Assembly (NCBI RefSeq): GCF_037392515.1
Contig: NC_090280.1
Location: 23,441,118-23,505,117 of the forward strand
Length of the DNA stretch: 64,000 nt
Origin: Haliotis asinina
Lineage: Eukaryota; Mollusca; Gastropoda; Lepetellida; Haliotidae
Reading direction: 5' to 3'
The position numbers and the translations under genes were made by a program. Numbering within the stretch: position 1 is the stretch's first letter; each line of letters starts with the position of its first letter. Shown here piece after piece: positions 1 to 64,000 of this stretch. The notes under the pieces were generated by a model. That model searched no databases, was not told the origin of the DNA, and saw only the letters and a program-made list of their open reading frames with translations.

Positions 1-259
1 TTCGTTAATGGATCGGTGGTCCTAAACATATTTGCTCAGTATATTTTGTTGATTCAATTCGTTGGGATTGTACCTGTTCCCAAATCGAGTGTGCTATAAC
101 AATTCATGCGTGAAACGCACGGGGAAAATGAACTTCTCGATATTTACCAGACAACCTGTCTCCCTCTTGTTTCAAGTGGATCGTTCTGTGGGGCGTTCCC
201 AAGTATGCAAATTGGGGTCATTTGTCAGGTCGTGTATCATCTTATATGTGTTTAGCAGT
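1..259. other. sequence unique to the left edge, no gene seen
   Basis: These 259 bases have no counterpart at the matching place in copies B, C and D, whereas everything from about 260 onward does. The break therefore marks either the edge of the duplicated unit or an insertion in copy A. I see no convincing exon or repeat signature here. Confidence 0.5.
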
Positions 260-289
260 AGACGAATCACCACTAGCGACCACAGGTGA

Positions 290-347
290 CTTGAAACGCT
301 TCACAGTACATTATGTCTAGATATAATGTACTGTGAAGAGTTTCAAG
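290..347. repeat. near-perfect palindrome (25-bp arms, 8-nt loop), copy A
   Basis: Arm 290-314 and arm 323-347 are complementary at 24 of 25 positions around the loop GTCTAGAT. The same palindrome recurs at 19318-19375, 37232-37289 and 54578-54635, in the intron between the first 22-nt microexon and the first 56-nt tail exon. B and D carry extra arm mismatches that A and C lack. It could be a hairpin-forming MITE end or simply a fossil inverted repeat. Confidence 0.8.
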
Positions 348-663
348 TCGTGGGTCATCTCAAAATGTTCATATTTAAAACAATCTTTAATCCTCGCAAT
401 GACACAAGTGCCTGTGCTAGAGACCACATTAGTACCTAGATGCCTGTCTCATGGCTAACATCCCTCAGTCTCCTAATAAATGGGAATCAAGTCTCGAATC
501 ATCTACCATTCATTTTATAGAACTAATCGAAAGACTTTCGATTTGATTGATATCGTCAAATTATGGCTTACAAAATGTGGCACGACAGCGGTATACTTCC
601 TGTTGATAACGTCGATCGGTGACTGTTCTTCAGAACCGCAGCTACAGTCTCATTCTAATGGTA

Positions 664-893
664 CTGGATAGAAACCCGTGAAATCCGGGTGAGTCAACCT
701 ATGTCTGTTAGAGGCGACTAACGGGATAGGGTGGACAGGCTCGTTTATTTGGTTAACACATGCCATTGTATCTCAGTTGCAAAGATCGATACTCATGCTG
801 TTCATCACTTGATTGTCTGGTCCATAATATAGATGAAATAGTGTCGTGTGCAACATTAAGAAAAACAAGTAAGCAAACAAAACTAGTGGAGAG
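664..893 (-). repeat. abalone-type interspersed repeat (family 2), reverse orientation, copy A
   Basis: Read in reverse it contains the family-2 core: TTGC...GCAATATT-like start, ATATTATGGACCAGACAATC, CATCGATCTTTGC, and GTTAGTCGCCTCT near its far end. Orthologous copies sit at 19747-19978, 37661-37883 and 55011-55238, so the insertion predates the gene duplications. Confidence 0.7.
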
Positions 894-1284
894 TCGGACT
901 CGCCAGTCTTTATTACTGACAGAGTTCTTCTGTCTGTGTCATGGTATTACATGTTTCCAGACGAATCAGGACTCGATCATCAAGGTCATTGGTCTTTCTT
1001 GGTCTTTACTTCCCCAGTGGTCACTTACGTCCTCACTAGTGGACTAAAACAATTTTGATGAATGTACATGTTAGCACCGAATCAACATGTTTTTCATGTT
1101 TTCTGAAAGTCTGTCTTGCCGGTGTAAAAACATTTCCCGTTATATCACTGTCGTTAGGAAACTACAGTTATGAAATTCCCAGCACGTGTACATGTATGTA
1201 ATAGATTTTGTGAAGCAATTACATTCCAGTGTGTTTGACTGTCTGTTTGGACAAACTTTAACCTTTGTAAAATTCTGTCCTCAG

Positions 1285-4020
1285 CATTGTCACATACACC
1301 CGGGACTCAGGAGAAGACGGGGGCTACCAGGAGATAGAAGGTTGGTGTCATAAGTCATTTCTAACATATTAAATGAAATATGTAATACATCAGAAGACGT
1401 TTCTTCAAAGGTTAAAAGGGTACCCATGAATCATTAAATACTTAATGTATCACTTATGAGTAACAGTTCCTGGTTTTCTTTATTCATTTAAGAAAACTGT
1501 CTGAACATTCTGAACATCTGAACATTCACGACAAATGGTGGTTACTTATTTCAGCGCAATTTCTTGTACACTTGTAATTTCTGAAACGTGTTTAAAGAGT
1601 ACCAAAGTCGCATATCGGCGTGCAGTAATAAAATCATTAAGGGTGGACAATGAACCATCTCTTTGAGTTCATCATTAACCACAGAATATTGTAACTTTCA
1701 GAGACAGGATACGCTGATTATCGGTGAGTTTCAAATGAAATGAATAAACAGTTCCTCGCCTCGAATAGCTGCCAAATTATTGCGACATGTAGCAATACTC
1801 ACTCATTTATTCTCCACAAAACGGTGTGACCTTGAATGACTTCAGAGTGAAACGACACAAAATCCACATCATAATGTAATATTTTGTGTCAGTGACTTTG
1901 TGTGGACCTAATTATCATCACGTTTAATATTCATTTCCTCACATTTTCCTCGTGTTCAATAATCACTTTCATCAGTCTGGTATCGTATCACAGGGAAGGT
2001 GAAAATGACAGCAGCTACCAGGAAATAGAAGGTTGGTGTCTCAAGGTTAACTACGATCATGCTGTGAAAGGACTGTGAACTGTGTCAATTCGGAGCCAAG
2101 AAATGTTGCCATATGAGTCTTATTAATTATTACGATTTTATTATTCATAATTCCTGTTATAAATTAAATCCGATAAAAACATGAAATCCCTTAGTCACAT
2201 TCTTATGTGTTCTGGTGTCATGACGCGTCTATATGACACTTCTTAATTTCCACGAAACGTAACCAGGGTACAGTGATAAAAGATCCACTAGCCTGGATAG
2301 ATGTAACGGTCATGTTTCCGGTCATGCCTCACGGATAATTCTTCCTCCTTCAGTAATTGCTTGCTTCCTTTTCCTTTTATGTGATGCAGACACATGGTTT
2401 ATAAAGAATCGTAGTTTCTTTGACAAGTTGGTCATAGAACAAATACAATTTTGCTTAGTTTTAAAAACTCTTAGTTGGCGATTATTGATGTCAGGAATAT
2501 ATTCAGTGTTTAGTAGGAATGAGGTAATATTTCATACCTCACGAATGATTCTTTTTCCATTGTCCATCTCTCGCTTCAGTAGATGTTTTGTGATGAAGAC
2601 AGGGATCTGTTACTTTGTTATGAATTGCAGTATCTTCGAAAAATATACAAAAAGTATTTCTTCCAAATGTACTACAATCAGTATCTGTGATTTGAAAGTA
2701 ATAAGGAATATTAACGACGGATCTCATATGTGTCCAATACTAAATACATGTGTTATATCAGGAGGTGATGTCAACGTAGACGACATCGTCCCCATCGTAG
2801 CTGTCTACTCCGTTATGCTGACTGCTGTGGCAGTTGTGGTGGCAGCAGTCGCTGTTCTTGTCTGCAAGGACGTGAAAGGTACAAAGAATGCATGCATATT
2901 TTTCATCAAATGAATCAAATGCATTAAGTCATCAGTTCACTCTCCCCCATAAACCAACAAACCTCAAGCAGCACGCCCTTATCCTTTGCCCCAAAGTGAA
3001 TTGGTCTTCAACAACCCACTGGTATGCTCGTCATAACAGGCTAGTAACGCTAGCTGATTTCTTCAACGATTTCAGTATAATTTACCAATCAGTGAAGGGG
3101 TACCCGGTAGGATGAGATGATAATGACTGTAAACCATACACTGTCTTACAATACACCTTGGAGATCCGGGTTAGAACTGATCCTGTGCAACCTATGCTTG
3201 TTACAAATGCAAATGTCTCTTTTATTCGTTGTTGTTTGGATTCAGTAAAGGTCAGTGCAGTAGCCTAAAGTTAAAGCGATCATTCGCCACGCTGAAGACA
3301 CCTAATAATGTGTGAAGCAGTATAGGTAAAGGTGACATGAAACTACACGCAGTCTGTCTGTCCAATCGGTGATATTTTATGAATATTGTCATAAGCAGAG
3401 AAAAAACAATACTCACTCACCTACTCGTGTTCAGTAAGTGGCAATGTAGACGATTAATTCATTTTAAGTGTTCCCTTTGTTTCGTTTTCAGATTACCAGG
3501 GAAGAAGGTACATATATTTACTTTTGTATCTTTAATGTTGGAGTAGTATGGAGTAGAATCTTTTTTTCTTGCCCAGCTGCTGTCTCATGTCTATGTAAAG
3601 ACTATTTGATCGACTTATATCAGAAGACTAACATCATATTTAAAGAAACAACGAAATTTGGTAGACCGATGCTTATGCTGTTGATAATTGGATTGTCTGG
3701 TCCAGACTCCATTATTTACAGACAGCTGCCATATAGCTGAAGTATTACTGAGTGTGGCGTTAAACAACGAACAACAACCATCAGGATCATCTATAGAAAT
3801 ATAAGTGTACTGTTGTAATTACAGATGTGGTGACTACCTTACTGTGATGGCAGAGAGATTATCCCATGACTTCAGTGATGTATCTCGTGCTTCCAACAAC
3901 GATATCTTACCTCTACACGATTACGAGCGACTCCTGAGGGAACAATTCCACATCTACACGTCTCTCCACCCTTCATCTTCCTCAACAGAGGACCACAGTA
4001 CCTGGCGAAACCCAAACTGA
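1285..4020 (+). CDS. IgSF receptor copy A, 3' half (tail exons only)
   Basis: This is the 3' end of a receptor gene whose Ig exons lie left of the window. By alignment with copy C, the exons are 1285-1340 (tail, ...DGGYQEIE), 1702-1723 (22-nt microexon), 1976-2031 (tail, ...DSSYQEIE), 2762-2878 (transmembrane exon 2), 3492-3507 (16-nt microexon) and 3825-4020 (last exon). All have AG acceptors, GT donors and compatible phases (2-1, 1-2, 2-1, 1-1, 1-2, 2-stop). The last exon encodes CGDYLTVMAERL at its start, YERLL and IYTSL further on, and ends WRNPN before TGA. No break is seen in the visible exons. The tail motifs suggest a signalling receptor, but ligand and function are unknown. Copy A shares its C-terminus form and 3' LINE insertion with copy C rather than with B or D. 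Confidence 0.75.
3257..3420 (+). repeat. decayed tRNA-derived SINE in the last-but-one intron, copy A
   Basis: It begins GTGCAGTAGCCTAAAGTTAAAGCGATC, then has the CACGCTGAAGAC and GTGTGAAGC landmarks and an ACTCACTCAC tail. Orthologous relics lie at about 22373-22498, 40334-40545 and 57474-57598. The C relic is the most complete. Confidence 0.6.
3662..3768 (-). repeat. family-2 repeat fragment, reverse, copy A
   Basis: GACCGATGCTTATGCTGTTGAT, then TTGTCTGGTCCAGACTC, CTGCCATATAGCTGAAGTAT and GTGGCGTTAAACAAC. This is the reverse complement of the family-2 core. Orthologues are at 22732-22838, 40788-40888 and 57833-57938. Confidence 0.7.
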
Positions 4021-4262
4021 CGGTACAGGTCCACTTCTACAAGTGTCTTCGCCCTTCCTAGCCCTAAACAGTGGACCACAGTAACAGGTGAAGTCTAAAC
4101 TGACGGTACAGTTCCATATCTGGACATCTCTCCACTCTTCATCTTCCACAACAGAGGACCACAGTACCAAGTGAAACCTAAACCGACGGTACAGTTCCAC
4201 ATCTACACGTCTCTCCACCCTTCACTTCTTCAACAGAGGATCAAAGTATCAGGCGAAGCCTA
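3941..4262 (+). repeat. 83-bp tandem repeat spanning the stop codon, copy A (about 4 units)
   Basis: The unit (AGTTCCACATCTACACGTCT ... CTCAACAGAGGACCACAGTACC ... AAACTGACGGT) starts inside the last coding exon, where it encodes FHIYTSLHPSSSSTEDHST, and continues into the 3' UTR. Unit numbers are about 4 in A, 3 in B, 4 in C and 2 in D. Confidence 0.8.
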
Positions 4263-4510
4263 TATAGTTCAACATCTGCAAATTCTTACAATTTCAGCTG
4301 GAAAAATAAGAGTACTGCAATAGGTGTGAACAGGAAATATTTTCCACAATGTCCTCTTTTACAGAGGACTGTACTGATATCGACAGTTATGAGATATGTT
4401 CCTGCTTGCCCTCTACATACCCGGCGAATGCAGTCACCGAACAGTATGTCCTTTCAGCGAGCGGACGCTGGTAACGAAAAGCTTTGAGCTTTACTCACAG
4501 TACATATAGT

Positions 4511-4536
4511 ATATCAACAACACTGATTTGGCAACA
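4511..4536 (+). repeat. left target-site duplication of the LINE insertion, copy A
   Basis: This 26-bp sequence (ATATCAACAACACTGATTTG...) recurs at 5600-5625, right after the LINE's microsatellite tail, with 24 of 26 positions matching. Such a repeat is expected from target-primed reverse transcription. Confidence 0.8.
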
Positions 4537-5599
4537 GATTATGTTTTTCACCACAATGGCCCATGAGAAATGTCTTGGCAAATATTAAAACTGAAATTAT
4601 AAATCTAGGTATCAGTAAAGCTGTTTCCACAAATGCCATTCTTGGTCAGACAGGCAGACACCCGCTTTGTGTTAAATATTATACTCGCTGTATCAAGCAC
4701 CGGTGTCGACTATTATACATGGAACATACAGGATATCGAAAAGCCTGTTATGAGATGCTCAAGATATACGACAAAAATGGGATAATAAATTGGGTGTCAC
4801 AAGTTAGATTATTACTTTGGTACACTGGTTTCTCATATGTATGGGTCGCCCAGGATTGTGGTCACGCTGGCATATTTATTAAGCAGTTTCAACAACGTTG
4901 TGAAGATATCCAGTTTCAAGATTGACATTCTAAGATTAGTAATTCTCACTTTTTGGGTCCTGAGAAATACATAGCCGCACCTGCTGACAGACACGATTTG
5001 AGAAGAATCCTATGTAAGTTTCGTTGTCTTTTAAATAAGTTAAATACTCAACAGTATAGGTTTGATAAAACTGTTGAGAAAAGAATGTTATTATGCACTA
5101 AGTACCAATTGCAGCAAATCGAGGATGAGTACCATTTTTTCCTTATTTGTCCTTATTATTCTGGAAGCCGCAAGAAAACTATTCCATCATATTATCATGC
5201 TAATCCATCACGTGCTAAATATTATCAGTTACTGGCATTAACTCATTATGAAAACATACTGGCTTTAAGTATCTATTTGAAACGAAACTTACCAATTTGA
5301 GTATACTGGCAGTACCCAACCCTCCGCTCTCCCTCCCTACACTGCTGTGCACTATTTCTTTTGAATATTTAATGTACTTTAGGCCATGTGGCCTTCATAC
5401 TGAAATAAATTGTCATTGTCATTGTCATTGTCATTGTCATTGTCATTGTCACTGTCATTGTCATTGTCATTGTCATTGTCATTGTCACTGTCATTGTCAT
5501 TGTCATTGTCATTGTCATTGTCACTGTCATTGTCATTGTCATTGTCATTGTCATTGTCACTGTCATTGTCATTGTCATTGTCATTGTCATTGTCATTGT
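4537..5599 (+). mobile_element. 5'-truncated LINE (ORF2 C-terminus and 3' UTR), copy A
   Basis: The reading frame matches the C-terminal part of non-LTR retrotransposon ORF2, past the RT core. It holds RRILCKFRCLLNKLN followed by a cysteine/histidine knuckle region (LLCTK...IEDEYHFFLICPYY). It is related to the longer open copy at 41705-42634 and, relative to it, has an internal stop (TGA at 4923) and a deletion of about 30 codons' neighbourhood near 4950. The 3' UTR has the hairpin-like GGCCATGTGGCC and ends in (TGTCAT)n, as in CR1/L2-like elements. The clade assignment is tentative. Confidence 0.8.
5411..5599 (+). repeat. (TGTCAT)n LINE tail with 36-bp higher-order period
   Basis: About 31 hexamers. 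Every sixth unit is TGTCAC instead of TGTCAT (at 5447, 5483, 5519 and 5555), so a 36-bp block has been amplified as a unit. The equivalent tail in copy C (about 42567-42593) has only four to five hexamers. Confidence 0.95.
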
Positions 5600-5637
5600 A
5601 TATCAACAACACTTATATGGCAACATTTTTTTCAGTC

Positions 5638-5643
5638 AATAAA
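5638..5643 (+). promoter_or_regulatory. candidate poly(A) signal AATAAA, copy A
   Basis: AATAAA in the conserved context TTTCAGTCAATAAA.CTTTAACC, which is present downstream of the last exon in all four copies (23580, 42630 and 58599). In A and C the LINE insertion lies between the stop codon and this signal. Confidence 0.45.
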
Positions 5644-6784
5644 ACTTTAACCTTTAAAACATATTTTAAATCAATATAGATTTAACCTGTTTTATCAAAA
5701 AGATATAACTGTTATGTTGTCTCCACACACTGATCAGTATAAATGTTTTTGAACAAAACTCTCTTATATCAAACACTACACACATAAGATTGCCCTTGAT
5801 AGTTTTCACACGGGGTAGATAGGAATATCGACTAAGGTTCCAAATAGGACTCCATATGAATAGAACACCCATTTCAAAATAAACACACGCATACACACAC
5901 GCGCACACACACTCACACACGATTCAAATACATAGCTAAAGAATTGTTTTTACATCTCTCCCACAAACGCTTTAAAAGCTTTACTGTAGTTTTACATGCT
6001 GTAAGCTTGATCAAACTGTTTATTTCATACAAATGGCGTGACACGGGTGTCCATTATTGTACAGGAATGCTCAGAATTCACATTACTGCTATCCTACTTC
6101 TGTATTGGTATCATCCTGCCTGGAATGTATTCCTCGGGAAATATTTGTCTTAAGAGTGACGTATCGTGATCTGTAGCTTAACACCAGCTGACATTTGAAC
6201 AACTGTTAACAACCCGTTTCCTGCACATATCACTGAACCATTCTTTCTCGTGTAAAGAAATGCTGAAGCTGTCATAAGGATGGAATGTGAAATATCCCTC
6301 TTGAAAATAATACAGTAGAGTATTTCTGTACTGCAGCGCCGCAAACAATTTTATCCATGCATGGCTTCAGATCGGACAAAGTCACGAGACTTGTTTCGAT
6401 ACAGTTGAGTTGAGTTGAGCTGCATTTTATGCTACACTGGTGTTGATGCAGCCATATAGGAACCTCCTGTATGTATTATGTGCAACTGTGCGAGAGGTTT
6501 TGTTTGAAAAACAACATTTCTCTCCAAAAAATCAAAGCAATTTTGCTGGAATAAATCTAACATCGAAATAATCTTGTCAAAGTTTCAACTACACAGAACT
6601 TTTAGTTTAAGAAGCCAAGTCTGAATACATGCATGATCACTAAAAACATTTCCGTGTCGCTGTAGCTCACTCGGACATGTTTTACAAAGTTTAAAGGTCA
6701 ACGCTGGGGATGAATGGGTGAGTGAGTGAGTTAAGGGACCTTGAAGGAGTTCAGTAGTGACCTTGGTTTATATTCCTCGGGTGA
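5644..6784. other. 3' flanking sequence shared by all units; CA-rich microsatellite; no gene
   Basis: This block is present after every copy (from 23586, 42636 and 58605). It contains a (CA)n-type stretch at 5880-5920 and a TTGAGTTGAGTTGAGCTGCATTTTA segment near 6400 that looks repeat-derived. No exon signature is visible on either strand. Confidence 0.6.
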
Positions 6785-6948
6785 AGGTGGTGTACCCTGG
6801 TGGACAATTTGTTCGTTCGTCGCGCCAAAATCAGGATTCCGTTTTCCCCACATTCACAACGTGTGAAGCCCATTTCTGGTGCTCCCCGTGGTGATATTGC
6901 TGGAATATTGCTAAGGGTGACGTAAAACCAAACTAACTCACTCATATT
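6785..6948 (+). repeat. tRNA-derived SINE, A-B intergenic
   Basis: Landmarks in order are GGTGTACCCTGGTGG (degenerate A box), CGTCGCGCCAAAA, GTGTGAAGCCCATTTCTGGTG, GATATTGCTGGAATATTGCTAA, GTAAAACC and CTCACTCA. Orthologues are at 24793, 44476 and 59928. Confidence 0.75.
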
Positions 6949-7029
6949 CCTCAGACAGACTGGATATTTTGGAGATTACCAGTGAGCAGAATTACCATTT
7001 TGTACATCTGGGTATTCGCGCATGTACGT

Positions 7030-7525
7030 CACAGAAACAAACAGCACATATATATCTCGGTACTCATACATATACGTCACTGATGTGATCTGTACATACA
7101 CCGCGGTATTAACACATATACATCCCTAAACAATCTGTACATACACCTCGGTATTCACACATATACATCACAAAACAATCTGTACATACATCTTCATATA
7201 CTCACATATATGTCACAGATATGATCTGTACATACACCGCGGTATTCACACATATACATCTCTAAACAATCTGTACATACACCTCGGTATTCACACATAT
7301 ACATCACAAAACAATCTGTACATACATCTTCATATACTCACATATATGTCACAGATATGATCTGTAAATACACCTCGGTATTCACACATATACATCACAA
7401 AACAATCTGTACATACATCTTCATATACTCACATATATGTCACAAAACAATCTGTAAATACACCGCGATATTCACACATATACATCACAAAACAATCTGT
7501 ACATACACCTCGGTATTCACATTCG
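7030..7525 (+). repeat. 45-bp minisatellite, A-B intergenic (about 11 units)
   Basis: The unit reads roughly CTGTACATACACCTCGGTAT + TCACACATATACATCACAAA + ACAAT. As 45 is a multiple of three, part of it stays open with a 15-residue period (...FTHIHHKTICTYT...), which I regard as incidental. A shorter array is at 25030-25345. The arrays are missing from the units that follow C and D. Confidence 0.85.
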
Positions 7526-8394
7526 GATCATTATATCAAACCTTATACGCCACGACTTATCAAAAACAGCTACTTGCACAATTTCACGCCAAAATCATGG
7601 GTCACCAAAGACAGCGAAAACGTAAATGCGTTAATTACTTTCAGTCAAGGCCATCTATGGCCGACAAGTCGATACGATTTTGGAAATGATATATATGATG
7701 TTGCAAAAGGTTTTTTTAGACCCGTGGAATGCTGCTGTCGATCGATTCTAACCCTACACAGGTGCTGTCAACGTGGCTTGTATTAATAAACGACTTTGAA
7801 AGGTGAATTTTCGCTGTCTTGGGAGATCCAAGACCACTGTAGAATAATTGTTCATATTGTGACCAGTCATCTACCTCCAGTTGCTGGAGATCTATAGCTC
7901 TTTCCTATGTTCTAATGTCCTACTTGGTATACAATTTTCAGCTACATGATAGTTTTTAATGCCTTACTATGATATACTAGTTGTGTTATTGCCGTTTGGT
8001 GACAGGTTTTAATGAAATAAATTTACATAACATTAACTGTTTTAGTCACGAGATGGTTGAAATATTACCAGAGTGGCTTTAAACTCACTCTATCATCGTT
8101 ACACTTTCTTCTGACTTCCAGCACATTCTGACTACAGGTACTTCTGACCTGAGATAACCGTCACTTCTGTCATCACAACGTTTACTTTTACCACCGCGTT
8201 TAGTAGACGGGTGCTTCGGACATGACATAACCATTACACAAATATGGGATTCCAGCCTGTCCCATTTGATCTTCACTTGTAACATATTTTCTTCACCTGT
8301 AACATGATGTCCGCTTTAAATACATGCCCAATGTGGAACATAAAGACGGCAGTGGGTTCAACATTTTGCAGTCCGATTAATGAGATCCAAACTC
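7526..8394. other. conserved intergenic block, no gene recognised
   Basis: This is repeated almost unchanged at 25350-26205 and in a more diverged form at 60130-60930, and is mostly missing after copy C. Only short unrelated open frames are present. It probably belongs to the same decayed mobile DNA as the LINE fragments to its right. Confidence 0.5.
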
Positions 8395-8880
8395 AGTTTT
8401 AGGTTCTTGTATCTCTACTGTCATGTATCTGAAATAGCCTCTCCCATCCCTCTGTGCTGCGGCGATATTCATCCTAATCCCGGGTAGAATTATTTCAGAT
8501 CCTCTGAAATAATACACATTGGACGTACGCAGCTTGAAAGACAAAATTTATTTCCCTTACACAGAATTTCGACCTTTTGACTTTAAATGTCTTACAAAAT
8601 CCTGGCAGCACGCAGACATCCGCAGCGTTGATGTAGCAATACCTGGACACCACCTACCATTCGGGAAATACTTGGTGATTTGGCGATCTAATAGTATGTC
8701 AGTAGAGTTTACTCCTACTGTTACCTCCTTTTTTAAATGCGCAGTGACAGTGTATCAACATATCTGGAAACAACAGTTAATGAGAGATACAATCAAGGTA
8801 TTGCAGAACAGATTTTCTTCCTTAAGGGTTACGTCTCAATACTTCTTCCTTGATGGACACAGCTTGCTGTAGTTCTGCAG
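8395..8880 (+). mobile_element. LINE ORF2 endonuclease-domain fragment, A-B intergenic
   Basis: The fragments CGDIHPNPG, DVRSLKDKIYF, FDFKCLTKSW and DVAIPGHHLPFGKY match in order the start of the apurinic-endonuclease domain of CR1/L2-like non-LTR retrotransposons (GD.HPNPGP, N.RSL..K, LTETWL, IPGY...R.DR). They lie in more than one frame with stops, so the element is dead. Orthologues are at 26206-26703, 44780-44995 and 60920-61260. Confidence 0.7.
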
Positions 8881-9902
8881 TTGAAGGATGGTTGCCGTTC
8901 TATTTGATAGGTCCTTCATTTATATTCAGTGTCGCTCAGCAGTCTTTGACAAGGACTCCAGTAGTCTATTATTCTTTCGGTTCTTAATCCTAAACTTATA
9001 GCTGCCGTATATCACATTTTGTCCACAACGGGCTTAGCTACAAAAATATATACGCTCACTGATATGCTGTATGTTTTTGAAATGTACCAAATGAGGTGAG
9101 ACTCTAATAAATAATTATCTGTCCATAGCAAAAATGGCGTGGGCTTACAGATGAATTGCTAAAAAGGCTGGACAAGCCTTCAATACTATCTAAAAATGAA
9201 GTTTTGTAACCTATCGGGCTAACACCAAAAGGAAATGGCTTGCAACACGTCTGTCCACCTTGAGAATATATAACGTACTGGACGCCTACTTGAGCATTAG
9301 CCATGATGATGAATGATGAAGTGGGCGGATCGTTTTATCATTCACGTTCATGGCTGTGACATGTGTTAGTGTTCACAGATAGAAAAGGGAGAAAATTTGT
9401 ATTTATGTGTCACATACTATGCATACATAATTTGAAACACTGATAAAATATAACATCCGGCCATATGGCCTACGAGACACAAGACACTACAGAACGTATA
9501 GTAGTGCTTGAAGTGAATAATCTATCACAGTATATAAGCACCAACGATGAAAAAAATAGTTATAGTGAATAATGTATCGACAGTTCCATATTCACCAATA
9601 AAGTGTTATATGTGTAGTTACAGGACTACAATATGCGTTTACGTTTATTAAACATTTTAGTAACCGTTCCAGCTAGAGGTTTAATTACCTTAGCATTACT
9701 AAGTATGAATGCAGCGTGGTCGGTAGGTGAAAGGAGAGGGGAAAAGGATAAGTACTTAGTACATTTTCCCATAAGTCATGTCGTAAGTCCGAATATAACG
9801 GACATTTGTTCTGAAATGTACTCACCAATTTAGTGAGACTTGTGGTCACGGTGTCACCAGACATACCTTGAAACAAACTATATAACTAATACCCCTTTTG
9901 TT
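8881..9902. other. decayed intergenic DNA, probable LINE-derived
   Basis: Contains the perfect palindrome GGCCATATGGCC at about 9460 within a sequence resembling the 3' end of a non-LTR element. The same block is at about 26704-27750, 44996-45186 (partial) and 61430-62470. No gene is seen. Confidence 0.5.
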
Positions 9903-10340
9903 CTACGGGTGACTGCATTTTGATGTTTTAAGATATTGGGCATAGTGGGGATACACCGTCAAAGTATCGGCATCAGGCATCTGCCAGATCATTTCTACCT
10001 GATGCAATAAAACTGTGGAATCCTGTAAGTTCTGAAATTCAATTACTAGCATTCATACTTTATCCAGATTAAAATAACTCGATATTAAAACCAAATACAT
10101 GTAACAAAACTTTTATGTTTGACCTAGCCTATATACTAAGAAGTCTCAGGTTCCGTTGTAGTGATTTAAATGATGACAGGTTTGAGAGACACATCATCGA
10201 CAACCCCTCGTGCTCGCGTGGTCATCCAGTTAAAATTGTTGTGCATTATTTCTTCACATACAATAAATACACGGAATTAAGACAAAAATCGTATTTTTCA
10301 TTAAAGACGTTTAGTTTCAGTCCGGCACTAAGGGATGTGC
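9903..10340 (+). mobile_element. LINE ORF2 C-terminal relic, A-B intergenic
   Basis: The translation contains SARSFLPDAIKLWNP, then RFRCSDLNDDRFERHIID, PSCSRGHPV and HYFFTY.KYTELRQKS. These resemble the LPDAIK.WN and C.CG..E...H.FF.C..Y..R knuckle that ends many non-LTR ORF2 proteins. One knuckle cysteine position reads R. Copies are at 27750-28180 and 62490-62850. Confidence 0.65.
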
Positions 10341-10387
10341 ATCCCTCACAAGCAATGGCCTCCACAAATTCAAAAGAATCGATTCCC

Positions 10388-10441
10388 CCGCCGTGATATT
10401 GCTGGAATATTGCTAAAAGTGGCGAAAAACTAACTCACTCA
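10388..10441 (+). repeat. SINE 3' fragment
   Basis: CGCCGTGATATTGCTGGAATATTGCTAAAAGTGGC followed by ACTCACTCACTT is the 3' end of the tRNA-derived SINE. Its orthologue is at 28223-28292. Confidence 0.75.
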
Positions 10442-10589
10442 CTTCAAAAGAAGTTCATGTACATGTGTATGCCATGTATATGAACCAAGAGAATCCAAAT
10501 ACTTGCAGTTCATTAAGATGTTATATTGTTGTATGTTTTCTCAATTCAGAATCTCCTTGTGTGATTTTAGTGAACACTCTGATCTAAAT

Positions 10590-10895
10590 GTGAAAATTTA
10601 AATCCAAGTGAATTTTTGTGTGTAAAATGTAATAGCAATGAGGTCGAGGATAAATATCATGTGTTATTTGTGTGCAAGAACTACCGAGACCTGCAACAAT
10701 AAATGTCTTTCAAACTTATGTACAGGGTATAAAGATCAACATTCCATGATAAATCTTTTAAATTCTAAGAATGGAGATGGTATTATCTCCATCGCATGTT
10801 TTCTGAAAAAAGTACTAGTTTTGAAACAAAAACATATAACTGTACTATGGGTCGTTTGGCCTGAATTACTGTCTGTCTGTCTTTGTTAGACATAT
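10590..10895 (+). mobile_element. second LINE 3'-end relic with TGTC-repeat tail
   Basis: The frame CVKCNSNEVEDKYHVLFVC matches the CxxC...E(D/V)..YH.L..C knuckle of non-LTR ORF2. About 200 bp later a short GTCGTTTGGCC hairpin-like element is followed by CTGTCTGTCTGTC. The orthologue is at 28450-28735. Confidence 0.65.
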
Positions 10896-11657
10896 CAAAG
10901 AGCCCGACCTATTCAGTTATTGTATTCATAACAAACAGCTACTATTCAGTTAAGCCTAAACTCAACTTACTGTTTATGTCCTCGCAACGTTAACGCTACA
11001 CTCGACTCCGGTTTTAACGTCAGTACCGGTTGTGACGTCCGTTCACTTTGAGCATTGCTTGGCATCTCCTGGACATAGACAGAAGAAGTGTTCGGATCCG
11101 AGCCCGAGATAATCTCATAACTGATCGATTCGTTTTGAATGTGTGGATTAAAAAGGCCATGGAAGCACTGGTTTCTGGTTGGTGAAGAACTTCATTGTTT
11201 TCTGAACTGGTTTAGACGACGGTAATAAATGAACTTCTCTTGACATAGTAAGGCGTAGACTTTTAGAAAATACACGATGGCAATTCAGTATTGGTGCTCA
11301 CTTTAACCACACCAATTATTTGACCGGCATTCTAAACGCTGAGGAATCAATAACGAACGAAGTCTACGCAGGAGGTTGAGGGCATAATTTCAGTTTTATT
11401 ATTTGCCAAGACGGCATGGCTCATGGACCATCGTGGTGAAAAATAATCTTTTAGTTTTTCTGCTGGAGTATATCATCTGAGTACCCTTGCAATTGGTACC
11501 TTTTAGTTTCTAGCATCTTCTTTGTAATACTCTGTGGTGGGCGGGCAGCTCGGATGATGAAACGTAAACACTGACACTGGCTTGAAAAACTAAACCCTAA
11601 AGAAGACACACCATTCACATGACAATGATCCTGATGATAATCAACATGGTTGCCTGG
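10896..11657. other. intergenic block upstream of copy B, no gene seen
   Basis: Present with little change at about 28736-29715 and 63150-63998. It lies 0.5-1.2 kb upstream of the first receptor exon in B and C, so distal regulatory sequence could be here, but I see no recognisable site. Confidence 0.45.
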
Positions 11658-11830
11658 ATGTTTAACGCCACACTTAGCAATAGTGCAGCTGTATGGCGGT
11701 GGTGTATAAATAATCGAGTCTGGACCAGATAAACCAGTGAGCAACAGCATGACCATCGATCTACGCAATTAGGATTCGATGACGTGTCAGCCAAATCAGT
11801 GAGCCTGCCCACCCGATCCTATTAGTCGCC
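11658..11830 (+). repeat. family-2 repeat upstream of copy B
   Basis: TTTAACGCCACACTTAGCAATA, TGGCGGTGGTGTATAAATAATCGAG, TCTGGACCAGATAAACCAGTGA, CCATCGATCTACGCAATTAGGA and CCCGATCCTATTAGTCGCC appear in forward order. The orthologue upstream of copy C is at 29716-29896. Confidence 0.8.
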
Positions 11831-11999
11831 TTGATTGCCAGTATATCCAAGGACACACAAGGGCGGTCAACAACGTATGAGTAATGCAACAGGTCCTCCT
11901 GTGTTTCTCACTGGTTACAACACGGTGTCTGAATGCAGTTTGTTTTCGCTCCCCATTTCCTCCACAAATTTAAACGTTTTTACAGTGCCACGATGACCC

Positions 12000-12006
12000 T
12001 TTATAA
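12000..12006 (+). promoter_or_regulatory. TATA-like element upstream of copy B
   Basis: TTTATAA, within GACCCTTTATAACACGGAAA, lies about 106 bp before the proposed ATG at 12106. The same context is at 30066-30072, about 100 bp before the ATG of copy C. Conservation is expected from duplication alone, so the promoter reading is only suggestive. Confidence 0.25.
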
Positions 12007-12105
12007 CACGGAAATACTTCATCACAGTCCTGACTAACAAATAGCTATCTGAATCATCTGAAGTATTGTGTAGTAGTCAACACACTGAAGGCAAACACAC
12101 CTATT

Positions 12106-12169
12106 ATGTTTTTTCATTTGTTTTGTCTGAAAACTGTGATCTTCTTTGGAGGCATACTGGAATTTGCTG
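12106..12169 (+). CDS. signal-peptide exon, copy B
   Basis: ATG opens a 21-codon exon (MFFHLFCLKTVIFF... ending LEFA plus one base) that stops at the donor GTAAGC in phase 1, matching the phase of the Ig1 acceptor. A short hydrophobic core after a lysine fits a signal peptide. The same exon with three substitutions starts copy C at 30167. It is missing from copy D. Confidence 0.7.
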
Positions 12170-13136
12170 GTAAGCGTTTATCTTTACTTTTTATCATTCC
12201 AGTTAGGTATAAGGTGTGTTCTAAGTTTGTCATATTTTGGCAGAAACGTTTGAACATGTTTGGTGTTTTGTTTTTCGAAACATTCGACAGAACTTCAACT
12301 GAAGTAATCATCAACCAGTGATTAATATGATGTGCAAGGTCCGGTGTTGCTGGGCAACAAGCCATTGTCAACAAGCCACTTGACCCATTTTACTCGCCTC
12401 CCTCCAAGACCACAATATGAGGTAAAATTTGTTATGTCATACACAAGCACAGAAAAAAGGCCCAGGGAGGCATGACGGGAGCGGCAGCTAGGTCAGAATG
12501 CGGTCCTTTCGCAAACACTATTTCGCGAACTATTTTCTGGTAATTCATTCACACGTGCTCTTGGTCGAAATCTGAAACCGGGACACCGCGCGCCCAACTG
12601 AGAACCATACTTGTATATCATGATGAGTGTTGAGTGAGTTGAAGAAACGGTTTATGCTGTACGAATAGAATAATTTCTATCAACCTACGGTAGTCAGAAG
12701 TTCGTAAATCCAAACGAATACTTCCTAAACGTTCGTGGCATGTACTTCAGAAAACTGTCATTAAAATGAAACAAGCGGGGCGGCTTGTGGCAGTCATGTG
12801 CTGCTACAAACATCAATGATAACGAAAGTCAGCTTTTGTTATACATTTGTTGACTTAATGAAATTGGGGAAAAGACGTAAAAGACGCCAGTCGCAACATC
12901 GCCCTAACGACGCCTCCAAACTGGAACGTACCAGACTGCATTTGCAAATCACGTCGACGTACACCATATCGCGTTATATTAACCACCTGAAAGCAACCAT
13001 GGCTGTGGGGTAGCCTTGTGGGTAAAGCCTTCCATGCGGAATCAATTCCCAACATGGGTACAATGTGTGAAGCCCATTTCAGGTGTTCCCTGCTATTGCT
13101 GGGATATTGCGAAACTCGGCGCAAAACTAAAACACT

Positions 13137-13168
<32 letters not shown>

Positions 13169-16100
13169 CACTGACTCACTGACTCACTCACTCACTCACT
13201 CACTCATTCACTCACTCACTCACTCACTCACTCACTCGTCCCTAGCATGGTGATCAACGTTCAGATGCTGGTGATACCTAGTGATTATTTCCATGATAGC
13301 GTACCAGTAACTTACGAGTTGTGATATTTGTACTGTACTTTGATGGCAGCGCTTACGTTCTAAATGTATTGATTTTAATATAGATATAAATTAAATTGTT
13401 CTCGTCACGATATTGATGGAATATTGCCGATCGCGACGTGACGCTTAGTTTCAAACCAAGCACTCACGCACTCACGCACTCACGCACTCACGCACTCACG
13501 CACCCGATGACCCGAGAAGTGGTAGAGAAGAGTAGACAGTCTTACAAAATATCGCAACATTTGTGTCTTTCATCTTCCTCACCGCCATCTACCACCGCCG
13601 ATACTGCTCGACATGTGCATAGTATGTGCTGTTGACCGACCAAACAGCATGAAATCAGACACCAAAGTATTTGTTCCTATGTTGAGAAGTCTGCACCGAC
13701 GAGGATGACGACGTGTAGCATGGAGCAACACCGTGCAGGTATGGAGAAAATGGCGGTGAGTCTGGAGCAATGATGATTCGTGAATTCTCCCTCAATGCTG
13801 AAACTGATGGTAGGCTGTCGTCTGACGTCAAGTGAAGGTATTCAGCACTTTCCGACAGGTCGACAGGTTTGGTGTCGAACGTGTGATAGTGTGGGGAATC
13901 ATATCCTACTTGGGAAGATGTACGTGATGGCGGTTCAGGGAACTGGTGCAGGGACCAAATTCTTCAACGTCAGCTTCTTCAACTGAAAGAGAAAGTTCAA
14001 CATGACATGGCGGTGCCGCATACACAGCCCGTGTCATTGTTGTCTCGCTTCAAACGTCAGTGCCTTGCCCTGACCCTCCAGATCTTAGGATCTGAATCAG
14101 ATACAACATCTTAATGTTTGCATCGTAGTCAAAATACGGCACGTTTACAATGCATTGTAGGAAGAATGGCAGAGAAATCCACATAACATAGTACAGAGAA
14201 GTGATGATCGACAGCTCACTGAACGGGCGTCTTATGACAATGTCACCACGATATCATCTTTGTATCAGTTAAATTGGATCAAATATGCAATTACGTGTAT
14301 TTATTTTTCAAAGTTGGTCTTTATGTTTCTTTTCTGTATCGTGTACTAATTATGCTGATATGTTTCAGCTTCTTATACCAACACTGTGGCCCGTGTCGGG
14401 CAAAGTGTCAACATGACCTGGAGTGTCAGTCAGTCAGTTACGGATTTTAAGATAAGATCTATCACATACAAACAACAGAAACCCAACAGAACTAATTCCA
14501 CTGTCCTGTTCATTATGGATGACAATAAGCCTCTGCCTGCAAGTGTCAACACACACACAGACAACGGGACGAGGATTCAGCTGACTTTCAATACATCTCT
14601 GGAGGGGAGGAAGCTAGTCAATCTCACATTCCACAGTGTTGACGTACAGGACGCCGGAGTCTACAACTTAACCACCCATAACAGTGGCATGTCTCAACTT
14701 CTTATTGTATTACGTAAGTGTGAAGACACTCTGAGTACCAAAGATAAATATACAGTGTAAATATAAATATAAATATAAAATCAGCATCAAAAGCTAGTTT
14801 TTGAGACACATTGATAGAAATATGGCGGTCACAGGCAGATAATCTGCGAAATAGTTATCCATACTTATCATAGTTTTATCATTATAGCATTATAGTTTAA
14901 TGTCGTTTACACAAATGTCATTGCAAGAACTAATTACGATAGCGATGAACATCACCATAAAGCTTCATCCTGTAACAGAATCCAGATGAAATATATTGTA
15001 TATATTATATTCTTATATTTTGTTATCGTTGAAGGGTAAACTATGACACTGACCAATCATCTTCGATGGCACTTTCATAATGTTTTATAACACCTGACCT
15101 TCCTCTCTCCTTACAGATGTTTTGTAACACCTGACTTTCCTCTCTCACTACAGACGTTTTATAACACCTGACCTTCCTCTCTCACTACAGACGTTTTATA
15201 ACACCTGACCTTTCTTTCTCCCAACAGACGTTTTATAACATCTGACCCTCCTTTCTCCCAAAAGACGTTTTATAACACCTCACTTTCCTTTCTCCCTACA
15301 TGCGTTTTACTACACCTGACCTTCCTCTCTCCCTACAGACCTTATATAACACCTGACTTTCCTCTCTCCCTACAGACGTTTTATAACATCTGACCTTCCT
15401 TTCCCCCTACAGACGTTTCAAAACATCTGACCTTCCTTTCCCCCTACAGACGTTTTATAACACCTGACCCTCCTTTTTCCCAAAAGACGTTTCATAACAC
15501 CTGACCTTCCTCTCTCCCTACAGACGTTTTGTAACACCTGACCTTCCTTTCTCCCTACAGACGTTTTATAACACCTGACCTTCCTCTCTCCCTACAGACG
15601 TTTTATGAACAGTATCACGGACGTGGTCAGGGATTCTGCCTCACTGCATTCACTATCCATCTGTTATTGCTTCCTTGGGAATGGATAGAACATTTGACGT
15701 TCACTAAGATCAATTCAAATAAACTTTCTGTTCAAACGACATTTTGGCGTATGACGGTGACTTAATGTCACTGAATCTATAGTACATATTCATATATGTT
15801 ATTAATAATTAAAAAGAATAAGGACAAGATTACAACCATTTCCATTCAACTTTTCACAGGGAAACCATCAAAACCGAACATCACCACGGCTGTCGCTGAC
15901 CCTGTATCCGGTGATCCTGTCAACCTGACCTGCTCCACAACCTCCCGGAGTCTTCCTCCAAACCAGTGTCGGTACCAGTATACTCTGACTACTTCCTACA
16001 CCTGGAGGAGAAACAACAGGAGTGTAGACAGCAGGGTAGACAACAGAGTGCAGGTGGACGGACAATGCCTGACCATAGACTACGTCACCAAGGAGGACAA

Positions 16101-19100
16101 GGGAGTGTACTCTTGTCAATCTGGAGAAGAAAGACTACTGTCAGACTGGAGTCGGGGATACACTCTCAATGTTTTATGTAGGTTCAGGTTGATTAATATT
16201 GAAACAATAATAGAAGCCAGATGTTTCTTCATATACAATCCTCAGAAAATCTGATTCTGCTCCATGCGTTGTCACTATCAACGTTTAATGCCTAACTTCA
16301 AGTGAACCTGCAGCTTGCCCATTCAACAATAATTAAGAAACTACAAACTTCCTGAAACGGATGACTTATGGTAAGACCCGAGCTATGATGTCTCGAGATA
16401 TCGCCACAGAATTCCGATCCGATTCATCATCACACCTTATCCTATGTTGCAATTGCTCAGCCATTCTGCACATATACGCATAAATAGAGATTATCACCCT
16501 CGCCTCTACTGATATCAATTATATAAGCACGAGTTGATAGAATTACAAAGGCTTTCCGAGGATATCTTTTTAGCAACGTGTGTGATATCAGTAGAAACGA
16601 GGCTGGGATTCTAGTTATAATCAAATATCATTCTTCAATCTTGAATCCCTTTGGAAGACGGCCACACTAGATATATGGTGGCATGGGTATGATAGAAGAC
16701 AATTTCAAATTATTATTTCTGACCATCTCACATGCACTCCAGATGGACCTGACCAGATACAGTTTGACGGCACAAGGGACAAGCTGCAGGTAGAAGAAGG
16801 GAAACCTGTAACAATGAGATGTTCTGCTGACTGTAACCCTGTCTGCACTGTAACCTGGTGGAACACACCAAGAATGATGGTGATTACATGACATAGGGAG
16901 GCTGTGTTGTCCATACCAGCTGTAGATGCGTCTGTGTCTGGAGAGTACACGTGTCACGTCAACAACAGCCATGGGAGTGCATCACGGAGCCTTACACTGG
17001 AGGTCCTCAGTAAGACTTGCACACATTCTTTAGTAACAGAATATGTCACATTTAAAGTTGTATTTGGACAAAACCTGTAAAGGCACTATTCAAAATCAGT
17101 AATCATTTCAACCCGTAGTATTCATTAAGAATTCAATTTTGACCATAATGCAATAGAAATAATAAGCCAAGGTTCAGTTATCAGCTACAATCATAGGGGT
17201 GGTGGGGTAGCCTAGTGGTTAAAGCGTTGACTCGTCACGCCGAAAACCTTGGTTCGAATCTCCACGTGGGTACAATATAGGAAGCCCATTTCTGGTGGAT
17301 CCCTCTGTGATGTTGCCAGAATATTGTTTAAAGCGGTGTAAAACAAAAAGAAGTCAGACAGTCAGTCCAACAATCTCAAATGTTTCTGCTTGCCCTATAA
17401 ACTGAAAATATGCCATGAAGGACAACATGATATGCAAAGTGACAAAAGGAAATATTATTATAGATGTCGTTTGGAAGTGCCACCGTATACCCTTTGTAAT
17501 ATTACGTATTGTGGAATACTGAGAGACATCCAAAGAAAGAACGTGCCATACACACGTACAGAAAGTGGATACGGTATTGCCGATATAGTAGATAAGGTAT
17601 TGCATATTTGCATTCAAAACAGGATTAGACACATACTAAACTGCATGGTACATGTTAAATGTTTCAGCACGTGAGCTTAATGAATTTGGTGTCGTTTCCA
17701 TGGTCCCCGTGGCTGCTGTCTGTTTGGTCCTGATCGTGGTCATCGCCGTTGTCGTCATAGTTGTTTGTAGAAAACACAGACGCGGGGGTAATACGGTGTG
17801 ATGTGAGAGTGAATGAAAAAGTATTCCACGGCGGTATTTTAGAATCCTGCGTTCATGTTTGTCTGTACGTGGTATTATTAAATTTATGCTATGCCATGAT
17901 CCAGCTTGACCTTATAACCATGGAATGTATACGTTCAAAAGCACTTCTTTCGCACTTCCAAGTGCAAGTAGGGGCGTAGGGGTAGCCTAGTGGTTACAGC
18001 ATTTGCCCATCACGCCAAACACCTGGGTTCGATTTCCGACATAACGACATAGGAAAAATATGTGAAGCCCATTACTGTTGTAATGTCCTATTGCTGAAAT
18101 CTTGCTAAAACTAAACTCACTCACTCAGCTGCAAATACTTTAAGGTGTGTTGCGATTATTTCCTGCATATGTTGTTTCCTGGAATCTCAAAAGCACGGTG
18201 TTCAGGCATAACCGGGAAATAGTTGGATAAAACATTTTAGTAACAAATCCAACCGGAATAGCTACAAAAATGAAGGAAGAAGAAAGTACAACTGAAAAGT
18301 AGTGTTCTTTTATATAGTACATAATTTATACCGCTTTTGGTCAGGTGGTGAATATAGTTTTATCCTCATAACTGATATATTCACCCATACGAAAGTTTAT
18401 TTTTTTACTTTGACTATAGCATAATAAACTCAGCACTACATAAATGTCTACATTTACAAGCTTCACATCATACTCACATACTATCATCTTCTTCTTTGAT
18501 TTAAATCAATGGATTTATGTCACAGCAGATTAGTCTATTTTTTTATGTTCGATTTTGATTGAGTTTAAACACGCCGTTGGTGTTAACAAGAAAGGAAGAA
18601 AGTCGCCTCTTTGTGGAGAAAAGGAACCTGTGTCCAGCCTTTAACGCAGTGTTTATATCCTTTAAGAGACACTATTATTGAGTGACATAAACTCATCCGA
18701 GAAGTCATGTGAAATAACAGCCACCTGTGTTGTACTTGACATTTTGTTCCCTTTCTTGACCTAACAATTAAAGAGCCTTGTACTGTTCTGAAAAATTAAA
18801 TTTGGTATTTGTGATTCACCTGTGTGCAACTACACCAATAATTCGTTGATCGTATATTTGTCATCTAACATTTTGCAAGTGTAATTGTCTACTCCGTTTC
18901 AGGGAGGGGATACATTCTTAATCGGTGAGTATAATGGCTTTGAACTTTCTGACACAGCCTTCATTGATAGTATACCACAGATCAGGCTGCTGGTGGCTGG
19001 GAATAAATACGTAAACTTGTCAGGTAAAATCTTGAGACTTATCACCAATGTGTGTCCATTTGTGAGAGCTATTTGTCCCTTATACTATATGATACCTTTG

Positions 19101-22100
19101 TGGGGACAGTACAGACTGAGTTTTCATCTCTATTGACGTTTGTGGATGCACAAGTCTATTAATCCAGTACCACCAATCTTGTCTACACACACAAACGTGA
19201 ACATCAACATGGACTGGAAGTATGGTTCCCATCAGTGCGTCACCGACTGGGTTGTGACGCATTTCTCAAATAATTGTTGTGGTTACTAGACGAACCACAA
19301 CTAGCGACCACAGGTGACTTCAAACGCTTCACACTACATTATGTCTAGATATAATGTACTGTGAAGAGTTTCAAGTTGGGGGTCATCTCAAAATTTTCAT
19401 ATTTAAAACAATCTTTAATCCTCGCAATGACACGAGTGCCTGTGCTAGAGACCACATTAGTATCTAGATGCCTGTCTCATGGCTAACATCCCTCAGTCGC
19501 CTTATAATGGGAATCAAGCCTCGAATCCTCTGCCATTCATTTAGTAGAACTACGTCAATTCCTCCAGAAGGATCTCCAGTTCAAATTTGAAATAACAAAT
19601 AATCGAAAGACTTTCGATTTGGTTCATATCGTCAAATGATGGCTTCCAAAATGTGGCACGACAACGGTATACTTTCTGTTGATAACGTCGATCGGTGACT
19701 GTTCCTCAAAACCACAGGTACAGTCTCATTCTAATGGTTCTGGATAGGAACCAGTGAAATCCGGGTGAGTCAACCAATGTTTGTTAGAGACGACTAACGG
19801 GATCGGGTGGACAGGCTTGCTTATTTATCGATACATGCCATTGTATCTCAGTTGCATAGATCGATGCTCATACTGTTCACCACTTCATTCTCTGGTCCAG
19901 ACTCGATAATATACATCCCGCCACCATATGGATGAAATATTGCTGAGTGCAACAGTAAGAAAAATAAGTAAGCAAACAAAACTAGTGGAGAGTCGGACTC
20001 GCCAATCTTCATTGCTGACAAAGTTCTTCTGTCTGTGTCATGGTATTACATGTTTCCAGACGAATCAGGACTCGATCATCAAGGCCATTGGTCTTTCCTG
20101 GTTTTTACTTCCCCAGTGGTCACTTACTTCCTCACTAGGCGACTAAAACAATTTTGGTGAATGTACAAGTTAGCACCGAGTCAACAGCAGGTCATTTCAT
20201 CCTTGTAAATAATTTGTCATCGTGGATTTTCTAAAAGTCTGTCTTGCCGGTGTAAAAACATTTCCAGTTATATCACTTTCGTTAGGAAACTACAATTATG
20301 AAATTCCCAGCACGTTTACATGTATGTAATAGATTTTGTGAAGCAATTACATTCCAGTGTGTTTGACTGTCTGTTTGGACAAATTTTAGCCTTTGTAAAA
20401 TTCTGTCCTCAGCATTGTCACATACACCCGGGACTCAGGAGCAGACGGGGACTACCAGGAGATAGAGGGTTGGTGTCATAAGTCATTTCTAACATATTAA
20501 ATGAAATATGTAATACATCAGAAGACCTTTCTTCAAAGGTTAAAAGGGTACCCATGAATCATTAAATACTTAATGTATCACTTATGAGTAACAGTTCCTG
20601 TTTTTCTTTATTCATTCTGAACATCTGAACATTCACGACAAATGGTGGTTACTTATTTCAGCGCAGTTTCTTGTACACTTTTAATTTCTGAAACGTGTTT
20701 AAAGAGTACCAAAGTCGCATATCGACGTGCAGTAATAAAATCATTAAGGGTGGACAAAGAACCATCTCTTTGAGTTCATCATTAACCACAGAATATTGTA
20801 ACTTTCAGAGACAGGATACGCTGATTATCGGTGAGTTTCAAATGAAATGAATAAACAGTTCATCGCCTCGAATAGCTGCCAAATTAATGCCGCATGGAGC
20901 AATACTCACTCATTTATTCTCCACAAAACAATGTGACCTTGAACGACTTCAGAGTGAAACTACACAAAATCCACATCATAATGTAATATTTTGTGTCAGT
21001 GACTTTGTGTGGACCTAATTATCATCACGTTTAATATTCATTTCCTCACATTTTCCTCGTGTTCAATAATCACGTTCATCAGTCTGGTATCGTATCACAG
21101 GGAAGATGAAAATGACGGCAGCTACCAGGAAATAGAAGGTTGGTGTCTCAAGGTTAACTACGAGCATGCTTAAGGACTGTGTGAACTGTGTCAATTCGGA
21201 GCCAAGAAATGTTGCCATATGACTCTTATTATTTATAACAATTTTATTATTCATGATTCCTGTTATAAATTAAGTCAGATAAAAACATGAAATCCCTCGG
21301 TCATATTCTTATGTGTTCTAATGTCATGACACTTTTTAATGACACTTCTTAATTTCCACGAAACATAACCAGGGTTCATTGATGACAGATCCACTAGCCT
21401 GGACAGATGTAACGGTCATGTTTCCGGTCATGCCTCACGGATAATTCTTCCTACTTCATTAATTGCTTGCTTCCTTTTCCTGTTATGAGATGTAGACAGG
21501 ACTCTCTTAGCTTATAAAGAATCGTGGTTTCTTTGACAAGTTGGTCATAGAACAAATGCCATTTTCTTAGTTATAAAAACTGTTAGCTGGCCATTATTGA
21601 TGTCCGAAATATATTCAGTGTTTAGTACGAACAAGGTAATATTTCACACCTCACGGATGATTCTGTTTCCATTGTGCATCTCTCGCTTCAATAGATGTGT
21701 TGTGATTAAGACAGGGATCTGTTAGTTTGTTATGAATTGTAGTATCTTTGAACAAATAGTTACAAAAAGCATTTCTTCCAAATGTACTGCAATCAGTATC
21801 TATGATTTTAAAGTAATAATGAATATTAACGACGGATCTCATATGTGTCCAATACTAAGTACATGTGTTATATCAGGAGGTGATGTCAACGTAGACGACA
21901 TCGTCCCCATCGTAGCTGTCTACTCCGTTATGCTGACTGCTGTGGCAGTTGTGGTGGCAGCAGTCACTGTTCTTGTCTGCAAGGACGTGAAAGGTACAGT
22001 GAATGTATGAATCCTTTCCATCAAATGAATCAAATGCATTGAGTCATCAGTTCACTCCCCTCCACAAACCAACACACCTCAAGCAGCACGCCCTTACCCC

Positions 22101-23083
22101 AAAGTGAATTGGTCTTCAACAACCCACTGGTATTCTCGTCATAACAGGTCAGTAACGCTAGCTGATTTCTTCAGCGATTTCAGTATAATTTACCAATCAG
22201 TGAAGGGGTACCCGGTACCCGGTGGGATGAGATAATAATGACTGTAAACCATATACTGTCTTACAATACACCTTGGAGATTCGGGTCAGAATTGATCCTG
22301 TGCAACCTATGCTTGTCACAAATGCAAATGTCTCTTTTATTCGTTGTTGTTTGGATTCAGTAAAGGTCAGTACAGTAGCCTAATGGTTTAACAATCGTTC
22401 GTGAAGCCCATTTCAGCCTCTCACCCTGGCGTTCCAATCCGTGATATTTTATGAATATTGTCATAAACAGAGAAAAACAATACTCACTCACTCACTCGTG
22501 TTCAGTAAGTGGTAATGTAGACGATTAATTCATTTTCAGTCTTCCCTTCGTTTTCAGAGGACCAGGGCAGAAGGTACATATATTTACTTTTGTATCTTTA
22601 ATGCTGGAGTAGTATGGAGTAGAATCTTTATATATTTGCCCAGTTGCTGTCTCATGTCTATGTAAAGACTATTTATTCGACTTATATCAGAAGCCTAAGG
22701 TCAGATTCAAACAAACAAATCAATTGCGTAGACCGATGCTTATGCTGCTGATCATTGGATTGTCTGGTCCACACTCGATTAATTACAGACAGCTGCCATA
22801 TAGCTGAAATATTGCTGAATGTGGTGTTAAATAACGAACAACCGAACAGCAACCATCAGGATCATCTATAGAAATATAAGTGTAATGTTGTAATTACAGA
22901 TGTGGTGACTACCTTACTGTGATGGCAGAGAGATTATCCCATGACTTCAGTGATGTACCTCGTGCTTCCAACAACGATGTCTTAACTCTACACGATTACG
23001 AGAGAGTCCTGGGGGGAAAGTTCCACATCTACACGTCTCTCCACCCCTCATCTTCCTCAACAGAGGACCACAGTACCAAATGA
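12106..23083 (+). CDS. IgSF membrane receptor copy B (stop codon inside Ig3)
   Basis: Exons: signal peptide 12106-12169; Ig1 14369-14713; Ig2 15860-16177; Ig3 16743-17009; TM1 17668-17787; microexon 18903-18924; tail 20413-20468; microexon 20809-20830; tail 21083-21138; TM2 21877-21993; microexon 22558-22573; last exon 22900-23083. The join is 1587 nt and in phase throughout. Ig1 lacks the usual cysteine pair; Ig2 (LTC...YSC) and Ig3 (MRC...YTC) have it. Ig2 has two further cysteines not found in C or D. A TGA at 16889-16891 (ATT ACA TGA, where C and D read GGA) truncates the three-Ig form, but Ig3 is phase 1-1 and skipping it restores an open transcript. TM1 is one codon shorter than in C and D. 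The protein ends STK, as in D. It is most likely a surface receptor; the ligand is unknown. Confidence 0.75.
13001..13238 (+). repeat. tRNA-derived SINE with long CTGA/CTCA tail, intron 1 of copy B
   Basis: GGGGTAGCCTTGTGGGTAAAGCC (A-box-like), CAATTCCCAACATGGGTACAATGTGTGAAGCCCATTTC and TATTGCTGGGATATTGCGAAA are followed by (CTGA)n and then (CTCA)n. Orthologues are at 31240-31391 (C) and 47752-47850 (D, truncated). Confidence 0.8.
13461..13503 (+). repeat. (ACTCACGC)n microsatellite
   Basis: About five perfect 8-bp units. It is likely derived from a SINE tail, since GATATTGATGGAATATTGCCGA just precedes it. Confidence 0.85.
13530..14200 (+). mobile_element. Tc1/mariner-like transposase relic, intron 1 of copy B
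   Basis: Pieces in several frames fit the IS630/Tc1 transposase order: REFSLNAETDGRL (cf. DESRFSL...DGR), DRFGVERVIVWGIISYLGR (cf. RFGGGSVMVWGGIS..GR), GTGAG, and DLNQIQHLN (cf. SPDLNPIEHLWD). Stops and frame changes are frequent, so it is inactive. The relic is shared with C (31850-32600, split by a SINE) and D (48150-48560, partial). Confidence 0.6.
15081..15607 (+). repeat. 37-bp minisatellite of tandem 3' splice-site-like units, copy B (about 15 units)
   Basis: The unit is ACGTTTTATAACACCTGACC + TTCCTCTCTCCCTACAG. Each unit holds a branch-point-like CTGAC, a pyrimidine run and CAG or TAG. It lies in the Ig1-Ig2 intron, about 250 bp before the real Ig2 acceptor. Orthologous arrays are at 33480-33672 (about 6 units), 49430-49625 (6) and 50505-50700 (6). 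Confidence 0.95.
15860..16177 (+). CDS. Ig2 exon of copy B, with two extra cysteines
   Basis: A 106-codon, phase 1-1 exon (acceptor TTTTCACAG, donor GTAGGT) encoding a canonical Ig fold: VNLTC, then YTWRR and a D.GVYSC F-strand motif. Copy B alone reads NQCRYQ and DGQCLTID where copies C and D have DQSLYP or NQSLYP and GQFLTID. The two new cysteines might pair as a second disulfide. Confidence 0.85.
16743..17009 (+). CDS. Ig3 exon of copy B, interrupted by TGA
   Basis: An 89-codon phase 1-1 exon starting YGPDQIQFDG, a linker seen at the start of many Ig C2-set domains. It has MRCSADCNPVC, VTWW and GEYTCHV. In-frame TGA at 16889-16891 differs by one base from the GGA codon in C and D. Confidence 0.85.
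17200..17362 (+). repeat. tRNA-derived SINE in the Ig3-TM1 intron, copy B
   Basis: GGGGTAGCCTAGTGGTTAAAG (A box), CGTCACGCCGAAAACC, GGTTCGAATCT (B box), GAAGCCCATTTCTGGTG and GATGTTGCCAGAATATTGT are present in order. Orthologues are at 35248-35398 and 52286-52458. The B and D copies are nearly identical by eye. Confidence 0.85.
17380..17667. other. conserved block before the TM1 acceptor, function unknown
   Basis: About 280 bp just upstream of TM1 is strongly conserved in B, C (35398-35695) and D (52470-52757). Both strands stay partly open. One forward frame reads NVICKVTKGNIIIDVVWKCH in copy C, faintly like an Ig B-C strand region (C...W). I do not call it an exon because no acceptor/donor pair fits it in phase. 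Confidence 0.4.
17972..18127 (+). repeat. tRNA-derived SINE after TM1, copy B
   Basis: GGGGTAGCCTAGTGGTTACAGC, CATCACGCCAAACACC, GGGTTCGATTTCC, TATGTGAAGCCCATTACTG and an ACTCACTCACTC tail. Orthologues are at 53065-53220 (D) and 36005-36090 (C, truncated). Confidence 0.85.
19747..19978 (-). repeat. family-2 repeat, reverse, copy B
   Basis: Reverse-complement core (GATCGATGCTCATACTGTTC, TTCTCTGGTCCAGACTCG and CCGCCACCATATGGATGAAAT). It is orthologous to 664-893. Confidence 0.75.
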
Positions 23084-23245
23084 AGGCTAAACTGACGGTA
23101 GAGTTCCACATCTACACGTCTCTCCACCCCTCATCTTCCTCAACAGAGGACCACAGTACCAAATGAAGCCTAAACTGAGGGAAGAGTTCCACATGTACAC
23201 GTCTCTCTACCCTTCACTTCTTCAACAGAGGATCAAAGCCTATAT
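23010..23245 (+). repeat. 83-bp tandem repeat across the stop codon, copy B (about 3 units)
   Basis: Same unit as in copy A. In B and D the codon after AGTACC is AAA followed by TGA, so the protein ends STK instead of STWRNPN. Confidence 0.8.
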
Positions 23246-23579
23246 AGTTCAACATCTACAAATTCTTCTAATTTCAGCTGGAAAAATAAGAGTACTCCAG
23301 TGAAAGTGAACAGAAAGTGTTTTCCACGATGCCCTATTTTACAGAGAACTGTAGTGATATATCGACAGTTATGAGATATGTTCCTGCTTGTCCTCTACAT
23401 ACCCGGTGAACGTTGATGTTTGTACAACGCCATGATGTATGCAGTTACCGAACGGTATGTTCTTTCAGGAAGCGGACGCATGAAAGGAAAAGCTTTGAGC
23501 TTTACCCAAAGTATATATGGTATATCAACAACCCTTTACTCACCGTATATATAGTATATCAACAATATTTATTTCAGTC

Positions 23580-23585
23580 AATAAA
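23580..23585 (+). promoter_or_regulatory. candidate poly(A) signal, copy B
   Basis: AATAAA about 500 bp after the stop codon, in the same context as in the other copies. Confidence 0.45.
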
Positions 23586-24792
23586 GCTTTAACCTTTAAA
23601 ACATGTTTTAAATCAATATAGCTTTCCTGTTTTATCAAAAACATTTAACTGTTATGTTGTCTCCACACACTCATCAGTATAAATGTTTTTGTAACAAATT
23701 TCACTTATATCAAACGCTATACACATAAGATTGCTCATGGGGTAGATAGGATTATGGACTAATGTTCCACAAGTTTTGTTTCCATGACCCAGCAGGTACG
23801 GGTCGGTTTCCGATTGTGATATTCTGATTGTCAGCACCTCAAATAAAACTCCAGATGAATAGAACACCCATTTCAAAATAAACACATGGGCGCTAACACA
23901 CATGTACACACACATGCTCAAACACGATTCAAATACATAGTTAAAGAATTGTTTTACATATCTCCCACAAATGCTTTAATAGCTTTACTTTAGTTTTACA
24001 TACTGTAAACTTGATGAAACAGTTTATTTCATACAGAAGGCATGACACACATGTCTCTTATTGTACAGGAATGCTCAGAATTGACATTACTGCTATCCTA
24101 CTTCTGTATTGGCATCACCCTGCCTAGAATGTATTCCTCAGGTAGTATTTGTCTTAGAACTGACGTATCGTGATCTGTAGCTGAACACCAGCTGACATTT
24201 GAACAACTGTAAACAACCCGTTTCCTGCAGACATCACTGAACCATACTTTCTCGTGTAAAGAAATGCTGAAGGTGTCATACGGATGGAATGTGAAATATT
24301 CCTCTTGAAAATAATACAGTAGAGTATTTCTGTACTGTAGCGCCGCAAACAATCTTAACTATGCATGTCTTCAGATCGGACAAAGTCATGAGACTTGTTT
24401 CGATATAGTTGAGTTGAGTTGAGTTGAGCTGCATTTTATGCTACACTGGTGTTGATGCAGCCATATAGGAACCTCCTGTATGTAATATGTGCAACTGTGC
24501 GAGAGGTTTTGTTTGAAAAACAACATTTCTCTCCAAAAAATCAAAGCAATTTTGCTGGAATAAATCTAACATCGAAATAATCTTGTCAAACTTTCAACTA
24601 CATGGAACTTTTAGTTTAAGAAGCCAAGTCTGAATACATGCATGATCACTAAAAACATTTCCGTGTCGCTGTAGCTCACTCGGACATGTTTTACAAAGTT
24701 TAAAGGTCAACGCTGGGGATGAATGGGTGAGTGAGTGAGTTAAGGGACCTTGAAGGAGTTAACTACTGACCTTGATTTATATTCCTCGGGTG
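23586..24792. other. 3' flanking block of copy B, no gene
   Basis: Counterpart of 5644-6784. A short CA-rich stretch (23885-23925) is present. No coding signal is seen. Confidence 0.6.
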
Positions 24793-24953
24793 ACGGTGCT
24801 GTACCCTGGTGGACAATTTGTTCGTTCGTCGCGCCAAAAATCAGGATTCCGTTTTCCCAACATTCACAACGTGTGAAGCCCATTTCTGGTGCTCCCCGTC
24901 GTGATATTGCTGGAATATTGCTAAGGGTGGCGTAAAACCAAACTAACTCACTC
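24793..24953 (+). repeat. tRNA-derived SINE, B-C intergenic
   Basis: Orthologue of 6785-6948, with GTGTGAAGCCCATTTCTGGTG and GATATTGCTGGAATATTGCTAA. Confidence 0.75.
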
Positions 24954-25029
24954 ACATTCCTCAGACAGACTGGATATTTTGGAGATTACCAGTGAGCAGA
25001 ATTACCATTTTGTACATCTGGGTATTCGT

Positions 25030-25345
25030 GCATATACGTCACAGAAACAAACAGCACGTATATATCTCGGTACTCATACATATACGTCACAGATATGATC
25101 TGTAAATACACCTCGGTATTCACACATATACATCACAAAACAATCTGTACATACATCTTCATATACTCACATATATGTCACAGATATGATCTGTAAATAC
25201 ACCGCGGTATTCACACATATACATCACAAAACAATCTGTACATACATCTTCATATACTCACATATATGTCACAGATATGATCTGTAAATACACCGCGGTA
25301 TTCACACATATACATCACAAAACAGTCTGTACATACACCTCGGTA
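25030..25345 (+). repeat. 45-bp minisatellite, B-C intergenic (about 7 units)
   Basis: Same unit as at 7030-7525, with fewer repeats. Confidence 0.85.
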
Positions 25346-26205
25346 TTCACATTCGGATCATTATATCAAACCTTATACACCACGACTTATCAAAAACAGC
25401 TACTTGCACAATTTCACGCCCAAATCATGGGTCACCAAAGACAGCGAAAACGTAAATGCGTTAATTAATTTCAGTCAAGGCCATCTATGGCCGACAAGTT
25501 GGTACGATTTTGGAAATGATATATATGATGTTGCAAAAGGTTTTTTTAGACCCGTGGAATGCTGCTGTCGATCGATTCTAACCTTACACAGGTGCTGTCA
25601 ACGTGGCTTGTATTAATAAACGACTTTGAAAGGTGAATTTTCGCTGTCTTGGGAGATCCAAGACCACTGTAGAATAATTGCTCATATTGTGACCAGTCAT
25701 CTACCTCCAGTTGCTGGAGATCTATAGCCCTTTCCTATGTTCTAATGTCCTACTTGGTATACAATTTTAAGCTACATGATAGTTTTTAATGCCTTACTAT
25801 GATATACTAGTTGTGTTCTTGCCGTTTGGTGACAGGTTTTAATGAAATAAATTTAGCATTAACTGTTTTAGTCACGAGATGGTTGAAATATTGCCAAAGT
25901 GGCTTTAAACTCACTCTATCATCGTTACACTTTCTTCTGACTTCCAGCACATTCTGACTACAGGTACTTCTGACCTGAGATAACCGTCACTTCTGTCATC
26001 ACAACGTTTACTTTTACCATCGCGTTTAGTAGACGGGTGCTTCGGACATGACATAACCATTACACAAATATGGGATTCCAGCCTGTCCCATTTGATCTTC
26101 ACCTGTAACATATTTTCTTCACCTGTAACATGATGTCCGCTTTAAATACATGCCCAATGTGGAACATAAAGACGGCAGTGGGTTCAACATTTTGCAGTCC
26201 GATTA

Positions 26206-26703
26206 ATGAGATCCAAACTCAGTTTTAGGTTCTTGTATCTCTACTGTCATGTATCTGAAATAGCCTCTCCCATCCCTCTGTGCTGCGGCGATATTCATCC
26301 TAATCCTGGGCAGAATTATTTCAGATCCTCTGAAATAATACACATTGGACGTACGCAGCTTGAAAGACAAAATGTATTTCCCTTACACAGAATTTCGACC
26401 TTTTGACTTTAAATGTCTTACAGAATCCTGGCAGCACGCAGACATCCGCAGCGTTGATGTAGCAATACCTGGACACCACCTACCATTCGGGAAATACTTG
26501 TGGTGGTGATTTGGCGATCTAATAGTATGTCAGTAGAGTTTACTCCTACTGTTACCTCCTTTTTTAAATGCGCAGTGACAGTGTATCAACATATCTGGAA
26601 ACAACAGTTAATGAGAGATACAATCAAGGTATTGCAGAACAGATTTTCTTCCTTAAGGGTTACGTCTCAATACTTCTTCCTTGATGGACACAGCTTGCTG
26701 TAG
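26206..26703 (+). mobile_element. LINE ORF2 endonuclease fragment, B-C intergenic
   Basis: Carries PLCCGDIHPNPGQN in one frame and RSLKDK, LTESW and DVAIPGHHLPFGKY in another. It is the best preserved of the four orthologous relics but still broken. Confidence 0.7.
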
Positions 26704-27749
26704 TTCTGCAGTTGAAGGATGGTTGCCGTTCTATTTGATAGGTCCTTCATTTATATTCAGTGTCGCTCAGCAGTCTTTGACAAGGACTCCAGTAGTCTAT
26801 TATTCTTTCGGTTCTTAATCCTAAACTTATAGCTGCCGTATATCACATTTTGTCCACAACGGGCTTAGCTACAAAAATATATACGCTCACTGATATGTTG
26901 TATGTTTTTGAAATGTACCAAATGAGGTGAGACTCTAATAAATAATTATCTGCCCATAGCAAAAATGGCGTGGGCTTACACATGAATTGCTAAAAAGGCT
27001 GGACAAGCCTTCAATACCATCTAAAAATGAAGTTTTGTAATCTATCAGGCTAACACCAAAAGGAAATGGTTTGCAACACGTCTGTCCACCTTGAGAATAT
27101 ATAACGTACTGGACGCCTACTTGAGCATTAGCCATGATGATGAATGATGAAGTGGGGGATCGTTTTATCATTCACATTCATGGCTATGACATGTGTTAGT
27201 GTTGACAGATAGAAAAGAGAGAAAATTTGTATTTATGTGTCACATACTATGCATACATAATTTGAAAGACTGATAAAATATAACATCCGGCCATATGGCC
27301 TACGAGACACAAGACACTACAGAACGTATAGTAGTGCTTGAAGTGAATAATCTATCACAGTATATAAGCACCAACGATGAAAAAAATAGTTATAGTGAAT
27401 AATGTATCGACAGTTCCATATTCACCAATAAAGTGTTATATGTGTAGTTACAGGACTACAATATGCGTTTACGTTTATTAAACATTTAGTAACCATTCCA
27501 GCTAGAGGTTTAATTACCTTAGCATTACTAAGTATGAATGCAGCGTGGTCGGTAGGTGACAGGAGAGGGAAAAAGGATTACTACTTTCTACATTTTCCCA
27601 TAAGTCATATCGTAAGTCCGAATATAACGGACATTTGTTCTGAAATGTGCTCACTAATTTAGTGAGACTTGTGGTCACGGTGTCACCAGACATACCTTGA
27701 AACAAACTATATAACTAATACCCCTTTTGTTCTACGGGTGACTGCATTT

Positions 27750-28180
27750 TGATGTTTTAAGATATTGGGCATAGTGGGGATACACCGTCAAAAGTATCGG
27801 CATCAGGCATCTGCCAGATCATTTCTACTTGATGCAATAAAACTGGAATCCTCTAAGTTCTGAAATTCAATTACTAGCATTCATACTTTATCCAGATTAA
27901 AAAAAACCTCGATATTAAAACCAAATACATGTAACAAAACTTTTATGTTTGACCTAGCCTATATACTAAGAAGTCTCAGGTTCCGTTGTAGTGATTTAAA
28001 TGATGACAGGTTTGAGAGACACATCATCGACAGCCCCTCGTGCCCGCGTGGTCATCCAGTTAAAATTGTTGTGCATTATTTCTTCACATACAATAAATAC
28101 ACGGAATTAAGAAAAAAATCGTATTTTTCATTAAAGACGTTTAGTTTCAGTCCGGCACTAAGGGATGTGCATCCCTCACA
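27750..28180 (+). mobile_element. LINE ORF2 C-terminal relic, B-C intergenic
   Basis: Orthologue of 9903-10340. SPSCPRGHPV replaces NPSCSRGHPV at the knuckle. Confidence 0.65.
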
Positions 28181-28222
28181 AGCAATGGTCTCCACAAATT
28201 CAAAAGAATCGATTCCCCCGCC

Positions 28223-28292
28223 GTGTCCCACGCCGTGATATTGCTGGAATATTGCTAAAAGTGGCGAAAAACTAAACTCACTCACTCACTTC
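28223..28292 (+). repeat. SINE 3' fragment, B-C intergenic
   Basis: CGCCGTGATATTGCTGGAATATTGCTAAAA with a CTCACTCACTCA tail. Confidence 0.75.
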
Positions 28293-28449
28293 AAAAGAAG
28301 TTCATGTACATGTGTATGCCATGTATATGAACCAAGAGAATCCAAATACTTACCAATTCATTAAGATATTATATTGTTGTATGTTTTTCTCAATTCAGAA
28401 TCTCCTTGCATGATTTCAGTGAACACTCTGATCGTAAATGTGAAAATTT

Positions 28450-28735
28450 AAATCCAAGTGAATTTTTATGTGTAAAATGTAATAGCAATGAGGTCGAGGA
28501 TAAACATCATGTGCTATCTGTGTGCAAGAACTACCGAGACCTGCAACAATAAATGTCTTTCAAACTTATGTACAGGGTATAAAGATCAACATTGCATGAT
28601 AAATCTTTTAAATTCTAAGAATGGAGATGGTATTCTCTCCGTCGCATGTTTTCTGAAAAAAGTACTAGTTTTGAAACAAAAACATATAACCACTATGGGT
28701 CGTTTCGCCTGAATTACTGTCTGTCTGTCTTTGTT
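28450..28735 (+). mobile_element. second LINE 3'-end relic, B-C intergenic
   Basis: Orthologue of 10590-10895, with the same cysteine knuckle and CTGTCTGTCTGTC tail. Confidence 0.65.
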
Positions 28736-29715
28736 AGACATATCAAAGAGTCCGACTTATTCAGTTATTGTATTCATAAGAAACAATTCTTGTTCAGTTA
28801 GGCCTGAACTCAACTTACTGTTTATGTCATCGCAACGTTAACGCTACACTTGACGCCGGTTTTAACGTCAGTACCGGTTGTGACGTCCGTTCACTTTGAG
28901 AGTTGCTTGGCATCTCCTGGGCATAGACAGAAGAAGTGTTCCCATCTGAGCCCGAGATAATCCCATAACTGATCGATTCGTTTTGAATGTGTGGATTAAA
29001 AAGGCCATGGAAACACTGGTTTCTGGTTGGTGAAGAAGTTCATTGTTTTCTGAACTGATTTAGTCGACGGTAATAAATGAACGTCTCTTGACATAGCAAG
29101 GCGTAGACTTTTAGAAAATACACGATGGCGATTCAACATTGGTGCTAACTTTAACCACACCATTTATTTGACCGGCATTCTAAACGCTGAGGAATCAATA
29201 ACGAATCAAGCTAGATTGTACCTTTGGTTTCAACGAAGCCTATGCAGTTGGTTGAGGGCACCGGTCCCAGAGTTCATTTGTTCGAAGTCGACCAGACATC
29301 ACCTAGGTGAGTGGTACAATGGGCGGGGATCCATCAACCGGTTGGTCATACAAGGTTCTGTGCTACTACGATATGTTACACAAAAGTGATAACGAATGAC
29401 AACAGGGATATTTCAGCCTTGGCCTAATGATTTGTATCTAGGAATGTCAAAAGCATAATTTCAGTTTTATTATTTGCCAAGACGGCATGGCTCACGGGCC
29501 ACCGTGGTGAAAAAATAATCTTTCATTTTTTCTGCTGGAGTATATCATCTGAGTACCCTTGAAATTGGTACCTTTTAGTTTCTAGCATCTTCTTTGTAAT
29601 ACTCCGTGGTGGGCGGGCAGCTCGGATGAACAAACGTAAACACTGAAACTGGCTTGAAAAACAAAGAAGACACACCATTCACATGACACTGATCCTGATG
29701 ATAATAAACGTGGTT

Positions 29716-29896
29716 GTCTGGATGTTTAACACCGCATTTAGCAGTAGTGCACCTATATGGCGGTGGTGTGTGAATAATCGAGTCTGGACCAGAAATACCA
29801 GTGAGCAACAGCATGACCATCGATCTACACATTTAGGATCCGATGACTTGTCAGCCAAATCAGTGAGCCTGCCCACCCGATCCCGTTTGTTGCCTT
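29716..29896 (+). repeat. family-2 repeat upstream of copy C
   Basis: Orthologue of 11658-11830, with TGGCGGTGGTGTGTGAATAATCGAG and CCATCGATCTACACATTTAGGA. Confidence 0.8.
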
Positions 29897-30065
29897 GATT
29901 GCCAGTATATACAAGGACGCACACGGGCGTGCAACAACAAGAACGTAGGAGTAATACAACAGATCATCCTGTGTTTCTCACTGGTTACAACACGGTGTCT
30001 ATATGCAGTTTTCGCTCCCCATTTCCTCCACATATTAAAACGTTTTAACAGCGCCACGATGACCC

Positions 30066-30072
30066 TTTATAA
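30066..30072 (+). promoter_or_regulatory. TATA-like element upstream of copy C
   Basis: TTTATAA in GACCCTTTATAACACGG, about 100 bp before the ATG at 30167. Suggestive only. Confidence 0.25.
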
Positions 30073-30166
30073 CACGGAAATACTTCATCACAGTCCTGAC
30101 TAACAAATCGTTATATGAATCATCTGAAGTGTTTTGTGGTAGTCAACACACTGGAAGCAAACACAC

Positions 30167-30230
30167 ATGTTTTTTCATATTTTTTGTCTGAAAACAGTGA
30201 TCTTCTCTGCAGGCATACTGGAATTTGCTG
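30167..30230 (+). CDS. signal-peptide exon, copy C
   Basis: Starts MFFHIFCLKTVIFSAG and ends LEFA plus one base at donor GTAAGC (phase 1). The hydrophobic core and short length fit a cleaved signal peptide. The start was chosen as the only ATG in the exon leading in phase to Ig1. Confidence 0.75.
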
Positions 30231-33200
30231 GTAAGCATTTATCTTTACTTTTTATCATTCCAGTTAGGTATAAGGTGTGTTCTAAGGCATTGTCTGTCCA
30301 CTTGACCCAATTACTCGCCTCCTTCCAAGGCCACAATATGAGGTAAAATGTGTTATGTTTTACACGAGGTGAAAAAAAAGGCCCAGGGAAGCATGACGGG
30401 AGCGGCAGCTAGGTCAGAATGCGGTCCTTTCGCGAACATAACTGTTATCATACCTATTTTCTAGTAATTCATTCACACATGTTCTTGGTTGAAACCTGAA
30501 CCCGGGACACCAAGCTCCCAACTGGGAACCATACTTTTATATCATGATCAGTGTTGAGTGAGTTTGGTTTTACGCCACTAGAATTGGCAATATCACAGCA
30601 ATATCACAGCAAGGGAGACCGGAAATGAACTTCACACAATGAGCCCATGTAGAAAATCGAGCCCGGGTGTTCGGTGGAGCCAATGAAAGTTTTAGTCACT
30701 AGGCTAAAGTGACTTCTGTATGATAAAGAAGTTTTGTGAGGACATGCAACTAGATAAAGACATGTCAGATCACAAAATCTTTAAAGCGTAATAAAGGACA
30801 TGGTAGCGGTTGGTTTCGTGATGTATATTCGTCTAAAATGGAAGATAATAAGATCATATTTTATATTAAAGAAACGGTTTATACTTTCCGAATGGAATAT
30901 TTTAATCAAAATACGATAGTCAGACGTTCGTAAATCCAAACGAATACATTTTAAACGTTCGTGGCATGTTTACGGTACTTCAGAAAACTGCCATTAAAAT
31001 TAGAAGCGGTTCGACTTGTGGCAGTCATGTGCTGCTACAAATATCAATGATAACGAAAGTCAGCTTCTGTTATACATTTGTTGACTTAATGAAATTGGTG
31101 AAAAGACGAAATTGATGCCAATCGCAAAAACCCCATCACGAAGTCTCGAAGCTGGAACGTACCAAACCGGATTTGCAAATCACGTCAACGTACACAAAAA
31201 CACTATATCTCGTGTAATTAACCACCTGAAGGCAACAATGGCTGTGGGGTAGCCTTGTGGGTAAAGCCTTCCATGTGGGTTCGATTCCCAACATGGGTAC
31301 AATGTGCGAAGCCAATTTCAAATGTTCTCAGCTATTGCTGGAATATTACTAAAAGAGCCGCAAAACTAAACCACTCACTCACTCACTCATTTGTCTCTAG
31401 TATTGTGATCAACCTTCAGCTGTCGGTGTATAGCCCATCTATAGCCCATTCTTCCGTCTCTAGTGATAGTCTGTAGTATTGTGATCAACCTTCAGCTGTC
31501 GGTGTATAGCCCATCTATAGCCCATTCTTCCGTCTCTAGTGATAGTCTGTAGTATTGTGATCAACCTTCAGCTGTCGGTGTATAGCCCATCTATAGCCCA
31601 TTCTTCCGTCTCTAGTGATAGTCTGTAGTATTGTGATCAACCTTCAGCTGTCGCTGTATAGCCCATCTATAGCCCATTCTTCCGTCTCTAGTGATAGTCT
31701 TTCTGATAGCGTACTAGTTTCAAATTGAGAGACGTGATAATCTAATATTTTTACTGTCCAGTGATGACAGCTTTACGTTGAAATTATATTGATTTTAATA
31801 TTGATATAAATGAAATAGTTCTCGTCACGATATTGCTGCGATATAACTTGCAAAACATCGCAACAATCATGTCTTTTATCAACCTCACTGCTATATACCA
31901 CCACCGATACAGATGGACATGTGTATTCTATGTGCTGTTGATCGACCAAACAACATGAAATTAGACACCAAAGTATTTGTTCCTTTGTTAAGTGGGGACT
32001 GAGTAAGTGAGTGAGTTGAGTTTTACGCCGCACTCAGCAATATTCCAGCTATATGGTGGCGCTCTGTAAATAATGGAGCCTGGACCAGACAATCCAGTGA
32101 CCAACACCAAGAGCATCGATCTGCGCGACTAGGAACCGATGACATGTGTCAACCAAGTCAGCGAGGGTGACCACTTGATTCCGCCTTTGTTGAGAAGTCT
32201 GCACCGACGACGCCGACGTGCAGCATGGAGCAACACCTGTGTGGAGAAATTGGCGGTGAGTCTCGAGCAATGATGATTCGTGAATTCTCCCTCAATGCTG
32301 AAATTGTTGGTAGCCTGTCGTCTGACGTCAAATGAAAGTATTGAGCACATTAAGACAGGTCGACAGGTTTGGTGTCGAAAGTGTGATAGTGTGGGGAATC
32401 ATATCCTGCTTGGGAAGATCTACAGGGTGGCGGTTCAGGGAACTGGTGCAGGGACTATATTTTTCAAACGAAAGAGATCGTAGGATCTTAATCCGATACA
32501 CCATCTTAGTGTTTGCATCGAGGTAAACATAAGACTGAAACACGTTTACAATGCATGGTGGGAAGAATGGCAGAGAAATCCACATAACATAGTACACAGA
32601 AGTTATGATCGACAGCTCACTGAGCGGGCATCTTACGACAGGGCAATTAGCATTGCCATTATGTGATTATCACCATGTCATCTTTGTATCAATCAAATTG
32701 GATCAAATATGCAATTGCGTGTATTTATTTTTCAAAGTTGACCTTTATCTTTCTTTTCTGTATCGTGTACTAATTATGCTGATATGTTTCAGATTCTTAT
32801 ACCAACACTGTGGCCCGTGTCGGACAAAGTGTCAACATGGCCTGGAGTGTCAGTCAGTCAGTTACGGATTTTAAGATAAGATCTATCGCATACAAACAAC
32901 AGAAATCCAACAGAACTGGTTCCACTGTCCTGTTCATTGTGAGTGGAAATAGGCTTCTGCCTGCTACTGTCAACACACACACAGACAACGGGACGAGGAT
33001 TCAGCTGACTGTCAGTACATCTATGGAGGGGAGGAAGCAAGTCATTCTCACATTCCACAGTGTTGACGTACAGGACGCCGGAGTCTACAACTTCAGCGCT
33101 CCTAACAGTGACGTGTCTCCTGAGACTCAACTTCTTATTGTACTGCGTAAGTGTGATTACAATCTGAGTACCAAATATAAATATACATTTCGCATCAAAA

Positions 33201-36200
33201 GCTAGTTTTTGAGACACATTGATAGAAATATGACGGTCACAGGCAAATAATCTGCGAAATAATCATCCATACTTACAAAGGAAGTTTTATCATTATAGCA
33301 TTAAGGTTTAATGTCGTTTACACAGATGTCATTGCAAGAACTAATTACGTTTGCGATGAAGCTATACAGCTTCATCCTGTAAAAGAATCCAGATGAAATA
33401 GATATTATTACTGTTGAAGGGTAAACTATGACAGTGACCCATCTTCTTCCATGGCACTTCCATGAAGGTTTTTGCCTGTGTTTTATAACACTTGACCTAC
33501 CTCTCTCCCTACAGACATTTTATAACAACTGGCCTTTCTCTCTCTCCCTACAGACGTTTTATAACACCTGACCTTCCTCTCTCCTAGCAGACGTTGTATA
33601 ACACCTGACCTTTCTCTCTCCCTACAGACGTTTTATATCAACTGACCATCCTTTCTCCGTGTAGACGTTTTATGGACAGTATCACGGACGTGGTCAGGGA
33701 TTCTGCCTCACTACATTCATTATCCATCTGTTATTGCTTCCTTGGGAATGGATAGAACATATGTCGGGAATGACGTTCACTAACATCATTTCAATAAACT
33801 TTCTGTTCAATCGACATTTTGACGGTGACTTAATGTCACTGAATCTATAGTACATATTCATATATGTTATTAATAAAAATAAGAATAAGGGCAAGATTAC
33901 AACCATTTCCATTCATCTTTTCACAGAGAAACCATCAGAACCGAACATCATCACGACAGTCGCTGACCCTGTATCCGGTGATCCTGTGAACCTGACCTGC
34001 TCCACAACCTTCCGGAGTCTTCCTACAGACCAGTCTCTGTACCCGTATACTCTGAACACGTCCTACACCTGGAGGAGAAACAACAGGAGTGTAGACAGCA
34101 GGGTAGACAACAGAGTGCACGTGCACGGACAATTCCTGACCATAGACTACGTCACCAAGGAGGACAAGGGAGCGTACTCCTGTCAATCTGGAGAAGAAGG
34201 ACTACTGTCAGACTGGAGTCAGGGATACACACTCAATGTTTTATGTGAGTTCAGTTTGAGTAATGTTGAAACAATAACAGAAACTAGATGTTTCTTCATA
34301 TACAATCTGCAGAAAATCTCCTTCTATATGTTCTCATTATCAACGTTTGATGCATAAACGTCAAGCGAACATGAAGCTTGTCCATTCGATAATAACTCAG
34401 AAACTACAAAAGTTCTTGACAAGGACTTTTTTAAAGAAAAGATCCGAGCTATGGTGTCTCGAAATAGGCCCATAGAATTCCGATCCGATTCATCATCACG
34501 CCATGTCCTCTGTTGCCATTACTCAGTATACGCATAAATATAGACTATCACCCTCGTGTCTAATGACATCAATTATATAAACACGAGTTGATAGAGTCAC
34601 GAAGGTTTGTCGCTGATTTCTTTTATCTTGATCAACAAGTGTGATATCAGTAGACATGAGATTCTAGCTATAATCAAAACAATTCTTCAATCTTGAATCC
34701 CTTTGGAAGACGGCCACACTAGATATATGGTGGCATGGGTATGATAGAAGACAATTTCAAATTATTATTTCTGACCATCTCACATGCACTCCAGATGGAC
34801 CTGACCAGATACAGTTTGACGGCACAAGGGACAAGCTGCAGGTAGAAGAAGGGAAACCCGTAACAATGAGATGTTCTGCTGACTGTAACCCTGCCTGTAC
34901 TGTAACCTGGTGGGACCCATCCAGACAGATGATGATTACAGGACATAGGGAGGCTGTGTTGTCCATACCAGCTGTAGATATGTCTGTGTCTGGAGAGTAC
35001 ACGTGTCACGTCAACAACACCCATAGGAGTGCATCACGGAACCTGACACTGGAGGTCATCAGTAAGGCATACACACATTCTTTCGTAACATAATATGCAA
35101 CATTTAAAGTAAAACCTGTAACGACACTATTCAAAATCAGTAATCATTTCAACCCGTAGTATTCATTAAGAATTCAATTTAGACCATAATGCAATAGAAA
35201 CATTACACCAAGGTTCTCAGTTATCAGTTACAATCACAGGGACGGTGGGGTAGCCTAGTGGTTTAAGCGTTAACTCGTCACGCCAAAAACCTTGGTTCGA
35301 ATCTGCACATGGGTAGCCCATTTCCGGTGGACCCCTCTGTGATGTTGCCAGAACATTGCTGAAAGCGAAAACAAAAAGAAGTCAGTCAGTCAGTCCTACC
35401 ATCTCAAATGTTGCTGCTTGCCCTATAAATTCAAAATATACTATGAAAGAAAACGTGATATGCAAAGTGACAAAAGGAAATATTATTATAGATGTCGTTT
35501 GGAAGTGCCACCGTATACCCTTTGTAATATTACGTATTGTGGAATACTGAGAGACATACAAAGAAAGAAAGTGCCATGCACACGTACAGAAAGTGGATAC
35601 GGTACTGCCGATATAGTAGATCAGGTATTGCATATTTGCATTTAGAACAGGATTAGACACATATTAAACTGCATGGTACATGTTAAATGTTTCAGCACGT
35701 GAGCTTAATGAATCTGGTGTCGTTTCCATGGTCCCCGTGGCTGCTGTCTGTTTGGTCCTATTCGTGGTCATCGCCGTTGTCGTCATAGTGCTTGTTTGTA
35801 GAAAACACAGACTCGGGGGTAATACGGTGTGACGTGAGAGTGAATGAAAAAGTGTTCCACCGCGGTATTTTTATTTGAATCCTGCCTTCATGTTTGTCTG
35901 TACGTGGTATTATTAAATTTATGCTATGCCATGATTCAGCTTGACCTTATAACCATGGAATGCGCACGTTCTTTCGCACTTCTTTCGCACTTCCAATTGC
36001 AAGTAGGGGTGGTGGGGTAGCCCAGTCGTTACAGCGTTCGCTCATCACGCCAAACACCCGGGTTCGATTTCCGACATAGCGACATAGACCAGACTAGACC
36101 AGTAGAAGACCAGTATTTTACATCTTACTGAGATACTATCATCTTCTTGTCTGACTTAGATCAGTGGATTTATGTCACAGCAGATTAGTTTATTTTCTTA

Positions 36201-39200
36201 TTTTCGATTTTGACTGAGTGTAAAAACGCCATTGGTGGTAACAAGAAAGGAAGAAAGTCGCCTCTTTGTGGAGAAAAAGGAACCTGTGCCCAGCCTTTAA
36301 TGCAGTGTTTATACCCTTTAAGAGACACTATTATTGAGTGACATAAACTCATCCGAGAAGTCATGTGAAATAACAGCCACATGCGTTGTACTTGACATTT
36401 TGTTTCCTTTCTTGACCTAACAATTGTGTAAAGAGTCTTGTACTGTTCTGCAAAATTAAATTTGGTATTTATGATTCACATGTGTGCAACTACACCAATA
36501 ATTCGTTGATCGCATATTTGTCATCTAACATTTTGCACGTGTAATTGTTGTAATTGTTATCGATTGACATCGACTCAGCTGAAAAGTGCAGCAGCCACGT
36601 GTGTTGTATCTACTTGACATTTTGTTCCTTTTCTTGACCTAAAAATGGTGGAAACAGTCTAGTATTGTTCTGCAAATTTAAATTAAGTATTTATGATTCA
36701 CCTTTGTGCAGTTAAACCAATAATGCGTTGATCGTATATTTCTCATCTAACATTTTGCACGTGTAATTGTTTACTGCCTTTCAGGGAGGGGATACATTCT
36801 TAATCGGTGAGTATAATGGCTTTGTATTTTCTGACACAGTCTTAATTGATAGTATACCACAGATCAGGCTTCTGGTGGCTGGGAATAAATACGTACCCGT
36901 GTCAGGTAAAATCTTGAGACTCATCACCAGTTTGTGTCCATTCGTAAGAGCTATTTTGTCCCTTATACTATATGATACCTTTCTGAGGACAGTACAGACA
37001 GAGCTTTCGTCTGTATTGACGTTTATGTATGCACAAGTGTATTAATCCAGTACCACCACTTTTTGTATGGTAAGTACGAAACACGACCAATCCGGTCTAC
37101 ACACACAAACGTGAACATCAACATGGACTGTAAGTATGGTTCCCATCAGTGCATCACCGACTGGGTTATGACGCATTTCTGAAATCATGGTTGTGGTTAC
37201 TAGACGAATCACCACTAGCGACCACAGGTGACTTGAAACGCTTCACAGTACATTATGTCTAGATACAATGTACTGTGAAGAGTTTCAAGTTGGGGGTCAT
37301 CTCAAAATTTTCATATTAAAAACATCTTTAATCCTTGCAATGACACGAGTACCTGTGCTAGAGACCACATTAGTACCTAGATGCCTGTCTCATGGCTCGC
37401 ATCCCTCAGTCGCCTTATAATTGCAATCAAGCCCCGAATCCTCTGCCATTCATTTAGTAGAACTACGTCAATTCCTGCAGAAGGATCTCCAGTTCAAATT
37501 TGTCATGACAAATAATCGAAAGACTTTCGATTTGGTTCATATCGTCAAATGATGGCTTACAAAATGTGGCACGACAACGGTATACTTCCTGTTTATAACG
37601 TCGATCGGTGACTGTTCCTCAGAACCGCAGCTACAATCTCATTCTGATGGTTCTGGATAGGAACCCGTGAAATCCGGGTGAGTCAACCCATGTTTGTTGG
37701 AGGCGACTAACGGGATCGGGTGGACAGACTCGCTTATTTAGTTAACACATGCCATTGTATCTCAGTTGCAAAGATCGATGCTCATACTGTTCATCGCTTC
37801 ATTGTCTGGTCCAGATTCGATAATATACATCCCGCCACCATATGGATGAAATATTGCTGTGTGCAACATTAAAAAAACAAGTAAACAAACAAAACTAGTG
37901 GAGAGTCGGACTCGCCAGTCTTAATTACTGACAGAGTTCTTCTGTCTGTGTCATGGTATTACATGTTTCCAGACGAATCAGGACTCGATCATCAAGGCCA
38001 TTGGTCTTTCTTGGTCTTTACTTTCCAAGTGGTCACTTGCTTCCTCACTAGTCGACTAAAACAGGTTTGGTGAATGTACAAGTTAGCATCGAGTCAACAA
38101 CAGGACATTTCATGTTTGCCAATAACCTGCCATCGTGGATTTTCTAAAAGTCTGTCTTGCCGGTGTAAAAACATTTCCAGTTATATCACTTTCGTTTGAA
38201 ACTACAATTATGAAATTCCCAACACGTGTACATGTATGTAATAGATTGTGTGAAGCAATTACGTTCCAGTGTGTTTGACTGTCTGTTTGGACAAATTTTA
38301 ACCTTTGTAAAATTCTGTCCTCAGCATTGTCACATACACCCGGGACTCAGGAGAAGACGGGGGCTACCAGCAGATAGAAGGTTTGTGTCATAAGTCGTTT
38401 CTAACATATTAAATGAAATATGTAATACATCAGAAGACGTTTCTTTGAAGGTTAAAAGGGTACCCATGAATCATTAAATACTTAATGTATCACTCATGAG
38501 TAACAGTTCCTGTTTTTCTTTATTCATTTAAGAAAACTGTCTTAACATTCTGAACATTTGAAAATTCACAACAAATAGCTGTTACTTATTTCAGCGCACT
38601 TTCTTTTATGCTTGTAATGTCTGAAACGTTAAAGAGTACCAAAGTCGCATATCGGCGTGCAGTAATAAAATCATTAAGGGTTCAGAAAAAAAGACCATCT
38701 CTTTGAGTTCATCATTAACCACAGAATATTGTAACTTTCAGAGACAGGATACGCTCATTATCGGTGAGTTTCAAATGAAATGAATAAACAGTTCATTGCC
38801 TCGAATAGCTGCCAAATTAATGCAGCATGAAGCAATACTCACTCATTTATTCTCCACAAAACAGTGTGACCTTGAACGACTTCAGAGTGAAACTATACAA
38901 AATCCACAGCATAATGTAATATTTTGTGTCAGTGACTTTGTGTGGACCTAATTATCTTTATAATGTCCTCATCACGTTTAATATTCATTTCCTCACATTT
39001 TCCTCGTGTTCAATAATCACTTTCATCAGTCTGGTATTGTATCACAGGGAAGATGAAAATGACGGCAGCTACCAGGAAATAGAAGGTTGGTGTCTCAAGG
39101 TTAACTACGAGTATGCTCAAGGACTGTGTGAACTGTGTCAATTCGTAGCCAAGAAATGTTGCCATATGAGTCTTATTAATTATTATTTTATTATTTATAA

Positions 39201-41147
39201 TTCCTGTTATAAATTAAGTCAGATAAAAACATGAAATTCCTTAGTCGCATTTTTATGTGTTCTAATGTCATGACACATTTATATGACACTTCCACTTCTT
39301 AATTTCCACGAAACCTAACCAGGGTTCAGTGATAACAGATCCATTAGCCTGGACAGATGTAACAGTTATACTTCCCGTCATGCCTCACGGATAATACTTC
39401 CTTCTTCAGTAATTGCTTGCTTCTTTTTCCCGTTATGCGATGTAGACAGGACTCTCATAGCTTGCAAAGAATAGTAGTTTCTTTGACAAGTTAATCCTAC
39501 AACAAATACAATTTTGCTTAGTTTTAAAAACTCTTAGTTGGCGATTATTCATGTCCAAAATATATTCAGTGTTTAGTAGGAACAAGGTAATATTTCATAC
39601 CTCACGAATGATTCTTTTTCCATTGTCCTTCTCTCGCTTTATTTGAAGTTTTGTGATGATGACAGGGATCTGTTAGTTTGTTATGAATTTCAGTATCTTC
39701 GAAAAAATACAAAAAGCATTTCTTCCAAATGTACTGCAATCAGTATCCATAATTTGAAAGTAATAAAGAATATTAAAGACGGATCTCATATGTTTCCAAT
39801 ACTAAATACATGTGTTATATCAGGAGGTGATGCAAACGTAGACGACATCGTCCCTACCGTAGTTGTCTACTCCGTTATGCTGACTGTTGTGGCAGTTGTG
39901 GTGGCGGCAGTCATTGTTCTTGTCTGCAAGGACGTAAAAGGTACAAAGAATGCATGAATATTTTTCATGAAATGAATCAAATGCATTGAGTCATCAGTTC
40001 ACTCCCCCTCCACAATCCAACAAACCTCAAGCAGCACGCCCTTATCCTTTGCCCCAAAGTGAAATGGTCTTCAGCAACCCACAGGTATGCTCGTCATAAC
40101 AGGCGAATAACGCTATCTGATTTCTTTCAGCGATTTCAGTATAATTTACCAATTTCAGTATAATTTACCAATCAGTGAAGGGGTACCCGGTAGGATGAGA
40201 TGATAATGACTGTAAACCATATTCTGTCTTACAATACACCTCGAAGATCAGGGTAAGAATTGATCCTGTGCAACCTATGCTTGTCACAAATGCAAATGTC
40301 TCTTTTATTCGTTGTTGTTTGGATTCATTAAAGGTCAGTGCAGTAGCCTAATGGTTAAAGCGATCATTCGCCACGCTGAAGACCCCTCATAATGTGTGAA
40401 GCCGAATGAAGGTGTTCGCGACATGATATTGCTGGAGTATTGGTAATGGTGACATAAAACTACACCCAGTCTCTCACCCTGGCGTTCCAATGGGTGATAT
40501 TTTGTGAATATTGTCATAAGCAGAGAAAAGCAATGCTCACTCACTTACCCGTGTTCAGTAAGTGGTAATGTAGACGATTAATTCATTGTAAGTCTTCCTT
40601 TTGTTTCATTTTCAGAGGACCAGGGAAGAAGGTACATATATTTACTTTTGTATCTTAAATGCTGGAGTAGTATGGAGTAGAATGTTTTTTTCTTGCCAAA
40701 TTGCTGTCTCATGTCTATGTAAAGACTATTTGCTTATATCAGAAGCATAAAATCATATTTAAACAAACAACCCAATTGCGTAAACCGATGCTTATGCTGT
40801 TGATCATTGGATTGTCTGGTCCAGACTCGATTATTTACAGACAGCTGCCATATAGCTGAAATACTGCTGAGTGTGACGTTAAATAACGAACAACCGAACA
40901 GCAACCATCAGGATCATCTATATAAATATAGGTGTAATGTTGTAATTACAGATGTGGTGACTACCTTACTGTGATGGCAGAGAGATTATCCCATGACTTC
41001 AGTGATGTACCTTGTGCTTCCAACAACGATATCTTATCTCTATACGATTACGAGCGACTCCTAAGGGAACAGTTCCACATCTACACGTCTCTCCACCCTT
41101 CGTCTTCGTCAACAGAGGACCACAGTACTTGGCGACACCCAAACTGA
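30167..41147 (+). CDS. IgSF membrane receptor copy C (apparently intact, 536 aa if all exons are joined)
   Basis: Exons: signal peptide 30167-30230; Ig1 32793-33146; Ig2 33927-34244; Ig3 34795-35061; TM1 35696-35818; microexon 36785-36806; tail 38325-38380; microexon 38742-38763; tail 39030-39085; TM2 39824-39940; microexon 40616-40631; last exon 40952-41147. Splice sites are GT-AG, phases agree, and the 1611-nt join has no internal stop. Ig1 lacks both core cysteines; Ig2 and Ig3 have theirs. After TM1 come RKHR and a tail with GYILNR, TYTRD, YQQIE, GYAHYR, SYHRE, YQEIE, YLTVM, YDYERLL and IYTSL. YQEI resembles the pYEEI site preferred by Src-family SH2 domains, which is an inference from motif shape. 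TM2 would place the last exon outside the cell if used together with TM1, so the two are probably alternatives. It is likely a cell-surface recognition receptor; the ligand is unknown. Confidence 0.85.
30549..30716 (-). repeat. tRNA-derived SINE, reverse, intron 1 of copy C
   Basis: Read in reverse it has TAGCCTAGTGACTAAAACTTTC, CACCGAACACCCGGGCTCGAT, TTGTGTGAAGTTCATTTCC and GGCGTAAAACCAAACTCACTC. Its orthologue in D is at 47064-47223. Confidence 0.85.
31240..31391 (+). repeat. tRNA-derived SINE, intron 1 of copy C
   Basis: GGGGTAGCCTTGTGGGTAAAGCC, GTGGGTTCGATTCCC, GTGCGAAGCCAATTTC and GCTATTGCTGGAATATTACTAA, then (CTCA)n. Orthologue of 13001-13238. Confidence 0.85.
31395..31700 (+). repeat. 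76-bp tandem repeat, intron 1 of copy C (4 units)
   Basis: Four nearly identical 76-bp units (GTGATCAACCTTCAGCTGTC ... ATAGCCCATTCTTCCGTCTC ...) start at 31405, 31481, 31557 and 31633. Copies B and D have at most one unit, so the expansion is specific to C and recent. Confidence 0.95.
31850..32600 (+). mobile_element. Tc1/mariner-like relic split by a SINE, copy C
   Basis: Same relic as 13530-14200. A family-2 repeat (31993-32185) sits inside it, flanked by TTTGTTAAG (31984-31992) and TTTGTTGAG (32186-32194), which look like a 9-bp target-site duplication. Confidence 0.6.
31993..32185 (+). repeat. family-2 repeat nested in the Tc1 relic, copy C
   Basis: GAGTTTTACGCCGCACTCAGC, AATATTCCAGCTATATGGTGG, TGGACCAGACAATCCAGTGACC and CATCGATCTGCG appear in order. 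The near-identical insertion in copy D (48287-48450) is missing from B. Confidence 0.85.
32793..33146 (+). CDS. Ig1 exon of copy C: cysteine-less Ig-like domain
   Basis: A 118-codon phase 1-1 exon. It has the strand order of a V/I-set domain (GQSVNMAWSVSQ as B strand, ...LTFHSVDVQDAGVYNFSAPNS as E-F-G), but where the conserved cysteines should be it reads W (or A) and F. The DAGVY motif keeps the aspartate and tyrosine of the tyrosine corner. N-glycosylation sequons include NRT and NGT. Confidence 0.85.
33480..33672 (+). repeat. 37-bp splice-acceptor-like minisatellite, copy C (about 6 units)
   Basis: Same unit as 15081-15607. Five units end in CAG or TAG. Confidence 0.9.
33927..34244 (+). 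CDS. Ig2 exon of copy C
   Basis: A 106-codon phase 1-1 exon between acceptor TTTTCACAG and donor GTGAGT. Canonical Ig landmarks: VNLTC, YTWRRNN, and DKGAYSC before the G strand. Confidence 0.9.
34795..35061 (+). CDS. Ig3 exon of copy C
   Basis: An 89-codon phase 1-1 exon: linker YGPDQIQFDG, then MRCSADCNPAC, VTWWDP and SGEYTCHVNN. The two extra cysteines in ADCNPAC may form a local bond. Open throughout. Confidence 0.9.
35248..35398 (+). repeat. tRNA-derived SINE, Ig3-TM1 intron of copy C
   Basis: GGGGTAGCCTAGTGGTTTAAGCG, CGTCACGCCAAAAACC, GGTTCGAATCT and GTGATGTTGCCAGAACATTG. It has a 13-bp deletion relative to B and D. Confidence 0.85.
35696..35818 (+). CDS. TM1 exon of copy C
   Basis: A 41-codon phase 1-1 exon: RELNESGVVSMVPVAAV, a run of about 22 V/I/L/A residues, then CRKHRLG as a positively charged stop-transfer. 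It is homologous to the TM2 exon. Confidence 0.9.
36005..36090 (+). repeat. truncated tRNA-derived SINE after TM1, copy C
   Basis: GGGGTAGCCCAGTCGTTACAGCG through GGGTTCGATTTCC. The 3' half is lost relative to 17972-18127. Confidence 0.75.
36785..36806 (+). CDS. 22-nt tail microexon 1, copy C
   Basis: Acceptor CCTTTCAG and donor GTGAGT. In phase 1 it encodes RGYILN and joins the 56-nt exon in phase 2. It is clearly related to the second microexon (38742-38763). A phase-0 reading (GGDTFLIGEYN...) stays open past the donor, so an alternative use cannot be excluded. Confidence 0.7.
37661..37883 (-). repeat. family-2 repeat, reverse, copy C
   Basis: Orthologue of 664-893. Confidence 0.75.
38325..38380 (+). 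CDS. 56-nt tail exon 1, copy C (YQQIE)
   Basis: Phase 2-1, encoding IVTYTRDSGEDGGYQQIE. The donor is GTTTGT in C and GTTGGT in the other copies, both weak. If the intron is retained, the frame adds about ten residues and ends. Confidence 0.8.
38742..38763 (+). CDS. 22-nt tail microexon 2, copy C
   Basis: Acceptor AACTTTCAG, donor GTGAGT, phase 1-2, encoding E-TGYAHY (GYADY in A and B). Duplicate of microexon 1. Confidence 0.75.
39030..39085 (+). CDS. 56-nt tail exon 2, copy C (YQEIE)
   Basis: Phase 2-1, encoding LVLYHREDENDGSYQEIE, parallel to tail exon 1. Donor GTTGGT. Intron retention would add a roughly 48-residue C-terminus beginning GWCLKVNYEY. This exon is deleted from copy D. Confidence 0.8.
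39824..39940 (+). CDS. TM2 exon of copy C
   Basis: A 39-codon phase 1-1 exon: GGDANVDDIVPTVVVYSVML, about 22 hydrophobic residues, then CKDVKG. It aligns with TM1 (VVSMVPVAAV... / ...VLVCRKHR), so it is a duplicated membrane cassette. Confidence 0.85.
40334..40545 (+). repeat. decayed tRNA-derived SINE, TM2 downstream intron, copy C
   Basis: CAGTAGCCTAATGGTTAAAGCGATC, CCACGCTGAAGACCC, GTGTGAAGCCGAAT and GATATTGCTGGAGTATTGGTAA. Confidence 0.75.
40616..40631 (+). CDS. 16-nt microexon, copy C
   Basis: Acceptor ATTTTCAG, 16 nt, donor GTACAT, phase 1-2, encoding E-DQGR. The last exon is out of frame without it. Confidence 0.7.
40952..41147 (+). CDS. last exon of copy C, tyrosine-rich tail
   Basis: Acceptor AATTACAG. 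Encodes CGDYLTVMAERLSHDF ... YDYERLLREQFHIYTSL ... and ends WRHPN before TGA. YxxL/V motifs may bind SH2 domains or act as endocytic signals. None matches the strict ITIM consensus at the -2 position. Confidence 0.85.
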
Positions 41148-41395
41148 CGGTACAGGTCTACATCTGCAAGTGTCTCCGCCCTTCCTAGCCCTCAACAGTG
41201 GACCACAGCACCATGTGAAGTCTAAACTGACGGTACAGTTCCACATCTGCACGTCTCTCCACCCTTCATCTTCCTCAACAGAGGACCACACTACCAGGTG
41301 AAACCTAAACTGACGATACAGTTCCACATCTGCACGTCTCTCCACCCTTCACTTCTTCAACAGAGGATCAAAGTATCAGGCGAAGCCTATATAGT
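41070..41395 (+). repeat. 83-bp tandem repeat across the stop codon, copy C (4 units)
   Basis: Same array as in copy A, with the same unit number and the same stop position. Confidence 0.8.
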
Positions 41396-41652
41396 TCAAC
41401 ATCTACACATTCTTCCAATTTCAGCTTGAACAATAAGAGTACTCCAATAAGAGTGAACAGAAAATGTTTTCCTCTTTTACAGAGGACTGTACTGATATCG
41501 ATAGTTATGAGATATGTTCCTTGTAATGTGTCCTCTACATACCCGGCGAACGCTGATGTTTGCACATGTATGCAGTTACCTAACAGTATGTCCTTTCAGC
41601 AAGCGGACGCTTGTAAGGAAAAGCTTTGAGCTTTACTCACAGTACATATGAT

Positions 41653-41678
41653 ATATCAACAACACCGATTTGGCAACA
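41653..41678 (+). repeat. left target-site duplication of the LINE, copy C
   Basis: ATATCAACAACACCGATTTG... recurs at about 42594-42618 after the LINE tail. Confidence 0.75.
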
Positions 41679-42593
41679 GATGATGTTTTTCACCACAGTG
41701 GCCCATGAGAAATGTCTTGGCAAATATTAAAACTGAAATTATAAATCTAGGTATCAGTAAAGCTGTTTCCACAAATGCCATTCTTGGTGAGACAGGCAGA
41801 CACCCGCTTTGTGTTAAATATTATACTCGCTGTATCAAGTACCGATGTCGACTATTATACATGGAACATACAGGATATCGAAAAGCCTGTTATGAGATGC
41901 TCAAGATATACGACAAAAATGGGATAATAAATTGGGTGTCACAAGTTAGATTATTACTTTGGTACACTGGTTTCTCATATGTATGGGTCGCCCAGGATTG
42001 TGGTCACGCTGACATATTTATTAAGCAGTTTCAAAAACGTTGTGAGGATATCCAGTTTCAAGATTGGCATTCTAAGATTAGCAATTCTCACTTTTTGGGG
42101 GCATATTCTGAACTGAAATCACTATTAACTCCTGAGAAATACATATCCACACTTGCTGACAGACACGATTTGAGAAGAATCCTATGTAAGTTTCGTTGTC
42201 TTTCACATAAGTTAAATATTCAACAGTATAGGTTTGATAAAACTGTTGAGAAAAGAATGTTATTATGCACTAAGTGCCAAATGCAGAAAATCGAGGATGG
42301 ATACCATTTTTTGCTTATTTGTCATTATTCTGGAAGCCGCAAGAAAATTATTCCATCATATTATAATACTAATCCATCACGTGCTAAATATTGTCAGTTA
42401 CTGGCATCAACTCACTATGAAAAGTATCTATCTGAAACGAAACTTACCAATTTGAGTATACTGGCAGCACACAACCCTCCACTCTCCCTCCCTACACCGA
42501 TGTGCACTGTTTCTTTTGAATATTTAATGTACTTTAGGCCATGTGGCCTTCATACTGAAATAAACTGTCATTGTCATTGTCATTGTCATTGTC
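41679..42593 (+). mobile_element. 5'-truncated LINE with 309-codon open ORF2 C-terminus, copy C
   Basis: From 41705 the frame stays open to the 3' end. It contains RRILCKFRCLSHKLN and the knuckle CTKC...IEDGYHFLLICHY, then the GGCCATGTGGCC hairpin and a short (TGTCAT)n tail. Only the ORF2 C-terminus is present, so it cannot move itself. The same insertion is in copy A (4537-5599) and absent from B and D. Confidence 0.8.
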
Positions 42594-42629
42594 TATCAAC
42601 AAGACTGATTTGGCAACATTTTTTCAGTC

Positions 42630-42635
42630 AATAAA
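42630..42635 (+). promoter_or_regulatory. candidate poly(A) signal, copy C
   Basis: AATAAA in the conserved TTTCAGTCAATAAA context, displaced by the LINE. Confidence 0.45.
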
Positions 42636-43022
42636 ACTTTAACCTTTAAAACATATTTTAAATCAATAGAGATTTAACCTGTTTTATCAAAAAGATATAA
42701 CTGTTATGTTGTCTCCACACACTGATCAGTATAAATGTTTTTGAACAAAATTCTCTTATATCAAACACTACACACATAAGATTTCACACGGGGTAGATAG
42801 GAATATCGACTACGGTTCCACAAGTTTTGTTTCCATGACCCAGCACGTACAGGACGGTTTCCGATTGTGATATTCTGATTGTCAGCACCTCAAATAAAAC
42901 TCCATATGAAGAGAACACCCATTTCAAAATAAACACACGCATGCACACACGCGCACACACACTCACACACGATTCAAATACATAGCTAAAGAATTGTTTT
43001 TACATCTCTCCCACAAATGCTT

Positions 43023-43664
43023 TGTTATAGTGTCTACTTCAGGACAACCATGTCCAAATGTTTCTACAGACCAAAAACTATGTGGCCAGGCTATACGATA
43101 TTTAGTTAATATTATTCAATCTGCAATCTTGATCTTTATCACTACCGCAGAGTGCATTGTTTTGTCAGTTACCTTGTTCCTCTTTGTCACTTCCATGAAT
43201 TACTGTAAATGACATTTATGGCCTTTATTGGTCATCCTCCTTGGCTGTGTCTGTCATCAAATCAACTGTAGAAGGAAGTGCTATTAGTGTCTCTATCTGC
43301 CCTTTGTTGAATCTTTGCCTGTCTATTGTTGTTAAAAACTATATATGCATGTATGCTCACATCTATACTGGACGTGAGACGTGAGAGGTGAGATGTGAGT
43401 GTGGAGGCCGGCATTCCGACTGTATTTGTAGGGACGACCGCGAGCAGGATTATGCCGCTCGCATGAAAGGCCCTGGGGTTGAGCTGGAAGTCCGCTCACC
43501 TCATTCATGTATACTTGTTTGTGATGTCTTGTGAAACCAACTAAAGAAGTTTGAACAACTAAACTATGCCTTCGTCTTCATCAACGTATTCATTTGTCTC
43601 CAGTCATCCTATCCATGAGCCGATCCCCAGTCGACGCACCAACCATATATGACACGCGTTGACA
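43023..43664. mobile_element. candidate solo LTR, 642 bp (fossil)
   Basis: A 642-bp segment found only downstream of copy C interrupts sequence that is continuous in the other units. It starts TGTTA and ends GACA (TG...CA), and is flanked by GCTT on both sides (43019-43022 and 43665-43668). This fits a single LTR left after recombination between the two LTRs of an element, Gypsy-like by duplication length. No internal coding part is present. It is younger than the array duplications, being unique to one unit. Confidence 0.5.
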
Positions 43665-44475
43665 GCTTTAAAGGATTTACTGTAGTTTTACATGCTGTAA
43701 GCTTGATCAAACTGTTTATTTCATACAAATGGCGTGACACGGGTGTCCATTATTGTACAGGAATGCGCAGAATTGACATTACTGCTATCCTACTTCTGTA
43801 TTGGTATCACCCTGAATGGAATGTATTCCTCGGGAAATATTTGTCTTAATAGTGACGTATTGTGATCTGTAGCTTAATACGAGCTGACATTTGAACAACT
43901 GTTAACAACCCGTTTCCTGCAGATATCAGTGAACCATTCTTTCTCGTGTAAAGCTGTCATACGGATGGAGTGTGAAATATCCCTCTTGAAAATAATACGG
44001 CAGAGTATTTCTGTACTGTAGCGCCGTAAACAATTTTATCCATGCATGGCTTCAGATTGGACAAAGTCATAAGACTTGTTTCGATGTAGTTGAGTTGAGT
44101 TGAGCTGCATTTTACGCTACACTGGTGTTGATGCAGCCATGTAGGAACCTCCTGTATGTAATATGTGCCACTGTGCGAGAGTTTTGTAAGAACTGTTTCA
44201 GATTTTGTTTGAAAAACAACATTTCTCTCCTAAAAATCAAAGCAACTTTGCAGGAATAAATCTAACATCTAAATAATCTTGTCAAACTTTCAACTACACT
44301 GAACTTTTAGTTTAAGAAGCCAAGTCTGAATACATGCACGATCACTAAAAACATTTCCATGTCGCTGTAGCTCACCCGGGCATGTTTTACAAAGTTTAAA
44401 GGTCAACGTTGGGGATGAATGGGTGAATGAGTGAGTTAAGGGACCTTGAAGGAGTTAAGTACTGACCTAGATTTA
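43665..44475. other. 3' flanking block of copy C, no gene
   Basis: Counterpart of about 5960-6784. No coding signal is seen. Confidence 0.55.
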
Positions 44476-44632
44476 TATTCCTCGGGTGAAGGTGATGTAG
44501 CCTGGTGGACAATGTGTTCGCTCGTCGCGCCGTTTTCCACACATTCACAGGGTGTGAAGCCCATTTCTGGTGCTCCCCGTCGTGATGCTGGAATATTGCT
44601 AAGGGTGGTGTAAAACCCAACTAACTCAGTCA
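44476..44632 (+). repeat. tRNA-derived SINE, C-D intergenic
   Basis: GATGTAGCCTGGTGGAC, CTCGTCGCGCC, GTGTGAAGCCCATTTCTGGTG and GAATATTGCTAAGGGTG. Orthologue of 6785-6948. Confidence 0.75.
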
Positions 44633-44779
44633 TATTATACACATAACATAACTGATACACAAATGTATTGATCTTCACCTGTAACATCTTTTCTTCACCT
44701 GTAACATGATGTACACTTTAAATACATGCCCAATGTGGAACATAAAGACGGCAGTGGGTTCAACATTTTGCAGTCCGAT

Positions 44780-44995
44780 TTATGAAGTCCATAACGAAGT
44801 CCACATCCACAGTGTTGATGCAGCAATACCTGGACACCACCTACCATTCGGGAAATATAAGCAAACTCCTGGAGGTGATTTGGCGATCTAATAGTATGTC
44901 AATAGGGTTTACTCCTACTGTGACCACCTTTTTAAATGCGCCGTGGCAGTGTCATAACAACATATCAATCTATCTGGAAACACCAGTTCACTGAC
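44780..44995 (+). mobile_element. short LINE endonuclease fragment, C-D intergenic
   Basis: Encodes HSVDAAIPGHHLPFGKYKQTPGGDLAI, which better preserves the IPGY...R...GGG.AIY signature than the A and B relics. Most of the block seen at 7526-8600 has been lost here. Confidence 0.6.
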
Positions 44996-45186
44996 AAAAT
45001 ATAACATCCGGCCATATGGCCTACTAGACACAAGACACTACAGAACGTATAGTAGTGCTTGAAGTGAATAATCTATCACAGTATATAAGCACCAATGATA
45101 AAAAAACGTTATAGTGAATAATGTATCGACAGTTCCATGTTCACCAGTAAAGTGCTGTATATGTAGTTACAGGACTACAATATGCG

Positions 45187-46902
45187 TCTATTTTGTTTTA
45201 CATTGATACGTTATTGCTAAGCAAATTACGGGGTAAACTAAAAATGTTTAACAATGTTAGATAGATAGAACTAAGTGTATATATGGAGAGAGGTTAATAT
45301 GTTAAATGTACTCCCGAGCGTAAGCGAGGATGTACTTTTGGATATGAACTCATGAATATTCCTTTTGCATACAGAGACAGCAGACTTCATGCCGTGGAAG
45401 AAGAACACACACATCCTGCTGTACCATTCGAAATGGAGGTTGCCCAGTTCAAATCGAGACTCATTGATAGATCCAAGGAAGAGTGTACCCACATACCCCC
45501 ATCTACGACGATGAGGTTTCACTTCTCCGGCGCAACTATGACAGATGTCCAGACGGATTGCTGCCAGAGATTCCATCTTTCAACTCTGTGAAGACAATCA
45601 TGTATAGACAGAGACACAGGACTGTTCCCAGACTGCCTGCTTCCAGACCTGAGATTCATCATGAGTACAAGTGGGCTGAGACAGAAGCTGGCGAGAGATT
45701 CCTTCATCGAATCAGGAACGACATCCTCCTCTTCACCACAGACAAGAACATGAAGATCCTGTGTGACGCAGATACAATATATTGTGACAGAACATTCTTT
45801 GCTGCACCTCGTCTCTACGACCACATATATACAATTCAAGCCGTGTTTCAAGGACACGTTTCCCCTAGTGTATGGACTACTACCAGGCAGGAAGGAGACA
45901 ACTTACACTGCTGTGTTCGAGTACCTTCATCAGTTGGCTGAGACCCTGAACATGCATTTCAGTCCTCCTGTTGTTCAGCTGGATTTTGAGTTGGCAGCCC
46001 ATAATGCAGTAAGATCGTCTTCCCCCCCAACAGCCTTCGGGGATGCTATTTTCATTATTGTCAATGCCTTTGGAGGAGAGTCCAGAAAGAGAACCTCGTC
46101 AACGACTACAAGGAGGACGATGATGTGCGGAGGATAGTACGTCGAGCTGCTGCTCTTCCCCAGTGCCCCCTTGACAAAGTAGATAATATTTGGTTAGAAT
46201 GTATTGCTGACAGCCCCGATGACCTCAAAAGTGCGATCATTCATGGATTATGTGACTGCTTCGTGGGTGGAGGGTAACCAGTTTTCCCAATTGGTGTGGA
46301 ACCATTTCGGAAACGAAGGACCAAGGACAAATAACCACCTAGAAGGGTTCCATAACAAACTTAATCAGCAAGCCAGAAAGAGTCACCCCAATATTTTTGA
46401 AGTCGTTGGACTTTTCCAAAGGGACCAGTCAGTGAGCGAAGTGTCCTGTGCCCGACTAACAGCCTGGCCTAGTGCTCCACAGAGGAAACGCCGCTACCGG
46501 CAGATAGACAGTCGTCTTAGATCCCTGAGTCAAGATCTACCGAACCAGGACATAGATGATATGGAATATGTTGACTGTGTATCTGAACTGTTAAAACTGG
46601 AGTGATGTGAGGATTACAATGATGAAATGGCAGTAACTGCTTACAGGAATATTTTTTGTGTAAACTTACATTTTACATGTATATACATTTATTTCATTTA
46701 CATTGTTTGTAATATATGGCAAGCAAAACCAAACAAATTAAATATGGTGAATACGGTAACTTAGTTTTTTATTGCCTTCATTCCCGGTAAAGCTACATCT
46801 CCGTAATCACATACCGTGACGCACCCCATCCTCTATGACCGGTAAAGCTACCCCTACTTTCCTCATAATTAAGAAAGTAGCTTTCCCGGCCCATAACCAG
46901 TG
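45187..46902 (+). mobile_element. MULE (Mutator-like) DNA transposon relic
   Basis: Coding runs from about 45352 to 46605, in several frames. Landmarks are IYDDEVSLLR and LPEIPSFNSVKTIMYRQR; then the catalytic region with CDRTF and FPLVYGLLPGRKETTY; then LDFELAAHNAV; and near the end TNNHLEGFHNKLNQQ. This is the arrangement of MULE transposases, usually preceded by a FLYWCH zinc finger, of which at most the final HTHP part is visible. At least three frame breaks (around 45485, 45860 and 46230) make it inactive. It is inserted only in the C-D unit. The right end has a GGTAAAGCTAC/GTAGCTTTCCC inverted repeat, but I could not pair it with the left end. Confidence 0.8.
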
Positions 46903-47063
46903 GCGGTACACCGTCAAAAGTATCGGTGTCAAGCATATGCCAGATCATTTCTACCATGGCTATCATAACAATTTTCTAGTAATTCATTCACACATGGTCG
47001 AAATCTGAAACCGGGACACCAAGCTCCCAACTGAGAACCATACTTTTATATCAGCATGAGTGT
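46903..47063. other. deletion junction in the C-D unit
   Basis: Sequence equivalent to about 9940-10000 runs directly into sequence equivalent to about 12535. About 2.5 kb has been lost here, including the TATA-like element and the signal-peptide exon that copy D should have. Confidence 0.7.
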
Positions 47064-47223
47064 TGAGTGAGTTTGGTTTTACGCCACTAGAATTGGCAAT
47101 ATTCCTTCAATATCACAGCAAGGGAGACCGGAAATGAACTTCACACAATGAACCCATGTAGAAAATCGAACCCGGGTGTTCGGTGGAGCCAGTGAAAGTT
47201 TTAGTCACTAGGCTGTCCCACCG
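47064..47223 (-). repeat. tRNA-derived SINE, reverse, upstream of copy D
   Basis: Orthologue of 30549-30716. Confidence 0.85.
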
Positions 47224-47351
47224 CCATTTCTGTATGATAAAGAAGTCTTGTGAGGACATGTAACTAGATAAAGACATATCAGATCACAAAATCTTTAAAG
47301 CGTCCTAGAGGACATGATAATGGTTGGTTTTATGATGTATATTCGTCTAGA

Positions 47352-47735
47352 ATGGAAGATAATGAGATCGTATTTTATATTAAAGAAACTGTTTATACTG
47401 TACGAATGGAATGTTTTACACCAAAATGCGATAGTCAGACGTTCGTAAATCCAAGCGAATACGTTTTAAACGTTCGTGGCATGTTTACGGTACTTCAGAA
47501 AACTGCCATTAAAATTAGAAGCGGTTCGACTTGTGGCAACCATGTGCTGCTACAAATATCAATGATAACGAAAGTCAGCGTCTGTTATACATTTGTTAAC
47601 TTCATGAAATTGGGGAATAGACGAAAAAGATGCCAATCGCAACATCCCATCACGAAGTGTCGAAGCTGGAACGTACCAGACCGGTTTTGCAAATCACGTC
47701 AACGTACACGTCAACACCATATCTCGTGTAATTAA
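47352..47735 (+). other. unrecognised 127-codon open frame upstream of copy D
   Basis: Begins MEDNEIVFYIKETVYTVR and ends near a SINE. The orthologous DNA in C (30838-31235) and B (12650-12995) has stops. No motif is recognised. It may be part of the decayed mobile DNA. I would not call it a host gene. Confidence 0.25.
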
Positions 47736-47751
47736 CCACCTGAAAGCAACC

Positions 47752-47850
47752 ATGGGTGTGGGGTAGCCTTGTGGGTAAAGCCTTCCATGTGGGTTCGATT
47801 CCCAACATGGGAACAATGTGTGAAGCCAATTTCAAATGTTCTCATCTGCT
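47752..47850 (+). repeat. truncated tRNA-derived SINE, upstream of copy D
   Basis: GGGGTAGCCTTGTGGGTAAAGCC, GTGGGTTCGATTCCC and GTGTGAAGCCAATTTC, then the 3' half is missing. Confidence 0.8.
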
Positions 47851-48149
47851 CGTGATCTTGAGCCCATTTTTTTTTCATTCTTCTGCTGTCTGTAGTGATT
47901 GTCTTTATGATAGCATAGTAGTTTCAAACTAAGAGCCGTGATAATCTAATATTTTTACTGTCCTGTGATGACAACTTTACGTTAAAAATCTATTGATTTT
48001 AATATTGATATAAATGAAACAGTTCTCGTCACGATATTGCAGCAATATGAGAGACGTGAGGCTAAATATAAATGCAAGCACTCACGCTCTCAAGCACGCA
48101 CTTCAACCCGAAAAGTGGTAGTGAAAAGTCACCAGGCTTGCAAAACATA

Positions 48150-48560
48150 GCCACTTTCGAGTCTTTTATCAACCTCACCGCCATATACCACCACCGACAC
48201 TGCTGGACATGTGTATTCTATGTGCTGTTGATCGACCAAACAACATGAAATTAGACACCAAAGTATTTGTTCCTTTCTTGAGTGGGAGTGAGTGAGTAAG
48301 TGAGTGAGTTCTGTTTTACGCCGCACTCAGCAATATTCCAGTTATATGGTGGCGGTCTGTAAATAATGGAGTCTGGACCAGACAATCCAGTGACCAACAC
48401 CATGAGCATCGATCTGCGCAACCGATGACATGTCTCAACCAAGTCAACCGATACAGCATCTTGGTTTTTGCATCGAGGTCAACATACGACAGAAACACGT
48501 TTACAGTGCATTGTGGGAAGAATGGCAGAGAAATCCACATGACATAGTACAGAGAAGTGA
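48150..48560 (+). mobile_element. Tc1/mariner-like relic with nested family-2 repeat, copy D
   Basis: Partial counterpart of 31850-32600. The nested repeat is at 48287-48450. Its right part and the adjoining transposase segment are deleted. Confidence 0.5.
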
Positions 48561-49149
48561 TGATCGACAGCTCACTGAGCGGGCATCTTACGACAGGGCA
48601 ATTAGCCTTGCCATTATGAGAATACCACCATAATGTCATCTCTGTATCAATCAAACTGGATCAAATATGCAATTACGCGCATTTGTTTTTCAAAGTTGGC
48701 CTTTATGTTTCTGTTCTGTATCGTGTACTAATTATGCTGACATGTTTCAGCTTCTTATACCAACACTGTGGCCCGTGTCGGACAAAGTGTCAACATGACC
48801 TGGAGTGTCAGTCAGTCAGTTACGGATTTTAAGATAAGATCTATCGCATACAAACAACAGAAATCCAACAGAACTGGTTCCACTGTCCTGTTCATTGTGG
48901 ATGAAAATAAGCTTCTGCCTACAAGTGTCAACACACACACAGAGAACGGGACGAGGATTCAGCTGACTGTCAGTACATCTATGGAGGGGAGGAAGCTAGT
49001 CAGTCTCACATTCCACAGTGTTGACGTACAGGACGCCGGAGTCTACAACTTCAGCGCTCCTAACAGTGACGTGTGTCCTGAGACTCAACTTCTTATTAAG
49101 TGTGATTACAATCTGAGTACCAAATATAAACATAAATTCAGCATCAAAA

Positions 49150-51310
49150 GCGTGTGTTTTTGAGACACATTGATAGAAATATGGCGGTCACAGGCAGATA
49201 ATCTGCGAAATAATCATCCATACATACAAAGGAAGTTTTATCATTTTAGCATTATAGTTTAATGTCGTTTACACAGATGCCATTGCAAGAACTAATTACG
49301 TTAGCAATGAAGCTATAAAGCTTCATCCTGTAAAAGAATCCAGATGAAATATATCTTATTACTGTTGAAGGGTAAACTATGACAGTGACCCATCTTCTTC
49401 CATGGCACTTCCATGAAGGTTTTTGCCTGTGTTTTATAACACTTGACCTACCTCTCTCCCTACAGACGTTTTATAACACCTGACCTTCCTCTCTCCCTGC
49501 GGACGTTTCATTACACATGACATTCCTCTCTCCCTACAGATGTTGTATATCACCTGACCTTCCTCTCTCTCTACACACGTTTTATAACAACTGACCATCC
49601 TTTCTCCGTGTAGAAGTTTTATGGACAGTACCACGGATGTGGTCAGCCATTCTGCCTCACTACATTCATTATGCATCTGTACATACGTTATTGCTTCCTT
49701 GGGAATGGATAGAACATATGTCGGGAATGACGTTCACTCAGATCAATTCAAATAAACTTTCTGTTCAAACGACATTCTGGCATATGGTGACTTAATGTCA
49801 CTGAATCTATAGTACATATTCATATATGTTATTAATAATTAATAAGACTAAAGGCAAGATTACAACCATTTCCATTCATCTTTTCACAGAGAAACCATCA
49901 GAACCGAACATCATCACGACAGTTGCTGACCCTGTATCTGGTGATCCTGTCAACCTGACCTGCTCCACCACCTCCCGGAGTCTTCCTACAGACCAGTCTC
50001 TGTACCCGTATACTCTGAACACGTCCTACACCTGGAGGAGAAACAACAGGAGTGTAGACAGCAGGGTAGACAACAGAGTGCACGTGCACTGACAATTCCT
50101 GACCGTAGACCCCGTCACCAAGGAGGACAAGGGAGTGTACGCTTGTCAATCTGGAGAAGAAGGACTACTGTCAGACTGGAGTCGGGGATACACTCTCAAT
50201 GTTTTATGTGAGTTCAGGTTGATTAATATTGAAACAAAAAGCTAGTTTTTGAGACATTGATAGAAAAATGGCGGTCACAGGCAGATAATCTGCAAAATAA
50301 TCATCCATACTTACAAAGGAAGTTTTATCATTATAGTTTAATGTCGTTTACACAGACGTCATTGCAAGAACTAATTACGGTAGCGATGAACACCACCATA
50401 AAGCTTCATCCTGTAACAGAATCCAGATGAAATATATCTTATTACTGTTGAAGGGTAAACTATGACACTGGCCAATCTTCTTCCATGGCACTTTCATGAA
50501 GATTGTGTTTTATGACATCTAACCTTCCTTTCTCCTTACAGACGTTTTATAACACCTGACTTTCCCCTCTCACTACAGACGTTTTATAACACCTGACCTT
50601 CTCTCCGTGCAGGCGTTTTATATCACCTGACCTTCCTCTCTCCGTGCAGACGCTTTATAACACCTAACCATCCTTTCTACGTGTAGACGTTTTATGGACA
50701 GTATCACGGTTGTGGTCAGCGATTCTGCCTCACTACATTCATTATCCATCTACAGACACGTTATTGCTTCCTTGGACATGGATTGAACATTTGTCGGGAA
50801 TGACGTTCACTAAGATCAATTCAAATAAACTTTCCGTTCAAACGACATTCTGGCTTATGGTGACTGAATGTCACTGAATCTATAGTACATATTTATTTAT
50901 GCTACTCATAATTAATAAAAATAAGAATAACGGCAAGATTAGAACCACTTCCATTCAACTTTTCACAGAGAAACCATCAGAACCGAACATCATCACGACA
51001 GTTCCTGACCCTGTATCCGGTGATCCTGTCAACCTGACCTGCTCCACAACCTCCCGGAGTCTTCCTCCAAACCAGTCCCTGTACCCGTATACTCTGACTA
51101 CTTCCTACACCTGGAGGAGAAACAACAGCAGTGTAGACAGCAGGGTAGACAACAGAGTGCACGTGGACGGACAATTCCTGACCATAGACTACGTCACCAA
51201 GGAGGACAAGGGAGTGTACTCCTGTCAATCTGGAGAAGAAGGACTACTGTCAGACTGGAGTCGGGGATACACACTCAATGTTTTATGTAGGTTCAGTTTG
51301 AGTAATAAAC
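49150..51310 (+). repeat. 1.08-kb direct tandem duplication containing Ig2, copy D
   Basis: The segment from the GTTTTTGAGACACATTGATAG motif through the minisatellite and Ig2 occurs twice, offset 1079 bp (Ig2 acceptors at 49890 and 50969). The first Ig2 has a stop and the second is open. Confidence 0.9.
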
Positions 51311-52285
51311 AATAACTAGAAGCTAGATGTTTCTTCATATACAATCCTCAGAAAATATGATTCTGCTCTACATGTTCTCACTATCAACATTTGATGCCTA
51401 AACTTCAAGTGAATATGCAGCTTGCCCACTCAGTAATAACTCAGAAACTACAAACTTCCTGAAACGGATGTTTTATGGAAAGACCCGAGCTATGATGTCC
51501 CGATCCGATTCATCATCACGCCGTGTCCTCTGTTGCAATTGCTCAGCCATTCTGCAAGTATACGCATAAATAGAGATTATCACTCTCGCGTCTACTGATA
51601 TCAATTATATAAACACGATTTGATAGAGTTACAAAGGCTTTCCCAGGATGTCTTTATTTTTATCAACGTGTGTGATATCAGTAGACACGAGGCTGGGATT
51701 GTAGTTATAATCAAATATCATTCTTCAATCTTGAATCCCTTTGGAAGACGGCCACGCTAGATATATGGTGGCATGGGTATGATAGAAGACAATTTCAAAT
51801 TATTATTTCTGACCATCTCACATGCACTCCAGATGGACCTGACCAGATACAGTTTGACGGCACAAGGGACAAGCTGCAGATAGAAGAAGGGAAACCCGTA
51901 ACAATGAGATGTTCTGCTGACTGTAACCCTGCCTGTACTGTAACCTGGTGGAACACACCCAGAATGATGGTGATTACAGGACATAGGGAGGCTGTGTTGT
52001 CCATACCAGCTGTAGATGTGTCTGTGTCTGGAGAGTACACATGTCACGTCAACAACAGCCATGGCAGTGCATCACGGAACCTTACACTGGAGATCCTCAG
52101 TAAGACTTGCACACATTCTTTAGTAACAGAATATGTCACATTTAAAGTTGTATTTGGACAAAACCTGTAATGACACTATTCAAAATCAGTAAACATTTCA
52201 ACTCGTAGTATTCATTAAGAATTCAATTTTGACCATAATGCAATAGAAATAATACGCTATGGTTCAATTATCAGCTACAGTTATA

Positions 52286-52458
52286 GGGGCGGTGGGGTAG
52301 CCTAGTGCTTTAAGCGTTCACTCGTCACGCTGAAAACCTTGGTTCGAATCTCCACGTGGGTACAATATAGGAAGCCCATTTCTGGTGGATCCCTCTGTGA
52401 TGTTGCCAGAATATTGTTTAAAGCGGTGTAAAACAAAAAGAAGTCAGACAGTCAGTCC
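52286..52458 (+). repeat. tRNA-derived SINE, Ig3-TM1 intron of copy D
   Basis: Orthologue of 17200-17362. Confidence 0.85.
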
Positions 52459-53064
52459 AACAATCTCAAATGTTTCTGCTTGCCCTATAAACTGAAAATA
52501 TGCCATAAAGGATAACATGATATGCAAAGTGACAAAAGGAAATATTATTATAGATGTCGTTTGGAAGTGCCACCGTATACCCTTTGTAATATTACGTATT
52601 GTGGAATACTGAGAGACATCCAAAGAAAGAAAGTGCCATGCACACGTACAGAAAGTGGATACGATATTGCCGATATAGTAGATCAGGTATTGCATAGTTG
52701 CATTCAAAACAGGATTAGACACATATTAAACTGCATGGTACATATTAAATGTTTCAGCACGTGAGCTTAATGAATCTGGTGTCGTTTCCATGGTCCCCGT
52801 GGCTGCTGTCTGTTTGGTCCTGATCGTGGTCATCGCCGTTGTCGTCATAGTGCTTGTTTGTAGAAAACACAGACTCGGGGGTAATACGGTGTGATGTGAG
52901 AGTGAATGAAAACGTATTCCACGGCGGTATTTTAGAATCCTGCGTTCATGTTTGTCTGTACGTGGTATTATTAAATTTATGCTATGCCATGATCCGGCTT
53001 GATCTTATAACCATGGAATGTATACGTTCAAAAGCACTTCTTTTGCACTTCCAAGTGCAAGTAG

Positions 53065-53220
53065 GGGCGTAGGGGTAGCTTAGTGGTTACAGCATTTGCC
53101 CATCACGCCAAACCCCTGGGTTCGATTTCCGACATAACGACATAGGAAAAATATGTGAAGCCCATTACTGTTGTAATGTCCTATTGCTGAAATGTTGCTA
53201 AAACTAAACTCACTCACTCA
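53065..53220 (+). repeat. tRNA-derived SINE after TM1, copy D
   Basis: Orthologue of 17972-18127. Confidence 0.85.
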
Positions 53221-54059
53221 GCTGAAAATACTTTAAGGTGTGTTGGGATTATTTCCTGCATATGTTATTTCCTGGAATCTCAAAAGCACGGTGTTCAGGC
53301 ATAACCGGGAAATAGTTGGATAAAACATTTTAGTAACAAATCCAACCGGAATAGCTACAAAAATGAAGGAAGAAGAAAGTACAACTGAAACGTAGTGTTC
53401 TTTTATATAGTACATACATTATACCACTTTTGGTCAGGTGGTGAATATAGTTTTATCCTGATAACTGATATATTCACCCATACAAAAGTTTATTTTTTTA
53501 CTTTGACTATAGCATAATAAACTCAGCACTACATAAATGTCTACATTTACAAGCTTCACATCATACTCACATACTACCATCTTCTTCTTTGATTTAAATC
53601 AATGGATTTATGTCACAGCAGATTAGTCTATTTTTTTATGTTCGATTTTGATTGAGTTTAAACACGCCGTTGGTGGTAACAAGAAAGGAAGAAAGTCGCC
53701 TCTTTGTGGAGAAAAGGAACCTGAGTCCAGCCTTTAACGCAGTGTTTATACCCTTTAAGAGACACGATTATTGAGTGACATAAACTCATCCGAGAAGTCA
53801 TGTGAAATAACAGCCACCTGTGTTGTACTTGACATTTTGTTCCCTTTCTTGACCTAACAATTAAAGAGTCTTGTACTGTTCTGCAAAATTAAATTTGGTA
53901 TTTGTGATTCACATGTGTGCAGCTACACCAATAATTTGTTGATCGTATATTTGTCATCTAACATTTTGCACGTGTAATTGTCTACTCCCTTTCAGGGAGG
54001 GGATACATTCTTAATCGGTGAGTATAATGGCTTTGAACTTTCTAACACAGCCTTAATTG

Positions 54060-54420
54060 ATAATATACCACAGATCAGGCTGCTGGTGGCTGGGAATAAA
54101 TACGTACCCTTGTAAGCTAAAATCTTGAAACTCATCACCATCATCACTATATCAAACCTTTGTGGGGACAGTGAAGACTGAGTTTTTATCTCTGTTGACG
54201 TTGTTGTATGCACAAGTGTATTAATCCATTACCACCACAGATCAGGGTGTTGGTGGCTGGGAATAAATACGTAAACTTGTCAGGTAAAATCTTGAGACTT
54301 ATCACCAATGTGTGTCCATTTGTGAGAGCTATTTGTCCCTTATACTATATGATACCTTTGTGGGGACAGTACAGACTGAGTTTTCATCTCTATTGACGTT
54401 TGTGGATGCACAAGTCTATT
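54060..54420 (+). repeat. about 168-bp tandem duplication downstream of microexon 1, copy D
   Basis: CAGATCAGG.TG.TGGTGGCTGGGAATAAATACGTA occurs at about 54070 and again at about 54238. B and C have one copy. Confidence 0.8.
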
Positions 54421-55010
54421 AATCCAGTACCACCAATCTTGTCTACACACACAAACGTGAACATCAACATGGACTTGAAGTATGGTTCCCATCAGTGCGT
54501 CACCGACTGGGTTGTGACGCATTTCTCAAATCATTGTTGTGGTTACTAGACGAACCACAACTAGCGACCACAGGTGACTTCAAACGCTTCACACTACATT
54601 ATGTCTAGATATAATGTACTGTGAAGAGTTTCAAGTTGGGGGTCATCTCAAAATTTTCATATTTAAAAAAATCTTTAATCCTCGCAATGACACGAGTGCC
54701 TGAGCTAGAGACCACATTAGTACCTAGATGCCTGTCTCATGGCTTGCATCCCGCAGTCTCCTTATAATGGGAATCAAGCCTCGAATCCTCTGCCATTCAT
54801 TTAGTAGAACTACGTCAATTCCTCCAGAAGGATCTCCAGTTCAAATTTGAAATAACAAATAATCGAAAGACTTTCGATTTGGTTCATATCGTCAAATGAT
54901 GGCTTCCAAAATGTGGCACGACAACGGTATACTTTCTGTTGATAACGTCGATCGGTGACTGTTCTTCAAAAGCACAGGTACAGTCTCATTCTAATGGTTC
55001 TGGATAGGAA

Positions 55011-55238
55011 CCAGTGAAATCCGGGTGAGTCAACCAATGTTTGTTGGAGGCGACTAACGGGATCGGGTGGACAGGCTTGCTTATTTATCGATACATGCCA
55101 TTGTATCTCAGTTGCATAGATCGATGCTCATACTGTTCACCACTTCATTGTCTGGTCCAGACTCGATAATATACATCCCGCCACCATATGGATGAAATAT
55201 TGCTGAGTGCAACAGTAAGAAAAATAAGTAAGCAAACA
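55011..55238 (-). repeat. family-2 repeat, reverse, copy D
   Basis: Orthologue of 664-893, nearly identical to the copy B element. Confidence 0.75.
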
Positions 55239-58120
55239 AAACTAGTGGAGAGTCGGACTCGCCAATCTTCATTGCTGACAGAGTTCTTCTGTCTGTGTCA
55301 TGGTATTACATGTTTCCAGACGAATCAGGACTCGATCATCAAGGCCATTGGTCTTTCCTGGTTTTTACTTCCCCAGTGGTCACTTACTTCCTCACTAGGC
55401 GACTAAAACAATTTTGGTGAATGTACAAGTTAGCACCGAGTCAATAATTTGTCATCGTGGATTTTCTAAATGTCTGTCTTGCCGGTGTAAAAACATTTCC
55501 AGTTATATCACTTTCGTTAGGAAACTACAATTATGAAATTCCCAGCACGTGTACATGTATGTAATAGATTTTGTGAAGCAATTACGTTCCAGTGTGTTTG
55601 ACTGTCTGTTTGGACAAATTTTAGCCTTTGTAAAATTCCGTCCTCAGCGTTGTCACATATACCCGGGACTCAGGAGCAGACGGGGGCTACCAGCAGATAG
55701 AGGGTTGGTGTCATAAGTCATTTCTAACATATTATATGAAATATGTAATGCATCAGAAGACCTTTCTTCAAAGGTTAAAAGGGTACCCATGAATCATTAA
55801 ATACTTAATGTATCACGTATGAGTAACTGTTCCTGTTTGTCTTTATTCATTCTGAACATTTGAAAATTCACGACAAATGGTGGTTACTTATTTCAGTGCA
55901 GTTTCTTGTACACTTGTAATTTCTGAAACGTGTTTAAAGAGTACCAAAGTCGCATATCGGCATGCAGTAATAAAATCATTAAGGGTTTACAATGAACCAT
56001 CTTTTGAGTTCATCATTAACGACAGAATATTGTAACTTTCAGAGGCAGGATACGCTCATTATCGGTGAGTTTCAGATGAAATGAATAAACAGTTCATCGC
56101 CTCGAATAGCTGCCAAATTAATGCAGCATGAAGCAATACTCACTCATTTATTCTCCACAAAGCGGTGTGACCTTGAACGACTTCAGAGTGAAACTATACA
56201 AAATCCACATCATAATGTAATACTTTGTGTCAGTGACTTTGTGTGGACCTGGTGTCTCAAGGTTAACTACGAGTATGCTTAAGGACTGTGTGAACTGTGT
56301 CAATTCGTAGCCAAGAAATGTTGCCATACAAGTCTTATTATTTATAACAATTTTATTATTCATGATTCCTGTTATAAATTAAGTCAGATAAAAACATGAA
56401 ATCCCTCGGTCATATTCTTATGTGTTCTAATGTCATGACACTTTTTAATGACACTTCTTAATTTCCACGAAACATAACCAGGGTTCATTGATAACAGATC
56501 CACTAGCCTGGATAGATGTAACGGTCATGTTTCCGGTCATGCCTCACGGATAATTCTTCCTTCTTCGTTAATTGCTTGCTTCCTTTTCCTGTTATGAGAT
56601 GTAGACAGGACTCTCTTAGCTTATAAAGAATCGTGGTTTCTTTGACAAGTTGGTCATAGAACAAATACCATTTTCTTAGTTTTAAAAACTGTTAGTTGGC
56701 CATTATTGATGTCCGAAATATATTCAGTGTTTAGTACGAACAAGGTAATATTTTACACCTCACGGATGATTCTGTTTCCATTGTGCATCTCTCGCTTCAA
56801 TAGATGTGTTGTGATTAAGACAGGGATCTGTTAGTTTGTTATGAATTGTAGTATCTTTGAACAAATAGTTACAAAAAGAATTTCTTCCAAATGTACTGCA
56901 ATCAGTATCTATGATTTTAAAGTAATAATGAATATTAACGACGGATCTCATATGTGTCCAATACTAAGTACATGTGTTATATCAGGAGGTGATGTCAACG
57001 TAGACGACATCGTCCCCATCGTAGCTGTCTACTCCGTTATGCTGACTGCTGTGGCAGTTGTGGTGGCAGCAGTCACTGTTCTTGTCTGCAAGGACGTGAA
57101 AGGTACAGTGAATGTATGAATCCTTTCCATCAAATGAATCAAATGCATTGAGTCATCAGTTCACTCCCCTCCACAAACCAACACACCTCAAGCAGCACGC
57201 CCTTACCCCAAAGTGAATTGGTCTTCAACAACCCACTGGTATTCTCGTCATAACAGGTCAGTAACGCTAGCTGATTTCTTCAGCGATTTCAGTATAATTT
57301 ACCAATCAGTGAAGGGGTACCCGGTAGGATGAGATGATAATGACTGTAAACCATATACTGTCTTACAATACACCTTGGAGATTTGGGTCAGAATTGATCC
57401 TGTGCAACCTATGCTTGTCACAAATGCAAATGTCTCTTTTATTCGTTGTTGTTTGGATTCAGTAAAGGTCAGTACAGTAGCCTAATGGTTTAACAATCGT
57501 TCGTGAAGCCCATTTCAGCCTCTCACCCTGGCGTTCCAATCCGTTATATTTTATGAATATTGTCATAAACAGAGAAAAACAATACTCACTCACTCACTCC
57601 TGTTCAGTAAGTGGTAATGTAGACGATTAATTCATTTTCAGTCTTCCCTTCGTTTTCAGAGGACCAGGGCAGAAGGTACATATATTTACGTTTGTATCTT
57701 TAATGCTGGAGTAGTATGGAGTAGAATCTTTATATATTTGCCCAGTTGCTGTCTCATGTCTATGTAAAGACTATTTATTCGACTTATATCAGAAGCCTAA
57801 GGTCAGATTCAAACAAACAAATCAATTGCGTAGACCGATGCTTGTGCTGTTGATCATTGGATTGTCTGGTCCACACTCGATTAATTACAGACAGCTGCCA
57901 TATAGCTGAAATATTGCTGAATGTGGTGTTAAATAACGAACAACCGAACAGCAACCATCAGGATCATCTATAGAAATATAAGTGTAATGTTGTAATTACA
58001 GATGTGGTGACTACCTTACTGTGATGGCAGAGAGATTATCCCATGACTTCAGTGATGTACCTCGTGCTTCCAACAACGATGTCTTACTTCTACATGATTA
58101 CGAGAGAGTCCTGGGGGAAC

Positions 58121-58262
58121 AGTTCCACATCTACACGTCTCTCCACCCCTCATCTTCCTCAACAGAGGACCACAGTACCAAATGAAGCCTAAACTGAGGG
58201 AAGAGTTCCACATCTACACGTCTCTCTACCCTTCACTTCTTCAACAGAGGATCAAAGCCTAT
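58121..58262 (+). repeat. 83-bp repeat across the stop codon, copy D (2 units)
   Basis: Shortest array of the four; the stop position is as in copy B. Confidence 0.75.
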
Positions 58263-58598
58263 ATAGTTCAACATCTACAAATTCTTCCAATTTCAGCTGG
58301 AAAAATAAGAGTACTCCAGTGAAAGTGAACAGAAAATGTTTTCCACGATGCCCTATTTTACAGAGAACTGTAGTGATATATCGACAGTTATGAGATATGT
58401 TCCTGCTTGTCCTCTACATACCCGGCGAACGTTGATGTTTGTACAACGCCATGATGTATGCAGTTACCGAACAGTATTTTCTTTCAGGAAGCGGACGCAT
58501 GAAAGGAAAAGCTCTGAGCTTTACTCAAAGTATATATGGTATATCAACAACCCTTTACTCACAGTATATATAGTATATCAACAATATTTATTTCAGTC

Positions 58599-58604
58599 AA
58601 TAAA
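58599..58604 (+). promoter_or_regulatory. candidate poly(A) signal, copy D
   Basis: AATAAA in the conserved context, about 415 bp after the stop. Confidence 0.4.
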
Positions 58605-59927
58605 GCTTTAACCTTTAAAACATGTTTTAAATCAATATAGCTTTCCTGTTTTATCAAAAACATTTAACTGTTATGTTGTCTCCACACACTCATCAGTATA
58701 AATGTTTTTGTAGCAAATTTCACTTATATCAAACGCTATACACATAAGATTGCTCATGGGGTAGATAGGATTATGGACTAAGGTTCCACAAGTTTTGTTT
58801 CCATGACCCAGCAGGTACGGGTCGGTTTCCGATTGTGATATTCTGATTGTCAGCACCTCAAATAAAACTCCATATGAATAGAACACCCATTTCAAAATAA
58901 ACACATGCGCGCTAACACACATGTACACACACATGCTCAAACACGATTCAAATACATAGTTAAAGAATTGTTTTACATATCTCCCATAAATGCTTTAATA
59001 GCTTTACTTTAGTTTTACATACTGTAAACTTGATGAAACAGTTTATTTCATACAGAAGGCATGACACACATGTCTCTTATTGTACAGGAATGCTCAGAAT
59101 TGACATTACTGCTATCCTACTTCTGTATTGGCATCACCCTGCCTAGAATGTATTCCTCAGGTAGTATTTGTCTTAGAACTGACGTATCGTGATCTGTAGC
59201 TGAACACCAGCTGACATTTGAACAACTGTAAACAACCCGTTTCCTGCAGACATCACTGAACCATACTTTCTCGTGTAAAGAAATGCTGAAGGTGTCATAC
59301 GGATGGAATGTGAAATGTTCCTCTTGAAAATAATACGGCAGAGTATTTCTGTACTGTCGCGCCGTAAACAATCTTAACTATGCATGGCTTCAGATCGGAC
59401 AAAGTCATGAGACTTGTTTCGATATAGTTGAGTTGAGTTGAGCTGCAATTTACGCTACATCGGCGTTATTGCAGTCATATAGGAACCTCCTGTATGTAAT
59501 ATGTGCAACTGGGCGACAGTTTTGTAAAAAATGTTTCTGGTTTTGTTTGGAAAACAACATTTCTCTCCTAAAAATCAAGGCCTTTTAGTTGGAATAAATC
59601 TAAAATCTAAATAATCTTGTCAAAGTTTCAACTACATAGAACGTTTAGTTTTAGAAGCTAAGTCTGAATACATGCATGATCACTAGTCACTAAAAACAGT
59701 TCCATGTCGCTGTAGCTCACGTGGACATGTTTTACAAAGTTTAAAGATCAACGCTGGGGATGAATGAGTGAGTGAGTTTAGGGCGCTTTTAGCGGTGTTC
59801 CAAATCAGTTGCCATTATAACATTTTTAGCAATAAATACGAAGGATCAAACTCTCACACTAATTATAACGGTATATGACGTCATAATAACAAGTACGTAC
59901 CTACATTTATATTCCTCTGGTGAAGGT
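58605..59927. other. 3' flanking block of copy D, no gene
   Basis: Close to the copy B flank until about 59370, then closer to the copy C flank (it shares the TTTGTAAxAACTGTTTC-type segment that A and B lack). No coding signal is seen. Confidence 0.55.
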
Positions 59928-60087
59928 GCTGTAGCCTGGTGGATAAAGCGTTCGCTCGTGGCGCCAAAGATCTGGGTTCCGTTTTTCACACGGTCACAAC
60001 GTGTGAAGCCCCTTTCTTGTGCTCCCCGTCGTAATATTGATGGAATATTGCTAAGGGTGGCGTAAAACCCAACAAACTCACCCATAT
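59928..60087 (+). repeat. tRNA-derived SINE downstream of copy D
   Basis: GCTGTAGCCTGGTGGATAAAGCG, CTCGTGGCGCCAAAGATC, GTGTGAAGCCCCTTTC and GAATATTGCTAAGGGTG. Confidence 0.8.
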
Positions 60088-60919
60088 TCCTCAGACAGAC
60101 TGGATATTTTGGAGATTACCAGAAAACCGCCAAAATCATGGATCACCCGAGACGGCGAAACGTAAATTCGTTAATTAATATCAGTCAAGGCCATCTATGG
60201 CCGACAAGTCGGTACGATTTTGGAAATGATATATATGATGTTCCAAAAGGTTTTTAGACCCGTGGAATGCTGCTGTCGATCGATTCTAACCCTACACAGG
60301 TGCTATCAACGTGGCTTGTATTAATAAACGACTTTGAAAGGTGAATTTTGGCTGTCTTGGGAGATCCAAGACCACTATAGAATAATTGCTCATATTGTGA
60401 CCAGTCATCTACCTCCAGTTGCTGGAGATCTATAGCATATCCCTATGTTCTAATGTCCTACTTGGTATACAATTTTCAGCTACATGATAGTTTTTAATGC
60501 CTTACTATGATATACTAGTTGTGTTATTGCCGTTTGGTGACAGTTTTTAATGAAATAAATTTATATAGCATTAACTGTTTTAGTCACGAGATGGTTGAAA
60601 TATTGCCAAAGTGGCTTTAAATTTTAACTCACTCTATCACTACAACGTTACACTTTCTTCTGACTTCCAGCACATTCTGACTACAGGTACTTTTGACCTG
60701 AGATAACAGTCACTTCTGTCATCACAACGTTTACTTTTACCAACGCGTTTAGTAGACGGGTGCTTCGGACATAACATAACTGATACACAAATGTATTGAT
60801 CTTCACCTGTAACATATTTTCTTCACCTGTAACATGATGTACATTTTAAAAACATGCCCAATGTGGACCATAAAGACGGCAGTGGGTTCAACATTTTGCA
60901 AACTGATTAATGAAGTCCA

Positions 60920-61260
60920 CACTCAGTTTTAGGTTCTTGTATCTCTACAGTCCATGTGTCTGTAATAGTGTCTCCCGTCCTTCTGTGCTGTAGCGACATT
61001 CATCCTAATCCTGGGCAGAATTATTCAGACCCTTTGAAATAATACATATTGGAAGACAAACTGTATTTCCCTGTCACAGAATTTTGACTTCTGACTTTAA
61101 ATGTCTTACAGAAACAAGGCTGCACGCAGACATCCCCAGTGTTGATGTAGCAATACCTGCACACTACCTACCATTCGGGAAATATATGCAAACTCGTGGT
61201 GGTGATTTGGCGATCTAATAGTATGTCAGCAGGGTTTACTCCTTCCCCGACCACCTTTTT
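60920..61260 (+). mobile_element. LINE endonuclease fragment downstream of copy D
   Basis: Diverged orthologue of 8395-8880. The ACATTCATCCTAATCCTGGGCAG segment (HPNPGQ) and the CCTGCACACTACCTACCATTCGG segment are recognisable. Confidence 0.6.
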
Positions 61261-62489
61261 AATATACGCTGTGGCAGTGTTATAACAACATATCAACCTA
61301 TCTGGAAACACCAGTTCCTGAGAGACGCAATCAAGGTATTGCGGAACAGAATTTCTTCCATGGTGGAGAAAATCCTTCAGGGTTAGGAAATTTACTGTTT
61401 ACGTCTCAATACCTCTTCCTTGATGGACACAGCTTGCCGTAGTTCTGCAGATGAAGGATGGTTGCCGTTCTTATTTAAGTCCTTCATCCATAGTCGCTCG
61501 GCAGTCTTTGACACAGCATCTCCAGTAGTCTACTATTCTTTCTGTTCTTAATCCTAAACTTACAGCTGCCGTATATCAGGTTTTGTCCACCACGTGCGTA
61601 GCTACAATAATATAGAAGCTCACAGATATGCTGTATTTTTTAAATGTGCCAAAAGAGGTGAGACTCTAACAAATAATTGTCTGTCCAGAGTAAAAATTGC
61701 CCGGACTTACAATTGATTGTTACTAAAAAAAGGCTGTACAAGCCTTCAATACTATCTAAAAATGAAGTTTTGTAACCTATCGGGCTAACACCAAAAAGAA
61801 ATGGCTTGCAACACGTCTGTCCACCTTGTGGATTTATGACGTACAGGACGCCTACTTGAGCATTAGCCATGATGGTGAATGATGACCTGGGGGATCGTTT
61901 TATCATTCATATTCATGGCTGTGACATTTGTTAGTGTTCACAGAGAGAAAAGAGAGAAAATTTGTATTTATGTGTCACATGTTATAAATACATAAAATAT
62001 ACATACATAATTTAAAGCACTGACAAAATATAACATCCGGCCATATGGCCTACGAGACACAAGACACTACAGAACGTATAGTAGTGCTTGAAGTGAATAA
62101 TCTATCACAGCATATAAGCACCATTAATGAAAGAAAACGTTATAGTGAATAATGTATCGCCAGTCCCATGTTCACCAGTAAAGGGTTGTATGTGTAGGTA
62201 CAGGACTACAATATGCGTTTACGTCTATTAAACATTTCAGTAACCATTGCAGCTATTTATCTTAGCATTGCTAAGTATGAATGCGTCGTGGTCGGTAGGT
62301 GACAGGAGAGGGGAAAAGGATTAGTGTTTAGTACATTTTCCCATAAGTCATATCGTAAGTCCGAATATAACGGACATTTGTTCTGAAATGTGCTCACCAG
62401 ACATACCTTGAAACAGACTATGTAACTAATACCCCTTTTGTTCTACGGATGACTGCATTTTAATGTTTTAAGAAATTTGGGCATAGTGG

Positions 62490-62850
62490 GGATACACCGT
62501 CAAAAGTATCGGTGTCAGGCATATGCCAGATCATTTCTACCTGATGCAATACAACTGTGGAATTCCCTAAATTCATTTAATAGTATTTATACTTTATCCC
62601 AATTAAAAAACTCGATATTAAAACCAAATAACTCCCTATGTTTGACCTAAACTAGGGAGTAAGAAGCCTCAGGTTCCGTTGTAGTGATCTGGATGCTGAT
62701 AGGTTTGATAGACACATCGTCGACAGTACCTCGTGCTCATGTTGTCATCCAGTCAAAATGTCGTGCATTATTTCTTCACATACAATAAATACACGGAAAT
62801 AAGACGAAAATCGTATTTTCAATTAAAGACGTTTAATATCAACTTGGCAC
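62490..62850 (+). mobile_element. LINE ORF2 C-terminal relic downstream of copy D
   Basis: Diverged orthologue of 9903-10340. Confidence 0.55.
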
Positions 62851-62949
62851 TATGGAGATGTGCATCCCTCACAAGCACCAATGTACATGTGTATGCCATG
62901 TGTATGAACCAAGAGAATCAAAATACTTGCCAACTCATTAAAACTATTA

Positions 62950-63125
62950 TATTGTTGTATGGTTTCTCCATGTACTGTATCGTTATAATCATGCGTTGTA
63001 AACTCAACCATCTGTATACAATGCTTTGTATACATGTGTAAATGTATGTACATTTTGTATATGTATGTTATACGGGCCTGTGGCCTATAGACGATAACAA
63101 ACTTGACTTGAAACTAAAATATTTC
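62950..63125 (+). mobile_element. LINE 3' end downstream of copy D
   Basis: TATACGGGCCTGTGGCCTAT forms a short GGCC hairpin and is followed by AACTTGACTTGA. This looks like the 3' end of a non-LTR element with a CTTGA-repeat tail, and it is absent from the other units. Confidence 0.5.
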
Positions 63126-63998
63126 ATCTTTAATTACCTTAATTGTTTGATCTTTGTTAGATATATCAAAGAGCCCGACCTATTCAGTTACTGTATTCAT
63201 AAGAAACAACTCGTATTCAGTAAGGCCTAAACTCAGCCTACTTTTTATGTCATCACGACGCTAACGCTACACTAAACGCCGTCTTTGACGTCAGTACGTA
63301 TACCGGTTGTGACTTCCGTTCGCTTGGAGCACTGCTTGGCATCTCCTGGACATAGACAGAATAAGTGTTAAGATCCCAGCCCTGGGTATTCTAGGTCATT
63401 CATTATGCAATGCTTGTCGTAGTTGTTGAAGCGTCTGGGGTCGTGGAAGACGTTGTCGGAGCCGTCGATCGAGCTAATCCCAAAGGTGATCGATTGGGTT
63501 TTAATGCGTGGATTTAATAGGCCATGGAAGCACTGGTTTCTGGTTGGCGAAGAAGTTCATTGTTTTCTGAACTGATTTAGTCGACAATAATAAATGAACT
63601 TCTCTTGACATAGCAAGGCGTAGTCAGTTAGAACATACATGATGGCGATTCAACATTGGTGCTAACCACACCAATTATTTGACCGGCATTCGAAACGCTG
63701 AGGAATCAATAACGAACCAAATTAGATTGTACCCTTGGTTTGAACGAAGCCTATGCAGGTGATCCCAGAGTTCCTTTGTCAGAAGTCGACCCAGACATCA
63801 CCTAGGTGAGTGGTACAATGGGCCCGGGTCTATCAACCGGTTGGTCATACAAGGTTCTGTGCTATTACGATATGTTACACAAAAATGATAACGAATGACA
63901 ACAGGAATTTTTCAGCATTGACCAAATGATTTGTATCTAGGAATGTCAAAAGCATAATATCAGTTTTAATATTTGCCAAGACGGTGTGGCTCATGGGC
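63126..63998. other. counterpart of the upstream flank of copies B and C, no gene
   Basis: Matches about 10900-11430 and 28740-29500. In B and C the signal-peptide exon lies about 0.7 kb beyond the point matching the right edge here, so a fifth copy would begin just outside the window. Confidence 0.6.
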
Positions 63999-64000
63999 AA

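Follow-up and report, generated by a model that had tools for sequence, protein, structure and literature searches.

A tandem array of predicted type I Ig-superfamily receptor genes with intact and decaying members in the abalone Haliotis asinina

The window analysed here, a stretch of 64,000 nucleotides of the Haliotis asinina genome, appears to carry a tandem family of type I Ig-superfamily receptor genes with intact and decaying members, a reading that is well supported by the features described below. The exon anatomy, the damage and the mosaic structure of the array are established directly from the DNA. New here are paired membrane exons of the same phase around YQxI cassettes, a mosaic unit (D) with a doubled Ig2 exon and no signal exon, and a unit (A) of which only the tail end lies in the window. 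We consider it fairly probable that the array is an expanding family of type I, tyrosine-signalling recognition receptors that would work like CEACAM, oyster IgIT or Botryllus FcoR genes. By analogy with such systems, these receptors may have an immune or allorecognition role.

Self-comparison of the window revealed three successive units on the plus strand (B, C and D) and a fourth (A) present as its 3' part, with a repeat spacing of 15-19 kb. Identity between units is mostly 83-98%, in non-coding parts too, and exon order and phases are common to these head-to-tail units. In unit C, 12 exons join in frame through canonical splice sites, in the order signal, V-set Ig1, Ig2, Ig3, TM1, four tail exons, TM2 and two last exons. 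The join contains no stop anywhere, confirming that this unit is intact. It measures 1,593 nt, or 1,476 nt leaving out TM2; these recomputed lengths replace the 1,611 nt of the sequence-only reading. The features of unit C are as follows.

30167..30230, +: candidate signal-peptide exon MFFHIFCLKTVIFSAGILEFA
32793..33146, +: Ig1 exon, V-set, no cysteine
33480..33673, +: 37-bp repeat in the Ig1-Ig2 intron
33927..34244, +: Ig2 exon
34795..35061, +: Ig3 exon, I-set/Ig_3
35696..35818, +: TM1 exon
36785..39085, +: tail cassettes t1 (36785-36806), t2 (38325-38380, YQQI), t3 (38742-38763) and t4 (39048-39085, YQEI)
39824..39940, +: TM2, second membrane exon, of the same phase as TM1
40616..41147, +: t5 (40616-40631) and last exon t6 (40952-41147), with YERL-x7-YTSL; the stop ends at 41147
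42630..42635, +: AATAAA

Unit B carries the 12-exon set of C, interrupted by a single stop, in Ig3, and was rightly called mildly damaged. Unit A contributes only t2, t3, t4, TM2, t5 and t6; its Ig exons and TM1 would fall to the left of the window.

Unit A
1285..5643, +: 3' part, with t2 (1285-1340), t3 (1702-1723), t4 (1994-2031), TM2 (2762-2878), t5 (3492-3507), t6 (3825-4020) and AATAAA (5638)

Unit B
12106..12169, +: candidate signal-peptide exon MFFHLFCLKTVIFFGGILEFA, phase 1 donor
14369..14713, +: Ig1 exon, V-set, no cysteine
15082..15611, +: tandem repeat of 37 bp in the Ig1-Ig2 intron, where 11 sites combine a branch-like motif, pyrimidine tract and YAG
15860..16177, +: Ig2 exon
16743..17009, +: Ig3 exon, in-frame stop at 16889-16891
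17668..17787, +: TM1 exon
18903..21138, +: tail exons t1 (18903-18924), t2 (20413-20468), t3 (20809-20830) and t4 (21101-21138)
21877..21993, +: TM2 exon
22558..23585, +: 3' end, with t5 (22558-22573), t6 (22900 to stop 23081-23083) and AATAAA (23580)

Unit D is a mosaic pseudogene with all the exons of C except the signal exon and t4. Its several lesions, including the lost Ig1 donor, the lost t4 and a stop in the first Ig2 exon, agree with the earlier description of heavy damage. Ig2 is duplicated, giving four Ig exons, and no signal exon was found at 45200-50236. The MULE match of the region that occupies the corresponding place reached 25.6 bits in Pfam, below the curated cut-off of 27.6, and no inverted repeats of at least 15 bp were found at 45000-47150.

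45188..46960, +: decayed MULE-like transposase region, in the place of C 27469-30445, which contains the signal exon
48751..49097, +: Ig1, donor deleted
49890..50207, +: first Ig2 exon, C-like, stop at 50090-50092
50237..51315, +: part of the Ig1-Ig2 intron repeated together with the Ig2 exon (50969-51286); the junction lies near 50236
51833..52880, +: Ig3 (51833-52099) and TM1 (52758-52880)
53996..56064, +: t1 (53996-54017), t2 (55648-55703) and t3 (56043-56064); t4 lost at 56250
56986..58604, +: 3' end, with TM2 (56986-57102), t5 (57660-57675), t6 (58002 to stop 58183-58185) and AATAAA (58599)

The full arrangement of signal, three Ig, TM and tail is visible only in B and C, since A is truncated by the window edge and D is altered. 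The earlier claim of head-to-tail copies with a shared exon-phase pattern stands for exon order and phases, with the corrections that A shows 3' exons only and that D lacks the signal exon and has four Ig exons. The single membrane exon per unit that it assumed gives way to two, TM1 and TM2.

The C join without TM2 matches V-set, Ig_3 and I-set above the curated Pfam cut-offs. Its best match in the PDB is CEA (E 1.1e-28), a score raised by the repeated domains of CEA. A profile of Ig2 alone also recovered CEA (1.4e-11), and a profile of Ig1 alone had no significant PDB match (best E 0.11). A structure model of Ig1 built from three sequences was unusable (mean pLDDT 48.7). The CEACAM N domain is not known to have the disulfide. 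Of the whole gene model, the signal exon is the least certain element: it was picked by hydropathy, donor score and matching position in B and C among several candidates. A strict scan left one candidate in the whole window and a looser one 19 (4 in B, 7 in C, 4 in D and 4 at the right end). Another candidate, which recurs at equivalent positions of B, C and D (14352, 32776 and 48734), was rejected as it overlaps Ig1 in a different frame.

Other gene types and further genes were also considered. A FREP or VIgL-type gene was discarded, the C join having no fibrinogen, C-type lectin or galectin domain in Pfam. The ORF at 35343-35645, between Ig3 and TM1, was rejected as an exon: it has no Pfam match and, by eye, its phase-1 reading runs into a stop. 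As for genes between the units, a Pfam comparison of 17 of the 104 ORFs in the window returned MULE, DUF4787, Pol_alpha_B_N and DUF4227, each under its curated cut-off. The unit contains a tRNA-like repeat. Scans for tRNAs and Rfam families gave no hits, and a search for relatives in viral contigs gave 35 pattern matches, none of them confirmed.

Among the best 60 of 217 PDB matches, the ectodomain also resembles DSCAM, contactin, Dpr-interacting proteins and Robo. This fits an alternative in which these are cell adhesion or nervous-system Ig receptors whose tail signals contact, rather than receptors for non-self. It is however unusual for adhesion and nervous-system Ig genes to show what is seen here, namely tandem copies that include pseudogenes, a diversified Ig1 and shuffling between copies, and we regard this alternative as rather unlikely.

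The exons retain the marks of a coding history, which is supported by the lack of frameshifting indels between B and C: none occurs in 1,502 exon bases, where the introns would lead one to expect 8.7 (P 1.6e-4). Between C and D there is one against 10.5 expected, and between B and D one against 2.4, a difference that is not significant. The Ig1-Ig2 intron was excluded from the intron set because of its repeat. Moreover, of 74 splice sites in a count that covers the exons present in A-D and leaves aside the lost t4 and the extra first Ig2 of D, 73 have intact dinucleotides, and the 36 splice bases compared across B, C and D show no substitutions against 3.8 expected (P 0.023). TM2 and t6 are open in all four units, each of which also has an identical AATAAA in equal sequence context. 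Change between B and C falls below that of introns in TM1 (4 of 120 bases, P 0.023) and in t1-t5 (6 of 154, P 0.021).

Counts of nonsynonymous and synonymous changes by exon class, a test close to the dN/dS per Ig exon suggested by the sequence-only reading, singled out Ig1, with 28 nonsynonymous and 3 synonymous changes (P 0.046, 0.022 and 0.010 at rate ratios of 1, 2 and 4, uncorrected); six exon classes were tested, and the Ig1 excess would fail strict correction. The Ig1 changes are also clustered, with 52 of 5,000 permutations being as clustered. Elsewhere the nonsynonymous to synonymous counts are near neutral (Ig2 18:8, Ig3 15:6, TM2 6:4, t6 20:10), and whole-join dN/dS is 0.76-0.97 for the pairs of B, C and D; codons having stops or gaps were left out of all these counts. 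Rough comparisons of exons with introns place Ig1 above the intron rate in B-D (P 0.004) and below it in C-D (P 0.0001), and were left unused because intron means mask local differences among mosaic tracts.

Since the counts outside Ig1 are close to neutral, weak constraint or decay is also possible. Taken further, the family may have lost its function here, B and D being broken and C open by chance or youth. The missing B-C frameshifts, the intact splice sites and the open TM2 and t6 exons argue against such a decaying array, which we judge unlikely. An assembly artefact, in which collapsed or doubled haplotypes created false copies, is very improbable. It could explain the 95-99.5% identity of B and D across about 8 kb and the odd junction of D near 50236, but introns are about 9% apart in two of the three pairs tested (B-C 8.7%, C-D 9.1%; B-D 3.2%), a retroelement detected by self-comparison is common to A and C and missing from B and D, and D resembles C at its 5' end and B from about 51.5 to 59.4 kb. 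In the B-versus-A comparison, the first two rows (100%) came from overlapping ranges and were ignored. Finally, receptors for gamete recognition, whose fast evolution would be driven by sexual selection, would fit the rapid change of Ig1 as well as immunity would, but gamete recognition proteins typically lack tyrosine signalling tails, and this is the most improbable of the alternatives.

The two membrane exons are strongly hydrophobic, are of equal phase and flank the YQxI tail cassettes; their likeness to each other is matched by 2.6% of shuffles. The charges that flank them orient both outside-to-inside, so that a single chain should contain just one of them. Exon phase and charge thus suggest that TM1 and TM2 may be alternatives: choice of TM1 would allow the YQxI cassettes in the tail, and choice of TM2 would leave them out. 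The tail holds the YxxI/L motifs YQQI and YQEI, and A and C also have the ITAM-spaced pair YERL-x7-YTSL; such a pair (YxxL/I-x6-12-YxxL/I) is absent from B and D, which have YERV. Among shuffled sequences, such a pair turns up in 5.8% for the full C tail, 1.2% for the TM2-path tail and 1.0% for t6 of A. No ITIM, (S/I/V/L/T)xYxx(L/I/V), was found in five tail sequences. In the 37-bp array, 11 sites in B and 5 in C have features like those of 3' splice sites and are pyrimidine-richer than the real acceptors of the gene. A tentative proposal, which we hold to be doubtful, is that the gene is a splice-controlled switch. TM choice would set the YQxI tail, and the array would act as decoy 3' splice sites diverting some transcripts to a stop soon after Ig1, giving soluble Ig1 or less receptor at a level set by array length.

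Vertebrate CEACAM genes combine a V-like N domain followed by more Ig domains, clustering, pseudogenes, tails with ITIM or ITAM-like motifs and gene conversion or recombination between paralogues (PMC2832619). The array shares with them a V-set domain in first place with further Ig domains behind it (a likeness of domain order only), clustering, pseudogenes and the best PDB match to CEA. In contrast, the accessible text of that source has no evident counterpart to two TM exons per gene or to YQxI cassettes. Oyster CgIgIT2 has a membrane helix, five Ig domains and a tyrosine-based motif that a review terms ITAM, and the title of reference 93 of that review calls the protein an inhibitory receptor (PMC11999971). 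By description rather than by sequence, it is a similar mollusc Ig receptor with a membrane helix and a tyrosine motif; it differs in having five Ig domains against three in C, and the accessible part of the review describes no tandem array. In the pearl oyster, Ig-domain genes that also encode a membrane domain form clusters in regions where haplotypes differ (PMC9646362). They often have fibronectin III domains, of which Pfam found none in the C join. Because of these reported clusters, the genomic setting is less unusual than the sequence-only reading supposed. Titles and abstract openings of the openly licensed abalone and Haliotis literature describe no abalone cluster of this kind, which is weak evidence of absence, and the accessible text of the Aplysia immunome (PMC9334734) contains nothing on such a cluster.

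Botryllus FcoR proteins have a V-type Ig domain first and tails with ITIM, hemITAM or core YxxI/L/V motifs that alternative splicing swaps at some loci, and Botryllus fuhc-tm has three Ig domains and a TM in about 535 residues (PMC12065747). The FcoR likeness is one of description, and these tunicate proteins differ in having a sushi domain. The Hydractinia Alr complex is among the closest systems, again as a likeness only (PMC11999971, PMC12065747). Clustered paralogues, mosaic copies, tail tyrosine motifs and Ig1 diversification make the comparison with allorecognition clusters a fair one, the role itself staying inferred. Drosophila Dscam1 offers a precedent for two mutually exclusive TM exons, alternative exon 17, in one Ig-superfamily gene (PMC3364881); it is, however, one gene on its own, which encodes ten Ig and six fibronectin repeats, and TM alternation in the array is a prediction.

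In the recognition-receptor reading that we favour, the receptor would start with a signal peptide and a V-set Ig1 that changes fast, followed by two Ig domains with cysteines, a membrane helix and a tail rich in tyrosines. Ig1 may use its C'-C'' and F-G regions to bind a variable ligand, and binding would lead to phosphorylation of the YxxI/L motifs and recruitment of SH2 proteins. Unequal exchange and gene conversion would create new copies, overwrite old ones and leave pseudogenes such as D. The two membrane exons would provide a testable splice switch. If expressed, the family would be a likely mollusc example among the animal lineages with clustered tyrosine-tailed Ig recognition receptors, and its compact locus would allow a direct reading of receptor gain, loss, exchange and tail choice.

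The units of the Ig-superfamily receptor gene, A to D, follow one another on the + strand.

Units of the array
1285-5643, + strand: unit A, from tail exon t2 to the poly(A) signal
Candidate signal exon at 12106, poly(A) signal at 23580, + strand: unit B
30167-42630, + strand: unit C, from the candidate signal exon to the poly(A) signal
Ig1 exon at 48751, poly(A) signal at 58599, + strand: unit D

In a self-comparison of the window, adjacent units align in direct orientation over long stretches, offset by 15.3-19.1 kb, as do units further apart, offset by about 34-37 and 52-54 kb. These repeats span coding and non-coding parts together, indicating that whole genes were duplicated with their flanks. 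To the right of D, the upstream flank of a unit begins anew and reaches the window end, so that a fifth copy may start just beyond it. The sequence-only reading is sound, but it requires corrections. It had described a tandem receptor family of four copies, which holds for B, C and D, although A is seen in the window only from t2 onward. Tandem repeats of 45/91/136 bp also lie between units (7003-7521 and 25013-25351), with different lengths at the two places.

Unit C comprises 12 exons with canonical donors and acceptors. Their join is in frame and measures 1,593 nt, instead of the 1611 nt given previously. The Ig exons and both membrane exons (TM1 and TM2) are phase 1 at both ends, while t1 and t3 (22 bp) and t5 (16 bp) shift to phase 2, and the following exon restores or ends the phase. 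Scanning for an ATG, a hydrophobic stretch and a phase-1 donor yielded candidate signal exons at matching positions in B and C, a pair that is one among 19 candidate rows and that we infer to be the signal exon. The best Pfam matches were V-set for Ig1 and Ig_3/I-set for Ig3, each with a second stretch and above curated cut-offs; Ig2 searched alone matched CEA in the PDB. Among the PDB matches listed (best 60 of 217), the solved structures most similar to the ectodomain were those of CEA, DSCAM, CEACAM1 and CD22. Ig2 and Ig3 have the usual cysteine pair, and cysteines are missing from Ig1 in both B and C.

The earlier layout of signal, three Ig domains, one TM and a tyrosine-rich tail is correct for the Ig exons and the tail of B and C, but there are two membrane exons, with cassettes t1-t4 between them. 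The best 19-residue hydropathy is 3.7 for TM1 in B and C, and 2.8 (A) and 3.1 (C) for TM2. TM1 is open in 3/3 units having it inside the window and TM2 in 4/4. Each is flanked by acidic residues on the N side and basic ones on the C side, consistent with a shared orientation. The two exons may be related: their likeness score is 61, whereas shuffles average 46.6 and 2.6% of 2,000 reach it. As both are phase 1-1, Ig3 could join either in frame, and in-frame joins to t5 are possible from t4, TM1 or TM2. On these phases, the simplest reading is that TM1 and TM2 would be used alternatively, deciding whether the tail contains the YQQI and YQEI cassettes.

The pairs t1-t2 and t3-t4 look like a duplication, t1 and t3 sharing 14-15 of 22 bases. 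The motifs of t2 (DGGYQQI) and t4 (DGSYQEI) are similar to hemITAM and Src-SH2 ligands. In the C tail there are five YxxI/L/V motifs, and one pair, YERL-x7-YTSL, has ITAM spacing. This pair also occurs in A; B and D carry YERV instead. No ITIM was found in the tail sequences. An 83-bp tandem repeat starts inside the coding end of t6 (3934-4262, 23015-23232, 41069-41351 and 58116 onward); since the repeat length is not divisible by 3, the frame is lost through the later copies.

Unit B has a single stop, within Ig3. In D, a decayed MULE-like element (45188-46960) has taken the place of the signal-exon region (C 27469-30445); its transposase remains are spread over several frames with a Pfam match under the cut-off, and no inverted repeats were found around it. 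The Ig1 donor of D is deleted, its first Ig2 exon carries a stop, and t4 is absent at 56250. The earlier grading of C as intact, B as mildly and D as heavily damaged agrees with our data.

Frameshifting indels were scarce in exons: 0 in 1,502 bases for B-C, 1 in 1,469 for C-D and 1 in 1,457 for B-D, against 8.7, 10.5 and 2.4 expected from introns. The sole frameshift in the comparisons with D is the deletion at its Ig1 donor. This scarcity suggests that much of the divergence between units probably arose while the genes worked. Whole-join dN/dS was 0.88 (B-C), 0.97 (B-D) and 0.76 (C-D); for Ig1 only it was 1.35, 3.04 and 3.34. Ig1 shows 28 protein-altering and 3 silent changes, for which P is 0.046, 0.022 and 0.010 when the rate ratio is set to 1, 2 and 4, with no correction for the six exon classes tested. 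None of the remaining five departed in this test. In Ig1, 14 of 24 variable ungapped columns fall inside the C'-C'' and F-G segments, which together span 19 columns and are labelled from a low-confidence structure model and the general pattern of V-set domains. Because these segments were chosen after inspection, a two-window scan is the fair test, and 52/5,000 permutations were as clustered; an earlier version counting gap columns gave 0/2,000. Similar clustering was absent in Ig2 (329/3,000) and Ig3 (920/3,000).

The Ig1-Ig2 intron contains a 37-bp tandem repeat.

The 37-bp repeat
15082-15611: unit B, 14.3 copies
33480-33673: unit C, 5.2 copies
49431-49622 and 50507-50695: unit D, 5.2 copies at each place

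Its consensus unit resembles an entire 3' splice site, having CTGAC as a branch-like motif together with a pyrimidine tract and CAG. YAGA-form sites, putative decoys for splicing, number 11 (B), 5 (C), and 3 and 4 (D), of which 11, 3, and 1 and 4 follow a branch-like motif; their mean pyrimidine share is 0.80-0.87, versus 0.62 in 39 gene-exon acceptors. At 13 of the 16 sites of B and C, splicing from Ig1 would bring a stop 3 residues further on; at the remaining three the stop would come after 30-42 residues. The repeat may be an ordinary minisatellite.

Windowed identity reveals a patchwork. Before about 50.2 kb, D resembles C (91.5-95.5% identity) more than B (83.5-93.2%); between about 51.5 and 59.4 kb, B is the nearer match (95.2-99.5%, except 92.5% in the window at 53876), with A, B and C about equally close at 55476 and 55876. 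Near 50236, D jumps from sequence behind Ig2 back to the Ig1-Ig2 intron, leading to a second Ig2 exon. The downstream flank of B (25.4-29.2 kb) is 94-99% like that of A, and that of C is mostly unalignable there. A retroelement-like fragment downstream of t6 is common to A and C and missing from B and D. By eye, it is bounded by 25-base copies of one sequence with 2 differences each, likely a target-site duplication. The fragment (4527-5438 and 41684-42634) has a hexamer tail and an ORF in the presumed 3' UTR; we take this ORF, for which no Pfam match was found, to resemble a non-LTR retroelement. Altogether, these likenesses favour unequal exchange or conversion. The same patchwork among A-D speaks against false copies from simple haplotype doubling.

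Spliced Ig receptor genes identify the source organism as an animal, and the gene family belongs to a known kind. Its product is best read as a putative recognition receptor, for which immunity or allorecognition is the likeliest putative setting.
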